Assembly: GCA_030684645.1 (NCBI GenBank)
Contig: JAUXUF010000322.1
Location: 1-43,557 of the forward strand
DNA from: Bacteroidota bacterium
GTDB taxonomy: Bacteria > Bacteroidota > Bacteroidia > Bacteroidales > Prolixibacteraceae
DNA: 43,557 bases
Reading direction: 5' to 3'
Shown: positions 1-43,557 of the stretch, piece after piece
Layout: every line of letters begins with the position of its first letter
How positions within the stretch are numbered: the stretch's first letter is position 1
Made by a program: the position numbers and the translations under genes
Notes under the pieces: generated by a model
What the model saw: only the letters and a program-made list of their open reading frames with translations
The model's database searches: none
What the model was told of the DNA's origin: nothing

Positions 1-16
1 TTACATGATTACCTTA

Positions 17-1390
17 TTATAATTTGGCAATTGAATTGGTCAATAAAGCTTTGGTATAGTTAAAGTTATGAATACCCAAACTATATTCCCTCAGGCATAA
101 CTGGAAATTCAGGATAGCGCCATACTGAGCATTGGTTAAACTTAACTTAGGAAAAGTAAGGTTTAAGGCTTTTTGTTCAGCTGTCCATGAAGATGAAGGT
201 GCAGGATTTTGGAATGTACCTGAAGGATTGTTTGCTGCAAAATTAGGATTGTTTATCGGATCATAAACATTCAGGTAACCATCGTATTTATTTGCTGTGA
301 GACTTGCCCAAAGATTTACTCCACCAAGAGCTTCGTTGGTATTCGGATTTCTATTCAAAATTTCGACGCCACCAACAGTTAATTTTGTTGCCAGTGTAGT
401 AAGTAGGGTTTTAATTTCAGCACGTGGATTTAACCAAAGAGTGGTACTTGCTGATGTAATTGCTGTTGAGTGACATCCTGTTGCATTACAAGTAGTTAAA
501 TTACCTTTAGCAAAAAAGGTATGACCACCTGATCTTCCAACCAAATCACTAAGTCCACCCTTAGCGCCCATGTGGCAATCGATACAAGAAGCTTCGGTTG
601 TATGTTTTGAACTAGTATAAGGTAATGAACCAGCAAATTCAACACCACCCATACCAGCATATATGGCTCCAATGGCACCATAATGAACATGCATACGGTA
701 ACTTGGTCTTACAATGTTGGTTTTTGAGCCATTGTCATTAGCATCATAAGCCAAAACGGTTGGATTAGCAGCAATACCATCATAGTCCTGAACATTGCCA
801 GTCTGAAGGTTGGTTTGAGGACGTGGCTGGTGACATTTTATGCAAAGATTACTTTTTCCGCCATCAGCTTTCAGATCCATAATCTTTTTACCACCCCACA
901 TATTCATTGGTACCGGGGCAACTGTAGTTAATGAAGGAAGGTCAGAAGAACCATAAGTGGCATGAATTGAATTATGACAAGTTGAACAGCCATATTCGCC
1001 ATAAGCAGCTGATGCAATGCTTGCATAATCGTTAGCATATCTATTCGTAGTTGTATTTAAGGTAAACGTTGCAGGAACTTTATTTGCAACTACGTATTTA
1101 AATCCTTCTTGTGAGTGACATGGGGCACAACCCGTATTTCCAGCTTCTTCGAAAGCAGCTTCGCCGTAACTGTGTTTTGAAAACTCATACTGAACTGCGA
1201 TTAAATCAACTTTGGTAGGATTATGACACATTTTACAGGTTTGATTGGCATCCACACCATTCGTACCATCTTTACCAGCTGGTCCGGTATCACCTGTCAG
1301 GCCTGCAGGGCCTTCTTTTACACACGATGGAGCGATACACATGATCACAAACGCATAGAATAAAAGTCTGGAAATGTTTTTAAGTTTCAT
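17..1390 (-). CDS. Multihaem c-type cytochrome lipoprotein with collagen-like stalk
   Basis: A 457-residue secreted haem protein. The N-terminus is a hydrophobic signal ending in a Cys at residue 23 (lipoprotein-like). Residues 27-45 form six consecutive Gly-X-Y triplets, a collagen-like stalk. Five CXXCH haem motifs start at residues 52, 88, 135, 183 and 269, and a CX4CH motif (CNATGCH) at 301-307 is a possible sixth haem site. The C-terminal stretch around residues 425-450 (LREYSLGIHNFNY) resembles the GxHN..Y region of NrfA-like and other multihaem cytochromes, but no catalytic assignment is possible. It is probably anchored at the outer membrane or periplasm for electron transfer or respiration. 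It lies downstream of the Crp/Fnr gene on the same strand, with an FNR-like box in the 186-bp gap. Family membership is secure; substrate unknown. Confidence 0.88.
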   Translation of the reverse strand: MKLKNISRLLFYAFVIMCIAPSCVKEGPAGLTGDTGPAGKDGTNGVDANQTCKMCHNPTKVDLIAVQYEFSKHSYGEAAFEEAGNTGCAPCHSQEGFKYVVANKVPATFTLNTTTNRYANDYASIASAAYGEYGCSTCHNSIHATYGSSDLPSLTTVAPVPMNMWGGKKIMDLKADGGKSNLCIKCHQPRPQTNLQTGNVQDYDGIAANPTVLAYDANDNGSKTNIVRPSYRMHVHYGAIGAIYAGMGGVEFAGSLPYTSSKHTTEASCIDCHMGAKGGLSDLVGRSGGHTFFAKGNLTTCNATGCHSTAITSASTTLWLNPRAEIKTLLTTLATKLTVGGVEILNRNPNTNEALGGVNLWASLTANKYDGYLNVYDPINNPNFAANNPSGTFQNPAPSSSWTAEQKALNLTFPKLSLTNAQYGAILNFQLCLREYSLGIHNFNYTKALLTNSIAKL

Positions 1391-1543
1391 AAAATAAGTA
1401 TGTTAGGTTACTATTATTAAACAATCATTGCTTTATGGGACAACGGTTTTTCTTGCGACTAAAATAGATACCTTAATTGATATTTATGAACTCTTGCAAT
1501 TGATGTTTAGGAGGTTTCGTGATGATTAATAGTATGTATATTG

Positions 1544-1557
1544 TTGACATATATCAA
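1544..1557. promoter_or_regulatory. FNR-like operator TTGAC-ATAT-ATCAA
   Basis: The 14-mer TTGACATATATCAA differs at one base from the FNR consensus TTGAT-N4-ATCAA. It sits inside a longer inverted repeat with 7-bp perfect arms, TTGTTGA at 1541-1547 and TCAACAA at 1554-1560. It lies 154 bp upstream of the cytochrome start codon and just past the stop codon of the Crp/Fnr gene, so it most plausibly controls the cytochrome gene. Binding is inference. Confidence 0.55.
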
Positions 1558-1576
1558 CAATATAAAACAAAAAAAT

Positions 1577-2302
1577 TTAACCTTTTTTACTGATCAATTG
1601 AAGTGCTTCTTCGTCAAGAATATGAATAGCAGATCCATCAACAGTAATGATTCCTGAAGTTTTGAACTCTTTAAGAATACGGATAAAACTCTCCATTGTC
1701 ATTCCGGTCATATCTGCCATTTCCTGCCTAGAAAGTCGCGAGACGAACGGATTGCACAAAAATATTTCATTCTTCAGGTAAAGTAACAGATCGGATACCC
1801 TGCCCGGCATATACTTCTGGGTAATACCAACCAAATTGTTCAGCATTTGCATGTTTTGTTTGTTGTTCAGTTTTAAAAGTTCAAATGCAAACTGACTGTT
1901 TTTTGTTACAAAATCGAGAATCATATCCGAACCTATAAAACAACATTCAACTTCGGTAACAGCCTGAACGGTAAAATGTCTTATTTCATCTAGAAACATG
2001 CTTCCGCCAGTTAAAATGGAATGATTTGAATACAAACGAACAATCAGTTTTTTTTCATTTTCTCCTTCCGCGACAATTTTGGCTAACCCACGCTTGATGC
2101 AAACAATATTTCTGGCCGATGTGTTTTGTTTAAATATGGTCTCGCCTGCTTTAAAAACCAAGTGTCTTTTTTCTTTGACCAAAGAATCCAACTCATCAGT
2201 TGTCAAGCTGTCGAAAATACTATCATCACCATCATCGAAACATCGTGAGCAGCAACGATCTGTGCAAATAGCACATGCATCTTCATTTTTTTTCGTTTCC
2301 AT
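1577..2302 (-). CDS. Crp/Fnr-family regulator with N-terminal Cys cluster
   Basis: A 241-residue cytoplasmic transcription factor. Residues about 30-150 form the cyclic-nucleotide-binding-like beta-roll, and residues 188-219 are a Crp-type helix-turn-helix (SRLSRQEMADMTGMTMESF region). The N-terminus has cysteines at 10, 13, 17, 18 and 21 (CX2CX3CCX2C), and there is a Cys pair at 120-121 in the beta-roll. E. coli FNR binds [4Fe-4S] with three N-terminal Cys plus Cys122, so this arrangement could be an oxygen- or NO-sensing cluster. Many Bacteroidota Crp paralogues have N-terminal Cys pairs of unknown role, so the cluster is inference. The gene is followed by a multihaem cytochrome with an FNR-like box between them, which supports redox control. 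A 7-bp inverted repeat lies just upstream of its start. Confidence 0.9.
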   Translation of the reverse strand: METKKNEDACAICTDRCCSRCFDDGDDSIFDSLTTDELDSLVKEKRHLVFKAGETIFKQNTSARNIVCIKRGLAKIVAEGENEKKLIVRLYSNHSILTGGSMFLDEIRHFTVQAVTEVECCFIGSDMILDFVTKNSQFAFELLKLNNKQNMQMLNNLVGITQKYMPGRVSDLLLYLKNEIFLCNPFVSRLSRQEMADMTGMTMESFIRILKEFKTSGIITVDGSAIHILDEEALQLISKKG

Positions 2303-2318
2303 AATTCATTTTTTTTCG

Positions 2319-2343
2319 GGGTATATTTGTAATGGTTATACCC
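2319..2343. promoter_or_regulatory. Inverted repeat upstream of the Crp/Fnr gene
   Basis: The arms GGGTATA (2319-2325) and TATACCC (2337-2343) are perfect complements separated by 11 bp. They lie 17-41 bp upstream of the regulator start codon, so this could be an operator for autoregulation or a leader hairpin. The sequence does not resemble the FNR box. Confidence 0.3.
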
Positions 2344-2515
2344 TGTATTTAAAGTTGCTCAAAATACTTAATCTGTTCAGATATACAACTAACTATCTTT
2401 AATCTTATGCTTTAAAACTGTTTCTATCTTCAACTTAAGTGAAAAAAAATACAGTTTCACCCATTTAAATGACTTGGTAATTTCAAGCTATTGTCAGCAT
2501 TAAGTTTACGCTCCG

Positions 2516-3025
2516 TCAAAGCTTCTTCAGCATCCACAAACCACATCCAAAGTGTTTCGACTGACCAAGCGGCGCCAGTAAATATTCAAATCCGAATTTT
2601 GCATATATCTTTAATGCCAGATGCAATTCGTCCAATGTTTCGAGATACACTTGCTTATACCCGTTCTCTCTGGCCATTTGGAGGCAGCGCTCGATTAAAG
2701 TCCGGCCAAGCCCTATCCCTCGTGCTTCGGGAAGTAAATACATTTTGACCAATTCGCAGGTACTTTCGGGTAATCCCTCTGTTGGAAATATTCCACCCCC
2801 TCCCAGAATTTTCCCGTCAGCTTCAGCAACAAAATATGCCGACCGCGGCTTCCGGAACAATTCATACAAAGCATCGGTTGTTGAATCAAAATATACAGTT
2901 CCCGGACGGTTAGCACCAAACTCAGCCAATATATTCCGCACCACCACAGCCAGATCATGATTATCCGCCGGTTGAATTGCCCGTATAATAATTCCGTTCG
3001 GTGTTCTATTTATAGATTGATCCAT
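2516..3025 (-). CDS. GNAT-family N-acetyltransferase
   Basis: A 169-residue single-domain acetyltransferase that transfers acetyl from acetyl-CoA to an unknown amine. Motif A, the acetyl-CoA pyrophosphate loop, is R-G-I-G-L-G at residues 102-107, preceded by the expected beta-strand (CELVKMYLLPEARG). The later strand and helix (YLETLDELHLALKIYAKFGF) are typical of motif B, where a bulky Y-x-x-x-GF often marks the end. There is no signal peptide. It runs in the same direction as the metallo-hydrolase gene 39 bp upstream of it and could be co-transcribed. The substrate cannot be read from the sequence. Confidence 0.88.
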   Translation of the reverse strand: MDQSINRTPNGIIIRAIQPADNHDLAVVVRNILAEFGANRPGTVYFDSTTDALYELFRKPRSAYFVAEADGKILGGGGIFPTEGLPESTCELVKMYLLPEARGIGLGRTLIERCLQMARENGYKQVYLETLDELHLALKIYAKFGFEYLLAPLGQSKHFGCGLWMLKKL

Positions 3026-3064
3026 TAAATCAAAATTCGCTGTTTCAATAAAGATCCAAAGATA

Positions 3065-4210
3065 TTAGTTTATTCCTTTCCACCATTCATATGAAGGAGC
3101 AAACTCTCCCAATTTAACAGATTCGCCAATCATTGGATGAACAATTGGAATATTTAAACGACGAGCCTCGACGGTAACCCGTTCGATTGACTCGTCCCAG
3201 GCATGAAGAGAAAGTGCAAATTTTGCCCAATGAACCGGCATAAACATTTTAGCTTTTAAATCAATCGCCGCCTGAACGGTTTCTTCAGGCAACATATGAA
3301 TGTATTTCCATGAATGATTGTATTGACCACATTCGAGCAAAGCCAGGTCAAAAGGTCCATAGTCATTGCCAATTTGGGCAAAATGCGTATCATAACCCGA
3401 ATCACCGCCGATAAAAATCTTTTTAGTTGGGGTTTGCAATACAAACGAAACCCAAAGCGTCTGATTCCGCCTAAATGTGCGACCGGTGAAATGCCTTCCC
3501 GAAGTTGCAGTTACCTTAAATCCGGAATCAAGCAGAGCCGATTCAGTCCAATCCAGTTCAATTATTTTTTGGAGATCGAGTCCCCAATGTTCCAAATGAG
3601 AACCTGTCCCTAAACCAGTAACAATTTTCCCAACTTTCAGTTTCAGTTTCAACACAGTTTTGTAATCCAGATGATCCCAATGATCGTGCGTAATAAACAA
3701 ATAATCAATTTCAGGCATTTCATCAGCCTTATAAACATCGCTTCCGGCAAAACTTTTAACCATAAACGAAAATGGAGATGCACTTCCGGAGAAAACCGGA
3801 TCAACTAAAATCGTTTTACCATCAATCTGCATGAAATAAGAAGAATGACCAAACCAAACCAGAATATTCTCATCTGGATCTAAAGTCAGGAGATTCGTCA
3901 TTTTTGACGGCAAACTGCTGACTGGTTTTTTTCGTTTGCTGATTTTGAATATACCGTCCCTGATCATATCCATCTTACTTGCATCCTCAGCAAAAACAGG
4001 GGTGAAATTCAGGTTCTGAAACTGACTGTCCCTGAAATTCGGTGATTGCAGAACACGACTAGACCTCCAGTAATTTGGCTTTTTCCCAAATTGTGACTGC
4101 TGCATAAAAAGGGCTATTATTATTGTAAATGCAACTCCTGCTGAAATGAATACCATCATTATTTTCACAATTATTTTTGATATGATTCGGGTGTAACATA
4201 AAAACATCAA
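3065..4210 (-). CDS. Membrane-anchored MBL-fold hydrolase (NAPE-PLD/UlaG-like)
   Basis: A 381-residue protein with one N-terminal membrane segment (about residues 11-36), followed by a metallo-beta-lactamase-fold domain facing the periplasm. The metal-binding motif THDHWDHLD puts ligands at His175, His177, Asp179 and His180, with further likely ligands His240 (GRHFTGR), Asp270 (GGDSGY) and His327 (PVHWAKF). The order of motifs and the FGKKP...SPNF..SQFQN lead-in match bacterial proteins related to NAPE-hydrolysing phospholipase D, so a phosphodiester or lactone substrate is possible. The start at 4210 keeps the whole membrane anchor; an internal Met-Met at 18-19 would shorten it. It is divergent from the COG0523 gene at 4303. 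Confidence 0.85.
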   Translation of the reverse strand: MMFLCYTRIISKIIVKIMMVFISAGVAFTIIIALFMQQSQFGKKPNYWRSSRVLQSPNFRDSQFQNLNFTPVFAEDASKMDMIRDGIFKISKRKKPVSSLPSKMTNLLTLDPDENILVWFGHSSYFMQIDGKTILVDPVFSGSASPFSFMVKSFAGSDVYKADEMPEIDYLFITHDHWDHLDYKTVLKLKLKVGKIVTGLGTGSHLEHWGLDLQKIIELDWTESALLDSGFKVTATSGRHFTGRTFRRNQTLWVSFVLQTPTKKIFIGGDSGYDTHFAQIGNDYGPFDLALLECGQYNHSWKYIHMLPEETVQAAIDLKAKMFMPVHWAKFALSLHAWDESIERVTVEARRLNIPIVHPMIGESVKLGEFAPSYEWWKGIN

Positions 4211-4302
4211 CCAGTAATGCTATGATGTGACCGATTTGAATTACCTTTATTCAGCAAACATTTTTAGTTGCTGTAAAGTTTAATTGCTAAACGAAATTCA
4301 TT

Positions 4303-5271
4303 TTGCCAATAAAACCTAAAATACCAGTTTTAATCGTTACCGGATTTCTTGGATCCGGCAAAACAACCTTTATCAACAATTTGCTACTGCAAAATAAAGA
4401 AACAATATTCGGCCTGATTGAAAATGAATTCGGCGACGTTTCGATTGATGCCAAACTCATTTTAAACTATAAGCCTGAACAAATCATTGAACTGAACAAT
4501 GGCTGTATTTGCTGCACTATTTTCAACGAATTTTCATTGGCGCTTCAGGAACTGGTAAAAAAAAATAATCAGTTGGAGCAGCTTATCATTGAAACCACCG
4601 GAATAGCTGATCCCGGCCCTATCATTGAACCATTTTTTCAGGATGCCGACCTCAACCGTCTGTTTGAGTTGAGTGGCACCATTTGCCTGATCGACGCAGT
4701 TAACTTTCAGGAACAAATTGGTGGTTTTGAACAGCAAAAGCAAATCCTTTTCAGCGATTTGATCTTGATAAACAAAGCTAAAGAAGTTAGTGAAAAGAAA
4801 CTTCTGAACATCTGGAAGAAAGTGGCTGCTCTCAATCCTACCGCAACAATCGAAGACACCAATTTTGCCCGAAACGAAGCGGCGCAATTACATTCACTTC
4901 AGCCACAGTTACAGGATGATTTCATTCGGAAAATCAGGAAGCCGTTATACAGCGAGCCGGAAGCATCAAAATTCCATAGTTTTACAGTTCGGTTTGGAGG
5001 GCTTCTCAATGAAAGCCGTTTTCGGGGCTGGTTCAGCTATTTTGCTTCATTTCACCAGAGAAATATTTACCGGATAAAAGGAATCGTTCATTTCAAAGAA
5101 AATCCACTCTTCGGTATCGTTCAAGCTGTTGGAGGATCGGCTTCCATTACGGAAGGATCGGTGATTAATCCGTTTGAACCGCTCGAAAATATCCTGGTTT
5201 TCATCGGAAAAGAAGTTAGCAAATTTGAGGTCGAAAAGGAAATTCAACAGTTTTTACTCGAGGAAAACTAA
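4303..5271 (+). CDS. COG0523 (CobW/ZNG1-type) metallochaperone GTPase
   Basis: A 322-residue P-loop GTPase that usually delivers metal (Zn, Co, Fe) to a client enzyme. Walker A is GFLGSGKT (14-21), followed by ENEFG (40-44), the CXCC metal-binding motif GCICC (67-71) and ETTGIADP (97-104). The base-recognition motif reads NKAK (157-160) where NKxD is canonical. Residues about 220-322 form the CobW C-terminal domain. No ATG is available in frame between the upstream stop at 4288 and the conserved N-terminus, so TTG at 4303 is the best start. The gene is divergent from the MBL-fold gene, and no zinc-uptake gene or Zur site was seen nearby, so the client metal is unknown. Confidence 0.9.
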   Translation: MPIKPKIPVLIVTGFLGSGKTTFINNLLLQNKETIFGLIENEFGDVSIDAKLILNYKPEQIIELNNGCICCTIFNEFSLALQELVKKNNQLEQLIIETTGIADPGPIIEPFFQDADLNRLFELSGTICLIDAVNFQEQIGGFEQQKQILFSDLILINKAKEVSEKKLLNIWKKVAALNPTATIEDTNFARNEAAQLHSLQPQLQDDFIRKIRKPLYSEPEASKFHSFTVRFGGLLNESRFRGWFSYFASFHQRNIYRIKGIVHFKENPLFGIVQAVGGSASITEGSVINPFEPLENILVFIGKEVSKFEVEKEIQQFLLEEN

Positions 5272-5392
5272 GCTGGGTGGGAGACTCAACAAAGCATGCA
5301 AGATACCCGGAGAAAACAGGACACAACCAATGTCCAATAATCAATTTAAAAAAATACGGTAACTATTGTCAACCGTGACAATTGAAGGAGCA

Positions 5393-6001
5393 TTACTTTT
5401 CAACAACTGCATACGGATCGGTCACAAACGGACGGACATCGGTCAGCAACATTCCGGCAGTCAACGCTGCCTGCATTCCTAATTCGCCATCTTCAAAAAC
5501 CTGACAATATTCCGGGTCAACTTTCATCATTTCAGCACATTTCAGGAAAGTATCGGGTTCAGGTTTATGTCTGTCCACATCATCGGCAGTGACTATGAAA
5601 TCGAATAAATGATCAATCTTCAGTTCTTTCATCTGTAGCATGGCACTGGTGCGGCTGGCGCCTGTTCCCACTGCCATGGGAATTTTCCCGTGGGCCTTTT
5701 TCATCAGGCCGATCACCGCATCGTGTGGTTTAATATTGTTGATATTTCGCCAAAATTCAAGCTGCTTCATTTCAACAATTTCTCCGGCATCCAGACTTAA
5801 ATTTTGCTCACTTTTAATCCGTTCGGCAAAACTAATGGTGGGTGCTCCGGTAAGCTCAGCGATGATTCGTTCGTCAAATGTGCAATTCAGTTTTTTACAA
5901 ACCGAGTGCCAGCTTGCAATATGCACCGGCAGTGAATCAGACAAAGTTCCGTCCAGGTCAAAAATCAGCGCTTTTGCTTTTGGATGTATTTCAAGTTTCA
6001 T
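5393..6001 (-). CDS. HAD-family hydrolase, beta-phosphoglucomutase-like
   Basis: A 202-residue cytoplasmic HAD hydrolase with a small helical cap (subfamily IA). Motif I is FDLDGTLSDS with Asp15 as nucleophile and Asp17 as acid/base. Motif II is the TGASR segment, and HKPEPDTF supplies the conserved Lys. Motif IV is FEDGELGMQAALTAGM, as in beta-phosphoglucomutase and YqaB/YfbT-type sugar phosphatases. It is convergent with the COG0523 gene. A TACTTTTG -7 box lies 21 bp upstream of its start. The exact phosphosugar substrate cannot be told. Confidence 0.88.
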   Translation of the reverse strand: MKLEIHPKAKALIFDLDGTLSDSLPVHIASWHSVCKKLNCTFDERIIAELTGAPTISFAERIKSEQNLSLDAGEIVEMKQLEFWRNINNIKPHDAVIGLMKKAHGKIPMAVGTGASRTSAMLQMKELKIDHLFDFIVTADDVDRHKPEPDTFLKCAEMMKVDPEYCQVFEDGELGMQAALTAGMLLTDVRPFVTDPYAVVEK

Positions 6002-6021
6002 GAAGTTCGAATTTAAAGTAA

Positions 6022-6029
6022 CAAAAGTA
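6022..6029 (-). promoter_or_regulatory. Candidate -7 box (TACTTTTG) for the HAD gene
   Basis: On the minus strand this reads TACTTTTG, an exact match to the Bacteroidota -7 consensus TAnnTTTG, 21-28 bp before the start codon. No convincing -33 TTTG was found at the expected distance. Confidence 0.4.
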
Positions 6030-6200
6030 ACAAACTTTTGTGCCTGTAAAAAAAAGAAATTTAAAGGAGCTTTTTAAAGAATAGATGAAATTGTATCTTA
6101 TTCTTATTCAATGAAATTTATATTTTTTAGCATTTCAGATTATTTGTTTCATACATAAAATATCTTTAAATTTACTACACCCCATTAAAGATATTCTCAA

Positions 6201-6890
6201 ATGAAACAGAAACAATACATTAGGTTATTACTGCTACTCTATGTTTTGCTAGTTAGCTTTGCCTGCAAGAAAGATCCGTATGATGCCAACTCGGGTACTT
6301 TCACCGATAAAAGAGATAATCATTCTTATAAATGGGTAAAAATTGGCGATCAAATTTGGATGGCCGAAAACCTGGCCTATCTCCCTTATCTTTGTGCCCC
6401 CGATGCTCAGTGCGGTATCTATGTATATGACTATCAAGGAACTGGCTCAGCAAGTGTAAACTATAGCACTTATGGCTGCCTCTACAATTGGGAAACTGCC
6501 CTGAAAATTTGCCCCGAAGGGTGGCATTTACCTTCGGATGAGGAATGGATGAATCTGGAACTTTTCCTGGGGATGAAATTTGAAGATTTGGACCGAACAG
6601 ATATTCGTGGGATAGGTGTTAATGTTGGAGGTAAGCTAAAAGAAACAGGGTCACTTCACTGGATTGATCCAAACACTGGTGCCACTAATGAAACCGGATT
6701 TTCTGCTTTGCCAGGAGGCTGTTTTGAAACCAACAGATTTCATTCTATTGGAATTGAAGGATATTTTTGGTCTGCAGATGCAGTTAATCATTCAGGAGCA
6801 TGTAGATTTTTTTGTAATGCTAATGGTTTATCTGCTAGATGGTTTTTTGAAAAAACAATGGGACTTTCAATAAGATGTGTAAAAAACTAA
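6201..6890 (+). CDS. FISUMP-domain lipoprotein (first paralogue)
   Basis: A 229-residue lipoprotein with a signal peptide ending at Cys22 (LVSFAC). The body is one Fibrobacter-succinogenes-major-paralogous (FISUMP, TIGR02145) domain. It starts at Y-K-W-V-K-I-G-D-Q-I-W-M-A-E-N-L and continues through GCLYNWETALKICPEGWHLPSDEEW, a lectin-like/formylglycine-enzyme-like fold with no known activity. It sits 20 bp before the papain-like gene, and a second paralogue lies 30 bp after that gene, so the three probably form one transcript. A TATCTTTA at 6161-6168 is one base off the -7 consensus. The 44 bases at 6327-6370 are identical to 8889-8932 in the second copy. It is probably surface-exposed; role unknown. 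Confidence 0.87.
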   Translation: MKQKQYIRLLLLLYVLLVSFACKKDPYDANSGTFTDKRDNHSYKWVKIGDQIWMAENLAYLPYLCAPDAQCGIYVYDYQGTGSASVNYSTYGCLYNWETALKICPEGWHLPSDEEWMNLELFLGMKFEDLDRTDIRGIGVNVGGKLKETGSLHWIDPNTGATNETGFSALPGGCFETNRFHSIGIEGYFWSADAVNHSGACRFFCNANGLSARWFFEKTMGLSIRCVKN

Positions 6891-6910
6891 TAACCAAAAC
6901 ATAATATCGT

Positions 6911-8747
6911 ATGAGAACATTAATATTTATAACAGTTCTAATTTTTTCTCTAAAATCGTATTCGCAGCCGTCAACTTTTTCTTGGTTTAATTATCAATCT
7001 TCAAAACCAAATTACATATCTCCGGCAAAAGATCAGGGAGAACAAGATCCCTGTGCGATTTTTGCGGCAGTTGCTGCCATTGAAGCATTAAGCCATATTT
7101 ATTATAACAAACCATTTCCATATAATTCATCCTGCCTTAACCTTTCAGAAGCTGAATTGTATTCTATTTGTTCCGGATACGGTAGGTTTGAAGGTGCCGC
7201 GAATGCTATGGAAACACTAAACTATAGTGCTGCAAATGGGATAGTTGATGACGTGTGTTTTCCTTATCCAACGGAGTCTTCATTTTTTCGTGATCCGTGT
7301 AACAAATGTTCTACCCCATCACAAAAAGTAAAAGTACCAGGGTGCGAGGAGCTATTTTTTAGTTCAAATCAAGAATTAAAGCGGGCAATTATTAATTATG
7401 GGCCAATAATTGTCAGTATGCAGAACGTTGGGAATATTTTGCATCCTGATAAAGGATGCCCAAGTTGTGGTCACACAGTTCTAATAGTTGGGTGGGATAA
7501 CAATTTGGGGTGGCATATCAAAGATAGTTGGCCTGGGGATTATTGGATTTATTTCAATAACATTGACGTTTTTGATGTAAATCGTAGTAGTAAGTTTTAT
7601 AGGGCCAAATTCGAAAGCGGTGGAAATGTTATTTCCTGTACGGGTGGTGATTGTACTACTTTTTCAAGCCGTAGTTGCGTTGATAATGATGGCGATGGGT
7701 TTTATAACTGGGGCATTGGTGCAAAACCAAGCGGGTACGGCGGACCATGTAAAATGGATTTTAACGATTCGGACCCGACAAAAATTTTTCTTGACAACAA
7801 CTATAATGAACTTCCGACTCCGACGATTACCGGATCCGACTATGTTTGTCAATCGGGAAGTACATTTCAATTGAATAATTTACCAAGTGGTTTTAGTGTC
7901 AGTTGGCAGGTATCGCCTTCGGTTTATTTTAATTCGCCAATTAGTGGTACTTCAACAACGGCAACCATATACCCATCTACACAATATGCAGGTGATGAAT
8001 GCACGATAAACTATACAATTTCAGATGGATGCGGTTCTGCCAACTATTCAAAAAAATTCACAATAAATGGACCTGAAAAATCGAAAGTCTCCATAAATGT
8101 TGTTGAATCGTATGCTCAGCCACCTGTTTTATATAGTGAAGTCTGGTTGTTGTGCCCAAATTCAAGTTATTACATTTGAGTCCACTCCGAAAAGTCAATT
8201 CTGCTCAATTTTGACTTTGTAATATGCTGATATTCAGTGGGTATTTTTAGTCAAAATACAACAAAAACAGGTTCTCGGAGTGGACTCACATTTATCTAAA
8301 TAATAATTCAGGATGCTCAACAAATAACTACCAGTGGAACATCCCATCGGGTTGGACAAAATATGAACAAACAAACAATTACATCCGGATAAACACAAAC
8401 AATACCCCGTGGGGAGTTTAAATGTTACTGCTACAACTTGTTGTAATGCGAACTACTTGATCAAAACTCAATATTTCGGGCAAGGCAACAATTGTGGAGG
8501 ATATTTTATGGCTTATCCAAACCCTGCCACTTCTGAGATTAACATTAAGTTTACCAAAGAAATAGATATTAAAGAGAAAGATATTTCAATGGAGATTTAT
8601 GATCTGAATTACAACAGGAGGTTTATTACGAAAGATATTCAGGAAGAAATGAAAATCAAGACTGATGGGTTGAGCAGCAACTATTATTACGTCATATTGA
8701 AATACAGAGGTAAAATCTATTCAGAAAAAATAAAAATTGAAAAATAA
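6911..8747 (+). pseudogene. Papain-like (C1) protease with T9SS signal, disrupted
   Basis: This was one gene for a secreted cysteine protease. The intact 5' part (6911-8176) encodes a signal peptide, then a C1 domain with oxyanion Gln42 (KDQGE), catalytic Cys48 and His188 (GHTVLIVGWD). The third catalytic position is Asp205 (IKDSW) where papain has Asn. A Ca-binding-like DNDGDG segment and an Ig/PKD-like region follow. At 8177 a 112-bp element is inserted and its first three bases form the stop codon TGA. Removing the element and one CATT copy restores an open frame from 8293 to 8421. A 1-nt loss in the GGGG run at 8411-8414 then separates it from the frame (8409-8747) encoding a T9SS type A sorting domain (YPNPATSEINIKF onward). 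A truncated 422-residue protease without its sorting signal may still be made. Confidence 0.85.
8177..8288. mobile_element. 112-bp MITE-like element with 14-bp terminal inverted repeats
   Basis: The ends TGAGTCCACTCCGA (8177-8190) and TCGGAGTGGACTCA (8275-8288) are perfect inverted repeats. The element is flanked by CATT on both sides (8173-8176 and 8289-8292), a probable 4-bp target-site duplication. It holds no ORF. An inner inverted repeat AAAGTCAA/TTGACTTT lies near the left end. It interrupts the papain-like gene. The size, ends and duplication fit a non-autonomous miniature transposable element mobilised by an IS elsewhere; the IS family was not identified. Confidence 0.82.
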
Positions 8748-8777
8748 CTTATGCACACTCACTTAATTGTGAAAATC

Positions 8778-9470
8778 ATGCGAAAAGTCCTATTTCAGGT
8801 TTTGGCCTTAATCCTCCTTCTGGCATGCGAAAAAGAAGATCCTGGAATTAAGTCAGGAAGCTTTATTGATAACCGTGATAGCCGCGAATATAAATGGGTA
8901 AAAATTGGCGATCAAATTTGGATGGCCGAAAATTTTGCCTATAAATCGGTTTTATTAGAGGGCTCAAATTTTAAAATTTGGGAAAACGGTCATTACCTTG
9001 ACTCGCTGGAACAAGTTGAATATGAAAGAAACAGGGGATGTCTTTATAATTACAAAACGGCCATTTCGTTATGTCCCCCTGGCTGGCATTTGCCTACCGA
9101 TGAAGAGTGGTTTGATCTGGAAAGCTATCTGGGAATGAAAAAAGGTGAAATACAGAAAAAAGGTGAACGTGGTGTTGCCGAAAATGTGGGCGGAAAGCTT
9201 AAAGATACAGGCACTAGCTTTTGGGATCCGCCAAACATGGGTGCTACAAACGAATCGGGTTTTACTGCAAGGCCAGCTGGTGTTACAACTCCGTTCGATT
9301 CTTCAATAACTTCCAACAATGAGGTCGTAATGTATTGGTCAATATCAGTTGATCCAGATAGTGCATTTGTCCGCTTTCTTGATGATTCCAGGTATGGAAT
9401 TTTTCGGATAAGATACCCCAAAAGCTATCCTATTGCAGTCCGGTATTTAAAAGATGATCCAAAATTTTGA
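8778..9470 (+). CDS. FISUMP-domain lipoprotein (second paralogue)
   Basis: A 230-residue lipoprotein. The ATG at 8778 is preferred to the one at 8751 because it puts the signal peptide directly at the N-terminus, with the lipid-acceptor Cys at 17 (ILLLAC). It has one FISUMP domain with the same motifs as the gene at 6201 (WVKIGDQIWMAEN, GCLYNYKTAISLCPPGWHLPTDEEW, NVGGKLKDTG, GATNESGF). It begins 30 bp after the sorting-domain end of the broken protease gene. The paralogues diverge in the middle and C-terminus but share a 44-base identical block, suggesting local duplication or gene conversion. Function unknown. Confidence 0.86.
   Translation: MRKVLFQVLALILLLACEKEDPGIKSGSFIDNRDSREYKWVKIGDQIWMAENFAYKSVLLEGSNFKIWENGHYLDSLEQVEYERNRGCLYNYKTAISLCPPGWHLPTDEEWFDLESYLGMKKGEIQKKGERGVAENVGGKLKDTGTSFWDPPNMGATNESGFTARPAGVTTPFDSSITSNNEVVMYWSISVDPDSAFVRFLDDSRYGIFRIRYPKSYPIAVRYLKDDPKF
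8889..8932 (+). repeat. 44-bp exact repeat shared with 6327-6370
   Basis: The 44 bases here are identical, synonymous sites included, to 6327-6370 in the first FISUMP gene. Both encode the YKWVKIGDQIWMAEN signature. The flanks diverge at once on both sides. Confidence 0.9.
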
Positions 9471-9511
9471 TTCAGTTACACTTGCTGAATCTAATAAAAT
9501 TTCTCATTTTT

Positions 9512-9543
9512 GCATGCCTACCAGTTCCTACCGGTGGGCATGC
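9512..9543. repeat. Long hairpin between the FISUMP and GH2 genes
   Basis: The arms GCATGCCTACC (9512-9522) and GGTGGGCATGC (9533-9543) pair over 11 positions with one G-U, around a 10-nt loop. No T-run follows on the + strand, so it is a weak terminator at best. It could also be a leader hairpin of the GH2 mRNA. Confidence 0.6.
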
Positions 9544-9562
9544 TTAATTGCCACTTAAATAA

Positions 9563-12781
<3,219 letters not shown>

Positions 12782-12816
12782 GAAGTCAGAAGACCGGAGT
12801 CCGAAGACAGAAGTGC

Positions 12817-12847
12817 GCTCCCTGAGCGCGAAGCAGTCGAAGGGAGC
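12817..12847. repeat. Intergenic repeat with CCCTGAGCG...GTCGAAGGG ends
   Basis: The arms GCTCCCT (12817-12823) and AGGGAGC (12841-12847) are perfect complements. The text between, CCTGAGCG...GTCGAAGGG, resembles a hairpin word that recurs between genes in many bacterial genomes. It is preceded by a simple quasi-repeat (GAAGTCAGAAGACCGGAGTC), also typical of Bacteroidota spacers. No function is evident. Confidence 0.5.
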
Positions 12848-12859
12848 ATGAAATAATAG

Positions 12860-12898
12860 AAGCGGGAGATTCCGGAAGGAGTTTCCCGCTTTTGTTTT
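12860..12898 (+). terminator. Rho-independent terminator after the GH2 gene
   Basis: The 8-bp stem AAGCGGGA / TCCCGCTT is followed by TTTGTTTTTG. It is about 80 bp after the GH2 stop codon. Part of the stem and loop (AAGCGGGAGATTCC) is repeated in the terminator at 13461. Confidence 0.75.
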
Positions 12899-12969
12899 TG
12901 TTTTATATTTAAAGCGTTTTTAACCTTACAAACATTCATTGTTATTCATTCACAAACAACAATTTAAGC

Positions 12970-13425
12970 ATGAAACAACTTGAAAAATTATCAGAAAACG
13001 AGAACTACTCGGCGGTAAATCTGGGTAGTTTAAATGAATTAATGGATTATAATTTAGTCCATCCGGTTAATAAAAGATTGATTGAAGGTAAAGTATTCTT
13101 AAAAGATGCAACAAAAGCAACCGGAACCGAGGTTTCGTTTAATATGTTACCTCCCCATACTGAGCAACCATATTTCCATATTCACCGGAAAAATGAAGAA
13201 ACTTACATTATTCTGAAGGGTTTTGGGTTCTTTCAGGTTGATGAAGACTGTTTTCAAATAAATGAGGGTAGTGTTATACGAATTGCACCGCAAGGGAAAC
13301 GAGGCATTTGCAATTCATCGGATGAAACGATGATTTATATGGTCATCCAATCAAAAGAAAATTCATTGGAAGAACACACTACTGCCGATGGTGAAAGACT
13401 TCCTGTTGAGCCAAAATGGAGATAA
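12970..13425 (+). CDS. Cupin-domain protein
   Basis: A 151-residue cytoplasmic single-cupin protein. Cupin motif 1 is present with His70, His72 and Glu77 (HIHRKNEETYIILKG). Motif 2 reads GSVIRIAPQGKRGICN, where the usual fourth ligand His is replaced by Gly112, so metal binding may be three-residue or absent. No signal peptide and no adjacent enzyme gene indicate a pathway. It lies between two terminators that share part of their sequence, so it is probably monocistronic. It could be a small-molecule sensor, isomerase or dioxygenase-like protein. Confidence 0.85.
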   Translation: MKQLEKLSENENYSAVNLGSLNELMDYNLVHPVNKRLIEGKVFLKDATKATGTEVSFNMLPPHTEQPYFHIHRKNEETYIILKGFGFFQVDEDCFQINEGSVIRIAPQGKRGICNSSDETMIYMVIQSKENSLEEHTTADGERLPVEPKWR

Positions 13426-13460
13426 TAATGTGTGCAGGTCTTAATGAAATAAACAAATAA

Positions 13461-13500
13461 AAAGCGGGAGATTCCTAAGGGAGTTTTCCGCTTTCTTGTA
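13461..13500 (+). terminator. Terminator after the cupin gene
   Basis: The stem AAAGCGG (13461-13467) / CCGCTTT (13488-13494) closes a long loop and is followed by CTTGTAT, a weak T-tract. Its left half is nearly the same as that of the terminator at 12860, as if copied. Confidence 0.55.
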
Positions 13501-13502
13501 TA

Positions 13503-13610
13503 GAACCACATAGGCACAGTAGGTCACATAGAATTTAACAAATCTGTGTTGATCTGTGTAATCTGTGGTTTAATGGGGTTTCCTAGTGTGATCTAGTGCC
13601 TATGTGGTTC
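13503..13610. repeat. 108-bp inverted-repeat element with ATCTGTG direct repeats
   Basis: The perfect 15-bp ends GAACCACATAGGCAC (13503-13517) and GTGCCTATGTGGTTC (13596-13610) bound an element whose arms continue imperfectly for about 15 more bases. The centre holds three copies of ATCTGTG at 10-bp spacing (13542, 13552, 13561). It has no ORF and no clear target duplication. It looks like a MITE- or REP-type intergenic repeat. Confidence 0.65.
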
Positions 13611-13626
13611 ATTTTAATTCGATAAC

Positions 13627-13663
13627 AAAAGCGGCAAACTCCTCATCAGAATTTGCCGCTTTT
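13627..13663. terminator. Strong bidirectional terminator
   Basis: The perfect 12-bp stem AAAAGCGGCAAA (13627-13638) / TTTGCCGCTTTT (13652-13663) has A-rich and T-rich ends. It can end transcription from both sides and suits the convergent cupin and hexapeptide genes. Confidence 0.85.
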
Positions 13664-13677
13664 TGCAATTTATTTTT

Positions 13678-13697
13678 AGACACACGATCGTGTGTCT
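13678..13697. repeat. 20-bp perfect palindrome
   Basis: AGACACACGATCGTGTGTCT is a perfect palindrome 5 bp from the stop codon of the hexapeptide gene. Similar loop-less palindromes followed by CTCTAC are common between Bacteroidota genes. Its role is unknown. Confidence 0.7.
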
Positions 13698-13702
13698 CTA
13701 CG

Positions 13703-14215
13703 TTATTTGTGCCAGCTGGAATACATACTGTAGGCTTTGGCGATGCGTTTAATTTCACCTTCGAGCAGTTCGGGGCTGATGTCTTTAATTTTTTTTGCCG
13801 GAATACCCGCGTAAACCGTGCCGCTTTCAACGTGCGTTCCCTTGCTGACAACCGAACCGGCTGCCACGATGCTGTTGCTTTCAATCACAGCATCGTCCAG
13901 CACAACGGCATTCATACCGATCATCACATTGTGGTGAATGGTGCAACCGTGCACAATTGCCCCATGAGCAATGGTTACGTTATCGCCAATATTAGTTGGA
14001 GATTTCTTAAAGGTTGCATGAATCACCGCATTATCCTGAACATTGGTGTTATTTCCGATACGTATATAGTGAACGTCGCCGCGTAGAACAGCGCCGTACC
14101 AGATACTGCAATCGTTTCCAATCACCACATCACCGATAATCACAGCAGTTTCGGCCAAAAAGCAATTTTCTCCAAATACCGGAGTTTTATCCAATAGAGA
14201 TTTAACCAGTGCCAT
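13703..14215 (-). CDS. Gamma-carbonic-anhydrase-like hexapeptide-repeat protein (YrdA/PaaY type)
   Basis: A 170-residue left-handed beta-helix protein, normally a trimer. The start is set at 14215 (MALVKSLL), which matches the family N-terminus; the longer frame to 14257 adds unconserved residues. Likely zinc ligands are His66, His84 (IAHG) and His89 (VHG). Arg45, Asp47, Gln60 and Asp61 correspond to other conserved gamma-CA residues. These proteins either hydrate CO2 or act on acyl-CoA thioesters, and the sequence alone cannot decide. It has its own -7 box at 14242-14249 and is convergent with the cupin gene. Confidence 0.92.
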   Translation of the reverse strand: MALVKSLLDKTPVFGENCFLAETAVIIGDVVIGNDCSIWYGAVLRGDVHYIRIGNNTNVQDNAVIHATFKKSPTNIGDNVTIAHGAIVHGCTIHHNVMIGMNAVVLDDAVIESNSIVAAGSVVSKGTHVESGTVYAGIPAKKIKDISPELLEGEIKRIAKAYSMYSSWHK

Positions 14216-14241
14216 TTCTGAATTCCTTATAAATTGAGCAA

Positions 14242-14249
14242 CAAAGATA
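14242..14249 (-). promoter_or_regulatory. -7 box (TATCTTTG) of the hexapeptide gene
   Basis: On the minus strand TATCTTTG matches TAnnTTTG exactly and lies 27-34 bp before the start codon at 14215. This placement supports the shorter start for that gene. Confidence 0.5.
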
Positions 14250-14353
14250 CAAAACAAGACAAAAGAATTTTCACCTCTGATTACACAGATTATTACAGTA
14301 AAAAACCAGCATAAATAATTAAGATTTTCCTGTCAGTCGTATTAAATAATGGT

Positions 14354-14361
14354 TATTTTTG
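14354..14361 (+). promoter_or_regulatory. Candidate -7 box (TATTTTTG) for korAB
   Basis: TATTTTTG matches TAnnTTTG exactly in the otherwise featureless 300-bp spacer between the divergent hexapeptide and korA genes. It would give a leader of about 185 nt. No clear -33 box is visible, and no riboswitch-like fold was recognised in the leader. Confidence 0.4.
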
Positions 14362-14552
14362 CAGCGTTTTTGAAAAACTAACATCCAACAAATGGGTCTA
14401 TAATCAGAGTTTTCAAGCACAAAAACACAGGTTAACAAACTTTATACAGAAAGACCGATTTAATAAATATATCACTTAAAACCCAACCAGACTTACCAGG
14501 AAAAGTTGAAGGTGAACAAACCAGAGTATGTTTAATAACTCAAATATTTAGA

Positions 14553-16394
14553 ATGAAAAACACAAAAGTAATTGAACTCGAGGAAGTTGCAATTCGGTTT
14601 TCCGGAGATTCGGGTGATGGAATGCAGTTGACCGGAACACTGTTTTCGGATACATCAGCGCTTCTTGGTAATGATATTTCAACCTTTCCTGATTATCCGT
14701 CAGAAATCAGGGCTCCCCAGGGAACTGTTGGGGGAGTTTCAGGCTTTCAGGTTCAGTTTGGAGGTAAAAAAATTACGACTCCGGGAGATTTGGCCCATGT
14801 GCTGGTAGCCATGAATCCTGCTGCACTAAAGGCTAATGCCACATTTATGAATCCGGGGGGTACCATCATTTTTGATGCTGATTCATTCAGCGAGAAGAAT
14901 CTGGAAAAAGCCCAGTTCAAAACCAACGACCCGTTTACTGAATTAAAGTTGAACGATTTCTCCCTGATTCCAGTTCCGATTACCAGTCTTACCAAAGAAA
15001 GTCTAAAGGATCTTGAACTCGATAACAAAAGTGTTTTACGTTGTAAAAATATGTTTGCTCTGGGATTAATCTGCTGGATGTTCGATCGTCCGCTGGATTA
15101 CATCGAAAAATTTATTCAGTCGAAATTCGGAAAGAAAAGCCCTGTTATTGCTAAAGCAAACTTGTTGGTGCTGCACTCCGGCTACAACTACGGAATGAAC
15201 CTGCAGCACATGACACCACAATACATTGTTCATCCTGCTCCTATTGAAAAAGGAACATACCGCAATATTAACGGGAACAATGCTACGGCATGGGGTTTTC
15301 TTGCCGCAGCTGAAAAATCCGGACTTCCACTGTTTATCGGCTCCTACCCCATTACCCCGGCCACGGATATTTTACAGGCTTTGGCTGAACGAAAAGATCT
15401 GGGAGTCAAATCATTTCAGGCCGAAGACGAAATTGCAGGAATCTGTACCACCATCGGAGCAGCATTTGCCGGCCATCTGGCTGTTACTTCTACTTCAGGA
15501 CCTGGTTTGGCTTTAAAATCCGAAGCGCTTGGCCTTTCGGTAATGGCTGAATTACCCATTGTTGTGGTCAACGTTCAACGTGGCGGCCCTTCAACCGGCT
15601 TGCCAACCAAAACAGAACAATCTGATTTATTACAAACGTTATACGGTAGAAACGGCGAGAGTCCGGTAGTTGTATTGGCTGCAAGTACTCCATCCGACTG
15701 TTTTTACTATGCTTTTCTTGCCGCTAAAATTGCCCTTGAGCGAATGGTTCCGGTTGTACTTTTAACCGACGGATTTTTAGGTAACGGCAGCGAACCATGG
15801 CGGGTTCCTACAATGAGCGAACTTCCGGCAATCACGCCACGTAAAGCAAAAAATCCTGAAACTTTTTTACCGTATAACCGCGATCCTGAAACTCTTGCAA
15901 GAGATTGGGCCATCCCTGGAATGGAAGGTTTCGAGCACCGCATTGGAGGATTGGAAAAAAATAATGCCGGAGGTGTGAACCAGGATCCGGACAACCATCA
16001 GAGAAACAGCGAAATCAGGGCAGCCAAAGTTGAAAAAGTGGTTGACATGATTCCTGAACTGGAAGTAGCTGGTGAACCTGAAGGAGATTTACTGGTGATT
16101 GGCTGGGGCGGAACGTACGGACACATGATCAGTTCGGTCCGCGCCATGCAGGATGCCGGTAAAAAAGTTAGCCTGGCGCATTTCAACTACATCAAACCTC
16201 TTCCCAAAAATACTGCTGACGTTTTCAGCAAGTTTAAAAAAATCGTGGTTTGCGAATTAAATATGGGTCAGTTCGCCAGTTATCTGCGCGACAAACTACC
16301 TGAATTTCAATACTATCAGGTTAACAAGATGAAAGGTTTACCTTTCTCGGTAAACGAATTAGTTGAAAATTTTGATAAATTACTGGAGGCTTAA
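14553..16394 (+). CDS. korA: 2-oxoglutarate:ferredoxin oxidoreductase, alpha subunit (gamma-alpha fusion)
   Basis: A 613-residue subunit of the oxygen-sensitive enzyme that turns 2-oxoglutarate, CoA and oxidised ferredoxin into succinyl-CoA, CO2 and reduced ferredoxin (reversible, also used in the reductive TCA cycle). Residues 1-190 are the gamma domain, with GDSGDG at 18-23. Residues about 230-613 are the alpha (pyrimidine-binding) domain, with GSYPITPATD near 263 and TSTSGPGLALKSEALGL after it. The length and the gamma-alpha fusion fit the Bacteroidota/Chlorobi KorA type. It is followed after 2 bp by korB. No separate ferredoxin-like delta subunit is encoded nearby, as usual for two-subunit forms. 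Confidence 0.95.
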   Translation: MKNTKVIELEEVAIRFSGDSGDGMQLTGTLFSDTSALLGNDISTFPDYPSEIRAPQGTVGGVSGFQVQFGGKKITTPGDLAHVLVAMNPAALKANATFMNPGGTIIFDADSFSEKNLEKAQFKTNDPFTELKLNDFSLIPVPITSLTKESLKDLELDNKSVLRCKNMFALGLICWMFDRPLDYIEKFIQSKFGKKSPVIAKANLLVLHSGYNYGMNLQHMTPQYIVHPAPIEKGTYRNINGNNATAWGFLAAAEKSGLPLFIGSYPITPATDILQALAERKDLGVKSFQAEDEIAGICTTIGAAFAGHLAVTSTSGPGLALKSEALGLSVMAELPIVVVNVQRGGPSTGLPTKTEQSDLLQTLYGRNGESPVVVLAASTPSDCFYYAFLAAKIALERMVPVVLLTDGFLGNGSEPWRVPTMSELPAITPRKAKNPETFLPYNRDPETLARDWAIPGMEGFEHRIGGLEKNNAGGVNQDPDNHQRNSEIRAAKVEKVVDMIPELEVAGEPEGDLLVIGWGGTYGHMISSVRAMQDAGKKVSLAHFNYIKPLPKNTADVFSKFKKIVVCELNMGQFASYLRDKLPEFQYYQVNKMKGLPFSVNELVENFDKLLEA

Positions 16395-16396
16395 TC

Positions 16397-17461
16397 ATGA
16401 CAAAATTTAATTATACTGCCAAAGATTTCAAAAGCGCTGCTGAAGTTCGCTGGTGCCCGGGTTGTGGCGATTATGCCATCATGAATGCAGTTCAGAAAAC
16501 AATGGCCGATATGGACATCGCGCACAAGGATTTCGCTGTTATCTCCGGAATCGGATGTTCTTCAAGGTTTCCTTATTACATGAGCACGTATGGTTTTCAT
16601 ACTATTCATGGCCGTGCTGCGGCGATTGCTTCAGGCGTAAAATCGGCCAATCCGGATTTGACCGTTTGGGTTATGACTGGCGATGGCGATTCACTGGCTA
16701 TCGGCGGAAACCATTTTATCCACCTGGTTCGCCGGAACATCAACGTGAACCTGGTTCTGTTCAACAACAAAATATACGGATTGACCAAAGGTCAGTATTC
16801 ACCTACTTCTGACCGGGGTAAGATTACCAAAACTTCGCCATTCGGAACTATCGAAGACTCGTTTGTTCCAGGGCAGCTTGTTTTGGGTTCACGCGGTACT
16901 TTCTTTGCACGTGCGGTTGATAACAACATCAAACACACGCAGGAAGTATTGGCCGAAGCCGCTCAACACCAGGGAACATCGGTGGTTGAAGTGTTGCAAA
17001 ACTGTGTCATTTTTAATGATGGAATACATGACCATATTTCAGACCCTAAATTCAGGGCCGAGCGTCAGATTTTTCTGAAAAAAGGTCAGCCCATGATTTT
17101 TGGAGAACAAGAAGACAAAGGTTTAATCCTTGAAAATGGACGGTTGAAAGTGGCCAAAATCGGCGAAAACGGAATTACCCTTGAGGATATTCTGGTTCAT
17201 GAACCAGCAGAAGATAACCTTGGATTACAGGTTGCGTTGATCAACATGTCTCTTCCTGAATTTCCGGTGGCAATGGGCGTTATCCGCAGTATAGAAGCTC
17301 TTGTTTACGATCAGGAAATGAAAAAACAGATTGAAGCCGTTCAACAGAAACGCAGAATAACCTGTGTTGACGAACTTCTGCAATCGGGTAATACCTGGAC
17401 CGTTGATGGCGAAAATTGCGATGAACCTGTAAAGTTTTTCGACAATAAATGCTTCGGATAG
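16397..17461 (+). CDS. korB: 2-oxoglutarate:ferredoxin oxidoreductase, beta subunit
   Basis: A 354-residue TPP-binding partner of KorA. The TPP/Mg motif is GDGDS at 95-99 with Asn123-Asn124. The [4Fe-4S] ligands expected for this family are visible as Cys20 and Cys23 (WCPGCGD), Cys54 (GIGCSSR) and Cys203 (QNCVIFNDG). It starts 2 bp after the korA stop codon, so translation is probably coupled. A strong terminator follows 30 bp after the stop codon. Its presence implies low-potential ferredoxin metabolism and an anaerobic or microaerobic lifestyle. Confidence 0.96.
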   Translation: MTKFNYTAKDFKSAAEVRWCPGCGDYAIMNAVQKTMADMDIAHKDFAVISGIGCSSRFPYYMSTYGFHTIHGRAAAIASGVKSANPDLTVWVMTGDGDSLAIGGNHFIHLVRRNINVNLVLFNNKIYGLTKGQYSPTSDRGKITKTSPFGTIEDSFVPGQLVLGSRGTFFARAVDNNIKHTQEVLAEAAQHQGTSVVEVLQNCVIFNDGIHDHISDPKFRAERQIFLKKGQPMIFGEQEDKGLILENGRLKVAKIGENGITLEDILVHEPAEDNLGLQVALINMSLPEFPVAMGVIRSIEALVYDQEMKKQIEAVQQKRRITCVDELLQSGNTWTVDGENCDEPVKFFDNKCFG

Positions 17462-17491
17462 GGTCTCCGAAATAATAAAATATGATATCTA

Positions 17492-17528
17492 AACCTTGAA
17501 GAATTTCAGATTCTTCAAGGTTTTTTTT
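17492..17528 (+). terminator. Rho-independent terminator of korAB
   Basis: The perfect 13-bp stem AACCTTGAAGAAT / ATTCTTCAAGGTT with a 5-nt loop (TTCAG) is followed by a run of T. It ends the korAB transcript. Confidence 0.95.
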
Positions 17529-17582
17529 AATACGTCAGTTAAGTTCTGATCAAGAATTAATATCGCATTAATAATATGGTGT

Positions 17583-17935
17583 CACCGCTACGCGGCTTAT
17601 CTTAAACTTGCTGTTCTTTTACTGCCATACTTTCAGTGCTACGCACTTAAAAATTTAGAACGAATAGCCGCATAGCGGTGTAAGTATGGTAGAGGTATTA
17701 TTATAAATGATATTCTGGAAGCCGCATAGCGGTGACACAATTTTGAAAATATTTAGGAATAAGGCGAATCAAGGGTTGAAAAACTGGATTTTAATGCCGA
17801 AGGCATGATATTATTATAGCAAATCATTGTGCAAAAGGGTTAGAATGCCGAAGGCATGACAGAATTATATCACCACTTCGTGGTTAAAGAACGATTTCTG
17901 CACCATATTCTATAATAATGTCAACCCTTTGGGTT
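17583..17935. repeat. Cluster of eight mini-hairpins with 3-nt loops (REP-like)
   Basis: In the 545-bp gene-free stretch after the korAB terminator there are eight short hairpins, all with 4-5-bp stems and exactly 3-nt loops: CCGC-TAC-GCGG (17585), GTGC-TAC-GCAC (17636), CCGC-ATA-GCGG (17668 and 17722), ATGCC-GAA-GGCAT (17794 and 17845), ACCAC-TTC-GTGGT (17872) and AACCC-TTT-GGGTT (17923). Larger inverted pairings join them: GTGTCACCGCTA...GCGGCTT at 17580 pairs with 17720-17736, and CCATACTT (17626) with AAGTATGG (17682). No protein is encoded. It resembles nested REP-like elements. The rest, 17936-18073, holds nothing clear except a TATCTTTA at 18029 before the glycosyltransferase gene. Confidence 0.7.
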
Positions 17936-18073
17936 TTATAAATTCAACCCTTAATTCGCATGAATAATCTAAAACAATAAATGCGACAGTATTACGATCC
18001 AATTACTTGATTTAGTTGAATCGCCTTTTATCTTTACACAATCCTTTTATCAACTTTATAAAAACCAAAAGCA

Positions 18074-19504
18074 ATGAAGAATTTCTTTTTTCTTGTTCCC
18101 ATTGCTATCTTGCTGGTCATCCAAATTCCTCACCTGTCCCTTCCCTATTTCTGGGACGAAGCATGGTCGTATATTCCGGCAATCCGGAAGATGGCCGAAA
18201 CAGGCCCCAGCATGTTACCGGGAGTAATTCCAATCGATTATTGCAAGGGGCATCCTCAATTCTTCTTTTTCCTATCATCAATCTGGATGGACCTTTCCCC
18301 CGATTCTATCCTTTTCATGCGGATTCTTCCCTTATTGATTTCTATCGGAGTTTTACTGGTAACCTTCTTTGAATTACGAAAATTTGCCGGTATTGAAACA
18401 GCAAACATCGCGATTCTGTTAATTGGTGTTCAGTCCACATTTCTGGCTCAATCTATTTTTATATTGCCGGAGATGCTTCTCACCTTATTACTGATCGTTT
18501 CTTTGTTTGCATTCCTGAACCGAAGGTACCTTATTTTTGCCATTTCAAGTTCGCTGATGGTGTTGACAAAAGAGACTGCAATTGTTTTTACTCTCACATT
18601 CGGACTATATTATCTCATTTCCATTCTTTCGAAAAGGGGAAAAGACACATTCTATTTAGGACATTTTATTTTGCTGATTGTTCCCGAAGTAATTTATGGA
18701 ATGTTCCTGTTGCTCCATTACCTGAAATTTGGTGTGTTTTTTTACGCCGACCATCTTTCTTTAATTAATCTCAGTTCAACTTCAATCCTTGAAAAAATCG
18801 GGAGGGTAATGGTGATGGTTTTTTCGCAATATGGCCGGATGTTGCTATCGCTTTTAATATTAATCACTTTGGGGCTACTCATCATTTTAAAAAAGAAAAT
18901 ACAAAACCGCAATATTTTGATCCTATGTGGTCTATCGATTGTAATATTCATGATTTTTACATCCATAAATTCTTACTCTCCACGTTACACGCTGGGTATA
19001 ATCATTATGCTGGTCATTGTTTTTTCGGTTATTTTCAGCCAACTACCTGTTCATCCCTATCTAAGAACAGGAGTTGTTGCAATCATCGCTTCCATTTGTC
19101 TTTATTACTCGCTTACACATAAACGAAGTATCGATACAGATCTGGGCTATGTGGAAGTGATCAGGGTTCATCAGGAGATGGTTCGATATTGCGAGGATAA
19201 CAATCTCTACGACGAACCAATTTCAGCCTCCTTCAACATGTATTACAATCTGCATAACAATGAGTTAGGTTATATTACCAGCAACAGAGAATTTACACAC
19301 ATCATGGACTGGGGAAAATATAACGATGCAAAATATCTCATTTTCGAATCAACTTTCAACGATTCCGACTCAATCATTCAACTTGCCAAAATCAAATATC
19401 GGTTAGTCCGAACCTTCACCAACAAACATGCCTGGGGATACATTTATGAAAACACAAATTACCAGGAATCTACAGCTATAAAGAACAATAGAAAGGTATT
19501 TTGA
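18074..19504 (+). CDS. Polytopic GT39/GT83-like glycosyltransferase
   Basis: A 476-residue integral membrane protein with about ten hydrophobic segments. The first lumenal loop holds the acidic pair Asp28-Glu29 in YFWDEAWSY, followed by the KGHPQFFFF region, typical of ArnT/PMT-like (PF13231) enzymes that move a sugar from a polyprenyl-phosphate donor. The C-terminal 120 residues are a soluble domain. It is monocistronic, between the repeat cluster and the glycan-locus regulator, so a link to the glycan locus is not shown. The acceptor could be lipid A, a protein or another glycan. Confidence 0.82.
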   Translation: MKNFFFLVPIAILLVIQIPHLSLPYFWDEAWSYIPAIRKMAETGPSMLPGVIPIDYCKGHPQFFFFLSSIWMDLSPDSILFMRILPLLISIGVLLVTFFELRKFAGIETANIAILLIGVQSTFLAQSIFILPEMLLTLLLIVSLFAFLNRRYLIFAISSSLMVLTKETAIVFTLTFGLYYLISILSKRGKDTFYLGHFILLIVPEVIYGMFLLLHYLKFGVFFYADHLSLINLSSTSILEKIGRVMVMVFSQYGRMLLSLLILITLGLLIILKKKIQNRNILILCGLSIVIFMIFTSINSYSPRYTLGIIIMLVIVFSVIFSQLPVHPYLRTGVVAIIASICLYYSLTHKRSIDTDLGYVEVIRVHQEMVRYCEDNNLYDEPISASFNMYYNLHNNELGYITSNREFTHIMDWGKYNDAKYLIFESTFNDSDSIIQLAKIKYRLVRTFTNKHAWGYIYENTNYQESTAIKNNRKVF

Positions 19505-19763
19505 TCACATTCTCTTTAGTCAGGCTGGATGCTTCTTTCCATAGATCTAGTGGAAAAGCAAATACTTTTATTCACCGCCAGCTTTCGTTGAATTTTCAAT
19601 TTACAATATACCAAGCACTTGAATCCTTTCAAAAAAAAAAATAATGGCTGTTCTGATGAATAGGCTATTCCAAATAAATGTATCTTTAAAATCTTTCAGC
19701 AGAAATGGCTGATTAAGAAACCGCAACTTTGGATTTGGATTCGAATTGATTTTCAGAAAGGAT

Positions 19764-22679
19764 ATGCACAAAAAACTCATCTATCTCTTCTTATTTATTT
19801 TAGCGCTGTCAACAGTTGTTTCAGCTGAAATCATCAACATAGGAGTTCCTTATATACGAAACTATTCGAAAAAGGAATACAAGGGAGGTACTCAAAACTG
19901 GTCGATTTCACAAGATCAGCGTGGTTTTATGTATTTTGCCAACAACGATGGACTTCTTATTTTTGATGGTGTTACCTGGCAAAGGCATCGAATGTTAAAT
20001 TCTTCGATTGTTCGGTCGGTTTTCATCGCAAAAGATGCACAAATTTACGTTGGGGCATATAACGAACTGGGCAAAATGACTGTCAACAAGACCGGTAAAT
20101 TGGAATTTCGCTCTTTAAAGAAATACATACCTTCGGAGTATCAAAATTTCGATGACATTTGGAACATAACTTCATACCAGAATTATATAGTATATCAGTC
20201 CTACAATTATGCTTTTTTATTCAGTAATGATTCTGTTGTTTCAGTGTTAAAAGCTCCATCAAGGTTTCAAAATTCTTATCAGATCAACGGGCGATTGTAT
20301 TTTAATGATCTGGGAAAAGGTCTGCTTGAATATTCATCAAACAAACTTACAAGTTCCCCCGGTTTTGAAAGCCTTAAAGGTGAAGGAATTTGGTCAATTG
20401 TACCATTTAAAGGCAGTAATGACTTATTGGTTTGCAGCTTAAACAAAGGTATTTTTATATACAACGGAAGCGAATTGAAGACATGGGACGTTCCGGTAAA
20501 TTCCATTTTCAAAAAAAACCAGATTACCAGTGCAATCAGCATTCAGGATAACTATTTTGCCATTGGCACCATACAGGACGGGGTCTTCATTATCGATGGA
20601 TATGGAAATATCATTCAGCATTTAAACAAACAAAAAGGTCTCCAAAATAATACCGTATTAAAAGTATTTGGTGACCGAGAAGGAAACCTCTGGCTTGGAC
20701 TTGACAACGGGATTGATTACCTGAACATAAATTCGCCCATAACATTTTTACAGCAATCGGATGGTATTGGTGCAGGATATACCTCGATTATTTACAAGGG
20801 GAAACTATACCTGGGAACTAACCAGGGCCTGTTTGTGAAAGATTGGGGAAACGAAAGGCGGAACAATGAATACCGTATGATTCCTGGCACCAATGAGCAG
20901 GTTTGGTACCTGGGTGTTCATGACGACGTATTGCTCTGCGGTCACAATAACGGAACATATGTTGTTGAAGGCGAAAAAGTCAGACAAATAAGTAAAATTC
21001 CAGGTGCATGGAAATTTCACTCACTTAAGCGATTCCCAGGATATTTGCTAGGTGGAACTTACAGTGGTTTGACACTTTATAAGAAACAAAACAACAGCTG
21101 GGTTTTGATCGGCAAAATACCAGGATTTGATGAATCGTTTCGAATTTTTGAGGAAGATGAAAATGGAGATATCTGGATGAGTCATGGGTTTAAAGGGATC
21201 TATAAAATCCAGATTGGCAATAACTTGGATAGCATCCGATCATCTCGTTTTTACACCATAAAGGATGGTTTACCTACAAACTTCAACCTGAATGTATATA
21301 AGATAAAAGGGAAGATAGTGGTGACCTCAAATGCCGGAATTTATGAATACAATTCGACAACCGACCGGTTTGAACGTTCAGTTTACTTTAATCAGCTATT
21401 GAGTCCGCTAAAAGACATTTCCTATCTGAAGGAAGATAAAAACGGTAACATTTGGTATGTTGCATGGGACATGTCGAAAAACAAGGGAGGTGTCTTCCGG
21501 ATACAGGAGGATTTGACGTATAAAAATATAAGCTCACCCTTTGGATTATTGACCGGCAAATTCATCAGCGGTTTCGAATCCATCTATAATTATTCAGACG
21601 ATCATATATTCTTTGGCACTGAAGATGGATTTGCCCATTATTCTCCCCTTGCCAATTATAATCATAACCCGGAATATTCAACATACATAAACAGTGCAAC
21701 TGCAACATATCTCGACAGTATTTTCTATTACGGCAATTACACTGCAAGTCCGGGCAAGAACGACCATCCGGAGTACAATTTTCCATACAAGGAAAATTCG
21801 TTCAGGTTTTCATACACATCTCCCTTGTATGACAATCAAGGCCAGATTGAATATAGCTTTAAGCTATCAGGATACAACAATAAGTGGTCAGATTGGAGCA
21901 GCACCTCCTTCAACGAATATGCAAATCTTCCTTCAGGCGATTATATTTTCAATGTTAAGTCCCGAAATCAAATGGGCATCGAAAGTACAGAAGATAGCCT
22001 GAAGTTTGAAATTAAACCTCCCTGGTACAATTCAGTTTATGCCTATTTAGTCTATTTTATAACATTCATAGGAATATTTCTAATGACCATCTGGGCCGTA
22101 TTCATGCGGATTGAAGTATCGAAACGTAAAGAGCGGTTAAAGAACCTGAGCGCCTACCGACAAAAAGAACATGAATATATCCGGCAGGCTCTGGTTTCCG
22201 AAAAGAAAATCATCAATCTGAAGAACGAAAAACTTCGGATTGAAATGATTCACCGCGACAAGGAACTTGCCAACCAAACCATGGATTTAATTCATAAAAA
22301 TAAGTTTCTGGGAAGGATAAAAGAGGAATTGGAAAAACTAAAAAAATCGAGCTCTGATGAATCGGTGAAAGATAAAATCACCTCCCTGGTACACAAAATC
22401 GACAAAGATATTGACCACAAAAAGCAATGGGAAGTATTTGAAACTGCTTTCGACGATGTTCACGAAGACTTTTTAAGCAGGCTGAAAATACTTCATCCTA
22501 ATCTTACTCCTAAAGAATTAAAATTATGTGCCTACCTGAGAATGAATATTTCAACTAAAGAAATTGCTCCACTCATGAATATATCGATTCGTGGTGTTGA
22601 AATTTGCAGATATAGGGTACGTAAAAAACTCAATATTGATCGCGATCAGAATCTAACCAGCATGGTCATGGATTTATAA
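19764..22679 (+). CDS. Membrane-spanning propeller/Y_Y_Y/LuxR-type regulator
   Basis: A 971-residue one-component sensor-regulator. The ATG at 19764 is chosen, with AAAGGA 5 bp upstream, over the TTG at 19746. Residues 1-21 are a signal sequence. Residues about 30-650 are two-component-regulator propeller repeats (units like DREGNLWLGLDNGIDYL). A Y_Y_Y domain follows at about 660-750, one membrane helix at about 757-783 and a charged coiled coil at 790-880. A LuxR/GerE-like HTH ends it at 910-971 (LTPKELKLCAYLRMNISTKEIAPLMNIS). There is no histidine kinase or receiver domain, unlike hybrid two-component regulators of Bacteroides. It lies directly upstream of susC on the same strand and probably activates the locus when oligosaccharide binds in the periplasm. 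Confidence 0.9.
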   Translation: MHKKLIYLFLFILALSTVVSAEIINIGVPYIRNYSKKEYKGGTQNWSISQDQRGFMYFANNDGLLIFDGVTWQRHRMLNSSIVRSVFIAKDAQIYVGAYNELGKMTVNKTGKLEFRSLKKYIPSEYQNFDDIWNITSYQNYIVYQSYNYAFLFSNDSVVSVLKAPSRFQNSYQINGRLYFNDLGKGLLEYSSNKLTSSPGFESLKGEGIWSIVPFKGSNDLLVCSLNKGIFIYNGSELKTWDVPVNSIFKKNQITSAISIQDNYFAIGTIQDGVFIIDGYGNIIQHLNKQKGLQNNTVLKVFGDREGNLWLGLDNGIDYLNINSPITFLQQSDGIGAGYTSIIYKGKLYLGTNQGLFVKDWGNERRNNEYRMIPGTNEQVWYLGVHDDVLLCGHNNGTYVVEGEKVRQISKIPGAWKFHSLKRFPGYLLGGTYSGLTLYKKQNNSWVLIGKIPGFDESFRIFEEDENGDIWMSHGFKGIYKIQIGNNLDSIRSSRFYTIKDGLPTNFNLNVYKIKGKIVVTSNAGIYEYNSTTDRFERSVYFNQLLSPLKDISYLKEDKNGNIWYVAWDMSKNKGGVFRIQEDLTYKNISSPFGLLTGKFISGFESIYNYSDDHIFFGTEDGFAHYSPLANYNHNPEYSTYINSATATYLDSIFYYGNYTASPGKNDHPEYNFPYKENSFRFSYTSPLYDNQGQIEYSFKLSGYNNKWSDWSSTSFNEYANLPSGDYIFNVKSRNQMGIESTEDSLKFEIKPPWYNSVYAYLVYFITFIGIFLMTIWAVFMRIEVSKRKERLKNLSAYRQKEHEYIRQALVSEKKIINLKNEKLRIEMIHRDKELANQTMDLIHKNKFLGRIKEELEKLKKSSSDESVKDKITSLVHKIDKDIDHKKQWEVFETAFDDVHEDFLSRLKILHPNLTPKELKLCAYLRMNISTKEIAPLMNISIRGVEICRYRVRKKLNIDRDQNLTSMVMDL

Positions 22680-22782
22680 AAATTACACAGAGTTGTGTAT
22701 CTGAAAATACTTACTGTTGTATAAACAATTTTAGAATAAAATAACCCAAACTACTTTCTTACAATTAAATACATTATTACAT

Positions 22783-22827
22783 GATGTATTATTGATGTAA
22801 TGCAGAATTGCAGCAGATGTATTATTG
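22783..22827 (+). promoter_or_regulatory. Direct repeats GATGTATTATTG upstream of the susC promoter
   Basis: Two exact copies of GATGTATTATTG (22783-22794 and 22816-22827) are spaced 33 bp apart, about three helical turns. They lie 37-81 bp upstream of a -7 box. The first copy overlaps an imperfect palindrome ATTACAT-G-ATGTATT (22778-22792). They are a good candidate binding site for the adjacent LuxR-type regulator; binding is inference. Confidence 0.5.
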
Positions 22828-22863
22828 TAGTACTCTTTTGTATTTTTTTTGTACTCAATTATT

Positions 22864-22871
22864 TAACTTTG
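22864..22871 (+). promoter_or_regulatory. -7 box (TAACTTTG) of the susC operon
   Basis: TAACTTTG matches TAnnTTTG exactly. A TTTG at 22837-22840 could serve as the -33 element, with 23 bp between, slightly wide. It implies a leader of about 225 nt before susC, which contains a small ORF. The 424-bp spacer also has a short hairpin TACACA/TGTGTA at 22684-22699 just after the regulator stop codon. Confidence 0.5.
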
Positions 22872-22922
22872 CTTAACAAAAATTTAATGTTTTAATTATT
22901 TTTTCTAAAACTTTATTTATTT

Positions 22923-23012
22923 ATGAAAAAATCGATTTTAGCAATTTTAATCTTGATGAGCTCTTTTGTCGGATATGATAAAGCTTGTATCTTAACTAGC
23001 GTGAAAGTGTAA
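22923..23012 (+). CDS. Possible 29-residue signal-peptide-like small ORF in the susC leader
   Basis: ATG at 22923 opens a 29-codon frame ending in TAA at 23010. It begins MKKSILAILILMSSF, a convincing signal-peptide or single-helix start, and ends with a short tail holding one Cys. It lies in the leader between the -7 box (22864) and susC (23104). There is no clear Shine-Dalgarno, which is common in Bacteroidota. It could be a leader peptide, a small membrane protein, or the remnant of a deleted gene. Low confidence. Confidence 0.3.
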   Translation: MKKSILAILILMSSFVGYDKACILTSVKV

Positions 23013-23103
23013 GAATAAAGACAATAAAAAAAAAACGGAAGAGGTAGAACTGTTAATCCTACCCATTAAAATTGGATTAAATCAAGTCTCAAAATGTAAA
23101 ATT

Positions 23104-26100
23104 ATGAAAAAATGGTGGTTCATTCATGGTTCTGTTCCATGGGTAAATGAAAATTTCAGAAAGATGAAACTAACAGTTTTATTAGTGTGCATCTCAGCAG
23201 TGGCAGGCTTTGCCAGCGGAAGTTATGCACAGTCGGAAAAACTAAATAAAACTTCCTTGCTGCAAGATTCAGGGCAACAACTAGCTGTTTCCGGTAAAGT
23301 AACCGATAAAAACGGCGAGCCCTTGTTCGGTGTTACTGTAGCAGTAAAAGGTACAACCATCGGAACTATTACCAACGTGGAGGGAAAGTTCACTCTTTCC
23401 GTTGTGGCGGGAAGCACTTTATCATTTTCAATGATAGGTTTCCATACTCAGGAAATTATTGCAAGCGGTACTACACCAATTGATGTGATTTTGGCTGAAG
23501 AAACGATAGCAATTGATGAGGTCGTGGTTGTTGGTTATGGATCAGTTAAGAAAAGAGATCTTACCACATCGGTGGCGACTGTATCCACAAAAGATATTGC
23601 CGAAAGACCTATCATTTCTGCTGCTTCTGCCATTCAAGGTAAGGCTGCCGGTGTTACAGTAGTGCAGCCGAGTGGTGAGCCCGGAGCAGGTATGGTAGTT
23701 CGCGTTCGCGGAAATAGCTCAATTAGTGCAAGCAATGACCCATTATATGTCGTCGATGGTGTTCCGATGACCGAAATCAACTTCCTGTCGCCAAACGATA
23801 TCGAAAGCATGCAAATTTTGAAAGATGCTTCTTCTGCCGCCATTTATGGTTCGAGAGCATCCAATGGCGTGGTATTGATTACCACTAAAATGGGTTCAAA
23901 AGGGGAAGCAAAGATTTCATTCAATGCACATGCCGGTGCTACGCAGGTTGTAAAACATTTACAATCGCTGAATACTGCTCAATATAAAACATTGATGGAT
24001 GAAATTGGCGCGGTTACCTTACCTGATGGATTGACCGATCAAACCGATTGGTTTAAAGAAACTTTCAGAACTGGTGTTACACAAGATTATCAGTTGTCCA
24101 TTTCTAATGCAACCGACAAAATAAAATACTTTGTTTCAGGAGGGATGACTAACGAATCAGGTGTTATTCCTGTAGCCTACTATAAACGATATAATTTAAG
24201 AGCAAACCTGGAAAATCAGATTCGATCTTGGCTTAAATTGAATACCAATCTGGCGTATTCTGATTACACCAACAACGGAATAATATCAGGAACAGGAGCC
24301 AATCGGGCAGGTGTAATTTTATCGGTTATCAATACACCTACTTATGCACCTATTTGGAATCCTGCTATCCCAACTCAATATTACGATAATTTCTATGGTG
24401 CACAAGTGACCCATCCAGTTGAAAATATGTCACGATCGGAAAATAATAAAAGTAATAGCAATCGATTTGTAGGTAGCACAAGTGGTGAAATCACATTTTC
24501 TCCGGCATTAAAACTCAAAACATCATTATCGTTAGATCGCGTTTATTATAATTCTACCAGTTTTTTAGATCCTATCAAAACTTCCTGGGGACGAACTAAT
24601 TATGGTCAAGCTTCTGATAACAGATCATTGAGTTCAATTATGGTTTTTGATAACATTATGACTTACGATAAACGTTTAAAAAAACACAGTCTGAGTGCAA
24701 TGGGTGGAACATCATTCACTTCCTCTTCATGGAATCAAAGCTATATGTCAGCTTCACACTATAGTACTTCTGACATTCTAACTTTAAATGCTGGCAATAA
24801 AATTGAACAAGGAAGCGGAACATCTGCCTCCGATTGGGCCATTATGTCTTTTCTGGGAAGGGTAGCCTACAATTATGACAGCAAGTATCTATTGACTGTC
24901 AACTTCCGTGCTGATGGTTCTTCAAAATTAGCTCCAAGTCATAAATGGGGTTATTTCCCTTCTGCATCTGCTGCATGGAGGATTTCAGCTGAAGACTTTA
25001 TGAAAGATATAAAATTGGTTAGTGATTTAAAACTCAGAGGTGGTTGGGGACAAACGGGTAATCAATCGGGAATTGGTGATTATGCTTATTTACAACGCTA
25101 TAATATTAATCGTCTTGCCTGGTGGGATAAAAGTGGTCTCTACACCGATGCAGTTCCAGGTTTGTCTATCGCGAATATGAAAAACTCAGATTTGACCTGG
25201 GAAACAACCACTCAATCCAATATAGGGATAGATTTATCCATACTCGAAAGTCGCGTAAACCTTACCATTGATGCCTACTACAAATACACCACAAATTTAT
25301 TGATGGATGTGCCTCTGCCCTCAACTGCTCCCGTTGGAAGTTTGACACGTAACGAAGGAGAAATGAGTAACAAGGGGATTGAAATCGCCTTAAATACTAA
25401 AAACTATACCGGAAAATTCAAATGGGAAACAGACTTCAATATCTCTTTTAACAGAAATAGGGTTGAAAAACTGACCCTTCAACAGAAATATTATTTAGCA
25501 GAATCATCAACAGGTGAAAAAGTTGTACTCTTGACACCTGGTCAACCATTGGGCGTTTTCTTTGGCTATGTTTCCAAAGGAGTAGATCCTGAAACTGGAA
25601 ATTTGATATTTGAAACTACGAATGCAGATGGTACTCCATCTTTGAGCGAGCGTAAAATTATAGGCGATCCTAATCCTAAATTTACTTATGGATTAACAAA
25701 TAATTTTTCTTATCAAGGATTTACTCTGAATATATTCCTTCAAGGTTCTTATGGAAATGACATTTACAATATTTCGCGCATGGAAACCGAAGGAATGTAT
25801 GATGCCAAAAATCAATCGGTGGCAGTACTCGACAGGTGGGAGCGTCCGGGCATGGTCACCTATATGCCTAGAGCAGTGGCTACAAAAGAAAATTTGCTGA
25901 CATCTACTCGCTTCGTGGAGGATGGTAGTTATTTACGGTTAAAAACACTCACTCTGTCTTACAATTTTGCAAGTAATTGGTTGAGAAAAATGAACATAAC
26001 TCGTTTACAACCCTATTTAACCGCACAAAACCTATTGACTTTGACCAAATACAAAGGATTTGATCCTGAAGTAAGTCAATATGGAGGTAGTGCCACTGTT

Positions 26101-26169
26101 CAAGGAATTGATTATGGCACTTACCCACAATCGAAGAGTTATGTAATTGGCTTTAATGTTGAATTTTAA
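23104..26169 (+). CDS. SusC-like TonB-dependent outer-membrane transporter
   Basis: A 1021-residue TonB-dependent receptor that imports oligosaccharides with SusD as lid. A long N-terminus with signal sequence (hydrophobic 22-43, ending SYAQ) leads to a carboxypeptidase-regulatory-like domain (61-135, VSGKVTDKNGEPLFGV). The conserved segment DEVVVVGYG (138-146), plug (about 150-265) and 22-strand barrel follow, ending in the outer-membrane signature FNVEF. An internal Met21 could be the true start. No STN domain is present, so an ECF/anti-sigma control circuit is unlikely; this fits regulation by the neighbouring propeller-LuxR protein. The SusD gene starts 13 bp downstream. Confidence 0.96.
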   Translation: MKKWWFIHGSVPWVNENFRKMKLTVLLVCISAVAGFASGSYAQSEKLNKTSLLQDSGQQLAVSGKVTDKNGEPLFGVTVAVKGTTIGTITNVEGKFTLSVVAGSTLSFSMIGFHTQEIIASGTTPIDVILAEETIAIDEVVVVGYGSVKKRDLTTSVATVSTKDIAERPIISAASAIQGKAAGVTVVQPSGEPGAGMVVRVRGNSSISASNDPLYVVDGVPMTEINFLSPNDIESMQILKDASSAAIYGSRASNGVVLITTKMGSKGEAKISFNAHAGATQVVKHLQSLNTAQYKTLMDEIGAVTLPDGLTDQTDWFKETFRTGVTQDYQLSISNATDKIKYFVSGGMTNESGVIPVAYYKRYNLRANLENQIRSWLKLNTNLAYSDYTNNGIISGTGANRAGVILSVINTPTYAPIWNPAIPTQYYDNFYGAQVTHPVENMSRSENNKSNSNRFVGSTSGEITFSPALKLKTSLSLDRVYYNSTSFLDPIKTSWGRTNYGQASDNRSLSSIMVFDNIMTYDKRLKKHSLSAMGGTSFTSSSWNQSYMSASHYSTSDILTLNAGNKIEQGSGTSASDWAIMSFLGRVAYNYDSKYLLTVNFRADGSSKLAPSHKWGYFPSASAAWRISAEDFMKDIKLVSDLKLRGGWGQTGNQSGIGDYAYLQRYNINRLAWWDKSGLYTDAVPGLSIANMKNSDLTWETTTQSNIGIDLSILESRVNLTIDAYYKYTTNLLMDVPLPSTAPVGSLTRNEGEMSNKGIEIALNTKNYTGKFKWETDFNISFNRNRVEKLTLQQKYYLAESSTGEKVVLLTPGQPLGVFFGYVSKGVDPETGNLIFETTNADGTPSLSERKIIGDPNPKFTYGLTNNFSYQGFTLNIFLQGSYGNDIYNISRMETEGMYDAKNQSVAVLDRWERPGMVTYMPRAVATKENLLTSTRFVEDGSYLRLKTLTLSYNFASNWLRKMNITRLQPYLTAQNLLTLTKYKGFDPEVSQYGGSATVQGIDYGTYPQSKSYVIGFNVEF

Positions 26170-26182
26170 CACAATTACAAAA

Positions 26183-27676
26183 ATGAAAAAAATTATAAAA
26201 CTGGGCTGTTATATAGCTATTTCCCTTTCGTTAAGCGCTTGTTCACTCAATCTTAATCCAATTTCAGATTTTAGTGAAGTGAATGTTGGTGGAAACAACA
26301 GCGATGGCGGAACTGTAAAGTTCAAGACCAAAGCTGAGATGAAAACACAATACGATAATATGTATAATCAATTATCGACAAACAAAGTTGAATCATGGGT
26401 GCTTGATTACTTGATCTATTCAGATACACATGCCGACAATTCCTATCGTGGTGCAACCGATCTTGAATTAACACAGTTAGAGCAACAAAGGCAAGATGGA
26501 AATAACAAAAATATTAATCGCGATTGGGATAATTATTTTGGAATAGTAGGAGCCGCAAACAGTGTGATATGCAATATTGATGCCGTACCCGATGTTTCCC
26601 TAACACAGGCAGAACGTAAACAATGGAAAGCGGAAGCCTTAGTCTTACGATCCATGATTTATTTCGACCTGGTACGCCTTTGGGGTGATGTGCCGTTAAT
26701 ATTATTGGAACCACCAGCAATAACATCGGCCAATATTGTGGAAGTATATCCATTGTATTATCCTAAGAAAAATACTACTGCAGAAATTTATGCTCAAATT
26801 ATCAAGGATTTGAATATTGCATTAGAACCAGGTGGGGCACCTGCAATTGATAACACAAATAAATTCAAATTTTCAAAAACGGTGGTAAATGCTTTGTTGG
26901 CAAAAATATATGCTGAGAAGCCTGTTAGAGATTATGCCAAAGTAGTTCAGTATTGCACTGAAGTCGAAAAAGATGTTTCACTCGTAGCTAATTATGGCGA
27001 TTTGTTTGATATGAATGCTGCCAATACAGATGTAAAAAACAGAAATACTTCAGAATCCATTTTTGAAATTACCTTTTCCGGAGGTGGAAACTGGGTAACA
27101 TGGATGTGTGGTATAGATCTCTCAAGTGCTACCAGCAAATACGATTGGGCAAAGTGGTTTACACCTTCGCGTGATTTGACAGCAGCATTTGATAAAGCCG
27201 GCGATACAGACCGGAAAAAACAAACCATCATCAATGCCGACGTAATCTGGAGTAATCATTATCCTTCAAAGGGTTATCCATTTATGTATAAATATCGTTC
27301 TAAATTTCACAGTGTTATCAAAATCCGGTTGGCAGATATATTGTTGCTGAAAGCGGAAGCTTATATTGGACAAGGGAATACTGCTGACGCCACTACATTG
27401 GTTAATCGCATTCGTACACGGGCAAAACTTACCAGTTTGACTACAGTTACAGCCGATGATGTTTTAAACGAAAGAAGGTTAGAATTAGCTTTTGAAGGAC
27501 AACGCTGGTTCGATTTAGTTCGCACCGGAAAAGTATTTACTGTTATGAATACTTTGAACAGCAGAGATGTTGGTCGTTTGCCAATGAATGTGGTGACAGA
27601 AGAAAAAACATTGATGCCAATACCACAACCACAAATTGACAAAAACCCATCGATGCTTCAAAACCCTGGTTATTGA
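26183..27676 (+). CDS. SusD-like surface glycan-binding lipoprotein
   Basis: A 497-residue RagB/SusD-family lipoprotein with acceptor Cys20 (LSLSAC). The ATG at 26183 is preferred over the longer frame from 26147, which overlaps susC and hides the signal peptide. Family marks are the TPR-like helices with WKAEALVLRSMIYFDLVRLWGDVPLI near residue 155 and the C-terminal segment IRLADILLLKAEAYIGQGN...LNERRLELAFEGQRWFDLVRTG. It forms the lid on SusC and captures the glycan at the cell surface. It starts 13 bp after susC and is followed after 38 bp by the next lipoprotein gene. Confidence 0.96.
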   Translation: MKKIIKLGCYIAISLSLSACSLNLNPISDFSEVNVGGNNSDGGTVKFKTKAEMKTQYDNMYNQLSTNKVESWVLDYLIYSDTHADNSYRGATDLELTQLEQQRQDGNNKNINRDWDNYFGIVGAANSVICNIDAVPDVSLTQAERKQWKAEALVLRSMIYFDLVRLWGDVPLILLEPPAITSANIVEVYPLYYPKKNTTAEIYAQIIKDLNIALEPGGAPAIDNTNKFKFSKTVVNALLAKIYAEKPVRDYAKVVQYCTEVEKDVSLVANYGDLFDMNAANTDVKNRNTSESIFEITFSGGGNWVTWMCGIDLSSATSKYDWAKWFTPSRDLTAAFDKAGDTDRKKQTIINADVIWSNHYPSKGYPFMYKYRSKFHSVIKIRLADILLLKAEAYIGQGNTADATTLVNRIRTRAKLTSLTTVTADDVLNERRLELAFEGQRWFDLVRTGKVFTVMNTLNSRDVGRLPMNVVTEEKTLMPIPQPQIDKNPSMLQNPGY

Positions 27677-27714
27677 TTCATTCAATAATTATTAATCGAC
27701 AAAAATAGGAAGTC

Positions 27715-29118
27715 ATGAAAAATACAATAAAATTCATAGTACTGATTTGCATGTCATATAGCTTTTGGGCTTGCAGCAATGAAGATGTTGTGATTAGGTA
27801 TCCGAGTTCGACACCCTCAATAGACACTGCAATAGTCGCTGAAAGTGTTATTACTTATGGTGAATCGATTAACCTTCATGTGGGTGTTTCTGATAAGGTA
27901 GCTCCTTTATCCACTTTGACGGTTAAAGTAGTTGTTAATAACGAAGTGGTAATTTCCGAGGTGATTAGAACAAAAGGAAATCATGCTAGTATTAAAAGAA
28001 CTTATGGAATACCCTTTGTCGCCAATCGTCCTGATAACGCACCTGTAAAAATTTATATAACTTCAACCAACGTGAGTGGAATCGAGAAAGATTTGATTGT
28101 AAGTACAACGATTGCAAAACGGCCACCCATTCCCGATTTGTATATTGTTCCCGATTTTGGACAAGGTGGATCGGCTAAACTAATTTTGACCGATGCTGCA
28201 AATTATATTTATAAAGTTACCGGTTTGCAGTATAGTACTTCGTTTAAATACAAATTAGCTACAAAGCTGGATAAATTCAAAAGAATTGACTGGACAGGAA
28301 TGGTATTTGGACTGGTAGATGTTGCAACAGGGAAAATTGGTTTGATTGATCAGACTGGAAGTTCCATAAATGCTACAGATGGCACATTGGTAGGTATTTC
28401 GGAATTCACGTTCGATGCCCTTCAGTTTACTTCTAAACTAGGTGGAAAATTGCTGGAGCCTGTTACTACGCTTGATATTAATCTGGACTTGCCAGCTCTG
28501 GTGATGTCTGCCAAGAATTTCAGGGGAGGGAATGTCTATTTTGGAGAAAATGTTGTAGTAACCTTTACAGGTATCACTACTGATCTTGCAAACAGTTTGT
28601 CGCCAGATTATTTCCAGAAAACCGGAACAAACACCGCTAAATTCTTAGGTAAAACAGGTCTTTACAAAGCTTATTTTCTGATTGAAGCTAACTATTTGTA
28701 CATTGAGCAACAACCTGAAGCGCTCTATCCTGAAGCGCTGTGGATTTGCGGAACAGGTTTTGGACGACCATCGACGCCTTATATGAAAACGTCGAGTTGG
28801 AACTGGAATAGTCCGTTGGATTATATCGCTTGTCGATTGGTTTCACCGGGTATTTATCAGGCAACTATGTATTGCAAGAACACACCAAATACAGGTACAG
28901 GCAAATATGGCGGTCTTGATTTCAAATTCTTCCACAAACGTGGCTGGTGGGATGGTCACGAAGAATGGGCTTCGAAATATACAGTTTCTGCCCCTTTCCT
29001 TGGTCCTGCAGAAACAAATGGAAATGTGAATGTATTAAGCGCCGCTGTGGTTGAAGGAGTATATCGGTTCACACTCAATCAGAACAATATGACTATTAAT
29101 GCCGTAAAAATTCCTTAA
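27715..29118 (+). CDS. PUL-encoded lipoprotein, probable surface glycan-binding protein
   Basis: A 467-residue lipoprotein with Cys20 (YSFWAC) as lipid acceptor. The predicted body is all-beta: an N-terminal Ig-like part (about 35-130, ESINLHVGVSDKVAPLSTLTVKVVVNN) and later sandwich domains with many exposed Trp in the last 130 residues (SSWNWNSPLDY, KRGWWDGHEEW), as expected for sugar binding. No catalytic motif is recognised. Position directly after SusD matches SusE/SGBP proteins; in the Bacteroides beta-1,6-glucan locus an SGBP also accompanies a GH30_3 enzyme (established for that locus). Exact Pfam membership was not determined. A hairpin follows at 29130. Confidence 0.75.
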   Translation: MKNTIKFIVLICMSYSFWACSNEDVVIRYPSSTPSIDTAIVAESVITYGESINLHVGVSDKVAPLSTLTVKVVVNNEVVISEVIRTKGNHASIKRTYGIPFVANRPDNAPVKIYITSTNVSGIEKDLIVSTTIAKRPPIPDLYIVPDFGQGGSAKLILTDAANYIYKVTGLQYSTSFKYKLATKLDKFKRIDWTGMVFGLVDVATGKIGLIDQTGSSINATDGTLVGISEFTFDALQFTSKLGGKLLEPVTTLDINLDLPALVMSAKNFRGGNVYFGENVVVTFTGITTDLANSLSPDYFQKTGTNTAKFLGKTGLYKAYFLIEANYLYIEQQPEALYPEALWICGTGFGRPSTPYMKTSSWNWNSPLDYIACRLVSPGIYQATMYCKNTPNTGTGKYGGLDFKFFHKRGWWDGHEEWASKYTVSAPFLGPAETNGNVNVLSAAVVEGVYRFTLNQNNMTINAVKIP

Positions 29119-29129
29119 ATAGACTTTGC

Positions 29130-29150
29130 TCGGGGACAGTTTGTCTCCGA
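29130..29150 (+). repeat. Intercistronic hairpin between SGBP and GH30 genes
   Basis: The arms TCGGGGACA and TGTCTCCGA pair over 9 positions with one G-U around a 3-nt loop, followed by ACAAAAATTTT. It lies in the 57-bp gap and could act as an attenuator or an mRNA-end stabiliser that gives susCDE higher levels than the enzyme gene. Confidence 0.5.
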
Positions 29151-29175
29151 ACAAAAATTTTAACAAATCAAATCA

Positions 29176-30654
29176 ATGAGCAAATCAAAGTTATTTATTG
29201 CTGCAACAATTTTCATGAGTATGTTTCTTTCATCTTGTAATGCAGAAGAGAAATCTACGCCGACTGTTCCCCCTGGGAAAAGTGATGTTGAAGTGTATGT
29301 GACTACAGCGAATAAATCGATGCTTTTTACCAGCATTCCTCTAAGTTTCAGCACTAAACCAAATATGGCTGTAGAAACCACCATTACGATGAAACCTTCA
29401 GAAACATTTCAGGAAATTGATGGATTTGGCGCAGCAATTACAGGATCTACCTGTTACAATTTGCTGAAAATGACATCGGTAAACCGTTCAAAGTTACTGA
29501 AAGAAACATTCGATCCTGTATCGGGTATGGGTTATAGCTATATTCGTATTTCTATCGGTTGTTCCGATTTCTCTTTGGACGAATATACCTGTTGCGATAA
29601 ACCCGGTATGGAGAATTTTGCTATTCATGAACTCGACAAACGCGACCTTTTTCCCATTTTGAAAGAGATTTTGGCGATCAATTCCACTGTAAAAATACTC
29701 GCTTCTCCATGGACATGCCCTCGGTGGATGAAGGTGAATAATCTGGTCGATTTACAACCTTATAATTCATGGACAAGCGGACAGCTTAATCCAATCTATT
29801 ACCAGGATTATGCAACTTATTTTGTCAGATTTGTTCAGGAAATGAAAAAAGAAGGTTTTAATATTGACGCGATTACCATTCAAAATGAACCGCTGAATCG
29901 TGGCAATTCGGCATCGCTATATATGTCGTGGCAAGAACAAGCTTCGTTTGTCAGGAATGCCCTGGGACCTAAATTTGCTGATGCTGGTTTAACCACCAAA
30001 ATTGTTGTATTTGACCACAACTATAATTACGACAATATTAACGATCAATTGAGCTATCCTGTGAAAATTTATGCAGATCCCGAGACCGCCAAATATGTTG
30101 ATGGAGCAGCTTATCATGCCTATGGAGGTGCCAAGAGTGAACTGTTGAATGTTCATAATGCTTTTCCATCCAAAAACCTGTATTTCACCGAAATGTCAAT
30201 CGGAAGTTGGAATTACTCTTTCGATGGCGATTTGATGTGGAGTATGCGTGAATTAGGTATTGGAACGCTCAATAATTTCAGTAAATCTGTTATTGTGTGG
30301 AATTTTATGCTCGACGAAAAAGGAGCTCCAAATCGTCCGGGTGGTTGTACAACCTGCTATGGCGCAGTAGATGTAAATACAAAAGACTATGCAACCTTAG
30401 ACCGAAAATCACATTTTTATGTTATCGGTCACCTTTCAAAAGCAATTTCACCAGGCGCCATCCGGATCGGTACCACCGGATTTCAAACCAGCGGATTATA
30501 TTACACTGCAGTTAAAAACATGGATGGAACTTATGGCGTAGTACTTCAAAACGATACCGATAAATCGATAAAAATAACCTTAGCAGATGATAACCATTCG
30601 TTTATCTATACAATGCCATCAAAAAGTATTGCTTCCTGTAAATGGAAAAAATAG
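29176..30654 (+). CDS. GH30 glycoside hydrolase, probable endo-beta-1,6-glucanase (GH30_3)
   Basis: A 492-residue lipoprotein (Cys21 in FLSSC) with a (beta/alpha)8 barrel and C-terminal beta-sandwich. The conserved lead-in FQEIDGFGAAITGS is at about residue 76. The general acid/base is Glu238 in TIQNEP and the nucleophile Glu339 in YFTEMSIGSW. The C-terminal WNFMLDEKGAPNRPGGCTTCYGAV, then HFYVIGHLSKAI, is typical of GH30 subfamilies 1-3. The setting (SusCD + SGBP + GH30, with GH16 and GH3 downstream) matches fungal or algal beta-1,6/1,3-glucan loci, so endo-beta-1,6-glucanase is favoured, with glucosylceramidase-like or beta-glucosidase activity as alternatives. It starts 57 bp after the SGBP gene. 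Confidence 0.9.
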   Translation: MSKSKLFIAATIFMSMFLSSCNAEEKSTPTVPPGKSDVEVYVTTANKSMLFTSIPLSFSTKPNMAVETTITMKPSETFQEIDGFGAAITGSTCYNLLKMTSVNRSKLLKETFDPVSGMGYSYIRISIGCSDFSLDEYTCCDKPGMENFAIHELDKRDLFPILKEILAINSTVKILASPWTCPRWMKVNNLVDLQPYNSWTSGQLNPIYYQDYATYFVRFVQEMKKEGFNIDAITIQNEPLNRGNSASLYMSWQEQASFVRNALGPKFADAGLTTKIVVFDHNYNYDNINDQLSYPVKIYADPETAKYVDGAAYHAYGGAKSELLNVHNAFPSKNLYFTEMSIGSWNYSFDGDLMWSMRELGIGTLNNFSKSVIVWNFMLDEKGAPNRPGGCTTCYGAVDVNTKDYATLDRKSHFYVIGHLSKAISPGAIRIGTTGFQTSGLYYTAVKNMDGTYGVVLQNDTDKSIKITLADDNHSFIYTMPSKSIASCKWKK

Positions 30655-30748
30655 TACAAATAATTGAAATATTTGTCGTTTAGCATAACCAATTTGTTTT
30701 TTGATATAAATGAATCTTGAATAAGTTTAAACAATTAAAACTATTATT

Positions 30749-32791
30749 ATGAAAAGAATCTTTACTTTCGTGATTGCTCTTTTGAGTATGTTTGCCGTTA
30801 TGCAGTCAGCATCGGCACTGACATACAGCGTTACTGTTCCTGCCGGAACCAACGCGTGCTTTATTGCTGGTAATATGAATGGCTGGAGTCAAAAACCTAT
30901 GACAAAAGTAGATGCTACGCATTACACAATTGACTATCCCACTTCAGTAGCCACTGATGAATACAAGTATTGCAGTGGTCCGGACTGGAAATATGAAGAA
31001 TGCGATGCTGCCGGAGTTAAATTAGCTGCAAACCGCAAATATGCAGCTGCTGATATTGTTGCAAAATGGTTGGTAGTATATGATACTGCCAATGAAAAAG
31101 ATGTCGCAATTGAAGTATTGACTCCATCGACAACCATTGAATGCTACATTGTTGGAAATTTTAATGGTTGGGCAAGTCCTGCTGCTGCCTTTAAAATGAC
31201 TAAAGGTGCAACTACCGCTGATGGTATCGTTTTCTCTAAAACCATTCACACCCTGGATGTTACCACATTGGAATACAAGATCACTGCTGGTCCTGCGTGG
31301 GATTATGAACAAAAAACCCCTGCTGCTAATTTTAAATTCGCGACAGATGGTGGAACTGTTATTGTAACTGCCTTCAAAGCAATTTTCGATCCTGCAAAAA
31401 CAGGCGATATCCACATTACGGCTACCGTTCCTGCCGGCACAACAGTCTGCTGGATTCAAGGAAGTTACTTAGGATGGGATATGAAAAAAGCAGTAAAGGG
31501 AACTAAAAATACTGATGGTACTTTTTCGTTTACTGTTCCTATGGTAATGTCTATTGAATATAGATTGTACAACTTACCAGATTGGAGTCATCCAGAAGCT
31601 GATGATGCAGGTGTAGAACGTGCAAATCGTTTAGCCGCATTTCCGGCTGATGCAAATATTAGCATAACAGTAGTAAAATGGAAAACACCAGTATTGGGTA
31701 TGATTTACAACGTTACTGTTCCTGCCGGAACCAACGCATGTTTCATTGCTGGCAATATGAATGGCTGGAGTCAAAAACCTATGACAAAAGTAGATGCTAC
31801 GCATTACACAATTAACTATCCGAATGCAGTAGCCACTGATGAATACAAGTATTGCAGTGGTCCGGACTGGAAATATGAAGAATGTGATGCTGCCGGAGTT
31901 AAGTTAGCTGCAAACCGTAAATATGAAGCTGCTGATGTTGTTGCAAAATGGTTGGTAGTGTATGATACTGCTAATGAAAAAGATGTCGCAATTGAAGTAT
32001 TGACTCCATCGACAACAATTGAATGCTACATTATTGGAAATTTTAATGGTTGGGCCAGTCCTGCCGCTGCCTTTAAAATGACTAAAGGTGCAACTACCGT
32101 TGATGGAATCATTTGGACTAAAACCATTCACACCTTGGATATTACCACATTGGAATTCAAGTTCGCTGCTGGTCCTGCTTGGGATTATGAACAAAAAAAC
32201 CCATCTGCTAATTTCAAGTATGCTACAAGCGGCGGAACTGTTATTGTAACTGAATTCAAAGCAATTTTCGATCCTGCAAAAACAGGCGATATCCATATCA
32301 CGGCTACCGTTCCTGCCGGCACAACAGACTGCTGGATTCAAGGAAGTTACTTAGGATGGGATATGGCAAAAGCTGTTAAGGGAACTAAAAATGCTGATGG
32401 AACTTTCTCATTTACTGTTCCAATGGTAATGTCTATTGAATATAGATTGTACAACAAAGCAGATTGGGGTTATCCAGAAGCAGATGCTTTAGGTGTAGAA
32501 CGTGCAAATCGTCTGGCCGCATTTCCTGCTGATGCAAATATCAGCATAACAGTAGTAAAATGGAAACTTCCAACAGCAATTTCTATCATAAAAGCGGCAT
32601 CTAACTTAATTTACACCAATAATTCAAGTATCGTTGTTGAGGGCGTTACTTCACGGGTGGATGTATTTGATTTAAGCGGTCGTATCCTTCAGTCCAACAA
32701 ATTGGTTGGTACTTTTACTTCAAAATCGCTAAACGCTGGTATATACATCGTTCGTGTTGATGGTGCTACCAAAAAAGTTGCTGTAAAATAA
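30749..32791 (+). CDS. T9SS-secreted protein with duplicated CBM-like module triplet
   Basis: A 680-residue secreted protein without catalytic motifs. It has a signal peptide 1-23 (MQSASA). Module A (about 25-115, with ACFIAGNMNGWSQKPM) and module B (130-228, CYIVGNFNGWASPAAAF) are followed by module C (232-315, CWIQGSYLGWDMKKAV). The triplet A-B-C is then repeated almost exactly from 319 to about 608. Each module has the G-x-x-x-G-W lead and YK/YR...W ending of CBM20/CBM48-like starch- or glucan-binding sandwiches. Residues about 612-680 are a T9SS type A sorting domain (VDVFDLSGRILQ...GIYIVRVDG), so it is surface-attached or released by T9SS rather than lipidated. It follows the GH30 gene by 94 bp and has its own strong terminator. 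Confidence 0.87.
   Translation: MKRIFTFVIALLSMFAVMQSASALTYSVTVPAGTNACFIAGNMNGWSQKPMTKVDATHYTIDYPTSVATDEYKYCSGPDWKYEECDAAGVKLAANRKYAAADIVAKWLVVYDTANEKDVAIEVLTPSTTIECYIVGNFNGWASPAAAFKMTKGATTADGIVFSKTIHTLDVTTLEYKITAGPAWDYEQKTPAANFKFATDGGTVIVTAFKAIFDPAKTGDIHITATVPAGTTVCWIQGSYLGWDMKKAVKGTKNTDGTFSFTVPMVMSIEYRLYNLPDWSHPEADDAGVERANRLAAFPADANISITVVKWKTPVLGMIYNVTVPAGTNACFIAGNMNGWSQKPMTKVDATHYTINYPNAVATDEYKYCSGPDWKYEECDAAGVKLAANRKYEAADVVAKWLVVYDTANEKDVAIEVLTPSTTIECYIIGNFNGWASPAAAFKMTKGATTVDGIIWTKTIHTLDITTLEFKFAAGPAWDYEQKNPSANFKYATSGGTVIVTEFKAIFDPAKTGDIHITATVPAGTTDCWIQGSYLGWDMAKAVKGTKNADGTFSFTVPMVMSIEYRLYNKADWGYPEADALGVERANRLAAFPADANISITVVKWKLPTAISIIKAASNLIYTNNSSIVVEGVTSRVDVFDLSGRILQSNKLVGTFTSKSLNAGIYIVRVDGATKKVAVK
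30824..32587 (+). repeat. In-frame tandem duplication, period 882 bp
   Basis: The block 30824-31705 is repeated at 31706-32587 with a constant offset of exactly 882 bp (294 codons). For example, GTTACTGTTCCTGCCGGAAC occurs at 30830 and 31712, and AGCATAACAGTAGTAAAATGG at 31661 and 32543. Most of the block is near-identical at base level, pointing to a recent duplication. Confidence 0.93.
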
Positions 32792-32806
32792 ACAGTTAAC
32801 ATTGAC

Positions 32807-32843
32807 AAAAAAGGGCTGTGCGATTGTCGCACAGCCCTTTTTT
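32807..32843 (+). terminator. Strong Rho-independent terminator after the CBM-like gene
   Basis: The perfect stem AAAAAAGGGCTGTGCGA / TCGCACAGCCCTTTTTT with a 3-nt loop (TTG) lies 15 bp after the stop codon. It separates the sus part of the locus from the downstream GH30 remnant and glp genes. Confidence 0.95.
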
Positions 32844-32869
32844 ATCATAAATTACCCCGAAGATTATTC

Positions 32870-33217
32870 ATAATTTTAATTGAATGGAACCTTGCCTCCG
32901 ATCCAAACTATTTTCCACACACCAGTGGTGGATGTAGTTCATGTATGGGAGCGCTAACGATCGGAAATTCGGTAAACCGCAATGTATCGTATTACATCAT
33001 TGCACATGCTTCTAAGTTTGTAAAGACAGGTTCAAAACGAATTGCATCAAATACGGTCAGTAATTTGCCTAATGTTGCGTTCATTACTCCTGAAGGAAAA
33101 AAGGTTCTGATTGTGCTCAACGAAAGCAATACGGTACAGACATTCAATATTCAATTCAATGAAAGAATTGTGATCACTGATCTTGCAGGAGGTGCAGTGG
33201 GAACTTATGTTTGGTAA
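32870..33217 (+). pseudogene. 5'-truncated GH30 C-terminal remnant
   Basis: An open stretch of about 115 codons beginning before any start codon. It reads IEWNLASDPNYF, then GGCSSCMGALTIGN, then YYIIAHASKFVKTGSKRI, and ends GAVGTYVW. This aligns with the last third of the intact GH30 protein at 29176 (WNFMLDEKG..., GGCTTCYGAV, FYVIGHLSKAISPGAIRI) and with GH30 C-terminal sandwiches in general, but it is clearly a different GH30. The catalytic barrel (about 370 residues) is missing. It lies directly behind the terminator, so the 5' part was probably lost by deletion. Translation from ATG 32945 could give only a non-catalytic fragment. Confidence 0.85.
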
Positions 33218-33313
33218 ATAAATTATAAGTGAACTAATTAATTATATACAAACAGATATACAAAATAGCAGATAAAAGATGGTATATTGCTAACAAACCT
33301 AATTCATAGAACC

Positions 33314-34795
33314 ATGTATATTTTATCCTTAGATCAGGGGACTACCAGCAGCCGTTCAATATTATTTGATAAATCAGGAGGTATCGTTGCTCTTGCGCAA
33401 AAAGAATTTACTCAAATCTTTCCAACTCCCGGATGGGTAGAGCATAATCCCATGGAGATATGGGAAACTCAGCTGGAAACAGCCAGGGAAGTGATTGCGC
33501 TGGCAAAAATTTCAGCCAGTGATATTGCAGCTATCGGTATCACCAATCAGCGGGAAACAACCGTGATTTGGGACCGGAATACAGGCGAACCCATATACAA
33601 CGCCATTGTTTGGCAGGACAGAAGAACTGCAGCTTTTTGTGATGAACTGAAAGAAAATGGCTTGGAGAAAGTTATACAGCAAAAAACCGGCTTACTCGCA
33701 GATTCGTATTTTAGCGGTACTAAAATCAGATGGATCCTTGATCATGTTGCTGGCGCAAGAGAAAAAGCAATAAATGGCGAATTGTGTTTTGGAACCATTG
33801 ATACCTGGTTGTTGTGGAAATTAACCGAAGGTAAGGTTCATGCAACAGATGTCAGCAACGCCAGTCGCACCATGCTTTGTAACATTGAAACCTGCCAATG
33901 GGACGGAGAACTCCAAGAAATATTAGATATACCGGGGAATATTCTGCCTCAAATACGCAGCAGTAGTGAAGTTTATGGCACGACCACTTTATTGGATGGT
34001 AAATCGACCATACCTATTGCAGGTATTGCAGGTGATCAGCAGGCTGCTCTTTTCGGACAATTATGCACGCAACCTGGCATGGTAAAAAATACTTATGGAA
34101 CCGGTTGTTTTATGCTAATGAATACCGGTGAGAAAATGATTGTTTCCAGCAATAATTTATTGACCACTGTAGCCTGGAAAATTAACGGCATCACTCAGTA
34201 TGCCCTGGAAGGAAGTGTATTTATTGCCGGAGCCGTGGTTCAATGGTTAAGAGACGGATTAGGCATCATTAAAACTTCGGCTGATGTGGAAGCCCTGGCT
34301 ATGCAGGTCGATACCAATGACGGGGTGTATGTGGTACCTGCCTTTGCAGGACTTGGTGCACCTTACTGGAATCAGCATGCCAAAGGTGCTGTCACCGGAT
34401 TAACCAGAGGCAGTACATCGGCTCATATCGCGAGAGCAGCTATTGAAAGCATTGCCTATCAAACCATGGACGTATTAAAAGCGATGGAAGCTGATAGCGG
34501 GATCAGTATTAAAGAATTACGGGTTGATGGTGGCGCCACTAAAAATGATTTGCTGATGCAGTTTCAGAGCGATATGCTCAATACTAAAGTGGTACGGCCA
34601 ACAGTGACTGAAACCACTGCTCTGGGAGCTGCTTATCTGGCCGGATTAGCCACGGGATATTGGAAAAGCATCGAAGAATTGCAGGAACAATGGCAAATTC
34701 AAACCATATTTTCATCCTCCATCAGTAATGAAAAGCGAGATGAATTAACCCTGGGATGGAAAAAAGCTGTAAATGCAACCTTGTCGGTTATATAA
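33314..34795 (+). CDS. glpK: Glycerol kinase
   Basis: A 493-residue FGGY kinase that makes sn-glycerol 3-phosphate from glycerol and ATP. The ATG at 33314 is chosen because [15 protein letters not shown] is the canonical N-terminus; the frame upstream to 33287 adds unconserved residues. It has the ATP-binding DQGTTSSR, substrate-side NQRETT and [19 protein letters not shown], and the FGGY signature 2 region ([20 protein letters not shown]). First of a tight operon glpK-glpD-glpF-GDPD/GH16 (gaps 15, 26 and 8 bp). It starts 96 bp after the GH30 remnant. No clear promoter was seen in that gap. Confidence 0.97.
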
Positions 34796-34810
34796 AGAAA
34801 GACCAATAAA

Positions 34811-36367
34811 ATGAACAGAGAAGAACAGCTGTATATACTCAGCCATGAAAAAGAGTATGATATGATCATCATTGGTGGTGGGGCCACAGGCCTGGGATGT
34901 GCGGTTGATGCGGCTAACAGAGGTTTTAGAACACTTCTGCTCGAAAAATCTGATTTTGCAAAAGGAACTTCAAGCCGCTCTACCAAATTAGTACATGGCG
35001 GGGTCAGGTATCTGGCACAAGGCAACATTCGTCTGGTAAAAGATGGTTTACTTGAAAGAGGAAGACTTTTACAGAATGCCCCGCATATTTGTCACACCAT
35101 GTCTTTTGTCATGCCGTCTTACAAATGGTGGCATAAATGGTTCTACGGCTTTGGTTTATGGGTTTATGAATTCCTTTCCGGAGAATTGAGCCTGGGTAAA
35201 ACAAAAATGCTGACAAAAAAACAAACCTTACAACATCTGCCTGATTTGAGTGTCGATCACATTAATGGAGGAGTCTTGTATTTCGATGGGCAGTTTGATG
35301 ATAGCAGGCTGGCGGTATGCCTTGCGCAAACAGCCATTGAACAAGGGGCCACAGTGATTAATTATTGTGGAGTAACCGGGTTCCTGAAAAATGGATCGAC
35401 CATTTCAGGCGTAATAGCAAAAGATGAACTCAGTGGAAAAGAAATTGAAATTAAAGCAAAAGTAGTCATCAATGCAACCGGAGTTTTTGCTGATGAATTA
35501 TTGCAGATGGCTGAAGGTCATTCTGAGCAAACCATTGCCCCGTCGCAGGGAATACATTTAGTGGTCGATCGAAGCATATTTAGGGGTGATGCAGGGATGA
35601 TGCTTCCAAAAACAGATGATGGCAGGGTTTTATACTTCATCCCTTGGAAAGATAAAGTCATTCTGGGGACAACTGATACTCCTGTTGAGCATATTTCGAT
35701 TGAACCAAAACCACTAAAAGAAGAGGTTGATTTTGTGATCAGTCATTTTAACCGGTATGCTTCCTCAAAAATTAATTTCGAAGATGTAAAAAGTGTCTTT
35801 GTAGGTCTCAGGCCATTGGCAAAAGTGAATGGTGTAAAGAAAACAAAAGTAATGCCTCGCGATCACGTGATCAAAGTATTGCCTTCTGGATTAGTGCACG
35901 TTACAGGTGGAAAATGGACATCATACCGAAGTATGGCTAAACATACAATCAACAAGGCGATACAAAATTCAGAATTGGAATTTATGCCTTGTACCACAAG
36001 ACATTTAAAAATTCATGGATGGACCGAGGATAAAAATGATTCTCATTTATCGGTATATGGTACTGATGCCTCGGCAATCACACAAATGATGGTGGAAAAT
36101 GTTTCTTTATGTGAGAAAATACATGCCTCATATCCACATACAAAGGCTGAAATAATATGGATTATTGAAAATGAAATGGTTGAAACTCTTGAAGATATTT
36201 TAGCCAGAAGATTACGGTTGTTATTTCAGGATGCAAAAGCTGCAATGGAAGCTGCGCCCCTGGTGGCTGAGATACTTGCAGCTCAATCCGGCCATACCAA
36301 ACAATGGGAAAAAGAACAAGTAGAAACTTTTAATAATCTGGCTAAAGACTATTTACTTCATTCATAG
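34811..36367 (+). CDS. glpD: FAD-dependent glycerol-3-phosphate dehydrogenase
   Basis: A 518-residue membrane-associated flavoprotein that oxidises glycerol 3-phosphate to dihydroxyacetone phosphate and passes electrons to quinone. The N-terminal dinucleotide fold is IIIGGGATGLGCAVDAANRG, followed by the family signature TSSRSTKLVHGGVRYL. The middle holds GMMLPKTDDGRVLYFIPW and the C-terminal cap (about 390-518) the typical helical GlpD_C domain. It follows glpK after 15 bp. Together with GlpK it directs glycerol released outside into glycolysis. Confidence 0.97.
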   Translation: MNREEQLYILSHEKEYDMIIIGGGATGLGCAVDAANRGFRTLLLEKSDFAKGTSSRSTKLVHGGVRYLAQGNIRLVKDGLLERGRLLQNAPHICHTMSFVMPSYKWWHKWFYGFGLWVYEFLSGELSLGKTKMLTKKQTLQHLPDLSVDHINGGVLYFDGQFDDSRLAVCLAQTAIEQGATVINYCGVTGFLKNGSTISGVIAKDELSGKEIEIKAKVVINATGVFADELLQMAEGHSEQTIAPSQGIHLVVDRSIFRGDAGMMLPKTDDGRVLYFIPWKDKVILGTTDTPVEHISIEPKPLKEEVDFVISHFNRYASSKINFEDVKSVFVGLRPLAKVNGVKKTKVMPRDHVIKVLPSGLVHVTGGKWTSYRSMAKHTINKAIQNSELEFMPCTTRHLKIHGWTEDKNDSHLSVYGTDASAITQMMVENVSLCEKIHASYPHTKAEIIWIIENEMVETLEDILARRLRLLFQDAKAAMEAAPLVAEILAAQSGHTKQWEKEQVETFNNLAKDYLLHS

Positions 36368-36393
36368 ACCAATAAACCAATAAACTAAAACTA

Positions 36394-37101
36394 ATGACAC
36401 CATTTTTATCTGAATTACTTGGCACCATGTTTCTGATCGTTTTAGGAGATGGAGTTGTGGCCAATGTAGTACTCTCGAAAACGAAAGGTAACGGCAGCGG
36501 CTGGATTGTTATATCATTTGGCTGGGCTATAGCAGTATTTACAGGGGTGTATGTAGCTACCAGCGGGAGTGGCGCACATTTAAATCCAGCTGTAACATTA
36601 GCGATGGCAGCATTTAATAATTTTCCCTGGAACGAAGTCCCCACCTACCTGGCTGGTCAAATGGCAGGAGCAATGCTTGGAGCTTTAATCGTTTGGTTTA
36701 GTTATCGCCAGCATTTTGACGAAACAACAGATCCTGATTTGCAGTTGGCCACATTTTGCACCGCACCTGCCATCCGGAATTTTAAATACAATTTTCTCTC
36801 AGAACTGATAGGCACGTTTATTCTTGTTTTTGGTATTTTATTCATGACAAAACCTACCAACTCGATTGGTACACTCGATGCATTACCCGTTGGATTACTT
36901 GTTTTAGGCATTGGTTTATCGCTTGGCGGCACTACCGGTTACGCTATAAATCCTGCCAGAGATTTAGGCCCACGGATAATTCATGCCCTTTTGCCAATGA
37001 AAAACAAGGGTAAAAGTGATTGGAACTACAGCTGGATTCCCGTTTTTGGCCCAATTGCAGGTGGATTACTTGCCGCCTTTTTTTTTACACTTTTAACTTA
37101 G
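36394..37101 (+). CDS. glpF: Glycerol facilitator (aquaglyceroporin)
   Basis: A 235-residue MIP-family channel of the inner membrane with six membrane helices and both NPA loops: HLNPAVTLAMA and AINPARDLGPR. The Asp after the second NPA (NPARD) is typical of glycerol channels rather than water-only aquaporins. It lies between glpD and the GDPD-GH16 gene (gaps 26 and 8 bp), giving the operon uptake, phosphorylation and oxidation of glycerol. Confidence 0.97.
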   Translation: MTPFLSELLGTMFLIVLGDGVVANVVLSKTKGNGSGWIVISFGWAIAVFTGVYVATSGSGAHLNPAVTLAMAAFNNFPWNEVPTYLAGQMAGAMLGALIVWFSYRQHFDETTDPDLQLATFCTAPAIRNFKYNFLSELIGTFILVFGILFMTKPTNSIGTLDALPVGLLVLGIGLSLGGTTGYAINPARDLGPRIIHALLPMKNKGKSDWNYSWIPVFGPIAGGLLAAFFFTLLT

Positions 37102-37109
37102 TAAAACCC

Positions 37110-38651
37110 ATGAGAATAGTTAATATCGTTTTAGTTGCTGTTTGCCTTAGTGCATGTATTTCCGTTGTAAATGGAGCTGAAAAAAATATGGCATTCGCTG
37201 ATGACCCGGTTGTTTCCCATCGTGGAGCATGGAAAAAAAATGCTCTTCCGGAGAATTCCATCGCATCGCTGAAACATGCCATCGAAATCCAATGCGCCGG
37301 TTCCGAATTTGATGTCCGGATGACTGCCGATGATTCACTCATCATCAACCATGATCCCAATTACAACAAGCTGCCCATTGAAAAGACTAACTATGCCGAC
37401 CTGATCGCTTTCAAGCTTTCCAATGAAGAGAAACTGCCCACGTTCAGGGAATATCTGCTTGCCGGAAAAGAAAACAATACAACTACCCGATTGGTATGTG
37501 AAATAAAACCTTCTGAAATCAGTAAAGAGCGTGGAATAATCATTGCATCAAAAGTATTGCAGCTGGTTAAGGAGCTTAACATTCAGCAAAGGTTGGTGTA
37601 CATCAGTTTTGACTATGACATTCTGAAGAAATTAATTGAGTTGGAACCGACTGTCACCACCCAATATTTGGGAAGTGATAAATCTCCTGAACAATTAAAA
37701 GCGGATGGCATCAGTGGAGCCGATTATCATTTTTCAGCCTTCAAAGCTCATCCCGAATGGATTGAAAGTGCTAAGAAAAATCACATTGCCTTGAATGCGT
37801 GGACGGTAAACGATGTGGCCGATATGGACTGGCTTTTGGCCAACAACTTTGATTTTATCACCACCAATGAGCCGGAATTGTTATTTGAACGAATGAAGTT
37901 ATCGCCGGTTTACAAGGGGATGAAACTGTTTTGGAACGATGAGTTCAACTATAAAGGTTTGCCCGACAGCAGCAAATGGAGCTACAATGTAGGAGGCAAT
38001 GGCTGGGGAAACAATGAAGCTCAGTACTATACTGAAAAGGATACTTTAAATGCACAGGCCGGAAACGGCACTTTGAAAATTATTGCACGAAAACAAACCA
38101 AAGGAAATAAGAAATATACCTCAGCAAGGCTAGTGACTAGCAACAAGGCTGAATTCAAATATGGGAAAATCGAAGTCAGGGCAAAATTGCCCCGTGGGTT
38201 AGGCACCTGGCCGGCAATCTGGATGCTGGGCAAAAACATGCATGAAGTAGGTTGGCCAGCTTGTGGCGAGATAGATATTATGGAGCATGTCGGCTATCAG
38301 AACGACAGCATATTTGGAACTGTTCATACAAAGGCTTATAACCATACCATAGGTACTCAAAAAGTTAAAAGCATATTCATTTTAAATCCCTACGATCAGT
38401 TTCATGTTTATTCCATTGACTGGGCCCCTGAACAAATTGACTTCAGTATGGATGGTATAGTTTATAACCACATCGTAAACGAGCATTTATCTACCAAAGA
38501 ATGGCCTTTAGATCAGCCTTTTTTCCTGATTTTGAACCTGGCCATAGGTGGCGGCTGGGGAGGTAAAATGGGTATTGACGACTCTATCTTTCCGGCAGTT
38601 TTTGAAGTTGACTATGTACGGGTTTTTAAGAGTAAAGATAATATCAAATGA
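37110..38651 (+). CDS. Fused glycerophosphodiester phosphodiesterase-GH16 beta-glucanase lipoprotein
   Basis: A 513-residue two-domain enzyme with a lipobox LSAC (Cys16). Residues about 32-262 are a GDPD barrel with catalytic and metal residues His37-Arg38 (SHRGAW), Glu48-Asn49 (PENS), Glu66, Asp68 (EFDVR), His81 (NHD) and Glu131/Lys133 (CEIKP). Residues about 270-510 are a GH16 jelly roll with the catalytic signature GEIDIMEHVG, giving nucleophile Glu387, Asp389 and acid/base Glu392. Both active sites look complete. The ATG at 37110 follows the glpF stop by 8 bp; the longer frame from 37020 overlaps glpF. It ends in ATGA, shared with the GH3 remnant. It would release glycerol phosphate or a related alcohol and cut beta-1,3(4)-glucan at the same place; the joint substrate is inference. 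Confidence 0.93.
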   Translation: MRIVNIVLVAVCLSACISVVNGAEKNMAFADDPVVSHRGAWKKNALPENSIASLKHAIEIQCAGSEFDVRMTADDSLIINHDPNYNKLPIEKTNYADLIAFKLSNEEKLPTFREYLLAGKENNTTTRLVCEIKPSEISKERGIIIASKVLQLVKELNIQQRLVYISFDYDILKKLIELEPTVTTQYLGSDKSPEQLKADGISGADYHFSAFKAHPEWIESAKKNHIALNAWTVNDVADMDWLLANNFDFITTNEPELLFERMKLSPVYKGMKLFWNDEFNYKGLPDSSKWSYNVGGNGWGNNEAQYYTEKDTLNAQAGNGTLKIIARKQTKGNKKYTSARLVTSNKAEFKYGKIEVRAKLPRGLGTWPAIWMLGKNMHEVGWPACGEIDIMEHVGYQNDSIFGTVHTKAYNHTIGTQKVKSIFILNPYDQFHVYSIDWAPEQIDFSMDGIVYNHIVNEHLSTKEWPLDQPFFLILNLAIGGGWGGKMGIDDSIFPAVFEVDYVRVFKSKDNIK

Positions 38652-39054
38652 AAAGAATATCTATTCCGGCCATATACCTGCTTCTGTTTTTCCTTAATCC
38701 TTTGTCAAACGCAGTGGCTCAGCAAAAAACAATTGACCAGAAAGTCAATGCCTTACTGCAAATCATGACACTGGATGAAAAAATTGGCCAGCTGAATCAA
38801 TTGCCCGCGACCCGCGCTGGGGAAGAGTGATGGAAGGCGCTGGAGAAGATCCTTACCTGGGATCATTGATTGCCACGGCCAGAGTGAAAGGGTTGCAGGG
38901 AAATAAACTCGGTTTATTTGATGATCCTTACAAATATTGTAATCCCGAACGGGAACAAAAAGAATTGAATAACCCCGAACATCCGAAAGCAGCAAGAGAA
39001 ATTGCAGCAAAAAGTTTAAGTATGGAAACTGAAGTTGTAAATAGTCCGGAATAG
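38648..39054 (+). pseudogene. GH3 beta-glucosidase remnant with several internal deletions
   Basis: The start is intact: signal peptide and GH3 N-terminus (IDQKVNALLQIMTLDEKIGQ). After residue 52 the frame shifts, and the DNA continues in another frame as DPRWGRVMEGAGEDPYLGS, a GH3 signature normally about 90 residues further on. After VKGLQG it jumps to KLGLFDDPYKYCNPEREQKEL, normally about 200 residues later and beyond the catalytic Asp. A last jump follows KAAREIAAKSL. At least three deletions and a frameshift thus leave about 400 bp of a gene of some 2.2 kb. It overlaps the GDPD-GH16 stop codon by 4 bp (ATGA), so the full gene was the last cistron of the operon. Confidence 0.88.
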
Positions 39055-39075
39055 TTTCCCTGAACTTTGATTGTC

Positions 39076-39083
39076 TATCTTTG
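39076..39083 (+). promoter_or_regulatory. -7 box (TATCTTTG) of yaaA
   Basis: TATCTTTG matches TAnnTTTG exactly and lies 32-39 bp before the yaaA start codon at 39115. This supports the internal ATG as the true start. Confidence 0.55.
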
Positions 39084-39114
39084 TTTTCCATTCGTTGAAT
39101 CAATCCGAAACACC

Positions 39115-39879
39115 ATGATCATTGTTATTTCACCGGCCAAAACACTTTACAACCACTCTCCTATTCAATTCGAAAAATATACCCAGGCTGATTTTTTGCC
39201 TGAAGCTGAAAAAATTATTTCTGTTCTGAAAAAGAAAAAACCGGCACAAATTGCCAAACTGATGGGTATTTCACCTAAACTGGCTGACTTGAACTTTCAA
39301 CGTTTTCAGGAATGGTCGCTCCCTTTTTCTCCTGAAAATTCGTGGCAGGCGGTTTTGATGTTTAATGGAGATGTGTATCAGGGAATGAAAGCAGAAACTT
39401 TCTCTGCTGAAGAATTCGGAACTGCACAGCAAAATTTGCGTATTCTTTCAGGTGTTTACGGCTTATTGAAACCGCTCGACCTGATTCAGCCATACCGGTT
39501 GGAAATGGGAACCGATCTGACTGTTGTCCGCAAGAAAAATCTGTATGAATTCTGGAAAACAAAGATTACAACCAAACTGAACCAGGAATTGGAAGAAAGC
39601 GGGCAAAAAGTACTGATCAATCTGGCTTCGAATGAATATTTCAGCGCGATTGACACTAAAAAGTTAAAATCACGCATCCTGACACCCGCATTTAAGGAAC
39701 ATAAAAACGGGCAATATCAAATGGTGTCGTTCTTTGCCAAACGTGCCCGCGGATTAATGAGCCGGTTTATCATTCAGGACCAGATTACAGATCCGGAAGA
39801 AATTAAAGCTTTCGATCTGGAAGGATATTACTTTAACAATCAGCTTTCAAAGGGTGATAATTGGGTATTTACCCGGTAA
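39115..39879 (+). CDS. yaaA: YaaA-family peroxide-stress protein
   Basis: A 254-residue cytoplasmic DUF328/YaaA protein, which in E. coli lowers free intracellular iron during peroxide stress and binds DNA. The start is placed at 39115 because MIIVISPAKTL is the invariant family N-terminus. Conserved segments include FNGDVYQGM, LRILSGVYGLLKPLDLIQPYRLEMG, NLASNEYFSAID and the C-terminal FFAKRARGLMSRFII. It has its own -7 box. Monocistronic. Confidence 0.96.
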   Translation: MIIVISPAKTLYNHSPIQFEKYTQADFLPEAEKIISVLKKKKPAQIAKLMGISPKLADLNFQRFQEWSLPFSPENSWQAVLMFNGDVYQGMKAETFSAEEFGTAQQNLRILSGVYGLLKPLDLIQPYRLEMGTDLTVVRKKNLYEFWKTKITTKLNQELEESGQKVLINLASNEYFSAIDTKKLKSRILTPAFKEHKNGQYQMVSFFAKRARGLMSRFIIQDQITDPEEIKAFDLEGYYFNNQLSKGDNWVFTR

Positions 39880-39982
39880 AAGGAGTTCCAAATTTCAGGA
39901 AGGAAAGTTATACAGAACTTGTTTCAGCATCTCTCCAAAAAAGTATTTGAATAAATGGATGCGAAGCAATGATTACCAATGA

Positions 39983-40948
39983 CTAGTATCGCAAATCGGG
40001 ATTCAAATAATTACACACGTAATCATCGATGCCTTCTTCCAGGCTGAAAAACGATTCGTTATAGCCAACATTTCTCAGTTTCTGAATGTTTGCACAGGTA
40101 TAATACTGGTATTTTCCGCGCAGATCTTCCGGGGTATCAACAAATTCAATATTTTCGGTCCTGTTCATCGACTTAAAAACAGCCTTGGTCAAACTCAGGT
40201 ATGAGCGTGCCTTTCCGGTTCCCACATTGTAAATTCCGGAATCCTTGCGGTGATTCATAAAAAACAGAATCACTTTGGCCACATCTTCCACGGAGATAAA
40301 ATCACGGGATTGTTCACCATCTTCAAAATCCGGATGATGTGAACGGAAGAGCTTCATTTTGCCTGTATCGGTGATGGTATTGAAAGCCTGAAAAATAACC
40401 GAAGCCATTCGGTCCTTGTGGTATTCATTGGGTCCGAATACATTGAAGAACTTCAATCCGGCCCAGAAAACAGGATGTTCTTTCTGTTCGAGCGCCCAGC
40501 AATCGAAGTCTTGTTTCGACTGTGCATATAAATTTAATGGCTGAAATTCCGGAATAAGTGAATGGTCGTCATCAAAACCCAAACTACCGTCCCCGTAAGT
40601 AGAAGCCGAAGAGGCATACACAAGCGGTAAACCATACTGAATGCAGGCTTTCCAGATTTTCTGCGAATATTCGAGATTAAGTTGCTGGTAAATTTCAGGC
40701 TCCTGACCAACGGTATCGGTGCGGGCACCCAAATGGATAATAATCCGGACAAATTTTCCGTTCCTGGCTAACCAGTCGAAAAAATGATCCCGATCGATCG
40801 TTTCTGTATAAGATTTTGTCTGGTAATTTTCAAACTTCAGGGGATCGTCGTATTTATCGACCAAAACAATGTCTTTAAATCCTTCCTTGTTGAGCTTTCC
40901 GACGATATAACTTCCTATAAAACCAGCTGCTCCGGTAACTACAATCAT
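39983..40948 (-). CDS. hldD: ADP-L-glycero-D-manno-heptose 6-epimerase
   Basis: A 321-residue extended short-chain dehydrogenase that converts ADP-D-glycero- to ADP-L-glycero-manno-heptose for LPS inner core. NADP-binding GAAGFIGS is at 6-13, the Ser/Thr site at 114-117 (ASSAST) and the catalytic Tyr141-Lys145 pair in YAQSK. The family-specific FFNVFGPNEYHKDRMAS follows. It stands alone with no other heptose gene nearby. It is separated from folE by a 383-bp AT-rich divergent spacer. Confidence 0.95.
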   Translation of the reverse strand: MIVVTGAAGFIGSYIVGKLNKEGFKDIVLVDKYDDPLKFENYQTKSYTETIDRDHFFDWLARNGKFVRIIIHLGARTDTVGQEPEIYQQLNLEYSQKIWKACIQYGLPLVYASSASTYGDGSLGFDDDHSLIPEFQPLNLYAQSKQDFDCWALEQKEHPVFWAGLKFFNVFGPNEYHKDRMASVIFQAFNTITDTGKMKLFRSHHPDFEDGEQSRDFISVEDVAKVILFFMNHRKDSGIYNVGTGKARSYLSLTKAVFKSMNRTENIEFVDTPEDLRGKYQYYTCANIQKLRNVGYNESFFSLEEGIDDYVCNYLNPDLRY

Positions 40949-41331
40949 AAAATACAGTTCATTAACATGAGTTTTTTCTGAGACATTGTTTTCGTAAATA
41001 CAAACTACATTTTACCGATTATATTGTCTGACAATGCAAAAAAAATTAACTTTTTTTGACATTTTTAAACCACTTTATTCTTCCTTTTTCGCAAATCAGA
41101 ATCTGACATTTTTCATTTTGTTCAAAGTACAATAATAAATGAAAAATGCAAAAATAAAAAAACTACTGACTGAAAGATATGCCTTTTCACCAATGTTAAT
41201 CTTTCTGTAAAATATTATCATTTCGTCACATAAACCTGACAAAACCTTTCGTTCGCACCTTTGTTATGATTGATCTTACTACATTTGCGATTATTTTTAC
41301 TGAATATATAATTGACAGAAAGGAATTAACT
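40949..41331. other. Divergent intergenic region hldD/folE
   Basis: 383 bp, very AT-rich, between two divergently transcribed genes. The only promoter-like element found is CACCTTTG at 41256-41263, one base from TAnnTTTG, 69 bp before folE. AAGGAATT at 41320-41327 may be the folE ribosome-binding site. No RNA gene, repeat or extra ORF was recognised. Confidence 0.4.
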
Positions 41332-41943
41332 ATGGAATTTTCACTGAACGGGGAAGATGGTACCTACCGGAAAGTTGAGCGGTATGATCCGGAAACAACT
41401 GAAAAACTGAGTCAATATTATAAAAAAATTATCGATCTGTTAGGCGAAAACTCCGACCGTGAAGGATTGAGACAAACTCCCATGAGAGTGGCCAAATCCA
41501 TGCAATTCCTGCTCCAGGGTTACGATCAGGATCCGGAAGAAATCCTTCGTTCGGCCTCTTTTAAGGAAGACTACCGCCAGATGGTTATTGTCAAGGACAT
41601 TGAAATTTATTCGATGTGCGAACACCACATGCTTCCGTTCATTGGCAAAGCACATATCGGGTACATCCCGAATGGGTACATTACCGGACTCAGCAAAATT
41701 GCCCGTGTAGTCGATGCTTATGCCCGCCGGCTTCAGGTTCAGGAACGGCTGACCACACAAATAAAGGAATGTATCCAGAATACGCTGAACCCACTTGGAG
41801 TTGCCGTAGTTATTGAAGCCCAACACCTTTGCATGCAAATGCGCGGCGTTCAGAAACAAAATTCCACCACCACCACTTCCGACTTTACCGGTGCGTTTGA
41901 ACGGGTAGCCACCCGCGAGGAATTTATCAGGTTGATCAGGTAA
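41332..41943 (+). CDS. folE: GTP cyclohydrolase I
   Basis: A 203-residue enzyme for the first step of folate/pterin synthesis (GTP to 7,8-dihydroneopterin triphosphate). The ATG at 41332 is chosen over 41266 because it follows an AAGGAA and gives the usual length; the longer version adds 22 unconserved residues. Zinc ligands are Cys96 and His99 (MCEHHMLPF) and Cys167 (HLCMQMRG). [23 protein letters not shown] and the RGV.KQNS.T.TS.F.G.F tail are complete. It is convergent with the lactonase gene, only 3 bp apart, and no separate terminator is visible. Confidence 0.96.
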
Positions 41944-41946
41944 TTT

Positions 41947-43068
41947 CTATTTCAAAAACTGCAAACAGACAGGCGATTGATTGGGAATTTTAGCCCCTGT
42001 AAATGTCAGTTTTCCGGAGGTTTGATCGATTTTAAAAACAGTAATGTCGTTACTTTTCTGATTGGCTACCAAAACATAACGGCCTGATGGATCGATCGTA
42101 AAATTCCGGGGCCAGTTTCCCTCGACCGGAACGGTCTCAATCATTTCCAATTTTCCGCTATTTGGTTCGCGTTTAAAAACGGCAATGCTGTTGTGACCTC
42201 GGTTCGACCCGTAAACGAACCTTCCGTCAGCAGTGACATGAATATCGGCACACCAACTTTCGCCTTTAAAATCTTCCGGCAAGGTTTTGATGGTCTGAAC
42301 CTGCTTCCATTCGCCACCATATTTCATGAGCACAGTGATGGTCGAACTTAATTCGCTGATGACATAAATAAAACGCCCGTCAGCCGAAAAATCCAAATGC
42401 CGTGGCCCTGAACCAGGAGGAAATTTCACAAAAGGTTGTTCGTTTGGCGAGAGCGGTATTTCGCCATTACCAACGCTGTAAATCTTGAGTTCGTCGATAC
42501 CCAGATCCGCAGCAAATATAAACTTACCTGATTTATCGAACCGTGCAGAATGCGCATGAGCCTCAGTTTGCCGCAGCGGAAACGGACCGCTTCCGGTGTG
42601 TTGAACCCGCTGAACCATCTCTGGCAGGTTTCCATTCGGAAGGACATTGTAAAGCGACAGATTCCCGCCGGTATAATTGGAAGCTACCAGTTTCTTTCCA
42701 TCAGGAGAAATACTTATATAACAAGGATTTGCACCATAAGAAAGGACATGATTGATCAAAGTCAGTTTGCCATTCTTTTCGATCCTGAAAGCAGAAATAC
42801 CGCCACTTTGATTGGAATCCAGATTATCCAGTTCTGCTACGGCATACAAGAATTTTTTGTTGGGCGAAACGGCCAGAAATGATGGATTGTTGCTAACTAC
42901 CGGCATTTTCTTATTAACCAGTTTGCCGTTCTGATCGTTAAACGAATAAACAAAAATACCATTCGTCAAACCTTCGGTATAGGTGCCCACATAAAGAAGA
43001 TATTTTTTTGCGGAAGCTGGTATTCCCGATAGAAGTATGCTTAAAATTAATACTAGAAATAGTTTCAT
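41947..43068 (-). CDS. Secreted beta-propeller 6-phosphogluconolactonase-like protein
   Basis: A 373-residue seven-bladed propeller of the Pgl/YbhE lactonase family (PF10282). It has a signal peptide (MKLFLVLILSILLSGIPASA), then KKYLLYVGTYTEG, the usual start of the propeller. Repeated blade motifs such as SPDGKKLVASNYTGGNLSLY, GPRHLDFSADGRFIYVISEL and WPRNFTIDPSGRYVLVANQ cover the rest. Conserved His/Arg positions (EAHAHSARF, GPRH) match the family. True 6-phosphogluconolactonases are cytoplasmic, so this exported version may act on other sugar lactones or only bind. It is divergent from the CDGSH gene; CAAATTTA at 43133 (minus strand TAAATTTG) may be its -7 box. Confidence 0.88.
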   Translation of the reverse strand: MKLFLVLILSILLSGIPASAKKYLLYVGTYTEGLTNGIFVYSFNDQNGKLVNKKMPVVSNNPSFLAVSPNKKFLYAVAELDNLDSNQSGGISAFRIEKNGKLTLINHVLSYGANPCYISISPDGKKLVASNYTGGNLSLYNVLPNGNLPEMVQRVQHTGSGPFPLRQTEAHAHSARFDKSGKFIFAADLGIDELKIYSVGNGEIPLSPNEQPFVKFPPGSGPRHLDFSADGRFIYVISELSSTITVLMKYGGEWKQVQTIKTLPEDFKGESWCADIHVTADGRFVYGSNRGHNSIAVFKREPNSGKLEMIETVPVEGNWPRNFTIDPSGRYVLVANQKSNDITVFKIDQTSGKLTFTGAKIPNQSPVCLQFLK

Positions 43069-43167
43069 TTGATGGATAAATGATGAAGTTTATAACTAAT
43101 CTCACCCTGCATTGTTTAAGGGTTAAAGAGTTCAAATTTATAAATTAAAAAACTTAAATCAACAACA

Positions 43168-43404
43168 ATGAAAAACCCATTTATTGCTGCAAAAATGCCG
43201 GCACAGGTAACCCTTGAACCGGGACAATATTTCTGGTGTGCATGTGGGAAAAGTTCCAATCAGCCTTTCTGTAACGGGTCGCATCGAGGGAGTGAATTTA
43301 CTCCGGTAATCTTTAAAATTGATCAAAAACAGGAAGCCTGGCTTTGTCAATGCAAACACACTAAAAATCCTCCGTATTGCGACGGAACTCACAAAACGCT
43401 TTAG
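43168..43404 (+). CDS. Double CDGSH iron-sulfur domain protein
   Basis: A 78-residue cytoplasmic protein with two CDGSH units. The first has ligands Cys24, Cys26, Cys35 and His39 (CAC...FCNGSH) and the second Cys60, Cys62, Cys71 and His75 (CQC...YCDGTH). Each unit should hold a [2Fe-2S] cluster with 3-Cys/1-His ligation as in mitoNEET-family proteins. The tandem arrangement resembles MiNT-like (type 3) members. Redox or iron-sulfur transfer roles are known for the family; no client is suggested by the neighbours. A hairpin terminator follows. Confidence 0.95.
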   Translation: MKNPFIAAKMPAQVTLEPGQYFWCACGKSSNQPFCNGSHRGSEFTPVIFKIDQKQEAWLCQCKHTKNPPYCDGTHKTL

Positions 43405-43434
43405 CTAAAATCATTTAAAGAAGGAATTCAGGAG

Positions 43435-43475
43435 AAAAGGATTCGATCCCCAAAAGATCGGATCCTTTTATTTTT
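43435..43475 (+). terminator. Terminator after the CDGSH gene
   Basis: The arms AAAAGGATTCGATC (43435-43448) and GATCGGATCCTTTT (43456-43469) pair with one mismatch around a 7-nt loop and are followed by ATTTTT. Confidence 0.85.
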
Positions 43476-43531
43476 AAACGAATAGGATAAATAGAAAATT
43501 ATCCGATTCGCTTTTAACCTATAAAAATCCC

Positions 43532-43539
43532 TAACTTTG
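43532..43539 (+). promoter_or_regulatory. -7 box (TAACTTTG) of a gene beyond the window
   Basis: TAACTTTG matches TAnnTTTG exactly, 12 bp before an ATG at 43552 whose frame runs off the window. It is the same octamer as in front of susC. Confidence 0.4.
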
Positions 43540-43557
43540 TTAAAAACTGAATGGATA

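Follow-up and report, generated by a model that had tools for sequence, protein, structure and literature searches.

The stretch of DNA analysed here, 43,557 nucleotides long and referred to as the window, carries between positions 19,764 and 39,054 two adjoining units: a beta-1,6-glucan sus cassette and, beyond a terminator, a tight glpK-glpD-glpF-[GDPD-GH16] operon that ends in a GH3 remnant. We propose, at slightly less than even chances, that this operon is what remains of a PUL directed at bacterial beta-(1,3)-glucans that carry glycerol phosphate, with NdvB-type or other periplasmic or cyclic glucans as putative targets. The proposal draws on the gene content, a set of conserved GDPD residues, a match to a solved structure, the recurrence of the gene pairing in other genomes and the divergence between the two halves of the window.

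All genes named in a first-pass annotation of this DNA were present on the forward strand, with coordinates right to the base. The first unit opens with a 971-aa regulator composed of propeller, Y_Y_Y and LuxR-HTH domains (19764..22679; Pfam Y_Y_Y 1.8e-11, GerE 6e-6). It is followed by a SusC-like TonB-dependent transporter (23104..26169; Plug 2.6e-19, CarbopepD_reg_2 2.4e-18), a SusD-like lipoprotein (26183..27676; SusD_RagB 2.5e-32, with start and lipobox LSAC) and an SGBP-like protein (27715..29118). The latter scored 29.8 bits for DUF5016, just under the gathering score of 31.2, and 24.3 bits for DUF5121, over the cut-off of 23, and matched none of the PDB sequences at E 0.01. Next comes a GH30 endo-1,6-beta-glucanase lipoprotein (29176..30654; lipobox LSSC; Pfam GH30 1.2e-42), which scored 768 bits against NF053856 (endo-1,6-beta-glucanase BT3312; cut-off 700) and 622 bits against PDB 5ngk. 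The unit closes with a CBM-like repeat protein (30749..32791; AMPK1_CBM 9.1e-12) with a T9SS type A tail (27.9 bits over 23).

The first-pass annotation had read all of these genes as one block. The single direction holds, but a predicted intrinsic terminator (32807..32843, forward strand), with a 17-bp stem, a loop of 3 and a T-run at its end, separates the CBM-like gene from the glp part, and on this ground we rejected a single transcript for the sus and glp parts. The surrounding region (32795-32860) has an MFE of -30.3 kcal/mol (z -8.55), equalled by 0 of 200 shuffles. The terminator is absent from the list of a consensus terminator scan, perhaps because of a T-run inside the stem.

Past the terminator lies a GH30 remnant, the C-terminal ~110 residues alone (about 32879..33217), recognized by reading the frame and by tblastn (best match 29% to a GH30 of genome G082, E 1.4e-4). 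The glp operon comprises a glycerol kinase gene, glpK (33314..34795; FGGY_N 1.9e-82; 826 bits against NCBIfam NF000756, cut-off 498), glpD for an FAD glycerol-3-phosphate dehydrogenase (34811..36367; DAO 4.2e-57, DAO_C), which matched NCBIfam equivalog models with scores under their cut-offs, and a glpF-type aquaglyceroporin gene (36394..37101; MIP 8e-47; TIGR00861 over cut-off) with NPA and NPARD motifs, the second of which we take to mark a glyceroporin. As the annotation had also reported, the ATG of the GDPD-GH16 lipoprotein gene (37110..38651; lipobox LSAC) stands 8 bp past the glpF stop, and its TGA overlaps the ATG of the GH3 remnant by 4 bp (ATGA, 38648-38651). This remnant (38648..39054) consists of an N-terminus and then separated later pieces in another frame, which match GH3 genes of L009, L176 and L008.

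The fusion protein joins a GDPD domain (about residues 33-260; Pfam PF03009 3.6e-23, 83 bits over 23.6) to a GH16 domain (about 270-510; Pfam 1.2e-25). Residues H37, R38, E66, D68, H81 and K133 are conserved in 43 of 44 rows, and the GDPD contains HRG, ExD, HD and ExK, which we take to be the conserved motifs of these domains. The GH16 fold is accompanied by ExDxxE, presumably the laminarinase motif. The fusion is probably able to cleave beta-1,3-glucan and to remove glycerol-phosphate. PDB entries 7WW4/7WWC, a multidomain beta-1,3(4)-glucanase with laminaritriose in 7WWC, are a GDPD-GH16 fusion as well. Their deposited titles name the glucanase alone, and among the matches listed we found no literature on the GDPD or the locus of this crystallised protein.

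Fused genes were searched for in 140 genomes of the window's family, 393 of its order, 395 of its class and 130 of the family of genome G832, the last three samples being drawn evenly from larger groups. Excluding the window, 23 fused loci were obtained among the matches listed: nine in the family (G009, G019:C17, G042, G082, G022, G005, G089, G017 and G011; weaker fused pieces could be missing from this count), four in the order (G305, G497, G375, G465), seven in the class (G762, G837, G832, G859, G697, G605, G852), two new ones in the G832 family (G977, G954) and one more in L006. L005 is the G305 contig and was counted once, the G089 locus is split over two contigs, those of G017 and G011 are cut by a contig end, and long-frame GDPDs of the order sample at 33-38% identity (e.g. 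G512, G491, G304, G147) are left out of the count.

A glp operon was present in the flanks read of 3 of these 23 listed loci, namely G832, G852 and G977 (family 0/9, order 0/4, class 2/7, G832 family 1/2, L006 0/1); eight of the 20 loci without it had short or one-sided flanks (G022, G089, G017, G011, G465, G497, G954 and, with 10 kb, L006). Its absence from all nine listed loci of the window's own family counts against our explanation. The order in G832 is glpD-glpK-glpF-REG-SusC-SusD-[GDPD-GH16]-EEP, co-directional; G852 repeats it with another SusD type and a GH3 after EEP, and G977, likewise in line, displays REG-SusC-SusD-[GDPD-GH16]-EEP-sulfatase-GH3-glpD-glpK-glpF. The gene content expected of the proposed phosphoglycerol beta-glucan PUL (SusCD, GDPD-GH16, a phosphatase and glp) is complete in these three genomes. 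In the window it is broken up, as its SusCD has a different history, the terminator intervenes and EEP is absent. Under random placement, three of 11 within 20 kb has a P of about 1e-4, a descriptive value only, the 11 being the known genomes in which a fused gene and a glp operon co-occur (in G017 the fused gene lies on a 5.6-kb contig). Among loci from the glp searches, GDPD-GH16 was within 10 kb of glp in 2 of 37. A GLPK label in G987 was rejected as evidence, since the match was of 24% and to a different sugar kinase.

The glp genes of G832, G852 and G977 belong to another lineage than those of the window and differ in order. In a quick glpD tree with SH-aLRT support only, window plus G093 (99) and G832/G852/G977 (99) formed separate clades, suggesting that glp genes of two or more lineages became linked to GDPD-GH16. 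The glpKDF genes of G093 are 71-85% identical to those of the window (GlpK 85%) and adjoin a GH30 that is 70% identical to one in the GDPD-GH16 PUL of G082. The proposed tie between glycerol catabolism and GDPD-GH16 thereby gained support, and we rejected a chance insertion of the glp operon next to an unrelated gene, given that GDPD-GH16 shares the operon and that the two are paired again in other genomes. Its recurrence in three genera suggests that such bacteria eat glycerol-phosphate-coated sugars made by other bacteria; against this, the three genera belong to one family and may reflect one event.

Had the sus and glp/GDPD parts lain apart in relatives, the annotation would have given up its joint substrate. 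This is partly what we found: 20 of the 23 listed loci have no glp operon in the flanks read, while among the 21 other fused loci that were mapped (G017 and G011 dropped) 16 have a SusC no more than 15 kb from the GDPD itself. A labelled SusC was absent within 15 kb in five of the 21 (G859, G697, G605, G009, G497). Other neighbours vary: fucosidase, melibiase and peptidase genes at G019:C17, GH10, GH43 and a SASA esterase in G009, purple acid phosphatase and SASA in G305, and two sulfatases in G042. Such unlike partners, together with the five loci lacking a labelled SusC, indicate that the fusion may serve other glycans too. The sulfatases near GDPD-GH16 or glp (G042, G832, G977) display CSPSR, a motif typical of formylglycine sulfatases, so that by motif they are not OpgB/LtaS-type phosphoglycerol transferases.

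EEP phosphatase genes are neighbours of GDPD-GH16 in 7 of 21 other loci (a GH3-EEP fusion in G375), and PDB 4c1r, a mannosyl-6-phosphatase, was the third of four EEP hits (3.4e-44). In the window's genome (G000), the EEP that accompanies GDPD in other genomes is matched most closely by a C-terminal fragment, and four other EEP-family genes lie elsewhere over the Pfam cut-off. An intact GH3 directly follows GDPD-GH16 in G497, while G909 and G012 encode GDPD and GH16 as adjacent separate genes without glp. Single-domain GDPDs 56-63% identical to that of the window had GH144 within 15 kb in 6 of 22 loci (L010, L011, L014, G626, G591, G817), five of which also had GH3; the 16 loci without GH144 speak against our explanation. 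The window's genome also holds a GH144 PUL. A broader reading, to which we give clearly less than an even chance, is an unrecognised family of Bacteroidota PULs for glycerol-phosphorylated glucans of other bacteria, periplasmic or cyclic, in which GDPD-GH16 (with EEP, GH3 and sometimes glp) would act on beta-1,3 and GDPD with GH144 on beta-1,2 chains, glp serving as a glycerol sink after dephosphorylation of sn-glycerol-1-phosphate.

The two halves of the window also have different histories. Relative to a sister species (G019), dS of the sus cassette was 0.32-0.41 (SusC 0.35), that of glpD and YaaA 1.07-1.18, and that of the regulator saturated, and identity changes abruptly at either end of the cassette; the cassette looks recently exchanged. 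In G019 the sus cassette persists, and glpK, glpF and GDPD-GH16 have been deleted together with part of glpD. Given the differing dS, the terminator and this loss, a joint substrate for the whole window, as first suggested, is unsupported. The regulator is 75% identical to that of G019, 61-62% to the regulators of the GDPD-GH16 PULs in G082 and G089, and 46-57% to those of G832, G852, G375 and G837. We infer that the original SusCD was replaced by the beta-1,6-glucan cassette, from SusC to the CBM-like gene, and that GH3 and GH30 decayed, so that the window would illustrate a PUL swapping its SusCD-glucanase cassette while regulator and catabolic operon stay. The halves would now at most cooperate.

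Under our proposal, the GH16 of the lipoprotein would cut the beta-1,3 chain, the GDPD would open the glycerol phosphodiester, and a phosphatase, EEP in the fuller relatives and none in the window operon, would free glycerol. Glycerol would enter through GlpF and be converted by GlpK into sn-glycerol-3-phosphate, which GlpD would oxidise to DHAP. GlpD is not expected to use sn-glycerol-1-phosphate, which derives from phosphatidylglycerol; GlpF and GlpK in place of a G3P transporter would make sense if the substituent is sn-glycerol-1-phosphate. No GlpT passed the cut-off in the window's genome, a cut-off passed by only 2 of 14 controls. Such substrates have been reported: the parts available of the respective papers report a glycerol-phosphorylated beta-glucan (NdvB) of P. 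aeruginosa as a natural product (PMC10237404) and phosphoglycerol substituents on beta-1,2-glucans (PMC11842490, PMC5072146), describe periplasmic glucans as made by most Gram-negative bacteria (PMC10514313), list phosphoglycerol among the substituents known for them and call the substitution positions not identified (both PMC11842490). Among the matches listed in the open-licence literature, neither a GDPD in a glucan PUL, nor a glp operon in a PUL, nor a consumer using the glycerol of periplasmic glucans was described. The glycerol-phosphate-glucan idea of the annotation keeps support for the second unit, on the recurrence of glp with GDPD-GH16 and the reported product, and lacks it for the window as a whole. 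Against it stand the stereochemistry of canonical GlpQ, strict for sn-Gro3P in the part seen of PMC7086022 and opposite to phosphatidylglycerol-derived glycans, and the state of the window, with no EEP in the operon, a dead GH3 and a sister that deleted the module and kept the cassette.

That same state would fit two ordinary neighbours without a common substrate, a fungal beta-1,6-glucan PUL beside a decaying operon for glycerol and glycerophosphodiester salvage: terminator, dS, identity steps, retention of the PUL alone in G019 and both remnants agree with this. Moreover, the window's glpD is the single match in its genome, so that plain glycerol may be a further substrate of the operon, and glpKDF may persist for that purpose. 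This leaves unexplained why GDPD is fused to GH16 within a glpKDF operon, why the same partners meet in G832, G852 and G977, and why the window shares its regulator with GDPD-GH16 PULs in G082 and G089, and we consider it rather unlikely. Less probable still is necromass feeding with no covalent link, in which GH16 would open fungal or algal beta-glucan walls, GDPD would salvage glycerophosphodiesters of membrane lipids, and glycerol from the lipids of the same cells would feed glpFKD; the 6 of 22 single-domain relatives beside GH144 point instead to beta-1,2-glucans, which are bacterial and can carry phosphoglycerol, and EEP resembles a sugar-phosphate phosphatase. Gentiobiosyl-anchored lipoteichoic acids or glycerophosphoglycolipids as targets of GH30/GH16 and GDPD, variants of the annotation that found no specific support, are very improbable, for although GH30 by family cuts beta-1,6 links and teichoic acids are glycerol-phosphate polymers (PMC7086022, in part), a disaccharide anchor would not call for a GH16 whose solved homologue (7wwc) binds laminaritriose. 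Among the genes annotated in these loci, moreover, none stood out as specific for teichoic acid.

If glycerol-phosphorylated glucans are indeed the substrate, GDPD-GH16 and EEP would be a candidate enzyme set for dissecting phosphoglycerol glucans, a second function would be suggested for a crystallised protein titled as a glucanase alone, and a feeding relationship of Bacteroidota with other bacteria would become testable. Compared with known systems, the second unit shares enzymes and route with bacterial glpF-glpK-glpD accompanied by GlpQ, but its phosphodiesterase is fused to a glucanase. It resembles beta-1,2-glucan PULs (GH144 and GH3) in the related GDPD near GH144, and differs in that their backbone enzyme is GH144 instead of GH16, their GDPD is unfused and glp is absent from the flanks read. 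The first unit is closest to PUL1,6-beta-glucan of Bacteroides thetaiotaomicron, BT3309-BT3314, as far as described in the part available of PMC5481569, where 'glycerol' has 0 occurrences in the text. Both possess a regulator (LuxR-type in the window), SusCD, a DUF5016 SGBP and a GH30, here an endo-1,6-beta-glucanase lipoprotein. The window differs in having no intact GH3 beta-glucosidase, its sole GH3 being broken and within the other operon, in placing the SGBP ahead of GH30, in its extra CBM-like T9SS protein and in the glp-GDPD-GH16 operon attached to it.

The gene reading and profile searches confirmed in place every gene that the first-pass annotation had named in the window. The first half comprises a regulator (19764..22679), SusC, SusD, a DUF5016/DUF5121 SGBP, a GH30 and a CBM-like protein built of repeats and ending in a T9SS tail. 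The second half comprises glpK, glpD, glpF, a GDPD-GH16 lipoprotein gene (37110..38651, forward strand) and a GH3 remnant. The gaps from glpK through to GDPD-GH16 are 15, 26 and 8 bp, and the latter overlaps the GH3 remnant by 4 bp, so this half reads as a single predicted operon. A hairpin with a 17-bp stem and a T-run (32807-32843; -30.3 kcal/mol, z -8.55 on folding) separates the halves. The sus cassette, from SusC to the CBM-like gene, and the glp operon are two units. Upstream, palindromic short repeats (intergenic, 17560-17960) precede a PMT-family glycosyltransferase gene (18074-19504), which lies between a TPP enzyme gene and the regulator.

Contig C41 of G019, a sister species of the same genus, carries the corresponding site. 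Its sus cassette is intact, with proteins 91-95% identical to those of the window, and it lacks glpK, an internal segment of glpD, glpF and GDPD-GH16; near the junctions, window 30001-32976, 34809-35564, 35873-36373 and 39114 onward align. The PMT-family gene has no alignment at this site. Nucleotide identity in 250-base windows was 85-96% across the cassette (~23.0 to 32.75 kb), 68-83% over the regulator, 69-87% over glpD, YaaA and the next gene, and 82-88% over the TPP gene. Values of dS were 0.35 (SusC), 0.38 (SusD), 0.32 (SGBP) and 0.41 (GH30), against 1.13 and 1.07 for two glpD pieces, 1.18 for YaaA and saturation for the regulator. The identity step at the cassette borders (23000-32750 versus regulator and downstream flank) forms a sharp mosaic, suggestive of an exchange of the cassette between species. 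Read most simply, the cassette would have been exchanged recently between lineages, while the regulator, glp module and flanks would have been resident for longer. The regulator shares 61-62% identity with that of GDPD-GH16 PULs in two other genomes (G082 and G089), suggesting that it once ran a PUL containing GDPD-GH16.

The whole block (19764..39054) had been proposed as one locus for glycerophosphoryl-substituted beta-glucan. The terminator, dS and G019 set the sus cassette apart from it; the glp plus GDPD-GH16 part gained support, as it recurs with SusCD in three genomes of other genera, and its operon is a good candidate for utilising glycerol-phosphorylated beta-glucan. G832 has the order glpD-glpK-glpF-REG-SusC-SusD-[GDPD-GH16]-EEP (REG, regulator; EEP, a phosphatase-family gene); G852 shares this order but has a different type of SusD and a terminal GH3; and G977 has REG-SusC-SusD-[GDPD-GH16]-EEP-sulfatase-GH3-glpD-glpK-glpF on one strand. 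Their shared family is probably Flavobacteriaceae, since a named Flavobacteriaceae contig is matched at 85% DNA identity by contig L251 (from G626, which carries their family code). The family of the window is probably Prolixibacteraceae, since L066 (from G112, which carries the window's family code) matches a Prolixibacter contig at 87% identity over 8.3 kb. In a quick tree built from 35 glpD rows, a clade of the window and G093 was separate from one of G832, G852 and G977 (SH-aLRT 99* for each), and the glp order is K-D-F in the window versus D-K-F in those three, indicating that at least two glp lineages are joined to GDPD-GH16.

G093 is a weaker further case. Among intact relatives its glpKDF is the one nearest to that of the window; a GH30 70% identical to a GH30 of the G082 GDPD-GH16 PUL comes after it, and two GH16 genes lie ~7 kb upstream; no SusCD was seen at this locus. 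A radical SAM/B12 and methyltransferase cluster (L099 3330-9792) sits between the GH16 pair and glpK, and palindromic short repeats of another kind (L098 19049-19404) between glpF and GH30.

The fused gene and a glp operon lie within 20 kb in 3 of 11 genomes having both (random placement P ~1e-4, descriptive only, the three close pairs sharing a family and one glp clade). Within 10 kb of 37 glp loci from glp searches, we found SusC at 5, GH16 at 3, GH30 at 1 and GDPD-GH16 at 2. Counting against the link, no glp operon was seen in the flanks read of 20 of 23 other fused loci, among them all 9 in the window's own family.

Single-domain GDPD relatives, 56-63% identical to the window GDPD, provided clues to the substrate. 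Six of 22 have GH144 (PF10091) within 15 kb, five of these also with GH3 (L010, L011, L014, G626 and G591; G817 lacks it). The window's own genome carries SusC-SusD-GH144-(CBM30-like)-GH144-GH3 (L294, 2541-18227) with a divergent regulator of the same kind as the window's, a probable beta-1,2-glucan PUL. Passages of the literature describe GH144 as holding beta-1,2-glucanases (PMC11842490), phosphoglycerol as a possible decoration of beta-1,2-glucans (PMC11842490, PMC5072146), four OPG groups that include cyclic beta-1,3-beta-1,6-glucan (PMC10514313), and earlier work linking P. aeruginosa NdvB to glycerol-phosphorylated beta-glucan (cited in PMC10237404). On these reports, GDPD with GH144 and GDPD-GH16 correspond to two classes of phosphoglycerol glucan already described. 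The EEP encoded beside GDPD-GH16 matches 4c1r, a solved mannosyl-6-phosphatase; in G375, EEP and GH3 form a single fusion protein of 1031 residues (L178 14757-17852), encoded next to GDPD-GH16.

We propose that GH16 would shorten the glucan chain, GDPD open the phosphodiester, a phosphatase free the glycerol, and GlpF, GlpK and GlpD carry it to DHAP. GlpD is not expected to use sn-glycerol-1-phosphate directly, given its specificity. If the GDPD accepts the 1-phosphate form, its product would be barred from GlpD and have to pass via glycerol, which would account for GlpF and GlpK and for finding no GlpT above the profile cut-off in the own genome. Only 2/14 control genomes passed that cut-off, and the own genome gave 14 weaker family matches. 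A passage of PMC7086022 restricts GlpQ enzymes to sn-glycerol-3-phosphoryl groups and gives phosphatidylglycerol-derived groups as sn-glycerol-1-phosphate.

Several results count against this proposal. GDPD-GH16 may have more than one target glycan, or may cleave unrelated phosphodiesters, since some fusions adjoin fucosidase, melibiase, sulfatase, GH10/GH43 or purple acid phosphatase genes. A conserved sulfatase, 68-74% identical and with CSPSR, accompanies GDPD-GH16 or a glp operon in G977, G832 and G042 (L271 16074-17552, L205 7102-8571, L053 728-2206); the substrate may be sulfated, or the enzyme may be a promiscuous phosphodiesterase. The loss of the module in G019 also counts against the proposal, and the window has neither EEP nor an intact GH3. 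Five EEP-family genes of the own genome exceeded the cut-off, one a fragment (L280, 4754-5266, approximately the C-terminal half only), with no intact close relative of the GDPD-linked EEP among them. The glp operon may also be kept only for holding the genome's sole glpD.

The beta-1,6-glucan cassette beside the glp/GDPD-GH16 operon is probably a separate, recently exchanged unit. Its CBM-like protein (30749-32791) appears to comprise two very similar halves, with modules related to AMPK1_CBM/CBM53, of starch-type binding, yet located in a beta-glucan cassette. The GH30 scored 768 bits, above the NCBIfam cut-off of 700 for the BT3312 endo-1,6-beta-glucanase, and among solved structures 5ngk matches it best (622 bits). 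The first half of the window has the same kinds of parts as BT3309-BT3314 of Bacteroides thetaiotaomicron, described in a passage of PMC5481569 as a locus specific for fungal beta-1,6-glucan.
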